Source: Tenrec ecaudatus (Eukaryota > Chordata > Mammalia > Afrosoricida > Tenrecidae). From it: a stretch of DNA of 64,000 bases. Below the pieces are notes generated by a model, which was not told the origin of the DNA, ran no database searches, and saw nothing but the letters and a program-made list of their open reading frames with translations. The stretch lies in NCBI RefSeq assembly GCF_050624435.1, contig NC_134539.1, positions 41,882,001 through 41,946,000 on the forward strand, read 5' to 3'. Positions 1-64,000 of the stretch are shown here, piece by piece. Both the position numbers and the translations under genes were made by a program. How positions within the stretch are numbered: position 1 is the first letter of the stretch; each line of letters begins with the position of its first letter.

Positions 1-78
1 TCATCAAGTTGATCCCCAACGTAGAGACTATGTCATTCTCCAAGAATTATGGGCAATAGTTCTGTACTTTCTAGGGGT
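1..78. repeat. Right end of a preceding duplication unit
   Basis: These bases match about 25575-25650 and 53840-53915, which are the closing bases of the spacers of units 1 and 2. Shared landmarks are the words AGAGACT, TGTCATTCTCCAA and CAATAGTTCTG. The match stops at about 78, where unit-1-specific sequence begins. It implies that another unit of the same array lies to the left of the window. Confidence 0.75.
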
Positions 79-189
79 TCCTGGAGGATCACCTCAAAGG
101 GCGTGCCTTTATTTCCTCAAAATTCTCCTAGTGGTGAGATGGCTTCTTTTAAACTGTCCAACACATTTTAAAACCAATAAATTAGCTGT

Positions 190-505
190 TAGCCTTTATT
201 TGCCGTGCTGGAGGAGAATGTTGCAAATAGCATGGGCTGCGAAAAGGACGAACCAGTTTGTACAAACCAGTATGCCGAGAAGGCTCCCTAGAGAGCACTC
301 CCTGAAGAAAGCCGCCACCTTTGGTAAAAGGTGCAGAAGAGGCAAGCTCTCAATGACATGGTGTGACACAGTGGCTGCAACAATGGACTCGGGACCAAGC
401 ACAATTGTGAAGAGGGCGCTGGACCGGGCAATGTTTCCTTCTGTTGTGCTATGTGTCGGTACTGACCTGATGCCACATAGCAACAATAACGACGTATTAG
501 CTGTT
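190..505 (+). mobile_element. RTE-clade LINE, 3' end fragment
   Basis: The translated + strand shows a decayed RTE ORF C-terminus, with stretches like AAKRTNQFV and TVAATMDSG that correspond to the conserved AKRTNKSV and TVAATMGSS region of afrotherian RTE elements. It ends in a short tail with CAACAATAAC, as expected of an RTE 3' terminus. The element is strongly 5' truncated. No coding capacity remains. Family assignment is from memory of the protein motif. Confidence 0.75.
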
Positions 506-1099
506 GCTGCTGAACACCCTTGATAACAGGTGAATCAAAAGCTGGAGGTGAAAGGCTAGTGAATGAGAAAAACAAGGAATGAAGTCATTAACAAGGAACC
601 GTACCTAAAAGAGTTCTAGAAGGTAGAATTTTAAACTGGTTGGTTGCATGTTTGTTGAAGTTGTGTTCCTATATACATGAAGAGTACATGGAAGCAATGA
701 TCGGCACATGTCCTTTTTTTCCTTTCAGGCATTTAAGGACCTCTCTGTCAATAAAGTAGTAGAATAATAGTTGTATTAACTGGATTTCCTTGTAGGGAGT
801 GAGAATTGTCGTATCACAGTCAGCACTGTACTGCAAGACAGATTTCAAAATACCCTTTTGAGAAACTCTTTGTGAATCAATAGCTCACTTTTGAGCTTAA
901 CAATCTAATATCTTGGCACTCACACAGTAAAAAACTAATTAGAAAATTAATTCAGCAATGTCATCGATCAAACCACAGCTCCTACAATCAGCAACAAGAA
1001 CCTATGAGGAGGGGGAAGTACAAAATACTATCTGCCACTTGACAATATGAAGGGACTTCAAAAAGTTTGTAGAAAGAATCTATTACCTTTTTAAATATA

Positions 1100-1448
1100 T
1101 ATATGTTTTATTAGCATCTCCAATCATTCCAATACATCCCTTCTGTTAACCTGCAGCTCTGTTGCTCAGTCCCATCAGGTGTGCTATACAATCACCAGTT
1201 CTATTAACACCCTCTCCCCGCTTCCTCTCTCTCTCCAGACGCTCAGGGACCATTGCTCCTACCACTGTCTCAGAGGGGTAGTCTGTCTTCAGTACCATGT
1301 ACCAATCAATCCTAAATATATAAATGAACATATGCAAATCTAACCTGATTAATGAGGTATATGACATAAAGACTTAATAGCAAGGGGAGCAAATCTTAAA
1401 GAACTAGAGGACAGTTACGTGGTTCATCAGTGCCGTACTTCACACTGG
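1100..1448 (-). mobile_element. Possible older L1 3' UTR fragment
   Basis: The stretch near 1380-1440 (AAGAACTAGAGGACAGTTACG and the following bases) resembles part of the L1 3' UTR type seen at 1940-2000. The preceding 250 bases are pyrimidine rich and not clearly assignable. It may be a diverged L1 relative into whose edge the next fragment inserted. Confidence 0.3.
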
Positions 1449-2760
1449 ATTTTTTAAAAATCTTTTTAATAGGGGCTCATACAACTCTTATCACAATTCA
1501 TATATACATCAATTGTGTAAAGCATATTGTACATTCACTGCCCTCATCATTCTCAAAACATTTGCTCTCCACCTCAGCCCCTGGCATCAGCTCCTCATAT
1601 TTCCCCTCCCTCCCTTCTTTTCTCTCCCTCATGAACCTTTAATAATTTATAAATTATTATTTTTTTCATAACTTGCCCTTTCCGACGTCTCCCTTCACCC
1701 ACTTCTCTGGTGTCCATCCTGCAGGGAGGAGGTTATATGTAGATCCTTGTAATTGATTACCCCCTCCAACCCAACCTCCTTCCACCCTCCCAGTATCACC
1801 ACTCACACCACTGGTCCTGAAGGGATCATCTACCCTGGATTCCCTGTTTTTCCAGTTCCTGTCTGTACCAGCGTACATCCTTTGGTCTAGCCATATTTTA
1901 AAGTAGAATTGGGATCATAATAGTGGAGGTTGGGGGGAGGAAGCATTTAGGAACTAGAGGAAAATTGTATATTTCATCATTGCTACATTACCCCCTGATT
2001 GACTCATCTCTTCCCTGAGACCCTTCTGTAACGTGATGTCCAGTGGCCTACAAATGGGCTTTGGGTCTCCACAACGCACTCCCACCTCATTCACAATGAT
2101 ATGATTATTTTGTTCTGATGATCCCTGATACCTGATCCCTTCGAAACCTCATGATCACACAGGCTCCTGTGCTTCTTTGTTGCTTCTGAACTAGATGGCC
2201 ACTTGTATACCTTCAAGCCTTTAAGACCCCAGTGCTATATCTTTCAATAACAGGGCATCATCAGCTTTCTTCACCACATTTGCTAATGCGCTCATTTGTC
2301 TTCAGCGATCGTATCAGGGAGGTGAGAACACAATGATATGATTTTTTGTTCTTTGATGCCTGATAACTGATCCCTTCAACACCTTGTGATCACGCAGGCT
2401 GATCTGCACCCTGGATTTGTCCTCCATTTTGTGTGGCCCTCTTTGAGGGACATTCCAATTGTCTTGCTGGTGGATTTGGGGTCTCCACTACATCCACTCC
2501 TTTTCATATCAATTCGATTGCATGTTCTTTGAACTTCTGATAGCTTTTCCCATTGACAGTTCCTGATCACACAGGCTGCTGTGCTTCTTCCATGTGGACT
2601 TGGTTGCTTACCTCCTAGATGGCTGCTTGTTTAACTGCAATCCTTTAAGACCCCCAAACTCTATATCTTTTGATAGCCAGGCACCATCAGCTTTCTTCAC
2701 CACATTTTGTCTTCAGTGATCATGTCTGAAAGATGGGTACCATACAATGCCACATTATTA
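1449..2760 (-). mobile_element. L1 3' UTR fragment, 5' truncated
   Basis: On the + strand it begins with a T-rich stretch and GGGGCTCATACAACTCTTATC, the reverse complement of the 3' end of the L1 type repeated throughout the window. It runs through the CCCTCCCT-rich tract and the AATTTATAAATTATTATT landmark into two imperfect copies of a roughly 240-base unit (about 2096-2335 and 2336-2750). The second copy carries an extra stretch. No ORF part is present. Confidence 0.85.
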
Positions 2761-3556
2761 GAACAAATCATTCTTGTACTTGATGTGTATTTTAATTCCA
2801 TTATCCAGAAACCCTTCAAAAGGCCCTTTGTATTCAGAATGTCTGAAAAAAACATGAGAGATTCAAATAAACAAAATATGCCATGTACACATGGGGGGAA
2901 AGTCAATAAAAATCATCCCCGTGGAAGCCAGAATTTTAACAAACTTTATATAAACTGTTTTTTCAGCATGCTCAATCAAAGAAAGTCATGCACAACCTCC
3001 CTGGGCTAAAAAGAATTAAATATAACATGTACATAAAATGACAAGTGTTAGTGAGCATTTGATGAAGATACAACTCTTAAACTCTATGGATTGGAAGGTA
3101 AAATGGTGCAGTTGACGTGAAAAAGAGCTTCAAGGAGAGACAGAAAGTTAAACACACATAGGTAAGGATTTGGGTCATCACTGCTGTGGTCCATAGTAAG
3201 CCAACTCCAACACAGGTGAGGAACTACTGGCTAATAGACAGGCAATCATCCCTCCCACTTACTACTCCTTCTAATCCCTCTGCTCTTTGGTTTCAGAATC
3301 TTTAATGGTTACAATATAGGCTCAATGCCAGGCTGTATGAATTTGTTTCCCAGTTCCTAACACTTACAAATTATACAATTTTGGAGAAGAAACAACTTGT
3401 ATTGTTTCTCACACGGGCTAAAACATAATGAATCTCAAATGAATACCACATTTATCTCAAAGAATTAAATAAAGATTTTATATACTAAAGATATAGAAAG
3501 CACACAGATGGAAAAGTCTGCTTCAAAAGACCTCTCTAAAGTTTCACAGAACAAAA

Positions 3557-4012
3557 ATGTCGCTGTTGGGATCTAAAGTGTACCTTAGTTAAACTAAGGT
3601 GCATCTTAGTGGTATTTTCAATCAGCTCATATGCTTTCAAAAGCTGGACAATAAATATTGAAGATTGGAGAAGAATGCATGCATTTGAATTAGGGTGTCG
3701 GCTAAGAAGACTGAAAAGTCCATGGAGTGCCAGAAGGAGAAAGGAATCTGTATTGAAAGAATGACAACCAGCTTGTTCCCTGAAAGCCACTATAGCTAGA
3801 CTTGATCTCAAGCACAGTAGGCACGTTCTCAGGCGGGACCAGTGCCTAGCGGAGGACATTATCCCTTGTAAAAGGCAGGTTCAGGGAAGAAGAGGAAGTC
3901 CCTAATGAGATGGGTTGATACACCGGCTGCACCAATGGGCTCAGATCCAATAGTTGTGAGGACGCTGCAAGACCGAGCACTGGTTCACAATGCTGTACAT
4001 CAGTCAATGTAC
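3557..4012 (+). mobile_element. RTE-clade LINE, 3' end fragment
   Basis: The + strand reads like the RTE ORF end region: an AAGGTGCATCTTAG segment, then AAAGCTGGACAATAAATA, GGAGAAGAATGC and a distal GATGGGTTGATACACCGGCTG segment. These correspond in order to the same landmarks as at 190-505 and 50689-51195. It is 5' truncated and heavily mutated. It closes the 4.2 kb unit-1-specific segment. Confidence 0.75.
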
Positions 4013-4359
4013 TGCTGCACACTCCAGGGTGCGAAAGAACAATCGAACAGCACAGTGCTTCAAAAATGCCCAACATTCAGAGTATGCTCACTAGAGTTTT
4101 CTGGTATTAAATGGCAAGTATTCCAAGAATGTAGCATTGCATTTGAAATCAATTAAAGAAGAAATGCAAAAGGGAATTAAGAAGGAATGACCAATTTTAT
4201 CATTTTATAGGTATTTAACAATACAATAAAATTGCTTACTCCAACCCTTTTAAAATACTACCACTTTCAGAGTCTCAGACTCTCCATCTGTCCAAAGGAC
4301 CAGTTATGCTAACTAGTAGTTGGAGCGTTCTATGAGCCCTATTGGGTGTGGGAAACACT

Positions 4360-4525
4360 GACTCCTGGTGATGCAGTGAATAAAGTACTAGCAGTTGACC
4401 ACCCGGAAAGTGGGTAGTTTGAACCCACATGTTGCTCCCTTGCATGGGACCGAGTGACACTGTACTTCCCATAAATCACAGCATGTTTTCTCCTGTAAAT
4501 TGGAATCAAGTCAGTAGATGAATAG
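4360..4525 (+). mobile_element. AfroSINE, diverged copy
   Basis: A tRNA-derived head is visible as GGTGATGCAGTG, then an AGTTTGAACCCAC box-B-like segment, and a body with CTTCCCATAAATCACAG and ATTGGAATCAAGTCAGTAG. These correspond in order to the AfroSINE consensus words (GGTGGCGCAGTGG, GGTTCGAACCCACC, GTCGGAATCGACTCG). The same copy is present at 25728-25887 and 53995-54150, so it predates the unit duplication. Confidence 0.65.
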
Positions 4526-5691
4526 TATATGCAAAAGTGGGTGATTTATGACAAGGATAATGGAACATTTTTCAAGTAATGTCAAAAAAAAACCCACACT
4601 CACTAAAGACTCTTGCGTCTGTTTGAGCCATAAAATCTTCACACATGGTGGCGCCACCGAGGGCATTATGTGTTTCCTGGGTTGCGGGGCAACGAGGAAA
4701 CACCAATTACCTGACATAATCAGTCTGTGGGACCTTCTCCCTGGAGCTTTGGAAAGTTTCTAATCCTCCGTGTTTACCTGTCTAACTTTAATTGCTGTAC
4801 TGTCGGACAGTTTGCCTCTCTCCCTACATATTCTTCACACACATACACACGCAATTTGAACGGCTTTGCTAGGCAAATACCTTGCTCTTTGCAGGGAGTC
4901 TCGAGTTTCCAGCCACTGGATTCAAAATGTAGCAGGTCTGTGGATGAAGACACAGGGGATTTTATGGACATTTACTTTCCTACTTTTTTCTTTTTCTGAA
5001 CAAGAAAGTCAGGATAATTTCTTGAGCCTCATCTACCAGTTTTACTTGAGGAACAGTCTCCTGGTAAGTGGAAGAGAGAAGGGAATAATGATGCCATCTT
5101 GCGTCGTGTTCATTTATGTCTACCGACAAGTGTCTTCCATGCAATTGTACAATGGAGATCATTTCCTGAGGTGAAACTAAGCAGTTCACAAGGAAAGATA
5201 ATGAAAACAAATCAAAGATATGAAGCCATTTTTCAGTCCAGATTTATACAAATTCCATCTTCTGATTTTGAAAATCCTATTGTTCAATTTAAGGGTCAGG
5301 CATTAATTGTGTATATTTTAATTGGAAATATCTAACTTTGTCATCTGTCCACTTTTCATTAGTTAGTGTAATTGCAGTTCTATGCTATATTTCATGTCAT
5401 TGTCTGGATCATTTTCTTAACAAAGCTTTTAGGTATTAAATGGTCTTATTTAAATAAGAGAAAAAGCAAGTTGCAAGTTTCAAAGGTAGGAACCTTTATT
5501 CCTCCTAATGTAATAGTGCTCTTCTCAAAATACTGGCTTCACACATTCTCTCACAAAGAATGAGAAAATGTGATGCTTTCCTTCTGGGACTCTAACTTCC
5601 AGCATCGGTGCAAAGTGGGTGTGTTCGTTCCTGTTTTATTTGTTTGTCTGTTTTTCCAGTAGGTATGTAATTTGAAGACTATTTTTGGACC

Positions 5692-5816
5692 TATGAGAAA
5701 GATGAGGCAGCCTACACCCATGAAGGCTTACACTCTCATAAATTCTTTGTAATATTTATATAACGTTGCTGTGAGTTGGAATCAACTCCACAGCAGTGGG
5801 TTTATTGGATCTGTAA
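5692..5816 (+). mobile_element. AfroSINE, 3' portion
   Basis: The words GATGAGGCAGCCTACACCC, GCTGTGAGTTGGAATCAACT and CAGCAGTGGGTTT are the AfroSINE body and tail. The head is missing. The same fragment occurs at 27069-27180 and 55330-55434, the latter keeping the less mutated AATCGACGCC. Confidence 0.8.
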
Positions 5817-6611
5817 TGTACTGAGAATATCAATCCTCTGTTCCAAATGTGTGTCACTCCAGCAGATTTTTTTCGGTTATCATCAGCAGTCGGTATGACC
5901 ATCACTATAAAATTATGGGGAAGAAAGCTGAAACAGCTCACATATCATATGTACCATCTGTAGAGTGAAGTTCAAAATAATTAAGTACAAACTAAGACAA
6001 AAATATGGTTCCTGTATCTAACCCTGTTGAGATGAGAGAACATAAGCCACTTCTTTTTTCACCCTTTCTGAAACCTTTTGACCCAGGATCATTTGTGGTC
6101 AGTATCACATTTTATCCAGTGCCCTAAAGTTTCCTGCACTGTAGACTGAAATTTTGTTTTATAATGTGTGATGTTCACACCAAAGTCTGCCACTGTATCC
6201 TCAGCAAGGTCTTGTTTTGATTTCTACCAACCTAGATCAATGTGGACTGATAGGTATCATCCAGGTGAGGGAGGGAATCCGAATATCTATTCCACGAGTT
6301 CCTGCTGGTGCCAAGTGCTTTCATTAGTAACAGGGGCACTGAGCAGAGCGTTCAGGCTATCATAGTGACAGGAATGTTGGCGTGTGGTTGAAATCTGTAG
6401 GTGGCAGATCCTCATCTTCTGTCACTCCACTTGAGGTCTGGCTTTGGTTGACTGACTAGCAACATTTTTAATCCTCTCTCGGATTAACACCCAAACCTAT
6501 ACGAACCGCAGTGCACACAGTTCACTGTCTGACATAATACAGGGTTTTGAAAGATTGGGAGCTTACAGTGAGGCAATGCTCACTTATTACCCTAATCCAT
6601 TAGGCGCACCC

Positions 6612-6777
6612 CAAAGACATGAAAGTGGAGTAGAAACGTCCCACAAGGTGTCCGAGGCTACATGTCTTTAGGGAAGCCTCCTGCTATATCGTCTTCCTGT
6701 TGAGAAACTACTGGGTCAGCAATGCCATCCTCTTGGCTACAGGGTGAGTTCTTAACCGCTGTACCACCAGGCTATCT
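6612..6777 (-). mobile_element. AfroSINE, reverse orientation, with possible target-site duplication
   Basis: Read on the - strand it shows the SINE head (complement of GTACCACCAGG), the box-B region (complement of GGGTCAGCAATGCC) and body words (complements of AGGGAAGCCTCCTGC and GTAGAAACGTCCC). It is flanked by similar words, TTAGGCGCACCCCAAA on the left (about 6600) and TTAGGCATACCCCCAAAA on the right. The same insertion is at 27985-28145 but absent from the third copy near 56240. Confidence 0.7.
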
Positions 6778-8885
6778 CATTAGGCATACCCCCAAAAGAG
6801 TTACTTTTGCTCAACATTGCTTTGTTTTTAAATTAGAGCAATAGTTTATGACAATTCCATTTTAGCTCTAAAACTTGAAAATGATATGAAAAGAAAGCAT
6901 CGTAGCTGTTTAATTAATGCAGGATTACTTGTGTGAAAGATTACTCGTTGGCCTTGAGAAAAACCGAAGCTATGATAATTCTGTTCATTTACTGCTGTCT
7001 CCTCACCACTAACCTCAGCAATATTGTCTAGTATATACTATTATTTCTCTATGTTGAATAAATAGATAGGTATTTAAATATTATAGTTAGCTTGAAAATT
7101 GCTTTCAAATCATGAACCATTTTTAATTGGATATTCTTGTAAGATCTGTGAAGAAACTATTATAAATTTGTAGATTAGGAAAACTTGACCCTGAAATGTG
7201 TGCTGACCTAGGAACTGTCCTAGCACATGGGTTTAGATTGTCTAACAGTGGAACATTGGTTCTAATACTCTTAATTAAAGACAAGCATCACCCAAGAAGA
7301 ACCAAATATCATTTGTGCTTCAACTGTCTACCATACATTCAGCCTATGCTATCACAGGTAAATTTACACCCCACTCATCAACCTTGCTGACCCCAATACA
7401 TCGGTGAGGACATATGATATAAGAGAAGCTAGAAATATAGCATAACATCACAGAGTTTTATGAGAGACACAGTTAATATTTTGGTTTGATTTGTTCTTGG
7501 GTCTTCTGGAGGGAACTTGAAGGGAAAATAAATGTGCACTCTCCATAGAATATAAAATAGAACTTCTGCAAGAGTTTGGGGAGGGACAAGGGTGGAAAGC
7601 TCACTAAAAAAAAAAAGGCATGGAGAGTAGATTTGTTTAAAGGTTATATTCCCTGTTATGATCAAGCTTGTTACAGGAACAGCTTTCTTTCTTAATGGTT
7701 TCTGTCATAACTCATCAAGAGACAGAGAACCTCCATCTGAATGGGTCAGTTACTATAATAACATCAGTTAATGTAATAACTAAATGATCACTTAGACCTG
7801 GGTGTGGGGGTCCCAACAGACCTTTGGTCTTCACTTTCAAGTGAAGCTCTGGTTTTCATGGACTATTGGAAAGCTGAGTTGAAAACCTAGGAGAAATTGG
7901 AGGAATGTCATTTTTTCCCATGGAAAATATGACTTAAAGATTCAAGTTTGACCTAAAATGAATCAGGGGAAATACATCTTATTCCAAAACAAGATGAAAT
8001 TCAAGTAAGTTTCTCTACAAACCAGTGAAGGAACAGTGATTGAACTGAAAACCAATGGCTGCAGGTAACCAAAGCCCGATTGCTGGGCTGACCGGGGAGG
8101 CAAGTGCATGCTCCTGGTGCCACCTCTCTGCAGTCCTTTTGCAGTGTTATCTCTGCTAGCCCCTGGTCAAGACTCGATTATTTGGAGAAAAAAATGAGAA
8201 TTCCTTAATGTTCCATATAATGTAATTTACCAAGAAGCTATTTTTTCTTTCTGACTTAAAAAGTGAAAGAAAAAATAGTTTCTCTTGAGATTATTCTGAT
8301 TCATAATGAACTTGCATGGATCAGAATAACACTGCTCCACAAGGTTCTAAATGGTTTCCTAAAAGTTTATCACAAGGACTTTCAATCAAGGCACCTCTGG
8401 ATAGTCAACCCTCCAATTGTTCAGTTAGCACCAATGTCCAAATGGACCACTTGGGAATCCCCTCCCTCTTTTCTGTTCCTTTTTTCCCCTGACTCCTGCC
8501 CTCCTATAGAATTTGATGGGCTACCTGCCCCACTAATGCCCGTTAGCCTCAACACATTACCTCATCTCATTTCTCCTCAGCTCTTCAAAGCCCAATTCAA
8601 TTGACATAATGAATTGTTGTTTGAATCGTCTCTTAAATGATCTCTTCGTCTTTGTAGTAACTCTGATAGTAGTGAATTTGGAAGTCGCAATAAAGCATGC
8701 GAAGTGGATGAGAACCTTGATGAGGGAAATTGACCTCCCACCAACAGAACCTCACCGCATAGCACACGGGTGGTGCATTGATTCACCTATGTATTTCTGA
8801 CCTTATGTGCTAAAACAGGAAGAGAGTGAACCTTGTTCAAGTTCATGCAAAGTAACTTGGAGACATTCAATTCAAAATCTTGGAG

Positions 8886-9095
8886 TGCTTAACTTCCACT
8901 GAGTCCACTCTGACTCATAGTGACCCTATAGCACAGGGTAGAACTGACACTACAGGTTTCTAAGACTTAAACCTTTAAAAGAGTAGAAAGCCTCATCTTT
9001 CTCCTGGGGAACAGCTAGAGGATTTGAACTGCCTGTCTTGTGGGTGACCACACAATGCATCACCATTACCCTACCAGAGCTTTAACTATTTGACT
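8886..9095 (-). mobile_element. AfroSINE, reverse orientation
   Basis: The + strand reads CCACTGAGTCCACTCTGACTC, ATAGTGACCCTATAGCACAG and GTAGAACTGACAC, then GGATTTGAACTGCC and ACCCTACCAGAGCT. This is the reverse complement of the full AfroSINE order, tail to head. It is nearly full length and moderately diverged. It is found only in unit 1. Confidence 0.85.
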
Positions 9096-9736
9096 TTGAC
9101 TCTTGGGATAGATCATTCTTTCTTCTTGGCTTCTGTAATATCACTCTATCTTCATTTTTGTTCTGTCTTTGATACATTTTAACATTTCCTTATTAAATAT
9201 TTACTGTGCAATCTGTGTACTTATTTCATATACATTTTTGTAAGGGTTAGTTTCTTTTTCTAAAATAAGGTAAAATTTGGAATGAATTTAATTGTTAGGT
9301 TAATTTGGACAAATGACATCATCATCCTATTTTTTCAATTATTAATATGTCATACCATTTCAATGATGAGATACTCCTTTATGCTCTTTATCATACTTTT
9401 GATATTATTCCTATTACATTGGTCCATAGTGATGGCTGTTGAACGAGGTTAGCATAAAATAATTAGTACTATAATCTTCCATATATAATAAAATTTGAGC
9501 CAGACTGGTAATTAGAAAGCAAACATTCATCTGCATGTGGATAGACTCATCATATTGAAAACCACAAGAACTGGTCCTTTGCTCAGTGAAGTTGCTGTCT
9601 TAATGTGATTAAAGGCAAATAAGGAACCACTATTTATACCAGCACCGAACACCTCTGAGCGTTAAGAGGAGAGTAAATCCGCGCACAGCTGCTGTATGAA
9701 CTTGGCCCGAGGCACATCGCCTTTCTTGGCACTTTT

Positions 9737-10087
9737 AAAGAATAATTTTATTGGTGTCTCGTACAACTCACCACAATCCATACATACACATGCATTGTGT
9801 CGAGCACATTTGAACATATGTTGCCATCATTATTCTCAAAGCATTTGCTTTCTACTTGAGCTCTTGGTTTCAGCTCCTCAATTTTCACCTCCCTCCCCAC
9901 CCTACACACCTCATGAACCCTTGATAATTCATAAATTATTATTATTTTGTCATATCTTACACGGTACATCTACTCCCTTCACCCACTTTTTGGTTGTCCA
10001 TTCCCCAGGGAGGGGCTTAGATGTAGATCCTTATAATAGGTTCCCCCTTTCTACCCCACCCTGCCTCCACCCTCCCGGTATCGTGTT
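9737..10087 (-). mobile_element. L1 3' end, strongly 5' truncated
   Basis: The + strand has TTTTATTGGTGTCTCGTACA, a CCTCCCTCCCCACC tract, the ATAAATTATTATTATTTTGTC landmark and GGGAGGGGCTTAGATGTAGA. These are the first 350 bases of the reversed L1 3' UTR type seen elsewhere. It has no counterpart in units 2 and 3. Confidence 0.85.
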
Positions 10088-10412
10088 GACACTGCTTGCA
10101 ATTAGAAAAAAAACAGAGCAAAAATGAAAAAAAATAAAAGTTAAACTTACAAATAGTTGTCATAAGGACAAATATTTCAATACTATGAATTAAGACCTGA
10201 ATATTCTCTTTTGTTCTTCTTAATTATGTTTTAATTTAAAGCAAAATAAAACATTTTTATGACTATCCTAGTGACTATGCTAACTCTGTCTGGAAAAACC
10301 CACCTTGCATTCATGGCTCAAGAATTCAAATATACTTACAACCATATCAGGTATTATAAAAATAAAAACAATGGAGAAATACTTTCTAATTAAACAACGG
10401 TTAAACTTCAGT

Positions 10413-10580
10413 AAGGAACCCTGGTTGGTTCAAATTCTACAACCTCTCCAGGGAAGACAAACGAGGCTGTGAGCTTCCATAAAGTGTTGCCCTTCTCCAG
10501 CCCAGTAAGGAATTCCACGAATACCAGGGTCACTATGTGTCAGAAGTGGCTTGATAGCAGTGGATCTGGGTGTTTTATTC
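10413..10580 (+). mobile_element. AfroSINE, forward orientation
   Basis: It opens with the diagnostic GGAACCCTGGTTGG. It continues with GTTCAAATTC (box-B position), CCAGGGAAGACAAACGAGG, GTCACTATGTGTCAGAAGTGG and AGCAGTGGATCTGG. The internal box-A side is shortened. It lies within the unit-1-specific 3.0 kb segment. Confidence 0.8.
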
Positions 10581-11047
10581 ACACCCAGGAGCGAGCAGAC
10601 AAGAGAGGAAAGAGTTCTTAGGGGACACATGCTTCCAACTCAATGGCCAGCTATATAACCAGCTATACAGTAGAAATGGGTGGACTAATTTTAAATTATG
10701 TTAATTCATCTAAAGAGGATCAGGAACTCGGATTTTAATATCATATTTGCTATATTTAAGGTAATATTTATTCAAATTTAAGCACAGTATAGGTAATCCC
10801 TTACCTACATAGCTCATTTGCCTGCAAGATGCAGGTCATGGGACATGGATGGCAGATGCAGTGCTATGAAACTAGTGGGAATGGCAAGCAATGAGCTTCT
10901 CTGAACCCTGAGAAACTTAGGGTGAGGATTCCTATTGAAGTGGTCTAAGTACAGAGCAAGAAAATCGTCACAACACAGAACTTCAAAAATTCTGAAAATG
11001 ATGCTCTAAAAGACCTTGTTCTCCTAGGCTATTGTATTAACAAATTG

Positions 11048-11067
11048 CTATTCCATCCTTCTCACAG
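11048..11067 (+). promoter_or_regulatory. Putative 3' splice site of the OR13C8-like gene
   Basis: A pyrimidine-rich run (CTATTCCATCCTTCTCACAG) ends in AG at 11067, 28 bases before the ATG. OR genes commonly have their single coding exon spliced to upstream non-coding exons. The same site is kept in the other copies, ending at 29455 and 57540. This is inferred from the motif only; no transcript evidence is available. Confidence 0.45.
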
Positions 11068-11095
11068 TGCCTGTGTGAGAAAGCGTACGGGTAAC

Positions 11096-12058
11096 ATGGA
11101 AAGAACCAATGATTCCATGTTGACAGAATTCGTCCTGGTGGGGCTTTCTGCCCACCCCAAACTCCAGACTGTGTTCTTCGTGCTAGTTTTATGGATGTAC
11201 CTGATGATCCTGCTGGGAAATGGAGTCCTTATCTCAGTAATCATCTATGATTCTCACCTGCACACCCCCATGTATTTCTTCCTCTGCAATCTTTCCTTCC
11301 TGGACATTTGCTACACAAGCTCCTCTGTCCCACTAATCCTCGACAGCTTCCTCACAGTACGGAAAACCATTTCCTTCTCAGGATGCGTGGTGCAAATGTT
11401 TCTCTCCTTCGCTATGGGAGCCACGGAGTGTGTGCTCCTGGGCATGATGGCACTTGATCGCTATGTGGCAATCTGCTACCCGCTTCGATATCCTGTGATC
11501 ATGAGCAAGAACACCTATGTGCCTATGGCTACTGGGTCCTGGGTCACTGGACTTACTGATTCTCTTGTACAGACATCTCTTGCAATGCAGTTACCATTCT
11601 GCACTAATAATGTTATTAGCCATTTTGTCTGTGAAATTCTGGCTATCCTGAAACTGGCCTGTGCTGATATTTCCATCAATGTGATTAGTATGGCTGGGTC
11701 TAATGTGATTGTTCTCATAATCCCCTTGCTAGTAATTTCTGTGTCTTACGTTTTCATTGTTGCCACCATTTTGAGGATTCCGTCTACCGAAGGGAAACGT
11801 AAGGCCTTCTCCACCTGTTCCGCTCATCTAACAGTGGTGATTATATTCTACGGAACCATCTTCTTCATGTACGCAAAACCCAAGTCCAAAAATTCTGCGG
11901 GTTCCGATCATCAAGACATCATCGACGCCCTCATCTCCCTCTTCTATGGAGTGATGACTCCTATGCTCAATCCCATCATCTATAGCCTGAGAAACAAGGA
12001 TGTCAAGGCTGCTGTGAAGAGCATGCTGGGTAGAAAACACTTCTCTGATGGCGTATAA
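11096..12058 (+). CDS. OR13C8: Olfactory receptor, OR13C8-like, intact (copy 1)
   Basis: A 320-residue class II odorant receptor, a seven-helix G-protein-coupled receptor of olfactory cilia expected to signal through G-olf and adenylyl cyclase. Family hallmarks are all present: an N-glycosylation site NDS at residues 5-7, GN at 41-42 in TM1, [12 protein letters not shown] from 56, the disulphide cysteine 97, [10 protein letters not shown] at 118-127, SY at 217-218, KAFSTCSAH at 236-244 and [13 protein letters not shown] at 289-301. From memory it is closest to human OR13C8. The start is the ATG in good Kozak context (A at -3, G at +4); upstream in-frame codons would read through a likely splice acceptor. 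The ligand cannot be told from sequence. No defect is seen, so it is probably functional. Confidence 0.93.
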
Positions 12059-14692
12059 GCACTCCTTGCCTCTTTGTGACCTGAGATTCAAATCTGCTAG
12101 AGACCCAGAATTTACTGTTGTATATTTTAAAAATTCACCATTTGTTATTGAAATAACAAAATAATAATATTTTCATAGCTACCGTTATTCACAAGTTTCG
12201 TAATTGCAGAAATAAGATAATGCAAAATGTATGCAATTCAGCCAGAGATTTAAAATTTATAAAACCATCGTGTCATAAGGTAGTGTAAAATGCATCTTTT
12301 AAAATATGTGTGTTACAATAATATTTATGCAACTTAAATAGTAAACCATGTATGGCATTGTGTTATTTACTTTTTCACCCCACATGTATGTGTTCCCTAA
12401 GGATAAGAAATTGTCTCATTATTATCCAATGGTATCCCAAAAAGCACCCCTATCACAAAGGCTGACATACGTTCACAACAAATATTTTTTAATTCATATA
12501 AGGTTCAGATACTATAAAAAGTCAGAAATACATATCGATCATATCTGAAGTAAGAAAAATTTTAAAGTTGATTAAATGCAATTATTTCAAAATGAACTGT
12601 GTTGGCCTTTTGTCATTTAATTAATCCTTATTTGGTAGTGTATTATGTGATTTCCATGTGATGTGCAATATTATATGGAACAACAGATTTTTTCACCCAT
12701 TGTCACATCTTCCTGAGATTTGGTATTTAATACAACCAAAATAAATGAAGGAGTCCCTTCGTAATGCATCTTAAGTAGAAGTTAAAGGAATCCATGTAAC
12801 ATAGTAGCAGAGAGTTCCTTTAGCTGAATGAAAGTCCAAAGGGCTTAGAGACCCGATTGCAATGAGGACTTCCTTCCTAATCCACAGTGGATTTCACAAG
12901 CTCCGAAGGAGTGAAGCTCCTGGGCATAACTGGTAACTGGGAAAAGCTGCATCAGAGTCAGCAGAGGCAGAGGGGAAAGTCCAGTTCTTCAATGAACGAG
13001 GTGCTACAGAATTGGGGGCAAACGGTCTGGTTTTCTTGAAGAGTGCCCACATACATGACAGCATCTGTGTGGAGAATAGAAGCCACAATTCTCCTGGTGG
13101 CCGAGGCCAATGTGGACTGGGCAGTGTTTCATCTGTCACTGTGGGTAAGCAACAACATGGTCCATACAGGAAAAAAACACTCCACTTAATTTAGCTCTCT
13201 GGGGAGTTCATGGGAGTTGAGACACAGATCACAAATGAAACATTGCATGTGTGTGTGTGTGTGTGTGTGTATGTGTGTGTGTGTGTGTGTGTGAATAAAA
13301 CAGTAACTACTAAATTTTAAAATCTCAATATTTTTCTTTCTTCTTAACTTGTAACTTTTATTATTTCATAAGCTTAAATGATTTAATTCTTAATGCCTAG
13401 AACATTCTAAAACATTGCCTATTGTGCTTTTAATATATGAGTTATATTCTAATAGGTTGTAAAGCACTTAGACACACAATTTTTATCTTTCTTTTTGTAG
13501 TAACTTTGGTGTCATTACCTGTTGTTTTTCCACTTTAATCATGTTTCTATGTTCTACGTGGTGACACAGGTTTTGGACAAAGAACAAACAAATTTCTCCT
13601 TGATCAGTTGGCTGCTGTGGCATCTGTTTGGCTTGTTCTCGTGTGGCTCTTACTGGGCCTTTTTGTCTAAACCCAGGAGCAGAACCAACTTCTCCAAGAT
13701 CTAGTTCTAACATAGGGATTTTATTTCCAGTAAATCAATCTTGAATATCTTGAAATCTAGTTTTTAAAATATAAGATGAATACAATAATCTTCTTAAGAA
13801 ATGTTGTGAATCAGATGGATCCTGGGAAATATATTTTGTCAGTCCATCATTTCCTTACACAGCTGAACTGCAGTAGGACCTGGTCAAGACATTCCATTTC
13901 CTTCTATAGTTGTTTGCTTTTTTCTGCAATGTAGATAATGAGAGGCTTTGTAGTTTATTTGAAAATAGAGTCATCACCATCATTATGTGACAGGAGAATA
14001 TTGAATTGTTCACCAAATTCTGAAATATTGGTGGACATGGATTACCTTTGCACCCTGGGGAAAAAGATGAATAAAAGTGTATATACCTCCACTTTTTTCA
14101 CTGATGTATATTTAGCACCTATCTAGATTTTAGATTTGCTGTGCAGTGCACTATTTTCATCCTTTTGAAGGGAGTTAATGACCGTTGTCCCTTTTATAGC
14201 CAGCACATGAAGATTACCTACATTTATACTGTGAACAAATGAAAGAAACACATTGTCCACATTTACAATGCTGCCACCATTGTGGGTCGAGTTTTTCTTG
14301 AGTCTAAAAATCATATTCCACATAGAATATATTGGGCTAAAATAAGCAGAAAGGAGAAATTATTGCTAATAGAAAGAGATTCAATAAAAGATCGTGCAAA
14401 AAAGATAAAGCTAAAATTACTTTGGTGCCATAGGGTAGGTTGTTAATAAGAGAATAATATTAACACTTAGCTATACTATAAATACCATCAAAAAAGGTGA
14501 AAGTATTTGCCTCCTCCTTTCTTTGAAGCTGAAATTCAGCATATCATGTTCCCTACTGCTTCATGAGGAAGTATCATGAAGACCACATCTGACCTCTACT
14601 AACTATGCCAAGAAAAAGGGGCAAACAACAGCATACCAGCCCGAAGCTGATTGCCCGAAGTCAGAGGGCAGACATGCCTCCACTTTCCATCC
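12059..14692. repeat. Duplicated downstream block, copy 1
   Basis: Non-coding block 3' of the OR13C8-like gene, collinear with 30447-33107 and, up to about 14160, with 58525-60674. About 12590-13200 is much better conserved between the three copies than the flanks. A TG microsatellite lies inside. Short - strand open stretches near 12890-13190 are shared by all copies but carry stops and match no protein I know. AATAAA near 12740 could serve as a polyadenylation signal for the gene upstream, but this is not testable here. Confidence 0.85.
13248..13293. repeat. (TG)n microsatellite
   Basis: About 23 TG units with one interruption (TATG near the middle). The homologous site in the other two copies carries a TA repeat instead (31664-31681 and 59728-59795). 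Confidence 0.97.
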
Positions 14693-15017
14693 ATCCCATT
14701 GAAAATCCTAGGTACATCTGCACAGCACACCCAGAGAAGGAGATGTTTCTTTTCTTTGAGATCATGCTCACTAGTGTCCAGGGAACCGAGGAGGAAGTGT
14801 AGCAAATATCCAGGAAAGAGAGGTTGCCCAGGAAGAAGTACATGGGGGTGTGCAGGCACGAATCAAAAATGCTCACTAGGATGAGAACCCCGTTGCCCAT
14901 TAGAATCACTAGATACATCACTAGAATTAGAAGAAAGTAAATGATCTCAAGTTTGGGGTACTGAGAAAGACCCAAAAGAATAAACTCTATTACAAATGTC
15001 TGGTTAAACTTGTCCAT
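14693..15017 (-). pseudogene. OR13C3: Olfactory receptor, OR13C3-like, truncated by deletion (copy 1)
   Basis: The first 108 or so residues of an OR13C3-like receptor: MDKFNQTF start at 15017, GN in TM1, [15 protein letters not shown] in TM2 and the [11 protein letters not shown] segment before TM3. Homology to the intact gene at 41720-42673 then stops at about 14693, and the sequence continues directly into the downstream block of the OR13C8-like gene. TM3 to TM7, including DRY and the PMLNP motif, are missing. Several substitutions relative to the intact copy (for example MYLGFSMG for MFLGFAMG) are consistent with loss of constraint. The upstream flank is still collinear with that of the intact gene. 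Confidence 0.9.
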
Positions 15018-16296
15018 GTTATTTGCTTTCAGGTTGTCAAAAAAAGACCTGATTTAAAACTATTCCCTGCAAAGAAACAACGTTAAAATTCATCTGAGCA
15101 ACCGTCAAGATGAAGTAAAGATGTGTTTGCTTGGGACTCTGACATCCAGTAATTTTCAGCTGTGCGTATAAGTAGCTTGCAATGCTTTTGGGAATGTTGG
15201 AAGTATTTAAGCCTCATAGTTAGTGTGGGGAGATCTTTTAATGTTCAGAAACAAGTCCAGAAGTAACGTTTCCCGCTCTTTAGGACAAGTTCCCAAGTCA
15301 CGGTGAGTAAACCTCTGGATTGGAACATTAAAACGATAAGTGTGAGGTATTTTATCAGCATCATTAGCAAATGGTGGTTGCTACTAAACTAAGGACAGGC
15401 ATTTTGTATCAGTGATTAACGCAGATGGTCAAAATTAACTTTGTGCCCTATTTCCTTCGATATCAAGGTAACATGGACCTTCTTTCTAATTTCATAGTGT
15501 TTGTTTATAGATACTTAATCATATTACATTAAATAACAATTAATAAAATTTGGCATCTGTGCAATGGAATAATGAATGAGTTGCTGATCTTGTATTGCCT
15601 CACACCCTTACATCTTGTTTGCTCCTGCAGCAAGTCTTTGGAGTAGACCGGCTCTTCACGTACGATAAATAACCTTTGGAGAAGATTACAGTCTCTTTGC
15701 TTGTTCTGTAGTTTCAGTTTATCTTGATCAGTTCCTTATTAACAAAATCATCCTGAAAAACCACCACAACAAATAGCAATGCTTAAATATTTTACATAAA
15801 TGAATGTACATGTGTGTACACAGAACTCTTAAGGACCTTGGTAGGGCACTAAGTTAAGCAAAAGGGCATCCACTGGAACCCACCAGATGATTTCAGACAG
15901 ATTTACAGTTGAAGGCATCAAAAACCGCACAGAGGAGTGCCCTTCTGTCCTAGAAGGTCGTTGATAAAGGAAAGCTTGAAGAGACAAAGGTCGGGCCTCA
16001 GCTTCAGGAGCTCATGATTGTGTGAAAGTGCATGAGATGTTTGGGTGTTCAGGACCGGCCTAGAGACTCTGCATGCCTAAAACTGCCAAGATGCTGGTCT
16101 AGAAATCAGAAAGAGTAGCAAGCCTTTTATCTACATGAATCAACAGACTCTTCAGATATCTTTTGATCTAATGGATTATCTTTGTCTTATTACTTGGCAT
16201 AGCAACCAGAAAAATGATAGGAACATAGTTCTTTTGTGTATTGCAGAAAATTCCAGAGTTGAACCATAATTACATTCTTAAGAAAATAAATGTTAT

Positions 16297-16965
16297 GGGT
16301 GCATAAGAAAATATGGTGAAGAAAGCTGATGGTGCCGACTAGCAAAGACACAGCGTCTGTGTTCTTAAAGGCTTGAAGGTAAATGAGCGGCCATCTAGCT
16401 CAGATGCAACAAAGACCACATGGAGGAAGCACACCAGCCTGCATGATCATGAGTTGTTGAAAGGATGTTATCAGGCATCATCAGAATAAAAAAATCATAT
16501 CATTGGGAAGAAGGGGAGTGTTGAATGGAGACCCAAAGCCCATCTGTAGGCAACAGGACATCCCCTTACAGAAGGCTTCCGGGGAGGAGACGATCCAATC
16601 AGGGTGCTGTGTAGCAATGATGAAACATACAACTTTTCTCTAGTTTTTAAATGCTTACCCCTTCCGCCCGCTATCATGATCCCAATTCTACCTTACAAAT
16701 CTGTCTAGAGCAGAAGATGTACACTGGTACAGATGGAAACTGGAAACACAGGGCATCCAGGGCAGATGATCCCTTCAGTCCCAGTGGTGAGAGTGGCGAT
16801 ACCGGAGGGTGGAGGGAGGGTGGTGTGGAAGGGGGAAACCAATTACAATGATCTACACATATAACTTCCTCCCTGGCAGCCAGACAACAGAAAAGTGGGT
16901 GAAGGGAGATGCTAGACAGTACAAGATATGACAAAATAATAATTTATAAATTATCAAGTTATACC
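16297..16965 (+). mobile_element. L1 3' UTR fragment
   Basis: The + strand reads the L1 3' UTR in sense: GCCATCTAGCTCAGATGC, GACCCAAAGCCCATCTGTAGG, ACACTGGTACAGATGGAAAC, GGGTGGAGGGAGGGTG and ATAATAATTTATAAATTATC. It lacks the extreme 3' end with the A tail. The same fragment lies at 43955-44625, so it predates the duplication. Confidence 0.85.
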
Positions 16966-17084
16966 CTTACAGTGGGCACAGGCAAAATCCAAGCCTAGGC
17001 TCTTTAACCGAAATGCTGTCTGAACAAAGCCCAGCTTTAAGTAAATTGGCAGTAATTCCTGATAACCTTTTTGAGTCAAAGTGG

Positions 17085-17240
17085 GTGGCCTCCCTATGGT
17101 TTTATGGCTGGCCTTTCAGAAGTCCCTTGACAGACCTTCTTTCCAAAGCCCCTGGGTGGGCTCACACCGCCAGCCTTGCTGCTAGTAGTTGAATGCAGTA
17201 GCCATTTGTGCCTCCTAGGTATTTCGCCATCCTGTGTAAC
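17085..17240 (-). mobile_element. Probable AfroSINE fragment, reverse orientation
   Basis: CCCTGGGTGGGCTCACACCG, GCTGCTAGTAGTTGAATGC and GCCATTTGTGCCTCCTAGG resemble the reversed AfroSINE box-B to head region. Divergence is high. It abuts an RTE fragment in the same orientation and is shared with about 44745-44900. Confidence 0.45.
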
Positions 17241-17866
17241 AGGAAGTGCTGTTCGGTGTCATGGAGTCAGCTCGTTCCAAATCACAATGCTTCCATGTAC
17301 ACACAGAACGGAATAATCCTCAGGCTTGCCCCATCGTCACAATGGTTCTTATGTTTGAGCTCACTGTTGCAGCCCCGGTGTCAGGCCATCTGTTAAAGGA
17401 CCTTCTTCCTTTTCTCTATTTCTCCATTACGACACATGCTCCTTTCCAGAGATCGTCTCTCCTGTTCATGTGTCCGAAGTACGTAAGACAAGACTCGGCA
17501 TCCTTGCTTCTAAAGAACATTTTGAGTGCTCTTTCCAAGACAGATTTGTTTGTTCATTTGAGAATCCATGGTACTTTAAATATTCTTCACCAGCCTCAAA
17601 ATTCAAAGTCATCAGTTCTTCCTAGGTCTTCTTTATTCAATGTCCAACTTTCACATGCATAGCAGGGAGCTGAAAACACCATGGCTTGGAAAAGGTGCAC
17701 CTTAGCAAGTTACATCTTTCCCCTTAAGCACCATAAAGAGGTCTTGTGTAGCAGATGTACCCAATGCGGGGCATCCTTTGATCTCTTCATGTCTGCTTCC
17801 AGGAGCATTGATTGTGGATTCAAGCAGGTAGAAGTCCTTGGTAACTTCAATCTTGCAGATCGATAG
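17241..17866 (-). mobile_element. RTE-clade LINE, 3' ORF region, reverse orientation
   Basis: Read on the - strand it follows the RTE ORF end in order: a TTCAATCTT-side segment giving a GVKDF-like start, then a SINAPGS-like and CMKLDIE-like segment, an NKQICLGKS segment and a YVLRTHEQERRSLER segment. The same piece at about 44900-45445 has lost about 75 bases near 45385 relative to this copy. No intact frame remains. Confidence 0.75.
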
Positions 17867-18205
17867 ATATATAGATATTATGTCAACAGCTATGACTGAC
17901 CAGTAAAATTAGTCACCAAGACAAAATTTGGCTATCCTCATTCATCAGTTTCTAAAGGAAAATGACAATGACGCTACACTCACAGTATACTCCTTTTTAA
18001 TAACACATCAAAATCCTCCCAAAATGCGGTGCCTAGTATAAGAAACATGCCCACTTTGATCAGCCAGTTGTGAAACACAAAAGGAAGAAAACAAAATGTT
18101 GAGTTATCAGCAAATACAAAGATGTTCTAGATTCAGCCCCTATTGGCTCTAAATTAAAGGTTCCGTTGGCTTCCCATTTAGAAATCTATCAAGACAATAT
18201 TTCTT

Positions 18206-19226
18206 TTTTTAAATCATTTTCTTTGGGCCTCATACAACTCTTACCACAATCCATACATCAAGTGTGTAAAGCACATTTGTACATTAATTACCCTAATCCA
18301 GAGAGGGAGGGGAAAGGAAAAAAGAGGACCTGATGCAAAGGACTTAAGTGGAGAACAAATGCTTTGAAAATGATTAGGGCAAAGAATGTACAGATGTGCT
18401 TTATATAATTGATGTATGTATGGATTGTGATAAGAGTTGTATGAGTCCTTAATAAAATGTTTTTTAAAAAATTACCCTAATCATTTGCAAAACATTTCCA
18501 CTCAAGCCTCTGTCATTAGTTCCTCACTTTCACCCTCCCTCTCTGATGCCCCCTCCCTCATGAACCCTTGATAATTTATAAATTATTATTTTGTCATATC
18601 TTACACTGTCCAATGTCTCCATTCACCCACATTTATGTTGTCCTTCCCCCAGGGAGGAGGTTATATGAAGATCCTTGTAATTGGTTCCCCCTTTTTACGC
18701 CACCCTCCCTCCACCCGCTCGGTATCGCCACTCATGCCACAGGCCCTGAAGGGATCATCCATCCTCAATTCCCTGTGTTTCCAGTTCCTATCTGTAGCAG
18801 TGTGTGCACATCCTCTGGTCTAGCTGGATTTGTAAGGTAGAATTGGGATAGGGGCGTGAAGCATTAGAAACTAGAGGAAAGCTGTATGTTTCATCGTTGC
18901 TGCACTGCACCCTGACTGGCTCATCTCCTCCCAATGACCATTCTGTACGGTGATGTCCAGTTGACTACAGATGGGCTTTGGGTCCACAGTCCACACTCCC
19001 CCTCATTCACAAAAAATATGAATTTTTGTTCTTCAATGCCTGATACCCGATCCCTTTGACACCTCGTGATCACATAGGCTGGTTTGCTTCTTCCATGTGG
19101 GCTTTCTTGCTTCTGAGCTAGATAGTCGCTTGTTTATCTTCAAGCCTTTAAGACCCAGACCCTTTATCTTTTGATAGCCAGCACCATCAGCTTTCTTCAA
19201 TCACCACATTCGTTTATGCACCCATT
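18206..19226 (-). mobile_element. 5'-truncated L1 3' UTR with a 15-base target-site duplication
   Basis: A reversed L1 3' UTR is flanked by AAGACAATATTTCTT at 18191-18205 and again at 19227-19241, a perfect 15-base target-site duplication. The second copy of the spacer has the same insertion with a diverged duplication (45859-45873 and 46720-46734). The event therefore predates the unit duplication. A second, oppositely oriented L1 end sits inside this copy only. Confidence 0.93.
18299..18470 (+). mobile_element. 172-base L1 3' end nested in another L1, unit-1 specific
   Basis: Starts GAGAGGGAGGGG and ends TAATAAAATGTTTTTTAAAAA, the sense 3' end of the same L1 type with an A-rich tail. It is flanked by ATTACCCTAATC at 18287-18298 and 18471-18482. 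The homologous place in the second spacer (about 45960-45975) reads through without it, so it inserted after the duplication. Confidence 0.93.
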
Positions 19227-19739
19227 AAGACAATATTTCTTAAGCACCCAAATTAAGTGTTTGTGTCACCTGCTCCAAGTCTTTCTCTTGCAGGCAAAAG
19301 TCTTCTTTTCCATTTTCACCATGTTGAGCCAGGCAGGCTTAGCTGCCTTTCTTCTGTTGCTGCCAGCTCTTCAAACCAGTTCTCTTGCATTCTATGACAC
19401 AGCAAGGGGAAGGGGTGTGTTCAACGTCCGCATGTCTGTACCGTTCTTCTCTCTGTATATCACTGGAGAACCATAGTGCTTGCCCATAACTTTTAGTAAT
19501 GACTGAAAAGATACAGATTTACTTTCTTGCATCTTAAGCAATTTAGGACAACTTTGGTAGGTCACATGGCAGGAGGGTGTGCTGTTTGGGGCAGATTTTT
19601 ATTGTGTTTTTTGTTTGTTTATCTTTTAAGTATGTTTTGATCAGTACTGCTAATAAGGTAGCACCTTAAATGGCTAGTACCAGTTATGCAATGTAAATGA
19701 AGAATGATCCTCTAATACCTATTTTAACAGCCAGAAATT

Positions 19740-19975
19740 TAATTTGACACAGTGGGAAACGCTTGGGATTTGGATTTAAACTTTTTGGTTTAAAGTTCTT
19801 TGCTTCTAATTTACAGACTGAGATTCCTCATTCGGAAAATACTGATAAAATATTCGCCTTACATTTCTCATGGGGCTCTTGTGAAAGACAATAGCCTATA
19901 TAAACTGTTTTCCAGACGGTGATAACAATATATAATTACTTACAAAAGTAATGATGAGAATAAATTAGTAGCTGT
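19740..19975 (+). mobile_element. MIR-like ancient SINE
   Basis: CAGTGGGAAACGCTTGGGAT, then ATTCCTCATTCGGAAAATAC and CTCATGGGGCTCTTGTGAAAG, follow the order of the MIR consensus (head, TTTCCTCATCTGTAAAATGG core and TTGTTGTGAGG). It is shared with 47228-47450. Divergence is high, as expected for a pan-mammalian element. Confidence 0.5.
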
Positions 19976-20123
19976 CCTTTAACAGTAGTAGGACAGCTGT
20001 AGCGCTGTTTGTTTATAATATAAACTCAAATCAAAGAGTGACTTTAAAGTTTGAAAGATGGGTCTTCTGTACACAGGGTCACTATGCACCAAAATCTATT
20101 TGATGGCATCTGACTACAACATT

Positions 20124-20408
20124 CACTCAGTCCATGGGTTCTGCATTGTCAGATGCAACCAATCATATATAACAAATATTCAGATGGGGCATCCCAAAAG
20201 ACAATGGTGCTAAAAGTGCTACTTACATAGCATTTATAGTGTATTAGTAATTAGAATTATTCTAGAGATTATTTCCAGTGTATAGGAAGATGTGCATAGG
20301 TTATATGCAAAACTGCACCATTTTATATAAAGAACTTGAGCATACCTGAACTTGGGAATCTGTAGGGGTCCCAAACCAATCCCTGTGAATACCAATGGAT
20401 GATTATAC
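20124..20408 (+). mobile_element. MER2-like (Tigger1-derived) non-autonomous DNA transposon
   Basis: The left part, CAGTCCATGGGTTCTGCATTG and GATGCAACCAATCATATATAA, and the right part, GGTCCCAAACCAATCCCTGTG and AATACCAATGGATGATTAT, correspond to the two ends of the MER2 consensus as I recall it. It has no coding capacity. The second copy is at about 47608-47900. Confidence 0.65.
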
Positions 20409-22099
20409 TTTGAAAATGTATAGCATATACTATTTAACACTTAAATTTAAATGAAGAAATTTGGAAAGATAATTTATATTATTTAAAACGTACCTTTAGA
20501 CAGACAAATTAGCTACAATTCCAAGAAGAGCACAGTTAGAATGTTATAAATGTCTATGACAGCATTGTGACTTAGGGTCAGGGTCAAGAAATAATGCCAG
20601 ATTTCACTGATGTGGATGGGTAAATATTTGTTATGCAAGTGTTATTGTAATTGTTCCCCAAATCCCAAAGCAATTTAAAGTTTCAGTGAGAGACCTGTGA
20701 AGTGAAGAAATTTCTTTGTGCATGAGGAGCAAGGGTTTCACAGACTCAATTAAGACAGAGGTTAGAAATAAATAAAAGTGATACTAAAAGTTTTTAATGG
20801 AATAAAATTTTCCTGCCAATGTAATGTTTGAAAACATGGGACAAATACCTACCAACTAAAATTCATAAATGTGAAAGCATTATATATGTACCAAGGGATG
20901 TGTAATGGCTACTTCAAAGAGAGACCCTAGTCTTCAAATAAGAATTACTAATGCTAAGATCAATGCTAGAACTTTTTAAACTTACAGATATGATGGATTG
21001 AATAATAAAGTTCAATGCATCATATTTAACTCCTGTGATGCCCCCCCACACTCATTTGAGTTATATTTCTGCAAGATTGTTTTGAATAAAAGCAAATCTA
21101 GATCAGTATGTACACAACACAAATATAGAGGGAAAAATCTAGAAATTAATGTTTGTGCTTTAAACTCAAACATGTATATTCATATCAGATAATTGAGATT
21201 ACAATGTCACATGAATGTCTACTAATGTATTCTCATTATATTGGATCTTGGGCTCTAAATTATAATTTTCAAAGGTATGTAAAAGTCATGTTTCACTAAA
21301 AATCAAGAAAACGCTTCAATAAGTTCCTTAAAAAGTTGAATTAATTTAACAAGCGAAAAATATGAATGCTTATTGAATGCTCACCAGATGCAAAAGTCTT
21401 CTAGAGACGTTCAGCTCAATGAAGAAAGTAGACATAAGAAATGACTACAGTACATGGTATTTTGTAGAGCTGCCAGAAATGCTCCAGCATTGGGCTGGGG
21501 CCGTCCCCTTAAAGGAGCAGGTAAACAGGCAGTAAGACGAAATGCCCACTGCCAGCGATCCTAGAGCACTTGCACAGCATAGTGAAACAGGCATATAATT
21601 ATGACAGTAGTCTAAAATTTATTTCTGAATCATAAAACACTATCATTTACATTTCTAGAGGTTATTATATATATATAGCTTCTATCTCTTGGTATTCTAA
21701 TTCTTTGAAACAATTAATGTAGAAAAAGTCATACGTGGTAGCTTAATGATAAATGTTTAATCAGGTGGAGCCTGCTGTTCTGCAAAGTAACTGAAATACA
21801 TTTTGAACTATATACAGATAATGTAGTTATAACAAATGTTGTGTGCTCACCACAATGAAGCTACGAATTAGATGTTGCTTATATATTTTTGAAATATACC
21901 TTAATAAAATTTTTAAATATCTCTTGAATGTGAATAAGAAGGTAGGGCACTCACCTGGAGCCTTTCCTCTTGTATAAGGTCAAAACTTGGGAAATTTTGT
22001 TTCTAGGATAGTGGTGGGCTTCTGCTGTTTTTGAAATGCAAGCCCAAGCAGAAAGCATTGCGACCTCTCTCCTAACTCAATAACCAAAGCAAGTATTTA

Positions 22100-22650
22100 C
22101 ATAGGGCATTTCTTGGATGGATCTTGGCTGAAAACAGAGAACACCAGACAGATGTTTACTTATGTTTCATTGATTATGCCAAAGCACTCAACACTTTAGA
22201 TCATAATAAATTTTGGAAAACCTTGGGAAGAATGGGAATTCCAGACACTTTATGGTGGCTCATGAGTAATTTGTGCATGTATCAGAAGGCAGTTGTGAAT
22301 ATGTTTTAAAATCAGGAAAGGTGTATGTCATGGTTGTATCCTCTTACCATGAACATGTGTTGGCTGTCCAAATAATCAAAGAACATGACTTATATGACAA
22401 ATGAGGCATCAAGTTTGGAGGAAGCCTTATTAACAACCTGTGCTATGCAGATGACACATACCTGCTTCCTGAAAGGGAGGAGGGCTTGAAATACTTGCTA
22501 TTGAAGATCAAAGATTGCAGTCTTCAATGTGTATTACGACTCAATGTAAAAAAACCAGAATCCTCACCAGTTTTGAGAACCAATAGATAATATTATGATA
22601 AATAAAGAAAAGATTGAAGGTGTCAAAGATTTCATCTTCTGTAGTAGTAA
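22100..22650 (+). mobile_element. RTE-clade LINE, reverse transcriptase fragment
   Basis: Translation from 22124 gives CFIDYAKALNTLDHNKFWKT and GIPDTLWWLMSNLCMYQKAVV, the RTE/BovB-type reverse transcriptase core. Further on, NLCYADDTYLLPE contains the YADD catalytic box, followed by an LRLNVKK segment near 22540. Stops and frameshifts interrupt it. At about 22648 the RTE sequence ends in material that also interrupts the second copy at 50146. RTE elements are known in afrotherian genomes. Confidence 0.88.
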
Positions 22651-23069
22651 CATAATCTGGTGTCAATTTAGGACTTCAGAGGGTTAAGAGTGAAGGGGTG
22701 GTGACTAGTCTGTCAATCAGATCACATCAAGTGAGGCTCTTGTGTGGGCATGGCCTTTTCCTAAGAACGTCTTCCTGATGTCTCTCAGGAAGTCAGACTT
22801 GACAGCTAAAGCAGGGAATTGGCTAAGTCAGCTGCACCCTGATCTGACGATCACAAAGCAAGAGACCAGAGAACTAGAAAGGCGAGGCTCACTGAGCAAT
22901 TTATCTCTCCACCCTTCAGTTAATCCCACATGTGTTTATTGACCAGGTTGGCACAATTAATTTTAACTAACTCAGTTACATTACTGTTTTCTTGGTGATC
23001 TGAACATCAGAGTGTAAGCAGCTTTCTGAAATAATGAAGACGAGAAAGTAGATGAATACTATAAAATAT
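22651..23069. other. Unassigned repeat-like sequence after the RTE fragment
   Basis: The first 110 or so bases match the start of the unassigned insertion at about 50146-50255. The rest has no counterpart in the second spacer until about 22985, where collinearity resumes with 51240. I do not recognise it. No gene is visible. Confidence 0.4.
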
Positions 23070-23935
23070 GAGGTGGTATACCCCCAAAAAAGACAGAATA
23101 TTTTTCAAAGCTATGTTTAAATATTTTTCACAGAACAACTATATCACCTTCAAAATACCATCCATTACACTTAATACATTTGTCTAACCTGCGATTCCGT
23201 TCTTGGAAACATTTTTCAAACTCATTTGTTTGGATGGCTCACAGCATCATCCTGGTTTTTTTCTTCACGTCTTCTACATCATCAAATCAGCAAATTGCTG
23301 CCCTTGCATGTCCCTCTTCGTTAGCGGAAACAAAAGGCAGTCCTACTGAGAGAGGTCAAGTGAGAAAGGTGCATGGGGAAAGAGAGGCATGCTGGGTTTT
23401 GTCAAAAAAAACTGGTGCACTGAGATGGCCGCATGAGCAGGTGCATTGTCATGGTGGCAAAACCAGGCCCCCATCTGCCACAAATCAGGCCTGAGTCAAA
23501 CTCCAAGCTAGTCCAGATAATTTGCTCATCTCCCCAGTGGTCTGTCATCAATCTGCAGCATGAGTGTTTTCATCAATCAACATCTCACCTGTTTTGAAAC
23601 AAGAAAACCACTTGCACACCGAGCTTTTCTGGTAGCGCAGTCCTTGTAAGCTGCATTCAAATTCACAACAGTTTCTGTGGCATTTTTCCCAAGCAGGAAA
23701 CAAAATCCCATAGCCTCACACTATTCTCTTAAATAGGCCAACCCAGAAATGTGGTTCAAAGAAACCTGCTTTTACGAGAAAAATTCACTGTGAACAGAGA
23801 GAGCCTTCCCAGGTGACACCACTGGGTGCACTAGCTCAGAGCAAATTGCTCCATGCTCGCCTAGCGTCCTATGAATGCTCCACCTAGGGGGCATTTTTCA
23901 ATTTGGGCAGTGGGGTGCCCCCTTGAATATATGCA
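23070..23935 (-). mobile_element. Mariner-type DNA transposon, internally deleted
   Basis: On the - strand, the segment just inside the right end encodes a mariner N-terminal helix-turn-helix remnant (ETVVNLNAAYKD, then SGFLVSKQ). After a short gap comes the catalytic-domain signature HHDNAPAHAAISVHQF and PLFPHAPFSLDL. A FEGD-like motif follows near the other end, at about 23150. The central region with the first catalytic aspartate is missing, so the copy is about 0.87 kb against the roughly 1.3 kb usual for the family. The outer ends read GGTATACCCCC and, reversed, AAGGGGGCACCCC, plausible terminal repeats. Several stops are present. A duplicate lies at about 51330-52180. Confidence 0.85.
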
Positions 23936-25337
23936 ATAGAAAGTTATTATGGAATGTGGTTAAAGTATCTTCTAATTTTATTACTTTGATCCAGGTAATA
24001 TTCAATGCTGTAATAAAGGTGGCCCAAGCCATAACATTTCCTTTGATGATGGGATGAATGCATGTGGGGAATCATACCAGAGAATCTGTCATGCATCTCC
24101 TAGTACAACCCTTAAAAATGGGGTTAAAAAGTGGGAGATATGTATTAGGAATAGTCAGATGAAAGGTTAATAAAAACAATGAAAAAACTCGACAAACTCA
24201 GTGAAATGTTCAGAGTCTGAAAAGTCAACAGAAAATGGGCTAAGTATTAAGTCTTCATGGGCAACTCCAAGAGTATAGATGACTAGGATGCTCAATTACC
24301 TTCTCCTTCCCCAACACGAATGTAACTTCTTCACTCACTTTATTGCAGCCTTGATGAAAGTTATATATTTGAAGATACCACAAAATAAGAATCTATGGTC
24401 CCTTGAGAAGTCATGCAATGAGGCAAATAAAAACAACAAATTAAAGAGTTCAAGGAAAGGATAATATTTCTAATCCACTGCCTGACTTGGTGTAAAACCA
24501 GCCAACCTGAGGTCCTTTGAATTGCTATGGATAAAATAACCTGTGCTGTAGAAATCTTATCAGAATTGCTGGACAATGGTGCCCAAGTTACCATAAAACT
24601 GAAATATTGTGAGGGGAAATACTTAAGGGTTGATATGACCAAGTTAAATGAATGGAACTATTGAAAACTTAAATTCTCAGCCCAAATTATATGAGGGATC
24701 TACTGAACTCGTTTCCAAAACTTTACTGTAATGTTTGTGTCTATTGCTTTGTTTGGTTTTGGTTTATTCATAATAGAGTGTATCTCAGGGGTTCTATGTC
24801 AGTGGAGGTCACCCTCTTGAAGCTGTGTTATATGCTTTCCCATGTGTTGGCATAAGAAACCCAGGATTGATAAACCCATAAGGAGAGCAAATAGAAAAAG
24901 GGGTCTGGGGAGGGGTACAGGGGTAGTGGTGGGGGTGGTTGCAAGGGGAACAATGACAAGGACTGCATGTAGAAAAAGACTGTTTACACACTGACTGTGG
25001 TGACAATTGTACAATTCGCCTTAAGTGATTGAAATATGGTATTCTATGATATATGCATCACATCCCAACTAATTAAACAAAGACAATCAAACGAAAGAGT
25101 GGGGAGTGGGCTTTCACAAAAATGATAAAATAGGGAATTCTAAAGGCCACCCTTCCATGAATTTGCTGGCAAAAATGGAATCTTCTTTTTTTTTGAACTT
25201 TGAATTCCACTCAAAAACTTACAAAACAGCCACACCACAGTAAGATAGTATTGTGGTATTTTAACAAGTCAGCCTAGAAGACAGCAGCCCACAAAACTGG
25301 TAGCTTGCCACTGGGCAGTAGGAACAGTGTATCAAAA

Positions 25338-25510
25338 ACGAAACCCACTGCCAGGGCATCCATACCAATTTGGATCGACCCTTAATGACAGAATAGACCT
25401 TTCTCTTTGGTTTTCAGAGACTGTAAGTCTGTTCACTAGCAGACAGCCTCACCTTTCCCTGTGAAACAGCTGGTGGGTTCACACTGTGGGTGTTGGTGTT
25501 AGTAAACTAA
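25338..25510 (-). mobile_element. AfroSINE, reverse orientation
   Basis: AACGAAACCCACTGCCAGGG, ACAGAATAGACC, TGTTCACTAGCAGACAGCC and CAGCTGGTGGGTTCACACTG follow the reversed AfroSINE order, tail to head. The same copy is at 53597-53765. Confidence 0.7.
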
Positions 25511-25727
25511 CATATAACACACACCACCACCAGATCCTCCAGGGGAATAGACCCAGACGAACCCAACTCTCAGTACCATCAAGCGATCCCCAGCATAGAG
25601 ACTGTGTCATTCTCCAAAAATAGTGATCAATAGTTCTGACCTTTGTAGGGTCCAAAAAGGGACCAGTTATACTAACTAGTAGTTGGAGTGTTCTATGAGC
25701 CCCATTGGGTGTGTAAAACACTGACTC

Positions 25728-25887
25728 TTGGTGATGCAGTGTTAAAGTACTAGCAGTTGACCACCCGGAAAGTGGGTAGTTTGAACCCACATGTTGCTCC
25801 CTTGCATGGGACCGAGTGACACTGTACTTCCCATAAATCACAGCATGTTTTCTCCTGTAAATTGGAATCAAGTCAGTAGATGAATAG
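25728..25887 (+). mobile_element. AfroSINE, diverged (copy 2)
   Basis: Duplicate of the copy at 4360-4525, with the same box-B-like AGTTTGAACCCAC and tail ATTGGAATCAAGTCAGTAG. Confidence 0.65.
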
Positions 25888-27068
25888 TATATGCAAAAGT
25901 GGGTGATTTATGACAAGGATAATAGAACATTTTTCAAGTAATGTCAAGAAAAAAACCACACACACCAAAGACTCTTCCGTCTGTTTGAGCCATAAAATCT
26001 TCACACATGGTGGCGCCACCGAGGGCATTATGTGTTTCCGGGGTTGCACAGCAACGAGGACACCCCAATTACCTGACATAATCAGTCTGTGGGACCTTCT
26101 CCCTGGAGCTTTGGAAAGTTTCCAATCCTCCGTGTTTACCTGTCTAACTTTAATTGCTGTATTGTCGGACAGTTTCCTTCTCTCCCTACATATTCTTCAC
26201 ACACATACACACGCAATTTGAACGGCTTTGCTGTGCAAATACCTTGCCCTTTGCAGGGAGTCTCTGGAGTTTCCAGCCACTGGATTCAAAATGTAGCAGG
26301 TCTGTGGATGAAGACACAGGATTGTACGGACATTTACTTTCCTACTTTTTTTCTTTTTCTGAACAAGAAAGTCTTGATCTGAAAGTCAGGATAATTTCTC
26401 GAGCCTCATCTACCAGTTTTACTTGAGGAACAGTCTCCTGGTAAGTGGAAGCGAGAAGGGAATAATGACGCCATCTTGCGTCGTGTTCATTTATGTCTAC
26501 CGACAAGTGTCGTCCATGCAATTGTACAATGGAGATCATTTCCTGAGGTGAAACTAAGCAGTTCACAAGGAAATACAATGACTAAACCCAAGGATATGAA
26601 GCCTTATTTCAGTCTAAATTTATACAGTTTCCATCTTCTGATTTTGCAAATGCTATTGATCAATTTATGGGTCAGACATTGATTGTATATATTTTAAATG
26701 GATATATCTAACTTTGTCATCTGTCCACTTTTCATTATTTCATGTACTTGGAGTTCTATGCTATATTTTATGTCATTGTCTGGATCATTTTCTTAACAAA
26801 GCTTTTAGGCATTAAATGGTCTTATTTAAATAAGAGAAAAAAGAATTACAAGATTTAAAGCTAGGAATCTTTTTCCCCCTAATGTAATAGCGTTCTTCTC
26901 AAAAATACTTACTTCACACATTCTCTCACAAAGAATGAGAAATTTTGACATTCTCATTCTGGGACACTAACTTCCAGTATCAGTGCAAAGTGGGTGTGTT
27001 AGTTCCTGTTTTATTTGTTTGTCTGTTTTTCCAGTAGGTACGTAATTTGAAGATTATTTTTGGACCTA

Positions 27069-27180
27069 TGAGAAAGATGAGGCAGCCTACACCCATAAAG
27101 GCTTACACTCTCATAAATTCTTTGTAATATTTATAAAACATTACTGTGAGTTGGAATCAACTCCACAGCAGTGGGTTTAT
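27069..27180 (+). mobile_element. AfroSINE, 3' portion (copy 2)
   Basis: Duplicate of 5692-5816, ending GAGTTGGAATCAACTCC and CAGCAGTGGGTTT. Confidence 0.8.
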
Positions 27181-27984
27181 TGGATCTGGAATGTACTAAG
27201 AATATCAATCCTCTGTTCCAAATGTGTGTCACTCCAGCAGATTTTTTTTCGGTTATCATCAGCAGTCCGTATGACCATCACTATAAAATTATGGGGAAGA
27301 AAGCAGAAACATCTCACATATCATATGTACCCTCCGTAGAGTGAAGTTCAAAGTAATTAAGTGCAAACTAAGACAAAAATATGGTTCTTGTATCTAAAAC
27401 CCTGTTAAGATCAGAGAATGTAAGCCACCTGTTTTTTCACCCTTTCTGAAACCTTTTGACCCAGGATCATTTGTGATCAGTACCACTTGTACCCAGTGCC
27501 CTAAAGTTTCTTGTAGTATAGACTCAAATTTTGTTTTTTAATTTGTGATGTTCAGACAAAAGTCTGCCACTGTGTTCTCAGAAAGGTCTTGTTTTGATTT
27601 CTACCAACCTACATCAATCTGGACTGATAGGTATCATCCAGGTGAGGGAGGGAATCCGAATATCTATTCCACGCTGGTGCCAAGTGCTTTCATTAGTAAC
27701 AGGGGCACTGAGCAGAGCGTTCAGGCTATCATAGTGACAGGAATGTTGGCGTGTGGTGAAATCTGTAGTTGGCAGATCCTCATCTTCTGTCACTCCACTT
27801 GAGGTCTGGCTTTGGTTGACTGACTAGCAACATTTTTAATCCTCTCTCAGATTAACACCCAAATCTATAAGAACCTCAGTGCACACAGTTCACTGTCTGA
27901 CATAATACAGGGTTTCGAAAGATTGGGAGCTTTATGATGAGACAATGCTCACTTACTACCCAAATCCAGTAGGCACACCCCAAA

Positions 27985-28145
27985 GACATGAAAGCAGAGT
28001 AGAAATGCCCCACAAGGTGTCCGAGGATGCATATCTTTGGGGAAGCCTCCTGCCACATCGTCTTCCTCTTGAGAAGCTAGTGGGTCAGCAATGCCATTCT
28101 CTTGGCTACCAGATGAGTGCTTAACTGCTGAACCACCATGGTATC
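27985..28145 (-). mobile_element. AfroSINE, reverse orientation (copy 2)
   Basis: Duplicate of 6612-6777, flanked by TAGGCACACCCCAAA (about 27970) and TAGGCACCCCCCACAAAA (about 28150). The third unit has only one such flank and no SINE. Confidence 0.7.
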
Positions 28146-29483
28146 TCATTAGGCACCCCCCACAAAAGAGTTGCCTTCTCTCGACATTGCTTTGTTTCTA
28201 AACTAGAGCAATAATTTATGACAATTCGATTTTAGCTTTAAAACTGGAAAATCATATGGAAACAAAGCAATAAGTTGTTTAACTAATACAGAATTACTTG
28301 TAGGAAAGATTATTCATTGGCCTTGAGAAAAACCAATGTTATGATAATTCTATTCATTTACTATTGCCTCCTCAACACTAACCTCAGTAATACTGTCAGG
28401 ATATACGATTATTTGTCTATGTTGAATGAATAGATAGGTATTTAAATATTATAGTTAGCTTGAAAATTGCTTTCAAATCATGAACCATTTTTAATTGGAT
28501 ACTCAAAAAATCTGTGAAGAAATTATTGGTAAGTTTATTGATTGGGAAAACTTGACTCTGAAGAGTATGCTGACCTAGGAACAATCCTAGCACAGGTATT
28601 TAGATTGTCTAACTCTGAAACTTTGGGTCTAATACTCTAAATTAAAGATAAGTATACCCAATGAAGAATCAAATCTATTTTGTGTGTCTGCTGTATACCA
28701 TACACACCCTATGCAATTACAATTAAATTTACATCCACTAATCAAGCTTGTTAACCCAATACATAGGTGTGAACATAGGATCTAAGTGAAGATAGAAATA
28801 CAGCATAACATCACAGGATTCATGAAAGACACAGTTAAGAATTTGGTTTGGTTTGTTCTCCTGTATATAGGACTACAAATTTTTTATAATGTTCAGTGTG
28901 ACTTGAGTTTTCGGGAGCGAACTTGCCGGGAAAATATACGTGCACTCTTCCATAGAATATAAAACAGAACTTCTGCAAGAGTTGGGGAGGGACAGGGGTG
29001 GAAAGCTCTTAAAAAAAACAAGGCATGGAGAGTAGATTTGCTTAACGGTTATATTCCCTGTTATGACCAAGCTGGTTACAGCAACAGTTTTCTTCTCTTA
29101 AGGGTTTCTGTCCTATCTCATCAAAAGACTAAGAAACTCCATCTGAATGGGTCAATTAATATAATGAGATCAGTTAATGTAATAAGCAAATGATCATTCA
29201 GACCTGGGTGTGGGGGTCCCAACAGAGCTGTGGTCTTCAGTTTCAAGTGAAGCTCTGGTTTTCATGAACTGTTGGAAAACTGAGTTGAAAACCTAGGAGA
29301 AATGGGAAGACGGTCATTTTTTTCCATTGGAAAATAGGACTTAATGATTCAAGTTTGACCTAAAATTAATCAGGGGAAATAAATCTTATTCTAAAACAAG
29401 AACTTGTTCTCCTAGGCTATTGTATTAACAAATTGCTATTCCATCCTTTTCACAGTGCCTGTGTGAGAAAGCATACGTGTATC

Positions 29484-30446
29484 ATGGAAAGAACCAATGA
29501 TTCCATGTTGACAGAATTCGTCCTGGTGGGGCTTTCTGCCCACCCCAAACTCCAGACCGTGTTCTTTGTGCTAGTTTTATGGATGTACCTGATGATCCTG
29601 CTGGGAAATGGAGTCCTTATCTCAGTAATCATCTATGATTCTCACCTGCACACCCCCATGTATTTCTTCCTCTGCAATCTTTCCTTCCTGGACATTTGCT
29701 ACACAAGCTCCTCTGTCCCACTAATCCTCGACAGCTTCCTCACAGTACGGAAAACCATTTCCTTCTCAGGATGCGTGGTGCAAATGTTTCTCTCCTTCGC
29801 CATGGGAGCCACGGAGTGTGTGCTCCTGGGCATGATGGCACTTGATCGCTACGTGGCCATCTGCTACCCGCTTCGATATCCTGTGATCATGAGCAAGAAC
29901 ACCTATGTGCCCATGGCTACTGGGTCCTGGGTCACTGGACTTACTAATTCTCTTGTGCAGACATCTCTTGCAATGCAGTTACCATTCTGCACTAATAATC
30001 TTATTAACCATTTTGTCTGCGAAATTCTGGCTATCCTGAAACTGGCCTGTGCTGATATTTCAATCAATGTGATTAGTATGACTGCATCTAATCTGATTTT
30101 TATCATAATCCCCTTGCTAGTAATTTCTGTGTCTTACATTTTCATTGTTGCCACCATTTTGAGGATTCCATCTACCGAAGGGAAACGCAAGGCCTTCGCC
30201 ACCTGTTCCGCCCATCTAACGGTGGTGATTATATTCTACGGAACCATCTTCTTCATGTACGCAAAACCCAAGTCCAAAAATTCTGCGGGTTCCGATTATC
30301 AAGACATCATCGACGCCCTCATCTCCCTCTTCTATGGAGTGATGACTCCTATGCTCAATCCCATCATCTATAGCCTGAGAAACAAGGATGTCAAGGCTGC
30401 TGTGAAGAGCATGCTGGGTAGAAAACACTTCTCTGATGGCGTATAA
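29484..30446 (+). CDS. OR13C8: Olfactory receptor, OR13C8-like, intact (copy 2)
   Basis: A 320-residue odorant receptor differing from copy 1 by 11 residues by my reading. All family motifs are kept: NDS at 5-7, HTPMYFF from 56, [10 protein letters not shown] at 118-127, SY at 217-218, [13 protein letters not shown] at 289-301. Five of the 11 changes fall within residues 200-207 at the start of TM5 (A200T, G201A, V204L, V206F, L207I), a region that lines the odorant pocket in class II ORs. S239A alters the usual KAFSTCSAH box to KAFATCSAH. The ATG has A at -3 and G at +4, and a likely splice acceptor ends at 29455. It is expected in the cilia membrane of olfactory neurons and is probably functional with a possibly shifted ligand range. 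Confidence 0.93.
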
Positions 30447-33107
30447 GCACTCCTTGCTTGACTCTTTGTGACCTGAGATTCAAAGCTGCTAGAGACCCAA
30501 AATTTGGAAAGAGGAAACTGTTGTAGATTAAAAAATAATTCACCATTTGTTATTGAAATAACAAAATAGTAATATTTTCGTAGCTATCGTTATTCACAAG
30601 TTTCCTAATTGCAGAAATAAAATAATGTAAAATGTAAGAACTCTCAGCCAGAGATTTAAGCTTTATAAAACAATCAGGTCATAAGTCATTGTAAAATTCA
30701 CCTTTTAAAATATGTTTATTATAATAATATTTATGCAACATAAATAGTAAACCATGTATGGCATTGTCTTATTTACTTTTTCTCCCCACATGTATATGTT
30801 TCCTGAGGAAAAGAATATGTCTCATTATTATCCAATGGTATCCCCAAAGTCACCCCTATCACAAATGGCTGACATACGTTCACAACAAATATTTTTTAAA
30901 TTAATATAAGGTTCACATACTATAAAAAATCAGAAACACATATCGATCATATCTGAAGTAAGAAAAATTTTAAAGTGATTAAATGCAATTATTTCAAAAT
31001 GAACTGTGTTGGCCTTTTGTCATTTAATTAATCCTTATTTGGTAGTTCATTATGTGACTTCCATGTGATGTGCAATATTATATGGAACAACAGATTTTTT
31101 CACCCATTGTCACATCTTCCTGAGATTTGGTATTTAATACAACCAAAATAAATGAAGGAGTCCCTTCGTAATGCATCTTAAGTAGAAGTTAAAGGAATCC
31201 ATGTAACATAGTAGCAGAGAGTTCCTTTAGCTGAATGAAAGTCCAAAGGGCTTAGAGACCCGATTGCAATGAGGACTTCCTTCCTAATCCACAGTGGATT
31301 TCACAAGCTCCGAAGGATTGAAGCTCCTGGGCATAACTGGTAACTGGGAAAAGCTGCATCAGAGTCAGCAGAGGCAGAGGGGAAAGTCCAGTTCTTCAAT
31401 GAACGAGGTGCTACAGAATTGGGGGCAAACGGTCTGGTTTTCTTGAAGAGTGCCCACATACATGACAGCATCCGTGTGGAGAATAGAAGCCACAATTCTC
31501 CTGGCGGCCGAGTCCAATGTGGACCGGGCAGCGTTTCATTCTGTCACTGTGGGTCAACAATAACATGGTCCATACAGGAAAAAAACACTCCACTTAATTT
31601 AGCTCTCTGGGGAGTTCATGGGAGTTGAGACACAGATCACAAATGAAACATTATACATATACTTATATATATATATATATACAGTAACTACTAAATTTTA
31701 AAATCTCAATACTTTTCTTTCTTCTTAACTTGTAACTTTTATTACTTCATAAGCTTAAATGAGTTAATTCTTAATACCTTGAACATTCTAAAACATTGCC
31801 TATTGTGCTTTTAATATGTGATATTTATATTATATTAGGCTGAAAAGCATTTAGTAGACACACAATTTTTATATTATTAAAATAACTTTGGTGTCATTAA
31901 CTGTTGTTTTTCCACTTTAATCATTTTTTTAATTTTCTATGTTGTGACACAGGTTTTGGACACAGAACAAATGAATTTCTCCTTGATCAGTTGGCTGCTG
32001 TGGCATCTGTTTAGCTTGCTCTTGTGTGGCTCTTACTGGGCATTTTTGTCTAAACTACAGGAGCAGAGCCAACTTTTCCAAGATCTAGCTCTAAACACAG
32101 GGGTTTGATTTCTAGTAAATCAATCTTGAAATCTTGAATATCTTGATATTTAGTTCTTTAAAAAGTAAGATGAATACAATAATCTTCTTAAGAAATGTGA
32201 ATCAGATGGATTGTGGGAAATCTATTTTGTCAGTGCATCATTTCCTTACACAGCTGAACTGCAGAAAGAACTGGTCAAGACATTTGACTTTCTTCTATAG
32301 TTGTTTGCTTATTTCTACAATGTAGATAATGACAGACTTTTTGGTTTATTTTAAAATAGAGTCATCTCCAACATCATATAACATCATATAACTATATGAA
32401 AGAAGAACTTTGAATACTTCATCAAATCCTAAAATATTTGTGAAGAAGGATTATCTTTTCACACTGGGGAAAATAAGAGAAAAGAAATATGTATATACCT
32501 CCACTTTTTTCACTGATGCATATCTAGCACCTATCTAGATTTTAGATTTGCTGTGTAGTGCAGTATTTTCATGTTTTTGAAGGGGGTTAATGACCTTTGT
32601 CCATTTTTAGCCAGTGCATGAAGATTACCTACATTTATACTGGGAACAAATGAAAGAAACACATTGTCCACATTTACAATGCTGCCACCATTGTGGGTCG
32701 AGTTTTTATTGAGTCTAAAAATCAAATTCCACATAGAATATATTGGGCAAAAATAAGCAGAAAGGAGAAATTATTGCTAATAGAAAGAGATTCAATAAAA
32801 GATCGTGCAGAAAGATAAAGCTAAAATTACTTTGGTGCCATAGGGTAGGTTGTTAATAAGAGAACTATATTAACGCTTAGCTATACTATAAATACCATCA
32901 AAAAAGGTGAAAGTATTTGCCTCCTCCTTTCTTTGAAGCTGAAATTCAGCATATCATGTTCCCTACTGCTTCATGAGGAAGTATCATGAAGACCACATCT
33001 GACCTCTACTAACTATGCCAAGAAAAAGTGCAAACAATGGCATGCCAGCCCGAAGCTGATTGCCCGAAGTCAGAGGGCAGACATGCCTCCACTTTCCATC
33101 CATCCTT
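30447..33107. repeat. Duplicated downstream block, copy 2
   Basis: Collinear with 12059-14692 and 58525-60674. It has the same well-conserved core (about 30990-31620). It ends at about 33107, where unit 1 jumps into the OR13C3-like gene while this unit continues into unassigned sequence and the long L1. No gene is seen. Confidence 0.85.
31664..31681. repeat. Short (TA)n microsatellite
   Basis: About nine TA units at the position where unit 1 has (TG)n and unit 3 has a long (TA)n. Confidence 0.9.
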
Positions 33108-33318
33108 GTGATATTCTACCAAAGAGTACCATTCCTATTGGCCTCTATGTCCTGTTTGGTACAATGATTCGGTACAGTGGCAACACAGATCGCACAGAAA
33201 TTTTCATGAATACTGAGTTTTATTAGGGAAACTAACAGGTTACAACATCCTAAGGATACAATTCTTTTGTGAACAATAAATCTTCTCTGATCATAAGCCA
33301 CTAAGCTAAGTGACATCT
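33108..33318. other. Unassigned 210-base stretch between duplicated block and L1
   Basis: Present only in unit 2. It has no counterpart in unit 1, which is deleted from here to within the OR13C3-like gene. On the - strand there is an AATAAAACTCAG word, but nothing that identifies a family. Confidence 0.4.
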
Positions 33319-33984
33319 TTTTATTTTTTTTAAGATCATTTTACTGGGGGCTTATACAATTCTTATCACTATCCATATATACATCCATTGTGGCAAGCGC
33401 ATATGTACATTTGTTGCCATCATCATTCTCAAAACATTTGCCTTCTACTTGAGCCCTTAATATCAGCTGCTCATTTTCTGCCTCCCTCCCCTCTCTCCCC
33501 TACCTCACGAACCCTCCATAATTCATAAATTATTATTTTGTCATTGTTACACTGTCCAACGTCTCACCCTTCCCTCTTCTCTGCTGTCTATCCCCCAGAA
33601 GGAGGGTATATGTAGATTCTTGTAATCAGTTCTCCCCTTCTACCCCACATTCCCACCACCCTCCCGGCATCACCACTCTTACCACTGGTCCTGAAAGAGT
33701 TATCTCTCCTGGATTCCCTCTGTTTCCAGTTGCTATCTGTACCAACATATACATCCTCTGGTCTAACCAGATTTGTAAGGTAGAATTGGGATCATGATGG
33801 GTGGGGGGCGCTATTTAAGAACTAGAGGAGAGTTATATGTTTCATCGTTGCTACCCTGCACCCTGACTGGCTCATCTCCTCCCCACAACCCTTCCATAAG
33901 GGGGTTTCTGGTTGGCTACGGATGGGCTTTGGGTCTCCACTGTGCACTCACCCACATTTACAATGATATGATATTTTGTTCCTT

Positions 33985-34460
33985 GATGATTGATACCTGA
34001 TCCCTTCAACAGCTCATGGTCACACCGTCTTGTGTGTTTCTTCCATGTGGGCTTTGTTGCTTCTGAACTAGATGGCCACTTGTTTATCTTCGAGCCTTTA
34101 AGACCCCAGATGCTATATCTGTTAATAGCCAGGCACCATCAGCTTTCTTCACCACATTTGCTTATGCACACCTTTGTCTTCTGTGATCATATCAGAAAGG
34201 TGGGCACCCACTGATATGATTTTTAGTTCTTTGATGTCTGATAATTGGTCCTTTCTTTACCTCATGATCAGATAGGCTGTTGTGCTTCTTCCATGTGGGC
34301 TTTGATGCTTATCAGCTAGATGGCCACTTGTTTTTCTTCAAACCTTTAAGACCCCAGACACTATATCTTTTGATAGACCGACATCATCAGCTTTCTTCTC
34401 CACATTTGTTTATGGACACGTTTGTCTTCAGCAATTGTGTTGGAAAGGTGTGCATCCTGG
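33985..34460 (-). repeat. Tandem units of about 240 bases in the L1 3' UTR
   Basis: Two imperfect direct copies, about 33985-34212 and 34213-34460. Each reads GATACCTGATCCC or an equivalent, then CTTCCATGTGGGCTTTG, GCTAGATGGCCACTTGTTT or close variants, TTTAAGACCCCAGA and CATCAGCTTTCTTC. The same arrangement is seen in the fragment at 2096-2750, so it is a feature of the L1 subfamily rather than of this copy. Confidence 0.8.
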
Positions 34461-35689
34461 AATGCCAATTTAAAAGAACAACATGTTCTTGCATTGAGTA
34501 AGTGCTTGAGTGGAGGCTCAATGTCCAACTGCTGCCTTAATACTAAACATGTAAATATAAGCACATAGATCTGTTTCCCCACACTCATATATTTACATAT
34601 GCATATCCCAGTTTTAGACCTCTGTAAATACCCTTTGTCACCTAGTTCTTTCCTCTATTTCCTTTTATTTTCCTCTTGTCCCACTATCATGCTCAGCCTT
34701 CATTTGGGTTTCAGTAATTTATCTCGGTTACCATTCCCTTGCTGAATCCCTACCAGGCCTCTCACACCCTCCTTGCCACTGATTTTGGATCACTTATTGC
34801 TCCCCTGTCCCTTGGTTGGTCAGCACCACCTCCTTACCCCCTCCTCCCTCTCTCCCATGTCCCCCTGGAACCATTGGTCCCGTTATTCTCTCCTCCAGAC
34901 TATTCATCCAGTCTATCTTACCTAGATAGATCTGTAGGGATAAACAGAGGCACCAAAAATCAAGTCATGGCAAGATAAGCGATGGGTGAGAACACAGCAA
35001 TGACAACAAAAAAGGAAACCAATTACCCATAGAAGAATAAATTAATTAAAAGAAAAAAATTTAAGAAAGAAAAACTTATAAAAAGATCAAGGTCTGATTT
35101 TTTATCTCTAGGCATGTCGTTCAGTCAGGTCCAATGGGGCACCATACTTTGGCCCCAGAGTCTGTCCTTTGTACTCCCTCAGGGGCTCCCTGCTCTGCTC
35201 CTACCTTTGATCTGCCGCATGCTTTTAGTGGTTTGCTTCGGTGTCACAGGGTCAGTCTGGGCCAGTCCTGACCCTGAGCCTCCAGTGTTGTCCCCCTTAG
35301 GGCCCTGGGTCATCAAGGGATGGTGTGTCTCATAGTGGGATCAGCCATACTGTCCACTCTGTCCATTGACTGTTCAGAGCAGGGAAATTGTCCTCCAGGC
35401 CTGATGAGCCAGGTTGTGCTCCACTCTCTCTTCTTCCCCTTTCATTTGCTCCTATTTTCTCTGATCAGACATGCCACTCTTCACTCGCTGCAGATTCAGT
35501 GCCGTCCTCTCAAGTAAATTCTTCTGGGGTGAGGGGCAGTTGTCCATGTAGCTGGTATGGGGGCCAAGCCGTCAGGCGTCTCCACTGGCTCCCCACTCTT
35601 TTCCGGCACACTGCATTCGTCTGACACTGGCTTTATATCTGGTCCCTCTTTCCTTGTGGAGACATAAACAATACCCTCCTCTTTGGTCG

Positions 35690-38680
35690 GTTAGTGCCCT
35701 ATTCCCCCGTCACACATCTTTCTATCTCTGATAGCCTATGTATTTTCAGTGCCAAAGTTCTCAGGTTTGTCCCAATTTGCTCATTAATGGCCCTAATTGT
35801 CCGGGGGTTTATCTTAAGGTCGGTGATCCACTTGGAGTTTGTTCTTGTGCACAGAGTGACGTAAGGGTCTTGCTTCATTTTTCTGCAGATAGATATCCAT
35901 TTTTACAGCACCATTTATTGAAGATGGCATCTGCTTCCCACTTAATATTTTTGAGCCCTTATCAAATACTAATTGCCTGTATGCTGATGTTTTTATTTCT
36001 GGGTCTTCAACTCTTTTCCACTGGTCTGAATATCTGTCATTATGCCAGTACCACACTGTATTGACTACTGTGGCCATATAGTATGTGATAAAATCAGGTA
36101 GAGCAAGCCCTCCCACTTTGTCCTTTGTCTTGAGTTCTTGGCTATTTCTGGTCTTCTTCCACCTTCATATGAATTTGGTGATCTTTTTTTCCAATTTTTG
36201 AAGAAGGATGGTGGTATTCATATCGTGATAGCATTGAACTTATCTAGTGCCTTGGGCAGAACTAACCTCTTTACTATATTCAGTCTGCCAATCCACGAGC
36301 ATGGGATATTTTCCATTTGTTGAGGTCACTCTTGATGTCTTGAAGTAGTGTTTTATAATTTTCCTCATACAAATCTTTCATTTTTTTAGTCAGGTATATC
36401 CCTAGGTATTTCAATTTGTGCTTGGCTATTGTAACGGGTACTACCTTTTCAATCATCTCTTCTGTGGTCTTGTCTGATGTGTAGAGCCATCCAATAGAAT
36501 TATCTTTGTTGATATTGTATCCTGACACTCTGCCATATTCCTCTATTGCTTCCAACACTCCACTTGTGGAGTTTAAGGAATCTTCAATATATAGAAGCAT
36601 ATCGTCTGCAAATAATGATAATTTCACATCTTCCTTCCCCAACTGAATACCTTTAATAACTTTCCTTCTTCTTATGTTGTTAGCTAGGACCTCTAGTATG
36701 ATGATAATAGGAGTGGAGACAGGGGGCATCCTTGTCTAGTCCCCTTTTTCAGTGGAATTGTTTTCATATTTTCTCCATTAACTACCACATTAGCTGTTGG
36801 TTTTTCATATATGACTTGTATAATATTGAGGAATTTTCCTTCTATTCCTATCTTCTTAAGTGTCTTAAACAGGAATGCGTGTGGGATGTTGGCAAATGCG
36901 TTTACCGCGTCTATCAATTTTATCATATAGTTCTTATAATAATTCCTGCCAATGTGGTGAATAATGCTGGTGGTCTTTCGTAGGTTGAACCATCCCTGCG
37001 TCCCTGGTGTGAATCCCACTTGGTCATGGTGAATTGTTTTTTTAATATGCTTTTGTGTTCTATTGGCCAGTATTTTGTTAAGTATTTTTTCATCAATGTT
37101 CATTAGGGATATTGGTCTATAGTTCTCGATTACCGGGGCATCTTTGGCCACTTTAGGTATCAAAGTTATAGTAGCTTCATAGAAAGAGTTTGGAGTTTTC
37201 AGTCTTTTTCTATGTTCTGGAAGAGTTTGTATAGAATTGGTGTCAGTTCTTCCCAAATGCTTGGTAGAATTCTCCTGTGAAGCCATATGGCCCAGAGGAT
37301 TTTTTTGTTGGTAATCCCTTAATTATGTTGTCTATTTCTTCCATTGCTATGGGTCTGTTGAGGTTGTTGACATCCATCTGGTATAGTCTAGGGAGGGATT
37401 GTGCTTCCAAATATTTGTCCATGTCTTCCAGATTGTTGAATTCATTAGAATATAGACCTTCATAGTACTGTGTAATTATATTTTTTTATTTCTTTGGGGC
37501 CCGTTTTAATGTCCTGTTTCATCCCTCATCCTTGAAAATGTCATTTGTTCCTTCTTTCTTTGATTAGATTTGCCAGAGGTCTATCAATTCTGTTAATTCT
37601 TTCAAAGAATCAACTTGTAGCGCATTAGTATTTTCCACAGTTTTCTTTTGTTACCTCTCCTGTATCTCAAGGCTGAATTTTACTATATCTATCCTCTCGC
37701 TATTAGTAGGGTTGTTCTGTTGACTCTGCTCAAAGTGGTGTAAGTGTTGTGTCAACATATCATCCAAGAGTCTCTCTTCTCTTTTAATGTGTGCATTTAT
37801 TGCTGTCAACCTTCCTATGATAAATGCCTTTGCTGTGTCCCACAGGTTTTGGTACGTCATATTTTTGTTCTCATTGGTTTCTAGAAATTTCCTGAATTTA
37901 TCTCTGATCTGGGTCAACACCCACTGCTTTTGCAATAGGAAATTGTTCATCCTCCAATTGTTTTCCCTTGTTTTCTTCACTGTCCTTCTGTTAATTTCCA
38001 GCTTTATGGCACAGTGATCAGAGAAAGATGTCTGTATAACATCTAAGTGCTTGAATTTACTCAAGTTCAACTTGTGTCCCAGCATGTAGTCTATTTTCGA
38101 ATATGTGCCTTGTGAGCTTGAAAAGATTGTGAATTAATTTGAATTTGGGTGGAGAGCTCTGAAAATATCTATCAATTCAAGTCGCCCACTTGTGCTATTT
38201 AGATATGTAGCCTCCTTGTTGAGTTTCTTTCCCAGTGACCTGTCTTTTTCAGAGAGTGGTGTATTAAAGTCACTAACTATAATTGTTGAGCCTGTGATCT
38301 CTTTTTTCATCTTTTGGAGTGTTTGACTTACAAATTTCACAGGTCTCTCATTAGGTACACATATGTTTATTATGCTCACTGGAACTTGGTCTATTGTCCC
38401 CTTGAGCATTATATAGTGCCCTTCCTGTCTCTTGTTATGTCCTGTATCTTGAGGTCAATTTTGTCAGATATTAAGATCACTAGCTTGCTTTTATTGCATT
38501 ACCATTTGCTTGGTGTATTTTTCTCCAGCCTTTAATTCTCAACCTTTTTTGTCTGTAAGCTTGAGGTGAAGTCTCCTGGAGGCAGCAGATCGATGGGTTG
38601 TGTTTCCTGAGCCAGTAGGTTAGCCTCTGCCTTTTAATGCCTGAGTTCAGGCCATTGATATGCAGTGTTATTATATCCAT
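35690..38680 (-). pseudogene. L1 ORF2 remnant (endonuclease and reverse transcriptase)
   Basis: The start reads ITLHINGLNSGIKRQRL with the endonuclease CLQET motif, followed by IIVSDFNTPLSEKDRS and SFSDHCAIKLEI. The reverse transcriptase follows with [48 protein letters not shown] and the catalytic FADDMLLYIE near 36600. The thumb-side segment ALPDFITYYMATVV near 36100 is still clear, then KWITDLKINPRTI near 35800. Segments lie in different frames. After about 35690 I cannot recognise the expected C-terminal cysteine-rich region; the sequence looks like 3' UTR instead. Confidence 0.88.
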
Positions 38681-38863
38681 CTGTGGACACTGTCATGTCA
38701 TCTTGTATGTTTTGTGTTGGATATTTTCCTATCAACCTCTCTTACCCTCTTGTTTGTGTGTGTGGTTTATGTTTGCCTTCTTTCCACTATTGAGCTGATG
38801 TTGTCCTGGGGGCTATTTCCTCTTTGTCGCCCTATGGGTGAAGTTGTTCTATGTGATGGTGTC

Positions 38864-39780
38864 TTATTTGTCCTCAGTGAATGTTGAACTTCTGCCCATT
38901 CTGGGTTGGCAAGGATCTTTTTGTAGAGCTGAGTTTCTTTTTATGTATTCTTTGAAGTTGTCCCTGTCTGGAAAGACTCTTACTTCTCCATCTAGCTTAA
39001 TAGATAATTTGGTTGGGTAAAATATTCTTGGGTTTGTGTTGTTTTCCTTCAATCTTTGGAATATATTATTCCATTGCTCTTCTTCATCGTTTCCACTGAT
39101 AGGTCTTAACATACTCTTATTGGGGTACCTTTATAAGTGACTATTTTCTTTTCCCTACCTGCTTTTATGATCTCCTACTTTTCCTCCTAGTTGGATAATT
39201 TGACAATTATGTGTCTTGGTCACTTCTTTTTGGGATTTAGCCTGACAGGTGTTCTTTAAGCCTCTTGAATGGTTGCTTGATTTTCATTTATTAACCTCAG
39301 GAAGTCTTCCTCTAAGAATTCCTTTGCTATTTTCACTGTTGAATTCTTTGTTGTTTCTTGTTCCTGTCATTCAATTATTCCAATATTGTTCCTTTTCATA
39401 TCATCAGATATGGCTCTCAGGTTTTCTTCAGCTTCGATTGTCTTATTTGACTGCTTTTCCCATTTGCTGAGATATCTTGTTTATCCTCTACATCAATGGG
39501 GGCGATTCTCTGCCTCCTCAAGGTTATTGGCAAGGTCTGTCAATTTGTCACTGGATTTTGTTATTTCATCCCTTAACTCTTGTTTTTCCCTTTGGTGCAT
39601 TACCTTTATCTCCCCTATCATTTCATCTTTTTCTGCATTTCTTCTCTCAAATCCTTTATGACTTCAAGCAGCATTTAGAAAATTTCTTTTGTGGCAGGTC
39701 AATATCTGCTTCTTCTATGCCCATCATCAGGTTCGTGACTTCCGACATTGTCTTCTGTTTCTCATGCTTTTTCGCTGAAT
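38864..39780 (-). pseudogene. L1 ORF1 remnant
   Basis: The C-terminal domain is recognisable at 38864-39112: NIFQRLKENNTNPRIFYPTK followed by LSIKLDGEVRVFPD, matching the L1 ORF1p CTD pattern (an ILKEKNFQPRISYPAKLSF-like stretch in human). The N-terminal coiled-coil part up to about 39780 is inferred from position only, because frames are broken. Confidence 0.7.
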
Positions 39781-40502
39781 CTGTTTGAACTGTTTGCTGT
39801 TTACGTGTTGTTTTAGAGGAGCCTAGAGCTATCATCCTGAGTCAAAGATCCCTGGTCTCTCTGGTGGAGGGGGTGGGGGTTCGTATGAGTACTTCTATGA
39901 ACTACCTTCTGGTAGCTGTACTGAGGTGTCAGGCTATCGCTATATCTTCCTGTGTTTCACTCTTACCATAGCCATCTAGAATTCCATTACTTGGGATGTG
40001 TGTTGGTTATTCCTCTCATGTGACACTGGTGGGACTGTTGAAGGCCCCTTAGGACAGCTCTTCCCTGTCTGATATCTAAGTAGGCTTCACAGTTCTTGGA
40101 GAAACTTGGCTGACCTGTGGTGTTTTTCTCTGCAACTGCATTGTTGAGGAGATTGTGCTGGTATACTCTTCTTGGAGTAGAGCTCTATGGCTGGCAGGAG
40201 AATTACTGTAGACAGAGAGATTGCCTTGGAGGTTTGGCGGATGTTCCCGCAGTAGCGTGGAGCCCCAAAAGTGGTGGTCAGACATCTCCCCAAGTCACTT
40301 GTAGAGCCTCAGGATTTAGCTTGGGGATTTCCCCACTTTTTGTAAGGGATAACCCCCTGCTGCTTGGTGTGTGGAAAAGGACTGGCATGAATTCTCCAGC
40401 TGCTTGGCAAGCCAATAAACGTGGGTGGGAGCTCACCCAGGTGGACTTTCAGTGCTACCCAAGACAGAGGGTAGTGTCCTGTAGCTGCTAGTGGCTTGTG
40501 AC

Positions 40503-40795
40503 AGGCAAGAGATCGAAAGGAGAGGAAAAAGAGAGAAAAAGGAAGATGCAGAATGGAGTAGTAATGCCAAGCAAACTGACACCTACTCACATACACACAA
40601 CTAAAATGCCCAGAGTAAACAAAAGTGAAAACAGTAGAACTCAAAAGGAGAACTAAATCTGCTGAGGCTGTGGAAGGAAATATAGAAGAGCTAGAAGAAG
40701 AGGAGAAAAGAAGAAAACATGAAAGAAGAACACAAAGAAAGAAAAAAGAGAAGAGAAAAAAAAAGGAAAAGGAGAGAGAATTTTTTAAAAGGTCA
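40503..40795 (+). repeat. Purine-rich tract
   Basis: Nearly all A and G on the + strand for about 290 bases, with repeated GAAGAAGAGGAGAAAAGAAG-like words. It lies in the 5' region of the L1 (which is therefore pyrimidine-rich in its sense strand), next to its presumed 5' end. Confidence 0.75.
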
Positions 40796-40994
40796 AAGAA
40801 ATAGCTTACCCTGTGCTGTGCAAGGTCCTCTTCTTTGTTTCTTCCTCTGACAAGACCCGAAGAGATCTTCTGTTTTCATAGATTTCTGGGGTGGAGGTAA
40901 ATGGGGAGAAGACTAGTGGGATGGATATGCATAAGGTCATTGCTAAGGGCTTAATAGTTGACTCTGATATTTAATAGCATAGGGGGATAACAAA

Positions 40995-41160
40995 ACAATA
41001 AATTAAACCCACTGCCATCAGTTGATTGAGACATATAGCACCCTAATAGGAATGAGTAGACTAGGATTTCCAAAGCTGTCAATGTTTAAGGGAGCATGCA
41101 GCCTTGTGTTTTGCCTTGATGAGTAACCCACTGACAGTCAGGCTCCTTAGCATAAGGGAA
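40995..41160 (-). mobile_element. AfroSINE, reverse orientation
   Basis: ATTAAACCCACTGCCATCAG, GATTTCCAAAGCTGTCAATG and GTCAGGCTCCTTAGCATAAG follow the reversed AfroSINE order. It is highly diverged, with the box-B part poorly kept. Confidence 0.6.
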
Positions 41161-41719
41161 TATGTGGGGTAAGAAGTATGTTTTAGTCTTCCTTTTGAAT
41201 TTTAACTTCAATTCTGAAGTTGTAGGACAATAAAACAATGATACTATCCTAGATATTTACACCATTGAGACTTTCAACAATATGGAGAGAGAAATAATTT
41301 ATTATGTTTTTATAAATCATAAGTAAAAGACTTACATAATTATTAAATTAGTATTAAGAAACCACAGTTTAAGAAAAAAATCCAATATCATTGAGCAATA
41401 TGTTGTAAGCATGATTTATACTCTTGTCTCTCTATTTCAAAACCTCTTATGTGATCCCATACCCTAAACTACACCAGTACACTCATTAGTGATACAGCCA
41501 GATATGAGGTTGTAATGGGATATGTTGTCTTTATGAGATTACGACATGTTGGAAGTCCAGTTTATAGCAGATTGCTCTTTCCCATACAGTATACTGTAGA
41601 GCAGTGCCTGTAAAAGCAAAGACTTAAAATATCTACATTTAAAGAAGGTTTCCTCAAAGAAAATGCCTACTAATTTATACCCGAGTTTGTCCTGTGAAAG
41701 CAATCTTATCGTAGATTTT
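41161..41719. other. 3' flank of the OR13C3-like gene
   Basis: AT-rich sequence with no recognisable gene or repeat. It is the downstream flank of the receptor gene on the - strand and has been deleted from unit 1. Confidence 0.5.
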
Positions 41720-42673
41720 CTATGAAATAGGCTTGCGTTCCAGCAGATACTTCACAGCAACCTTGACATCCTTGTTCCTTAAACTATAGATAATGGGATT
41801 GAGCATGGGGGTCACTACCCCATAGAACAGGGAAATGAGCTTGTCTAATGCTTGCAACTTTTCTTCTGCTGGCAAGTCTTGGGACTTGGGTTTTGCGTAC
41901 ATGAAAAAGATGGTTCCATAAAAGATGATCACCACCGTCAGATGGGCTGAGCAGGTGGAAAAGGCTTTGCGTCTTCCTGCGGCTGAGTTCATTCTCAAGA
42001 TGGTGTAAAGAATGAACATGTAGGAGAAGAAGATAATCGCCAGAGGAAGAACCAAGAAGGCCATATTGGATATCACCATGGTGATAATATTAAGGGATAT
42101 GTCAGCACATGCAAGCTTAAGAACAGCTAATATTTCACATGTGAAGTGATTAATGATATTTTTCCCACAGAAAGGCAGTCGCATGGCAAGTGTAGTTTGC
42201 ACAATGGAGTTGACTCCACCAGAGAGCCACGATAAAGAAGCCATCAGCACATACGCCAACTTACTCATGATGAGAGGGTACCTCAGTGGGTTACAGATGG
42301 CCACATAGCGATCAAAAGCCATCACGCCCAGGAGCAAACACTCTGTGGAACCCATTGCAAATCCTAGGAACATCTGCACAGCACACCCAGAGAAGGAGAT
42401 GTTTCTTTTCTTTGAGATTAAACTCATCAGTGTCGAGGGAACCGAGGAGGAAGTGTAGCAAATATCCAGGAAAGAGAGGTTGCCCAGGAAGAAGTACATG
42501 GGGGTGTGAAGACGCGAATCAAAAATGCTTGCTAGGATGAGAACCCCATTGCCCATTAGAATCACTAGATACATCACTAGAATTAGAAGAAAGTAAATGA
42601 TCTCAAGTTTGGGGTACTGAGAAAGACCCAAAAGAATAAACTCTATTACAAATGTCTGGTTAAACTTGTCCAT
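41720..42673 (-). CDS. OR13C3: Olfactory receptor, OR13C3-like, intact
   Basis: A 317-residue class II odorant receptor on the - strand. It starts [12 protein letters not shown] with the N-glycosylation site NQT at 5-7. It has GN at 41-42, [12 protein letters not shown] from 56, the cysteine at 97, [10 protein letters not shown] at 118-127, cysteines at 169, 179 and 189 in extracellular loop 2, SY at 217-218, KAFSTCSAH at 236-244 and [13 protein letters not shown] at 289-301. From memory the best match is human OR13C3. An in-frame extension of 21 codons upstream has no receptor character, so the ATG at 42673 is preferred. No disabling change is seen. It sits head-to-head with the OR13C8-like copy 3, with about 15 kb between, an orientation that I recall for OR13C3 and OR13C8 in human 9q31. 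Confidence 0.93.
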
Positions 42674-43954
42674 GTTATTTGCTTTCAGGTTGTCAAAAGA
42701 AGACCTGATATAAAAATATTCACTGCGAAGGAACAACGATAAAATTCATCTGAACAACCACTATTTGTCAAGATGAAGTAAAGATGTGTTTGCTTGCGAT
42801 TCTGACATCCAGTTATTTTCAGTTGGGCGAAAAAGGGGATTGCAGTGATACTGGGAATGTTGGAAGAATTTAAGCCTCACAGTCAGTGTGGGGAGATCTT
42901 TTAATGTTCAGAAACAAGTCCAGAAGTAACGTTTCCCGCTCTTTAGGAAAAGTTCCCAAGTTACGGTGAGTAAACCTGTGGAATGGAATATTAAAATGCT
43001 ATGTGTGAGGTATTTTTTTCAGCACCATTAGCAAATGGTGGTTGCAACTAAAGCAAGGACAGACAATTAGAATTAACGCAGATGGTCAAAAGTAACTTTG
43101 TGCCCTATTTCCTTCGATGTCTGGCAATATGGACCTTCTTTCATAGTGTTTGTTTATAGATACTTAATCATATTACATTAAATAACAATTAATAACATTT
43201 GGCATCTGTGCAATGGAATAATGAATGAATTGCTGTTCTTGTATTGCCTCACACCCTTACATCTTGTTTGCTCCTTTCGGCAAGCCTTTGGAGTAGACCG
43301 GCTCTTCACATACGATTAATAAGCTTTGCAGAAGATTACAGTCTCTTTGCTTGTTCTGTAGTTTCAGTTTATCTTGATCAGTTCCTTATTAACAAAATCA
43401 TCCTGAAAAACCACCACAACAAATAGCAATGCTTAAATATTTTACATAAATGAATGTACATGTGTGTACACAGAACTCTGAAAGACCCTGGTAGGGCACT
43501 AAGTTAAGCAAAAGGGCATCCACTGGAACCCACCAGATGATTTCAGACAGATTTACAGTTGAAGGCATCAAAAACCACACAGAGGAGTGCCCTTCTGTCC
43601 TAGAAGGTCGTTGATAAAGGAAAGCTTGAAGAGACAAAGGCCGGGCCTCAGCTTCAGGAGCTCATTCATACATGATTGTGTGAAAGTGCATGAGATGTTT
43701 GGGTGTTCAGGACCGGCCTAGAGACTCTGCATGTCTAAATCTGCCAAGATGCTGGTCTAGAAATCAGAAAGAGTAGCAAGCCTTTTATCTACATGAATCA
43801 GCAGACTCTTCAGACATTTTAGATCCAATGGATTATCTTTGTCTTATTACTTGGCATAGCAACCTGAAAAATGATAGGAACATAGTTCTTTTGTGTATTG
43901 CAGAAAATTCCAGAGTTGAGCCATAATTAAATATTCTTAAGAAAATAAATGTTA

Positions 43955-44625
43955 TGGGTGCATAAGCAAATGTGGTGAAGAAAGCTGATGGTGCCGACTA
44001 GCAAAGACACAGCGTCTGTGTTCTTAAAGGCTTGAAGGTAAACAAGCGGCCATCTAGCTCAGATGCAACAAAGACCACATGGAGGAAGCACACCAGCCTG
44101 CATGATCATGAGTTGTTGAAAGGATAAGTTATCAGGCATCGTCAGAATTAAAAAATGATACCATTGTGAAGAAGGGGAGTGTTGAATGGAGACCCAAAGC
44201 CCATCTGTAGGCAACAGGACATCCCCTTACAGAAGGCTTCCGGGGAGGAGAATCAGGGTGCTGTGTAGCAATGATGAAACACACAACTTATCTCTAGTTT
44301 CTAAATGCTTTCCCCTTCCACCCACTATCATGATCCCAATTCTACCTTACAAAACTGTCTAGAGCAGAAAATGTACACTGGTACAGATGGAACCTGGAAA
44401 CACAGGGCATCCAGGGCAGATGATCCCTTCAGTCCCAGTGGTGAGAGTGGTGATACCGGGAGGGTGGAGGGAGGGTGGTGTGGAAGGGGGAAACCAATTA
44501 CAATGATCTACACATATAACTTCCTCCCTGGCAGCCAGACAACAGAAAAGTGGGTGAAGGGAGATGCTAGACAGTACAAGATATGACAAAATAATAATTT
44601 ATAAATTATCAAGTTATACCCTTAC
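43955..44625 (+). mobile_element. L1 3' UTR fragment (copy 2)
   Basis: Duplicate of 16297-16965 in the same orientation and with the same ends. Confidence 0.85.
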
Positions 44626-44744
44626 AGTGGGCACACGCAAAATCCAAGCCTAGGCTCTTTAACCGAAATGCTGTCTGAACAAAGCCCAGCTTTCAGTAAA
44701 TTGGCAGTAATTCCTGATAACCTTTTTGAGTCAAAGTGGGTGGC

Positions 44745-45445
44745 CTCCCTATGGTTTTAATGGCTGGCCTTTCAGAACTCCCTTGACAGACCTTCTTTCC
44801 AAAGCCCCTGGGTGGGCTCACACCGCCAGCCTTGCTGCTAGTAGTTGAATGCAGTAGCCATTTGTGCCTCCTAGGTATTTCGCCATCCTGTGTAACAGGA
44901 AGTGCTGTTCGGTGTCATGCAGTCAGCTCGTTCCAAATCACAATGCCTCCATGTACACGCAGAACGGAATAATCCTCAGGCTTGCCCCTTCGTCACAATT
45001 GTTCTTATGTTTGAGCTCACTGTTGCAGCCCCGGTGTCAGGCCATCTGTTAAAGGACCTTATTCCTTCTCTCTACTTCTCCATTACGACACATGCTCCTT
45101 TCCAGAGAACGTCTCTCCTCTTCATGTGTCCGAAGTACGTAAGACAAGACTCGGCATCCTTGCTTCTAAAGAACATTTTGAGTGCTCTTTCCAAGACAGA
45201 TTAGTTTGTTCATTTGAGATTCCATGGTACTTTAAATATTCTTCACCAGCCTCAAAATTCAAAGTCATCAGTTCTTCCTAGGTCTTCTTTATTCAATGTC
45301 CAACTTTCACATGCATAGCAGGGAGCTGAAAACACCATGGCTTGAAATAGGTGCACCTTAGCAAGTTACATCTTTCCCCTTAAACACCTTCCATGAGCAC
45401 TGATTGTGGATTCAAGCAGGTGGAAATCCTTAGTAACTTCAATCT
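44745..45445 (-). mobile_element. AfroSINE fragment followed by RTE 3' ORF region (copy 2)
   Basis: Duplicate of 17085-17866. The RTE part has lost about 75 bases near 45385 relative to the first copy. Confidence 0.65.
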
Positions 45446-45452
45446 TTCTAAC

Positions 45453-45473
45453 AGATAGATAGAGAGATGGATG

Positions 45474-45517
<44 letters not shown>

Positions 45518-45541
45518 TAGATAGATAGATTGATTGATTGA
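45453..45541. repeat. (GATA)n microsatellite
   Basis: About 20 GATA units with GAGA, GGAT and GATT variants at the edges. The first spacer has only a few imperfect units at about 17858-17878, so the array expanded here after duplication. Confidence 0.95.
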
Positions 45542-45873
45542 TATTATGTCAACAGCTATGACTAGCCAGTGGAAATTAGACACCAAGTCTAAATTTGGCT
45601 ATCCTTATTCATCAGTTTCCAGAAGAAACTGACAATGATGCGACACTCACAGTATACTCCTTTTTATAATACACCAAAATCCTCCCAAAGTGCAGATGCC
45701 TTGTATAAGAAACATGCCTACTTTGATCTGCCAAGTTGTGAAACACAAAAGGAAGAAAACAAAATGTTGAGTTATCAGCAAATACAAAGATGTTCTAGAT
45801 TCAGCCCCTATTGGTTCTAAGTTAAAGATTCTGTTGGCTTCCCATTTAGAAAACTATCAAGATAATATTTCTT

Positions 45874-46719
45874 TTTAAAAATCATTTTCTTTGGGGCTCA
45901 TACAACTCTTATCACAATCCATACATATATCAAGTGTGTAAAGCACATTGGTACATTCGTTATCCTCATCATTCTCAAAACATCACCACTTAAGCCCGTC
46001 ATCAGCTCCTCACTTCCTCCCCTCCCTCCCTGATGCCCCCTCCCTCATGAACCCTTGATAATTTATAAATTATTATTTTGTTATATTTTACACTGTCTGA
46101 TGTCTCCCTTTATCCACATTTCTGTTGTCCGTCCTCCAGTGAGGAAGTTATATGAATATCCTTTTAATTGGTTCCCCCTTTCCACATCACCCTCCCTCAA
46201 CCCTCCTGATATCACCACTCACACCACTAGTCCTGAAGTGATCATCCATGCTGACTCCCTGTTTCCATTTCCTATCTGTACCAGTGTACATCCTCTGGTC
46301 TATCCGGATTTGTAAGGTAGAATTGGGATCATGATAGTGGGGGGAGGAGGAAGCATTTAGAAACCAGAGGAAAGCTGTATGTTTCATCGTTGCCACACTG
46401 CACCCTGACTGGCTCATCTCCTCCCTGCCATCCTTTTGTAAAAGATGTCCAGTTGCCTACAGATGGGCTTTGGGTCCCAAGTTTGCACTCCCCCTCATTC
46501 ACAATAACATGATTTTTTGTTCTTTGATGCCTGATATCTGATCCCTTCGACACCTCGTGATCACACAAGCTGGTTTTCTTCTTCCATGTGGGCTTTGTTG
46601 CTTCTGAGCTAGATGGCCTCTTGTTTACCTTCAAGCTTTTAAGACCCCAGACCCTTTATCTTTTGATAGCCAGGCACCATCAGCTTTCTTCAATCACCAC
46701 ATTTGGTTATGCACCCATT
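45874..46719 (-). mobile_element. 5'-truncated L1 3' UTR with diverged target-site duplication (copy 2)
   Basis: Duplicate of 18206-19226 without the nested insert. Flanks are AAGATAATATTTCTT (45859-45873) and AAGAAAATGTTTCTT (46720-46734), derived from one original 15-base site. Confidence 0.9.
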
Positions 46720-47227
46720 AAGAAAATGTTTCTTAAGCCACCCAAATTTTCTTTGTGTCACCTACTCCAAGTCTTTCTCTTGTAGGCAAAATCTTCTTTT
46801 CAGTTTTCGTCACCTTTAGCCAGGCAGGCTTAGCTGCCTTTATTCTTTTGCTGCCAGCACTTCAAACTACTTATCTTGCATTCTATGACACAGCAAGGGG
46901 AAGGGGTGTGTTTAACGTTCTCATGTCTGTACCTTTCTTCTCTATATATATCAGTCGATAACCATAGTGGTTGACATAACTTTTAGTAATGACTGAAAAG
47001 ATACAGGTTTCTTTTCTTGCATCTTAAGCAATTTGGGACAACTTTGGTAGGTTACAATGCATGAGGAGGTGGAGTGTGTGGGCAGTCTATTGTGTTTTTG
47101 TTTGTTTATCTTTTAAGTATGTTTTGATCAGTACTACTAATAGGGTGGCACTTTAAATCTCTAGTAACCATTTATGCAATGTAAATAAAGAATGAGCCTC
47201 TAATACCTATTTTAACAGCCATGAACT

Positions 47228-47450
47228 GGATTTGACACATTAGAAAATCCTTGATATTTAGATTTAAAATTTTTGGTTTAGATTTATTTGCTTCTAATTT
47301 ACAGCCTGTGTTTCCTCACTTGGAAAATACTGATAAAATATTTGCCTTACATTTCTCATGAGCCTCTTGTGAAAGGTGACAGCCTATATAAATTGTTTTC
47401 AGACTGTGATTACATTTTGTAGTTACTTACAATAGTACTGATGAGAAAAA
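47228..47450 (+). mobile_element. MIR-like ancient SINE (copy 2)
   Basis: Duplicate of 19740-19975. The best kept part is TTCCTCACTTGGAAAATACTG. Confidence 0.5.
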
Positions 47451-47607
47451 ATTAATAGCTGTGCTTTAATAATAATAGGACAGCTGTATCATTAAAGTTG
47501 TTTATAATATAAACACAAATCAAAGAATGACTTCAAAGTTTGAAAGATGGTTCTTCTGTATACAGGGTCACTTTGCACCAAAACTTTTGATAGCATCTAA
47601 TCACAAC

Positions 47608-47900
47608 ATGCACTCAGTCCATGGGTTCTGCATCATCAGATTCAACCAATCATATATAAAAAATATTCTGATATGGCATCCCCAAAGACAATGATGCTTA
47701 AAGTGCTACTTACATAGCACTTATAGTGTATTAGCAATTAGAATTAATCTAGAGATTATTTTCAGTATATAGGAAGATGTACATAAGTTCTATGCAAAGA
47801 CTACAGCATTGTATATAAGGAAATTGAGCATACCTGAACTTGGGAATCCGTAGGGGTCCCGAAACCAATCCCTGTGAATACCAATGGATTATTATAGTTT
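47608..47900 (+). mobile_element. MER2-like DNA transposon relic (copy 2)
   Basis: Duplicate of 20124-20408, with CAGTCCATGGGTTCTGCATC and GGTCCCGAAACCAATCCCTG at its two ends. Confidence 0.65.
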
Positions 47901-49589
47901 GTAAAGGTATGGCATAAACTATTTAACACCTAAATTTAAATGAAGAAATTTGGAAAGATAGTTTATATTATTTAAAACGTACCTTTAAACAGACAAATTA
48001 GCTACAATTCCAAGAAGAGCACATTTAGAATGTTAAAAATATCTATGACAGCATTGTGACTTAGGATCAGGATCAAGAAATAATGCCAGATTTCACTGAT
48101 GCAGATAGGTAAATATTTGTTATGCAAGTGTTATTTTAATTGTTCCCCAAATCCCAAAGCAATTTAAAGTTGCAGTGAGAGACCTGTGAAGTGAAGACAT
48201 TTCTTTGTGCATGAGGATCAACATTTCACAGACTCAATTAAGAAGGAGATTTGAAATAAATAAAAGTGGTACTAAAAGTTTTTAATGGAATAAAATTTTC
48301 CTGCTAATGTAATGTTTGAAAACATGGGACAATATCTACCAACTAAAATTCATAAAATGTGAAAGCATAAGGTATGTACCAAACAAAGGATGTGTGATGC
48401 TTACTTCAAGGTGAGACTCTAGTCCTCAAAAAAGAATTACTAATGCTAGATCAATGCTAGAATTTTTTAATTTACAGATATAATGGATTGAATCCCCAGT
48501 TTTTTTGATGGATTGAATACCCTGTTTTCCCCACCCCCCAGTCATTTGAGATATATCTGTGCAAGATTCTTTTGAATAAAGCAAATCTAGATCAGTATGG
48601 ACACAACACAAATAGAGGGAAAATCTAGAAATTAATGTTTGTGCTTTAAACTCAAATAGATATATACATGTCATATTATTAGCATTAAAATTTCACATGA
48701 ATGTCTATTAACGTATTTTCATTATATTGAAACTTGGGCTCTAAATCATAATTTTCAAAGGTATGTAAAAGTCATGTTTCACTGGAAATCAAGAAAGGGC
48801 TTCAATAAGTTCCTTAAAAAGTTGAATTAATTTAACAAGTGAAAAATATGAATGCTTATTGAATGCTCACCAGTTGCAAAGCACTCTGTAAGATGCTGTG
48901 TTGGCTGTGTCTTCTAGAAACTTTCATTTCAATGAGGAAAATAGACATAAGAAATTACTACAGTGCATGGTATTTTATAGAGCTGCCAGAAATGCTTCAG
49001 CATTGGGCTGGGGTCGGCCCCTGAAAGGAGCAGGTAAACAGGCAGTAGGGTGAAATGCCCACTATCAGTGATCCTCGAACACTGCCAACGCGTGGCGGAA
49101 CTGATACGTATAATGATGACAGTAGTCTAAAATTTATGTCTGAATCATTTACATTTCTAAAAGATTATGATATATTATATATAGCTTCTAGTTCTTTGAA
49201 ACTGATAATGTAGAAAGTGTCACAGCTAGTAACTTAATAATAAATGTTTAATCATTTGGAGCATGCTATTTTTCAAACTAACTGAAATACATTTTGAAGT
49301 ATATACAGATAATGCAGTTATACCAAATGTTGTGTGCTCACCAAAATGAAGCTAAGAATTAGATGTTGCTTATATATTTATGAAATGTACCTTAATAAAT
49401 TTTAAAATATTTCTTGAATGTAAATAAGAAGGTGGGCACCCACCTGGAGCCTTTCCTTATATACAAGGTCAAAATTTTGTTTCTAGTACAGTGTTATGTC
49501 TCTACAGTGTTTTAGAATTCAAGCCAAAGCAGAAAGCACAGCTACCCCTCTCCTAGCTCAATAACCAAAGCAAATATTTACATAGGGCA

Positions 49590-50145
49590 TTTCTTGGATG
49601 GAGCTTGACTGAAAACAGAGAACACCAGAAAGATGTTTGCTTATGTTTCATTGATTATTCCAAAGCACTCAGCACTTTAGATCATAACAAATTTTGGATA
49701 ACCTTGAGAAGCCTGGGAATTCCAGACACTTTATGGTGGCTCATGAGTAATTTGTGCATGTATCAAAAGGCAGTTGTGCCAATAGAACAAGTGAATGATG
49801 TTTTAAAATCAGGAAAGGTATGTTTCATGGTTGTATCCTCTCACCATGCTTGTTCAATGTGTAGACTGGGCAAACAATCAGAGAAGATGACTTTCATGAC
49901 AAATATGGCATCAAGATTGGAGGAAGCCTTATTAACAACCTGTGTTATGCAGATGACACAAACCTGCTTACTGAAAGGAAGGAGGATATGAAGTACTTGC
50001 GAATGAAAATCAAAGATTGCAGCCTTCAAAGTGTATTACAACTTAATGTAAAGAAAACTCAAATCCTCACCAGTTTAAGTACCAATAGGTAACATTATGA
50101 CAAATAAAGAAAATATTGAAGATGTCAAAGATTTCATTTTATGTA
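49590..50145 (+). mobile_element. RTE-clade LINE, reverse transcriptase fragment (copy 2)
   Basis: VCLCFIDYSKALSTLDHNKF, GIPDTLWWLMSNLCMYQKAV and, near 49945, CYADDTNLL with the YADD box. Then a LNVKKTQILT segment near 50045. It is interrupted at about 50146 and continues after 50688. Confidence 0.88.
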
Positions 50146-50688
50146 GTAGTTACATAAACTGGTATCAGTTTGGGACTTGAGAGGATCAAGAGTGAAGCGG
50201 TGGAGTCTAGTCTATCAATCAGATCGTAGCCAGTGAGGCTTCTGTGTGAACATGGTCTTTACATGAGAATTCTGGGAAATCCTGCATTCCTTCTTGGATG
50301 TGGGACACAATTCTCTCTCTTTTCACTCCTTGTGAGACATCCTGAGGAGAAGCTGTGTAGACCTACCCTGATGCAGCCCTGGTGCTGGTGAGGCCATGTG
50401 GAGACCTCTGTCAGTGCTGAGATGCTTACACCACATCTGGATCCAAAGACTTTCTACCCACTGGCCTGTGATCATCCTACATTTGGTGTCATTGTATGTG
50501 TTTTGTGAGTCTGAAGAGGACTGTATAGATTGGTGTTGGACACATGGGCTAATATTGGATTTATGGGCTTGGACTGGACTGAGTTGGGATGCTTTCTTAA
50601 CACACCCTTTATATAAAACTCTCTCTTAGATGCATATGAGTTTCTGTGGATTTGTTTCTCTGGTCTGCGTGGACTAACACATCTTGTT
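50146..50688. other. Insertion of about 545 bases inside the RTE element
   Basis: The RTE reading breaks off after GATTTCATTTTA (about 50130-50145) and resumes with GATCCACAATCAATG (about 50690). The insert ends GGACTAACACATCTT, carries a TATATAAA word near 50612, and resembles a dispersed solo-LTR-like repeat. I cannot name its family. Spacer copy 1 has the left 110 or so bases of it and then differs. Confidence 0.45.
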
Positions 50689-51195
50689 TGATCCACAATC
50701 AATGCTCATGGAAACAAGAGTCAAGAGATAAAAAGATATATTGCATTAGGTAAATCTGATGCACAAGACCTATTTTTGTATTGAAAAGCAAGGATGTTAC
50801 TTTGAGAACTAAAGTATGCCTAACCCAAGTCACAACATTTTACCTTGTCTCATATTACTTGAAAGTGGGATATTAAATAAAGAAGACCAAAGAAAAATTA
50901 ATGCACTTGAATTGTGGTGTTGGAGAAGAATCTAGAGAGTACATGACTTGCTAAAAGGGCAAACAAATCTGTCTTGGGAGAAGTATGGTCCTAGTGATTC
51001 TTTAAGTCAAGGATGGCAAGAATTCATCTTCCATACTTCAGACAAGCTGTCAGGGAAGACCAGTCCCTGAAGAAAGACACCAGACCTTCACTGCAGTAAT
51101 GGGCTCAACAATAGAAACAGTTGTGAAGACGGTGCAGGACCAGGCAGTACGTTGCCATAAGTCTGAACAGATTTGATGACACCTGACAACAACAT
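50689..51195 (+). mobile_element. RTE-clade LINE, 3' end (continuation)
   Basis: Resumes the interrupted RTE: GATCCACAATCAATGCTCATG, then AAGCAAGGATGTTACTTTGAG, TTGAATTGTGGTGTTGGAGAA, GACCAGTCCCTGAAG and GATGACACCTGACAACAACAT as the terminal tail. The corresponding stretch is missing from the first spacer. Confidence 0.8.
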
Positions 51196-51329
51196 TTCTG
51201 AGTATGTGTTTCCACACAATAATGAGATGGGTACAGGACTGTTTTCTTGGTGATCTGAACATCATACAGTAAGCTGATTTCTGAAATAATGAAGACAAGA
51301 AAGTAGATGAGTGTTATAAAATATGAGAG

Positions 51330-52180
51330 GGTACCTTCTCCTAAAACAGAGTTATTTTTTAAAGCTATGTGCTTAAACATTTTTACAAAACAACCTTATC
51401 ACCTTCAAAACACCCTCCATTCCACTCAATACATTTGCCAAACATGCGATTGCACTCTTAGGAACAATTTTATAACTCATTTGTTTGGGTGGCTCATGGT
51501 ATCACCCGGTTTATTTCCTTCACTGCTTCTACATCATCAAATCAGAAAATTGCTGCCCTTGCATGTCCCTCTTCATTCGTGGAAACAAAAGGCAGTCCTA
51601 CTGAGAGAAGTCAGGTGAGAAAGGTGCATGGGGAAAGAGAGGCTTGCTGGGTTTTGTCAAAAAAAACTGGTGCACTGAGATGGCTGCATGAGCAGGTGCA
51701 TTGTGGTGGTGGCAAAACCAAGCCCCCAACTGCCACAAATCAGGCCTCAGCCAAACTCCAAGCTAGTACAGATAGCTTGCTCATCTCCCCAGTGGTCTGT
51801 CATCAATCTGCAGCATGAGTGTTTTCATCAATCAACATTTCACCTGTTTTGAAACAAGAAAACCACTTGCACACCGAGCTTTTCTGGTAGCGCAGTCCTT
51901 GTAAGCTGCGTTCAAATTCACAACAGTTTCTGCGGCATTTTTCCCAAGCAGGAAACAAAATCCCATAGCCTCTCAATCTTCTCTTAAATAGGCCAACCCA
52001 GAAATGTGGTTCAAAGAAACCTGCTTTTACGAGAAAAATTCACTGTGAACAGAGAGAGCCTTCCCAGGTGATGCCACTGGGTGCACTAGCTCAGAGCAAA
52101 TTGCTCCATGCTCGCCTAGCGTCCTATGAAAGCTCCACCTAGGGGGCATTTTTCCATTTCGGTGGTGGGTCCCCCCTCGA
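51330..52180 (-). mobile_element. Mariner-type transposon, internally deleted (copy 2)
   Basis: Duplicate of 23070-23935 with the same internal deletion, so the deletion happened before the spacer was duplicated. The catalytic-domain part (complement of CATGAGCAGGTGCATTGTGG and neighbours) lies at about 51640-51720. Confidence 0.85.
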
Positions 52181-53596
52181 ACATATGCAATAGAAAGTTA
52201 TTATGGAATGTGGTTAAAGTATCTTCTAATTTTATGACTTTGATCCAGGTAATATTCAATGCTGTAATAAAGGTGGCCCAAGCCATAACATTTACTTTGA
52301 TGATGGGATGAATGCATGTGGGGAACAATACCAGAGAAGCTGTCATGCATCTCTTAGTGCAACCCTTACAAATGGGGTTAAAAAGTGGGAGATATGTATT
52401 AGGAATATTCAGATGAAAGATTATTAAAAACAAAAACAATGAAAAAAGTCGACAAACTCAGTGACATGTCCAGAGTCTGAAAAGTGAACAGAAAACGGGC
52501 TAACTACTAAAGTCTTCATGGGCAACTCCAAGAGTATAGATGACTAGGATGCTCAATTACCTTCTCCTTCCCCAACACGAATGTAACTTCTTCACTCACT
52601 TTATTGCAGCCTTGATGAAAGTTAAATATTTGATGATACCACAAAAGAAGAATCTTTGGTCCCTTGAGAAGCCATGCAATGAGGCAAATAAAAACAAAAA
52701 ATTAAAGAGTTCAAGGAAAGGTTAATATTCCTAATCCACTGCCTGACTTGGTGTAAAACCAGCCCACCCGAGGTCCTTTGAATTGCTATGGATAAAATAA
52801 CCTGTGCTGAAGAAACCATATCAGAATTGCTGGACAATGGTGCCCAAGTTACCATAAAAATGAAATATTGTGAGGGGAAATACTTAAGGGTTGATATGAC
52901 CAAGTTAAATCAATGGAACTACTGAAAACTTAAATTCTCAGTCCAAATCCTATGAGGGATCTACTGATCTTGTTTCCAAAACTTTACTGTAATGTTTGTG
53001 TCTATTATTTTGTTCAGTTTTGGTTCACTCATAATAGAGTGTACTCAGGGGTTCTATGTCAGTGGAGGTCACCTTCTTGAAGCTGTGTTATATACTTTCC
53101 CATGTGTTGGCATAAGAAACCCAGGATTGATAAACCCATAAGGAGAGCAAATAGAATAAGGAGTCTGGGGAGGGGTACAGGGCTAGTGGTGGGGGTGGTT
53201 GCAAGGGGAACAATGACAAGGACTGCATGTAGAAAAAAGATTGTTTGCAAACTGACTGTAGTGACAATTGTACAATTCTCCTTAAGTGATTGAAATATGG
53301 TATGCTATGATATATGCATGACATCCCAACTAATTAAACAAAGACAATCAAACGAAAGAGTGTGGAGTGGGCTTTCACAAAAATGATAAAATAGGGAATT
53401 CTAAAGGCCACCCTTCCATGAATTTGCTGGCAAAAATGGAATCTTCTTTTTTTTTTTTTGAACTTTGAATTCCACTCAAAAACTTACAAAACAGCCACAC
53501 CACAGTAAGAGAGTTTTGTGGTATTTTAACAAGTCAGCCTAGAAGACAGCAGCCCACAAAACTGGTAGCTTGCCACTGGGCAGTAGGAACAGTGTA

Positions 53597-53765
53597 TCAA
53601 AAACCAAACCCACTGCCAGGGGGTCCATACCAATTTGGAGTGACCCTTAATGACAGAATAGACCTTTCTCTTTGGTTTTCAGAGACTGTAAGTCTGTTCA
53701 CTAGCAGACAGCCTCACCTTTGCCTGTGAAACAACTGGTGTGTTCACACTGTGGGTGTTGGCGTT
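53597..53765 (-). mobile_element. AfroSINE, reverse orientation (copy 2)
   Basis: Duplicate of 25338-25510, with AACCAAACCCACTGCCAGGG at the start. Confidence 0.7.
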
Positions 53766-53994
53766 AATAAGCTAACATATAACACACACCACCACCAGAT
53801 CCTCCAGGGGAATAGACCCAGACTAAACCAACTCTCAGTACCATCAAGTCGATCTCCAGCATAGAGACTGTGTCATTCTCCAAAAATAGTGATCAATAGT
53901 TCTGACCTTTCTAGGGTTCAAAAACAGACCAGTTATGCTAACTAGTAGTTGTGGTGTTCTATGAGCCCCATTGGGTGTGTGAAACACTGACTCT

Positions 53995-54150
53995 TGGTGA
54001 TGCAGTGAATAAAGTACTAGCAGTTGACCACCCGGAAAGTGGGTAGTTTGAACCCTCAAGTTGCTCCCTTGCATGGGAATAAGTGACACTGTACTTCCCA
54101 TAAATCACAGCATGTTTTCTCCTGTAAATTGGAATGAAGTCAGTAGATGA
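53995..54150 (+). mobile_element. AfroSINE, diverged (copy 3)
   Basis: Duplicate of 4360-4525 and 25728-25887. Confidence 0.65.
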
Positions 54151-55329
54151 ATAGTATATGCAAAAGTGGGTGATTTATGATAAGGGTAATAGAACATTTT
54201 TCAAGTAATGTCAAGAATAAAACCACACTCACTAAAGACTCTTCCATCTGTTTGAGCCATAAAATCTTCACACATGGTGGCGCCATTGAGGGCATTGTGT
54301 TTTTCCGGGGTTGCGCGGCAAGGAGGACACCCCAATTACCTGACATAATCAGTCTGTGGGACCTTCTCCCTGGAGCTTTGGAAAGTTTCCAATCCTCCGT
54401 GTTTACCTGTCTAACTTTAATTGCTGTATTGTCGGACAGTTTGCCTCTCTCCCTACATATTCTTCACACACATACACACGCAATTTGAACGGCTTTGCTG
54501 GGCAAATACCTTGCTCTTTGTAGGGAGTCTCTGGAGTTTCCAGCCACTGGATTCACATTGTAGCAGGTCTGTGGATGAAGACACAGGGGATTTTATGGAC
54601 ATTTACTTTACTATTTTTTTCCTTTTTCCGAACAAGAAAGTCAGGATAATTTCTCGAGCCTCATCTACCAGTTTTACTTGAGGAACAGTCTCCTGGTAAG
54701 TGGAAGCGAGAAGGGAATAATGACGCCATCTTGCGTCGTGTTCATTTATGTCTACCGACAAGTGTCGTCCATGCAATTGTACAATGGAGATCATTTCCTG
54801 AGGTGAAACTAAGCAGTTCACAAGGAAATACAACGACTAAAACCAAGGATATGAAGCCTTATTTCAGTCCAAATTTATACAGTTTCCATCTTCTGATTTT
54901 GCAAATGCTATTGATCAATTTATGGGTCAGACATTGATTGTATATATTTTAAATGGATATATCTAACTTTGTCATCTGTCCACTTTTCATTATTTCATGT
55001 AATTGGAGTTCTATGCTGTATTTTATGTCATTGTCTGGATCATTTTCTTAACAAAGCTTTTAGGCATTAAATGGTCTTATTTAAATAAGAGAAAAAAGAA
55101 TTACAAGTTTTAAAGCTAGGAATCTTTTTCCCCCCTAATGTAATAGCATTCTTCTCAAAAATACTTACTTCACACATTCTCTCACAAAGAATGAGAAAAT
55201 TTGACATTTTCATTCTGGACTCTAACTTCCAGTATCAGTTAAAAGTGGGTGTGTTAGTTCCTGTTTTATTTGTTTGTCTGTTTTTCTAGTAGGTACGTAA
55301 TTTGAAGATTATTTTTGGACCTATGAGAA

Positions 55330-55434
55330 AGATGAGGCAGCCTACACCCATAAAGGCTTACACTCTCATAAATTCTTTATAATATTTATATAACGTTACT
55401 GTGAGTTGGAATCGACGCCACAGCAGTGGGTTTA
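55330..55434 (+). mobile_element. AfroSINE, 3' portion (copy 3)
   Basis: Duplicate of 5692-5816. The tail GAGTTGGAATCGACGCC is closest to the AfroSINE consensus among the three copies. Confidence 0.8.
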
Positions 55435-57568
55435 TTGGATCTATAATGTACTAAGTATATCAATCCTCTGTTCCAAATGTGTGTCACTCCAGCAGATTTT
55501 TTTCTGTTATCATCAGCAGTTAGTATGACCATCACTAGAAAATTATGGGGAAGAAAGCTGAAATAGCTCACATATCATATGTACCATCTGTAGAGTGAAG
55601 TTCAAAGTAATTAAGTGCAAACTAAGACAAAAATATGGTTCCTGTATCTAACCTTGTTAAGATGAGAGAATGTAAGCCACCTGTTTTTTTACCCTTTCTG
55701 AAACCGTTTGACCCAGGATCATTTGTGGTCAGTACCATTTTGTACCCAGTGCCCTAAAGTTTCTTGTAGTGTAAACTCAAATTTTGGGTTTTAATTTGTG
55801 ATGTTCACACCAAAGTCTGCCACTGTATTCTCAGAAAGGTCTTGGTTTGATTTCTACCACACTAGATCAATCTGGACTGATAGGTATCATCCAGGTGAGA
55901 GAGGGAATCCTAATATCTATTCCACGTGTTCCTGCTTGGTGCCAAGTGCTTTCATTAGTAACAGGGGCACTGAACAGAGCGTTCAGGCTATGATAATGAC
56001 AGGAATGTTGGCGTGTGGTTGAAATCTGTAGTTGGCAGATCCTCATCTTCTGTCACTCCACTTGAGGTCTGACTTTGATTGACTGACTAGAAACATTTTT
56101 AATCCTCTCTCGGATTAACACCCAAATCTATAAGAACCTCAGTGCACACATTTCACTGTCTGACATAATACAGTGTTTTGAAAGATTGGGAGCTTTATGA
56201 TGAGGGAATGCTCACTTACTACCCCAATCCAGTAGGCACACCCCACAAAAGAGTTGCCTTCTCTCGACATTGCTTTGTTTCTAAACTAGAGCAATAATTT
56301 ATGACAATTCGATTTTAGCTTTAAAACTGGAAAATCATATGGAAACAAAGCAATAAGTTGTTTAACTAATACAGAATTACTTGTATGAAAGATTATTCAT
56401 TGGCCTTGAGAAAAACCAATTTTATGATAATTCTATTCATTTACTATTGCCTCCTCAACACTAACCTCAGTAATACTGTCAGGATATACGATTATTTGTC
56501 TATGTTGAATGAATAGATAGGTATTTAAATATTATAGTTAGCTTGAAAATTGCTTTCAAATCATGAAGCATTTTTAATTGGATACTCATAAAATCTGTGA
56601 AGAAATTATTGGTAAGTTTATTGATTGGGAAAACTTGACTCTGAAGAGTATGCTGACCAAGGAACAATCCTAGCCCATGTATTTAGATTGTCTAACTATG
56701 AAACTTTGGGTCTAATACTCTAAATTAAAGATAAGTATAGCCCAAGGAAGAATCAAATCTATTTTGTGCTTCTGCTGTATACCATACACTTATCCTATGC
56801 AATTAAAGTTAAATTTACATCCACTAATTAACCTTGTTAACCCAATACATAGGTGTGAACATAGGATCTAAGTGAAGATAGAAATACAGCATAACATCAC
56901 AGGATTCATGAAAGACACAGTTAAGAATTTGGTTTGGTTTGTTCTCCTGCATATAGGACTACAACTTTTGTATAATGTTCAGTGTGACTTGGGTTTTCAG
57001 AGCGAGCTTAACGGGAAAATATACCTGCACTCTTCCATAGAATATAAAACAGAACTTTTGCAAGAGTTGGGGAGGGACAGGGGTGGAAAGCTCTTTAAAA
57101 AAACAAGGCATGGAGAGTAGATTTGCTTAAAGGTTATATTCCCTGTTATGATCAAGCTGGTTACAGCAACAGTTTTCTTCTCTTAAGGGTTTCTGTCCTA
57201 TCTCATCAAAAGACTAAGAAACTCCATCTGAATGGGTCAATTAATATAATGAGATCAGTTAATGTAATAAGCAAATGATCATTCAGACCTGGGTGTGGGG
57301 GTCCCAACAGAGCTTTGGTCTTCAGTTTCAAGTGAAGCTCTGGTTTTCATGGACTGTTGGAAAACTGAGTTGAAAACCTAGGAGAAATGGGAGGACGGTC
57401 ATTTTTTTTCCGTGGAAAATATGACTTAAAGATTCAAGTTTGACCTAAAATTAATCAGGGGAAATAGATCTTATTCTAAAACAAGACCTTGTTCTCCCAG
57501 GCTATTGTATTAACAAATTGCTATTCCATCCTTCTCACAGTGCCTGTGTGAGAAAGCGTACGTGTATC

Positions 57569-58524
57569 ATGGAAAGAACCAATGATTCCATGTTGACAGA
57601 ATTCGTCCTGGTGGGGCTTTCTGCCTACCCCAAACTCCAGACTGTGTTCTTCGTGCTAGTTTTATGGATGTACCTGATGATCCTGCTGGGAAATGGAGTC
57701 CTTATCTCAGTAATCATCTATGATTCTCACCTGCACACCCCCATGTATTTCTTCCTCTGCAATCTTTCATTCCTGGACATTTGCTACACAAGCTCCTCTG
57801 TCCCACTAATCCTCGACAGCTTCCTCACAGTACGGAAAACCATTTCCTTCTCAGGATGCGTGGTGCAAATGTTTCTCTCCTTCGCTATGGGAGCCACTGA
57901 GTGTGTGCTCCTGGGCATTATGGCACTTGATCGCTGTGTGGCAATCTGCTACCTGCTTCGATATCCTGTGATCATGAGCAAGAACACCTATGTGCCCATG
58001 GCAACTGGGTCACTGGATTTACTAATTCTCTTGTGCAGACATCTCTTGCAATGCAGTTACCATTCTGCACTAATAATGTTATTAACCATTTTATCTGTGA
58101 AATTCTGGCTATCCTGAAACTGGCCTGTGCTGATATTTCCATCAATGTGATTAGTATGGCTGGGTCTAATGTGATTGTTCTCATAATCCCCTTGCTAGTA
58201 ATTTCTTTGTCTTACATTTTCATTGTTGCCACCATTTTGAGGATTCCGTCTACTGAAGGGAAACGTAAGGCCTTCTCCACCTGTTCCGCCCATCTAACGG
58301 TGGTGATTATATTCTACGGAACCATCTTCTTCATGTATGCAAAACCCAAGTCCAAAAATTCTGCAGGTTCCGATCATCAAGACATTATTGACGCCCTCAT
58401 CTCCCTCGTCTATGGAGTGATAACTCCTATGCTCAATCCCATCATCTATAGCCTGAGAAACAAGGATGTCAAGGCTGCTGTGAAGAGCATGCTGGGTAGA
58501 AAACACTTCTCTGATGGCATGTAA
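57569..58524 (+). pseudogene. OR13C8: Olfactory receptor, OR13C8-like, frameshifted (copy 3)
   Basis: It is over 95 percent identical by eye to copies 1 and 2 but broken. At about 58008 one of two adjacent TGGGTC words is lost, a 7-base deletion that shifts the frame at the end of the second intracellular loop / TM4. The first frame then runs to a stop at 58117. The receptor reading resumes in another frame from about 58033 to TAA at 58524 ([11 protein letters not shown] to KHFSDGM). Two further changes hit conserved positions: DRY is DRC (residue 123) and YPLRYP is YLLRYP. The splice acceptor, ATG context and 3' end are kept. It is probably a recent pseudogene. Confidence 0.93.
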
Positions 58525-59724
58525 GCACTCCTTGACTCTTTGTGACCTGAGATTCAAAGCTTCTAGAGACCCAGAATTTGGAAAGAGGAAACTGTTGTAT
58601 ATTAAAAAATTATTCACCATTTGTTATTGAAATAACAAAATAGTAATATTTTCATAGCTATCGTTATTCACAAGTTTTCTAATTGCAGAAATAAAATAAT
58701 GTAAAATGTAAGCACTCTCAGTCAGAGAATTAAACTTTATAAAACAATCAGGTCATAAGTCATTGTAAAATTCACTTTTTAAAATATGTTAGTTACAGTA
58801 ATATTTATGCAACATAAATAGTAAACCATGTATGGCATTGTATTATTTACCTTATCGCCCCACAGGTATATGTTCCCTGAGAAAATGAATTTGTCTCATT
58901 ATTATCCAATGGTATCCCAAAAAGCACCCCTATCACAAAGGCTGACATATGTTCACAACAAATATTTTTTAAATTCATATAAGGTTCACATACTATAAAA
59001 ATCAGAAATACATATTGATCATATATGAAGTAAGAAAAAATTTAAAGTTGATTAAATGCAATTAATTCAAATTGAACTGTGTTGGCCTTTTGTCATTTAA
59101 TTAATCATTATTTGGTAGTGTATTATGTGATTTCTATGTGATGTGCAATATTATGTGGAACAACAGATTTTTTTCACCCTTTGTCACATCTTCCTGAGAT
59201 TTGGTATTTAATATGACCAAAATAAATGAAGGAGTCCCTTCGTAATGCATCTTAAGTAGAAGTTAAAGGAATTCATGTAACATAGTAGCAGAGAGTTCCT
59301 TTAGCTGAATGAAAGTCCAAAGGGCTTAGAGACCCGATTGCAATGAGGACTTCCTTCCTAATCCACAGTGGATTTCACAAGCTCCGAAGGAGTGAAGCTC
59401 CTGGGCATAACTGGTAACTGGGAAAACCTGCATCAACGAGCCAGCAGAGGCAGAGGGGAAAGTCCAGTTCTTCAATGAACGAGGTGCTACAGAATTGGGG
59501 GCAAACAGTCTGGTTTTCTTGAAGAGTGCCCACATACATGACAGCATCCGTGTGGAGAATAGAAGCCACAATTCTCCTGGCGGCCGAGGCCAATGTGGAC
59601 AGGGCAGTGTTTCATCTGTCACTGTGGGTCAACAACAACATGGTCCATACAGGAAAAAAACACTCCACTTAATTTAGCTCTCTGGGGAGTTCATGGGAGT
59701 TGAGACACAGATCACAAATAAAAC

Positions 59725-59798
<74 letters not shown>

Positions 59799-60674
59799 TA
59801 ACTACTAAATTTTAAAATCTCAATTCTTTCTTCTTAACTTGTAACTTGTATTACTTCATAAGCTTAAATGAGTTAATCCTTAATACCTTGAACATTCTAA
59901 AACATTGCCTATTGTGTTTTTAATATGTGATATTTATATTATATTAGGTTGAAAAGCATTTAGTAGACACACAATTTTTATCTTATTAAAATATTTTGGT
60001 GTCATTAACTGTTGTTTTTCCACTTTAATCATTTTTCAAATTTTTCTATGTTGTGACACAGGTTTTGGACACAGAACAAATGAATTTCTCCTTGATCAGG
60101 TGGCTGCTGTGGCATTGTTTAGCTTGCTCTCGTATAGTTCTTACTGGGCATTTTTGTCTAAACTCTAGGAGCAGAGCCATCTCTTCCAAGATCTAGCTCT
60201 AACACAGGGATTTTATTTCTAGTAAATCAATCTTGAAATCTTGAATATCTTGAAATTTAGTTTTTTAAAAAGTAAGATGAATACAATAATCTTCTTAAGA
60301 AATGTCAATCAGATGGATCGTGGGAGATCTATTTTGCCTGTCCATCATTTCCTTCCTTACGCAGCTAAACTGCAGAAAGACCTGGTCAAGACATTTGACT
60401 TTCTTCTATAGTGGTTTGCTTGTTTCTACAATGTAGATAATGACAGGCTTTTTGGTTTATTTTAAAATAGAGTCATCTCCAACATCATATAACTATATGA
60501 AAGAAGAACTTTGAATACTTCATCAAATCCTAAAATATTTGTGAAGAAGGACTATCTTTTCACGCTGGGGAAAATAAGAGAAAAGAAATATGTATATACC
60601 TCCACTTTTTTCACTGATGCATATCTAGCACCTATCTAGATTTTAGATTTGCTGTGTAGTACACTATTTTCATA
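58525..60674. repeat. Duplicated downstream block, copy 3, truncated at the array end
   Basis: Collinear with 12059-14160 and 30447-32575. Homology ends abruptly at about 60674 after CACTATTTTCATAAATTTG, well before the OR13C3-like gene position. No gene is seen. Confidence 0.9.
59728..59795. repeat. Long (TA)n microsatellite
   Basis: 34 TA units, uninterrupted, at the site that holds (TG)n in unit 1 and a short (TA)n in unit 2. Confidence 0.97.
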
Positions 60675-61948
60675 AATTTGTACCTAAATACATAAATAAA
60701 TAAATGAATGTAGAATATATTTTTGGAAATAAATAAGGGAACATAGAATTTGCAACATGGTTTTGCAAAATCATACTATTGATGCAATTGCAAGGCGCTA
60801 CAAGTTACAAACAGGGCTGCAGAAAAGGAGAAATATTTGACGTCACCACCAGAATCTGTGAAGTCCAACACCTACACTCAAGTTATCCAAGGACCAAAAT
60901 GCAACACTATTAATTAATTAATTAATTAATTAATTAATTAATTAATTAATTTCAAAACACTACAGATGAAGGAAAAATCATAAATATATATTGAACTTCA
61001 AATATGCCTATACATAATGTTGAAGTCGGACCACTATCCATGAATTTTAGCTTTATCATACCAATTAGTGTGCACGATACTAATGCGACCTCTCATTACT
61101 TATAATTGGTTCATCAGAACTAAGAGCTATTAAGGAACTTACACAAGGCCTCATAACTAACAATGGCAAAAATAAAAACCATATATTCTTTTCAATATAT
61201 GCTAGATTATCTCAAGAATATTTTTAAGGGATAATGGCTTATCAAATGTGCAATGCCTTTGTGAGGTAAGAACACCTAGAAACATGCTAGAAGTAAATGC
61301 TAATGCGTGCCAACAGCACTGGTAAACAGCATCCTGTGGAGCTGATCCTGCTTCAGGCTACTCCATGGGAAAAGCAGAGAGAAAGGGCTGCTGGATTGGA
61401 CCTCAAGCTTAACCATCTTAATCAAGGATTGTCCTTCTCAGAGATTTTGAAGAACTCTCTTTATGGGCTGAAAATGCTGAACAGAAAGACACTGTAAAAG
61501 GAGGCAAGGAGATTTTCCACTTGGCATTATAGCATGGAAAGAGCTCAGAAGCAATCACCACCATTTTCATAACATGAAATAAACTATAAAACTGATCATC
61601 AACAAGTCTTGAATTTATGAAACGATTGATGCCAGAGGAAGCCACTCCCTGCAAACCAGGGAGACTCACTCCTTAGCAGTAGTCTAGGGTCTTGCTTGGT
61701 CTTTAGCGAAGGGGACATGGCGCCTGCCTGCCCTGTGTGTGACTGCCTCTGTATTTAATCTCAGAAATGATCGGGTTAGAATATGGCCTAGGGTAGTCTC
61801 ATTAATGTAACACGATTTTGCATTATGGATATGACTACGCTACATGAGATTACATGCAGAGATATAGTGGTGGGGGTTTCAGCATATATTTTGCATGGAA
61901 GAAACAATCATTAATAAGAATTACCTATGATATATGCATAAAGAGTTG
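60675..61948. other. Single-copy flank beyond the array
   Basis: No counterpart elsewhere in the window. A short (AAAT)n run lies near 60690. A diverged MIR-like core (AAGGAACTTACACAAGGCC, about 61135) is possible. The part 61290-61750 is less AT-rich but gives no protein I recognise. Confidence 0.5.
60909..60951. repeat. (TTAA)n-type microsatellite
   Basis: About ten uninterrupted ATTA units. Confidence 0.95.
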
Positions 61949-63657
61949 CCCCAGGCCTCTTAGGCAGCCCAGTCTGCATATAGCATTCCATCCCTGTCAA
62001 CTGAGTATATGGATAGCAACCAGCCACCCCAGCACCCACAAGAGCACAGAATGATAGCACGTTCACTGAAAACAGTCAAGTTAGCATCAATCCATCACAG
62101 GTTGCTGCAACCAGCCCATCACAGGATATGGACAGGGTCACTTCAGTTACGCCCCGGTCCCTAAGAGCTTACCCCATGCAGCCAATCCCATCCTCAGTCC
62201 TATCCTCCTAGCAGCTAGTTTTCTTCTGAGCCAGCTAGCTATGACCAGTGTGTTGACTCTCAGCAGAGAATGTATGGACAGCTGCAGCCCATTAGATACC
62301 TTGCCCCCAGCAAGTGCATCCTACAGCCAAGCTTCCAGCCAATATAACCAACCACGCAGCAACTACAGGCAGCAGAGGACCCCACAGGAGCATGGGTGTT
62401 TATGGGCAGGAGACTTTAGGACCGGGTTTTCTGGAACACGCGAGAACCTGAGCATGAGTTGCCTTGATATCCTTGGCTTAGGAAGAGGGCGATTTGATGG
62501 TGGAGGCATGGGCAGAGGTGGGATGGAGGAGGACAAAGTGGAATGGATTCTGGAGATCAAGGTGGTTTATAAGCCTAGTGGGCCCATGGATAAAGAGCCA
62601 GATCTTTATTTAGGCTCATCTGCTAATCCAGATGAAGTCGCTGGCAGCAGTGCGATTTATGTGCAAGGGTTAAATGCTAATGTGACGCTCATCCATGACA
62701 GACAACTTCAAGCAAAGTGGCTTTGGTCCATACCTACTTGGACACAGTGGCTTGATCCAGATCTACCTGGACAAGGAAACCAGGAAACACAAAGGTGAGG
62801 GCACTCTGTCCTATGAAGACCTACCAACTGCCAGGGCTGCCCATGGAGTGATTTAAGATTTCCAAACTTAAAAGTCTTTCTCACTTGGAAGAAGCTGCCC
62901 ATGAACCGCATGTAAGGTGTAATAGCACCACAAGAGGGCAGAGGTATGCCACCACCACAGACTGGATGTCCAGGGGGCCCAGGAGATTCTGGCAAACCCA
63001 TGGGACTCATGGGAGGCCATGGAGGACACAAAGGAGGATTGCCCCCAGGAAGACCTCATGGTTCCAGGGAGCCCATCTGGAGGAGCAAACTCCAGCAGGA
63101 GTGGGGGACTGGCTGTGCCCCCGTCCTGGCGGTGGAACCCAAAACGTCACCTGGAAAACAGCATGCAACCATTGTAAGGCTTCTAAGCCTGAAAGCTTCC
63201 TCCTCCCACCCTTCCATGTCCACCATCTGGTGGTGACAATGGCAGAAGTAGCCCTGGCCCTGGTGCCTTCGTGGACTTCAGTGGTCCTGGTGGAATGTTT
63301 AGGGGTGGTAGAGGTGGAAACAGAAGTGGCTTCTGTGGTAGTGTAAGCATGAACCAAAGTGGCTTCGCAGAGGAAGACGAATAAAGGCAAGTACCGCCAG
63401 GAGAGCAAAGAGACTGGCCCAACTCAATAAGACCCCGCAAAGCTGCACTGAGGACCAGATTTCTTTTTAAACCAGAAAATTATATTTGTATTGTTATGTA
63501 TTTTAACATCTAATTTATATTTGTTTGTGTTAATATATTTATATTAACATTATATTTATAATGTTGACCACATATTATTATTATTCCTCATCTGTACTTC
63601 AGTATATTTTACCATTTGTAGAGAAACATTAAAACAAGCTAGCTGGTTATAAAAAAT
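61949..63657 (+). pseudogene. EWSR1: Processed pseudogene of EWSR1
   Basis: A spliced copy of the mRNA for EWSR1, an RNA-binding FET-family protein. In order one sees the end of the SYGQ-rich activation domain (SYSQASSQYNQ near 62300, then a GFSGTREN and SMS segment), an RGG remnant (GRGRFDGGGMGRGGM near 62490), the acidic lead-in and RRM start (GPMDKEPDLYLG, then SAIYVQGLN near 62650), an IYLDKETRK-like stretch near 62770, the PPPQTGCPGGPG RGG2 region near 62950, a zinc-finger remnant (NVTWKTACNHCKASKPESF near 63150) and the last RGG box. After the stop, the 3' UTR words GACCCCGCAAAGCTGCA and GAAACATTAAAACAAG are present, then AAAAAA. It lacks introns and the 5' third, and has many stops and frameshifts. 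Confidence 0.93.
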
Positions 63658-63689
63658 GAACATATGCATGATTATATGCTAGGAAGTAA

Positions 63690-63752
63690 ATAGAGTCCAA
63701 AGAAGTTGCCACAAATTTGCCCAAGATAACTCAGCTAGGAAGTGACATAGTA
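63690..63752 (-). mobile_element. MIR-like core fragment
   Basis: GAAGTTGCCACAAATTTGCCC and CAGCTAGGAAGTGACATAG match the reversed MIR core (AAGTAACTTGCCCAAGGTCA and ACAGCTAGTAAGTGGCAGAG). Confidence 0.5.
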
Positions 63753-63816
63753 GGGAATACAGTATAAGTTTATAGTACTGCAAAATTTATGGAATATTTA
63801 TTACTTTCAAAATAAC

Positions 63817-64000
63817 ATTTAAAAATTATTTTATTGGGGGCTCTTATAGCTCTTATCACAATCCATCCATCCATTGTGTCAAGCATATTTGTACATATGT
63901 TGCCATCATCACTTTCAAAACATTTTCTTTCTACTTGAGCCCTTGGTATCAGCTCATTTTCCCCCTCCCCCACCATCCCTCCCTCATGAACCCTTGATAA
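63817..64000 (-). mobile_element. L1 3' end running off the window
   Basis: TTATTTTATTGGGGGCTCTT, CTTATCACAATCCATCC, TTGCCATCATCAC and CCTCATGAACCCTTGATAA are the start of the reversed L1 3' UTR type. It continues beyond the right edge. Confidence 0.9.

Follow-up and report, generated by a model that had tools for sequence, protein, structure and literature searches.

The 64,000-nucleotide window, the whole stretch of DNA analysed here, holds an ordinary mammalian class II olfactory-receptor (OR) tandem array, shaped by birth-and-death evolution, in which a divergent pair of receptor loci recurs in units 0, 1 and 2 (copies 1, 2 and 3, carrying OR13C8-like genes 1, 2 and 3, respectively; Table 1). 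The history that we consider probable, at about 80%, from the nucleotide sequence is an old tandem duplication of the pair, followed by homogenisation and patchy gene conversion between the units and by decay of single loci. The copies are apparently old, partly broken and patchwise overwritten by one another, rather than fresh duplicates. The names OR13C8 and OR13C3, with the human gene order that they imply, are our assumption for these loci, and we take the AfroSINE- and RTE-like repeats in the window to point to an afrotherian source.

Table 1. Features of the receptor array (window coordinates; unit limits are the most likely ones)
Feature	Position	Strand	Basis or remark
Unit 0, partial	1..14160		Runs off the left window end; collinear with 25577-32572 and 53842-60673; divergence jump near 14160-14207; probable 3' part of an old module copy, with OR13C8-like gene 1
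Unit 1, complete, 18,412 bp	14161..32572		Homology end at 60673 and divergence jump
Unit 2, complete, 28,101 bp	32573..60673		Right array edge at 60673/60674
Unit-0 piece just upstream of the 4298 block	2..76		82.7% identity to 25577-25650
Unit-0-only segment, about 4.2 kb	79..4289		Absent from units 1 and 2; mixed repeats
Upstream block, unit 0	4290..7994	+	89% identity to 25650-29401; 83-93% to 53927-57486
Unit-0-only segment, 3.0 kb	7995..11009		Ends 86 bp before the ATG, left of the putative branch point and acceptors kept in every copy
OR13C8-like gene 1, open, 320 aa	11096..12058	+	ORF; Pfam PF13853, E 1.3e-55
OR13C3-like pseudogene, unit 1	14696..15017	-	About codons 1-107 remaining
Unit-1 old-divergence segment	17727..23270		12.7% from 45383-51525; about 4% on either side
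Upstream block, unit 1	25656..29401	+	Self-comparison alignments
OR13C8-like gene 2, open, 320 aa	29484..30446	+	ORF; Pfam; 11 aa differences from gene 1
Long L1 element	33325..40830	-	Pfam RVT_1 at 36696-37322; 3'-end repeat alignments; 5' limit approximate, by eye
OR13C3-like gene, unit 2, open, 317 aa	41720..42673	-	Pfam PF13853, E 2.1e-50
Upstream block, unit 2	53927..57486	+	Missing about 180 bp, flanked by imperfect direct repeats
OR13C8-like pseudogene 3	57569..58524	+	Frame shifted at codon 146 by a 7-bp deletion; DRC in place of DRY

When the window was compared with itself and the diagonals were chained, 42,720 bp out of bases 1-60,673 fell into collinear paralogous alignments, and nine inter-unit alignments exceeded 2.2 kb each, at 87-95% identity, so the similarity within the array is not due to chance. 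The long collinear diagonals that the first-pass annotation had proposed to look for in a self dot-plot are thus present, and the units share order, orientation and limits. The OR13C8-like start codons lie on the plus strand at 11096, 29484 and 57569, spaced by 18,388 and 28,085 bp (given earlier as 18.4 and 28.1 kb), and the minus-strand OR13C3-like loci (15017-14696 and 42673-41720) are interleaved with them. A tblastn search of the window with one protein of each kind returned the same five loci and one weak extra match (E 0.072). The number, order and orientation of the three OR13C8-like and two OR13C3-like loci therefore stand as first annotated, but not their description as genes throughout, two of the five being broken. 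The derivation from one ancestral receptor pair is likewise well supported, by the collinear alignments and the shared limits, as a tandem duplication of a divergent pair. Rfam and tRNA scans gave no matches, and Pfam returned no family for the translated stretch 62085-62795.

The limits of the units differ from those first drawn. The three upstream blocks, placed from 4297, 25665 and 53927, are homologous (4294 pairs with 25656, and 4298 with 53927), but these positions are not true starts: they merely mark the end of the 4.2-kb difference, and copies 2 and 3 remain homologous further left. Bases 2-76 match 25577-25650 in copy 2 and 53842-53916 in copy 3, in each case immediately left of the upstream block (bases 2-80 are 83.5% identical to 53842-53919). 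They are therefore part of the unit that contains the 4298 block, separated from it by about 4.2 kb, and bases 1-78 do not form a further unit. At the other end, copy-3 homology stops at 60673, which corresponds to 14160 in copy 1 and 32572 in copy 2. No more than 47 bp from that point, at about 14207, the divergence between copies 1 and 2 drops from the 12.3% seen just left of 14160 to 3.4%. Since both observations fit there, the unit junctions are most likely at 14160/14161 and 32572/32573 and the right edge of the array at 60673/60674, although a later insertion or rearrangement may instead account for the break at 60674.

Three of the five receptor loci are open and two are broken. The 7-bp deletion in gene 3 affects reading-frame codons 146-148 (alignment columns 437-443), and the end of the unit-1 OR13C3-like copy near codon 107 coincides with a deletion junction. 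Translations from four of the five loci, the set without the truncated OR13C3-like copy, were compared with Pfam, and all four matched PF13853 (189.6, 182.8, 70.8 and 172.5 bits, the third for the 5' part of pseudogene 3; gathering score 27). Among solved-structure chains, consOR2 scores highest for gene 1. The intact OR13C3-like protein is 66.6% identical in amino acids to that of gene 1, which fits the 60% convention for a single OR subfamily. The characteristic OR motifs, given in an excerpt of PMC12294341 as GN (TM1), LHxPMYFFL (TM2), DRYVAIC (TM3), SY (TM5), KAFSTC (TM6) and PxLNPxIYSLRN (TM7), form a complete set, as read by eye from the translations, in gene 1 and the intact OR13C3-like gene; in gene 2, KAFSTC is replaced by KAFATC. 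Judging by their family, the intact genes would function as ordinary odorant receptors.

The divergence between units is a mosaic, in which an old level of about 11-14% is broken up by tracts of 2-4%. Under the stricter of two segmentation penalties, units 1 and 2 differ by 4.0% (14161-17726), 12.7% (17727-23270) and 4.3% (23271-32572); the milder penalty adds 15054-15476 (11.1%) and a 100-site piece, 20980-21079 (35%, perhaps misaligned). In 17727-23270, which has two copies only in the window, faster mutation may contribute. For the pairs that include unit 0, segments appear with the milder penalty, which split none of 100 shuffles per pair, and none with the stricter. Unit 0 and unit 1 then differ by 13.3% (6565-7940) and 12.3% (13242-14206), as against 2.9% (7941-12090) and 2.0% (12446-13241), and unit 0 and unit 2 by 14.3% (6566-7793) and 14.1% (13237-14160), as against 3.5% (7794-12195) and 2.7% (12411-13236). 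In each of the three pairs the differences are clumped, the variance per 200 sites being 91-100, compared with at most 19-28 in 2000 shuffles. The contrast between 2-4% tracts and segments of about 11-14% leads us to reject a uniform recent age for all units.

These values also bear on the origin of the copies. An assembly artefact that strung together alternative haplotypes of one or two loci would accommodate the low divergence, only 2.7-4.3%, of units 1 and 2 over long parts. Alleles rarely look like these units, however: the same two units differ by 12.7% in a 5.5-kb stretch, unit 0 diverges by as much as about 14% over kilobase lengths, and multi-kilobase structural differences separate the units. 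We regard this explanation as very improbable. The first-pass annotation described an expansion in progress, which implies a copy number polymorphic within the species. The array has a structure that permits unequal exchange, and for most of the length over which they align, units 1 and 2 are only about 4% apart. Yet even the most alike segments are still 2-4% apart (the lowest value is 2.0%, over 795 sites, with individual 200-site windows down to 0), the old divergence is about 11-14%, two of the five loci are broken, and the low-divergence tracts fit gene conversion. The lack of near-identical copies speaks against ongoing expansion, which we regard as quite improbable.

A different account of the mosaic would invoke simple recent tandem duplications without conversion, the uneven divergence being due to selective constraint and regional mutation rate. 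The coding exon is indeed under purifying selection, as dN/dS between copies is 0.23-0.33, and between 12217 and 12416 every pair of copies is diverged (26/200, 30/200 and 18/200), so local variation in mutation rate contributes too. Against this account, the share of variable sites private to unit 0, a fraction that depends little on local rate, switches between 0-20% and 83-92%. Segmentation of the site patterns gave nine segments (more than one segment was found in 9 of 300 shuffles), with private shares, from left to right, of 15/51 (4308-4997), 46/55 (5023-5576), 39/97 (5578-6788), 129/155 (6803-7917), 11/56 (7918-12055), 28/54 (12069-12521), 0/20 (12529-13024), 55/91 (13066-13945) and 33/36 (13950-14151). 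Fisher's tests against 6803-7917 gave P values of 2e-17 for 7918-12055 and 6e-14 for 12529-13024, a third contrast giving 2e-8; as the stretches were picked after segmentation, these values are a guide only. In the noncoding 3' flank (unit-0 12417-13218) the distances are 19/800 between copies 1 and 2, 23/800 between 1 and 3, and 29/800 between 2 and 3; the last is not lowered along with the other two, a pattern that constraint alone does not give. Synonymous divergence agrees: dS is 0.065 between genes 1 and 2, 0.058 between 1 and 3, and highest, 0.088, between 2 and 3, so that gene 1 is not the outlier in the coding exon, although its flanks are. The site patterns and the 3'-flank distances lead us to reject constraint as the sole cause of the low-divergence tracts, and we consider the account without conversion improbable.

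Unit 0 is thus an outlier in the flanks but not in the gene and its 3' flank (from 129/155 to 11/56 and 0/20), which argues that interlocus gene conversion, rather than constraint alone, made the low-divergence tracts. The switches in paralogue relationship are abrupt and go beyond rate variation, by both site patterns and Fisher's tests; the intermediate private shares in 5578-6788, 12069-12521 and 13066-13945 count against this reading. In the history that we favour, an ancestral pair, OR13C3-like on the minus strand followed by OR13C8-like on the plus strand with its upstream region, would have been duplicated in tandem with limits at 14160, 32572 and 60673, this duplication being old enough for about 11-14% divergence. 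Units 1 and 2 would later have arisen or become alike (about 4%), probably via homologous unequal exchange, and interlocus conversion would then have overwritten patches, including the OR13C8-like coding exon and 3' flank of unit 0 relative to units 1 and 2. Meanwhile, a deletion would have truncated one OR13C3-like gene, and the 7-bp deletion would have broken the third OR13C8-like gene.

The first annotation traced every length difference to an identifiable insertion or deletion, a statement that holds only in part. Unit 2 lacks about 180 bp of the upstream block, between imperfect direct repeats; 173 bp of unit 1 (18299-18471) are absent from unit 2; and 33106-42350 of unit 2 (9.2 kb) is missing from unit 1, most of it apparently an L1 (about 7.5 kb) and the other 1.7 kb or so containing the 3' part of the OR13C3-like gene. 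The statement fails for 22768-22976 of unit 1 (209 bp), which occupies the place of 50270-51231 of unit 2 (962 bp); the two do not align and represent a replacement rather than a simple indel. It is in doubt as well for the 4.2-kb and 3.0-kb differences, which may reflect insertion in unit 0 or loss from units 1 and 2. We take the contents of 79-4289 to be L1 3' sequence and RTE/SINE-like pieces. A single retrotransposon insertion was rejected as the likely source of these two differences, in view of their mixed repeats, seen by eye, and the lack of a clean target-site duplication. No clean target-site duplication was found flanking the 4.2-kb difference, the 3.0-kb difference or the L1, for which the best match between flanks, 10 bp, was equalled or beaten by 31 of 200 random controls, a few of which may have fallen in paralogous or overlapping stretches.

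All three copies keep, ahead of the ATG, a putative branch point, TATTAAC, together with splice acceptors (CCTAG or CCCAG; CACAG), as judged by eye, and for this reason the upstream block is most likely the region of the promoter and 5' noncoding exon. Because the 3.0-kb unit-0 segment ends just to the left of these signals, its position suggests an intronic location, after a 5' noncoding exon and before the coding exon. In the window, the strict EBF/Olf-1 consensus TCCCNNGGGA has a single site (10002, on both strands); 14053, 18647 and 62997 are added by two looser forms, with none in the upstream blocks under any of the three forms; sites 10002 and 18647 fall in repeats taken for L1 ends.

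The human OR13C cluster is a mammalian class II OR cluster evolving by birth and death. Mammalian OR clusters in general, according to excerpts of PMC1995454, consist of single coding exons of ~1 kb at an average spacing of about 25 kb; the same source, and in part excerpts of PMC3308321, describe tandem arrays that arise through unequal crossing-over, mosaics due to conversion, pseudogenes and an L1-rich setting. The array shares with such class II clusters the ~1-kb single coding exons, tandem relatives, L1-rich setting, pseudogenes and gene conversion, and does not differ in kind; here one two-gene module is present three times, the limits of its units are mapped, and its divergence forms a conversion-like mosaic. 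A primate OR cluster with gene conversion and recent pseudogenes, known from the title of Sharon et al. 1999 as cited in PMC1995454 and PMC1794568, is alike in both respects and different in lineage. Among afrotherians, the elephant and golden mole have many lineage-specific OR duplications, ascribed mainly to tandem duplication in the excerpted text of PMC6916060, and the array resembles them in that mode. In the papers matched for OR13C8 together with OR13C3, no title or abstract opening was about this array. Where conversion is active, low divergence of OR genes need not mean recent duplication, a tempting misreading that the array corrects; because conversion can keep OR genes alike, the age of an OR expansion can be misjudged when it is derived from coding sequence only.

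Five of the 11 residue differences between genes 1 and 2 lie within residues 200-207, a concentration matched by 2 of 20,000 random placements, and six of the 18 gene-2-private changes lie inside 22 bp (6 of 20,000), both windows having been chosen after the data were seen. These residues are placed in upper TM5, as they lie 10-17 residues before the TM5 SY motif, and odorant-binding residues occur, according to excerpts of PMC12294341 and PMC3308321, in TM3, TM5 and TM6 among others. Even when up to three mismatches are allowed, the gene-2 stretch recurs nowhere else in the window. With the OR13C3-like gene as outgroup, the six cluster sites show no clear polarity, one being derived, two ancestral and three undecided. 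We suggest tentatively, as an idea more doubtful than probable, that conversion keeps most of the OR13C8-like exon alike while gene 2 escaped it in these 22 bp (six private changes, five residues, at the usual odorant pocket), having been either selected for a new ligand specificity or micro-converted from a paralogue outside the window. With their few differences clustered in upper TM5, genes 1 and 2 offer a small test case for a change of ligand specificity between paralogous ORs.

Six substitutions private to gene 2, the open OR13C8-like gene of unit 1, among the three OR13C8-like copies are clustered within 22 bp at 30081-30104, a stretch that, judging from the sequence, is predicted to encode upper TM5; a search within the window for a donor of this cluster found none.

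The long L1 of unit 2 retains reverse-transcriptase coding remnants, with RVT_1 recognized at 36696-37322 in a Pfam search. At a matching position across the units, TG repeats are present in unit 0, whereas TA-rich repeats, among them the TA array at 59728, occupy units 1 and 2. The SINE/RTE-like repeats have an appearance that we take to be afrotherian.

Repeats within the window
Feature	Position	Strand	Remark
Long L1, nearly full-length in appearance	33325-40830	-	5' limit approximate
TG microsatellite	13248-13293
AGAT microsatellite	45453-45543
TA microsatellite	59728-59795		34 perfect copies
ATTA microsatellite	60909-60951
SINE/RTE-like repeat	8885-9090
SINE/RTE-like repeat	53612-53760
SINE/RTE-like repeat	200-500
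SINE/RTE-like repeat	3888-4014

To the right of the array, a Pfam search with the translation of 62085-62795 matched no family; by sequence, 62085-63400 (+) resembles a decayed processed copy, presumably of EWSR1.
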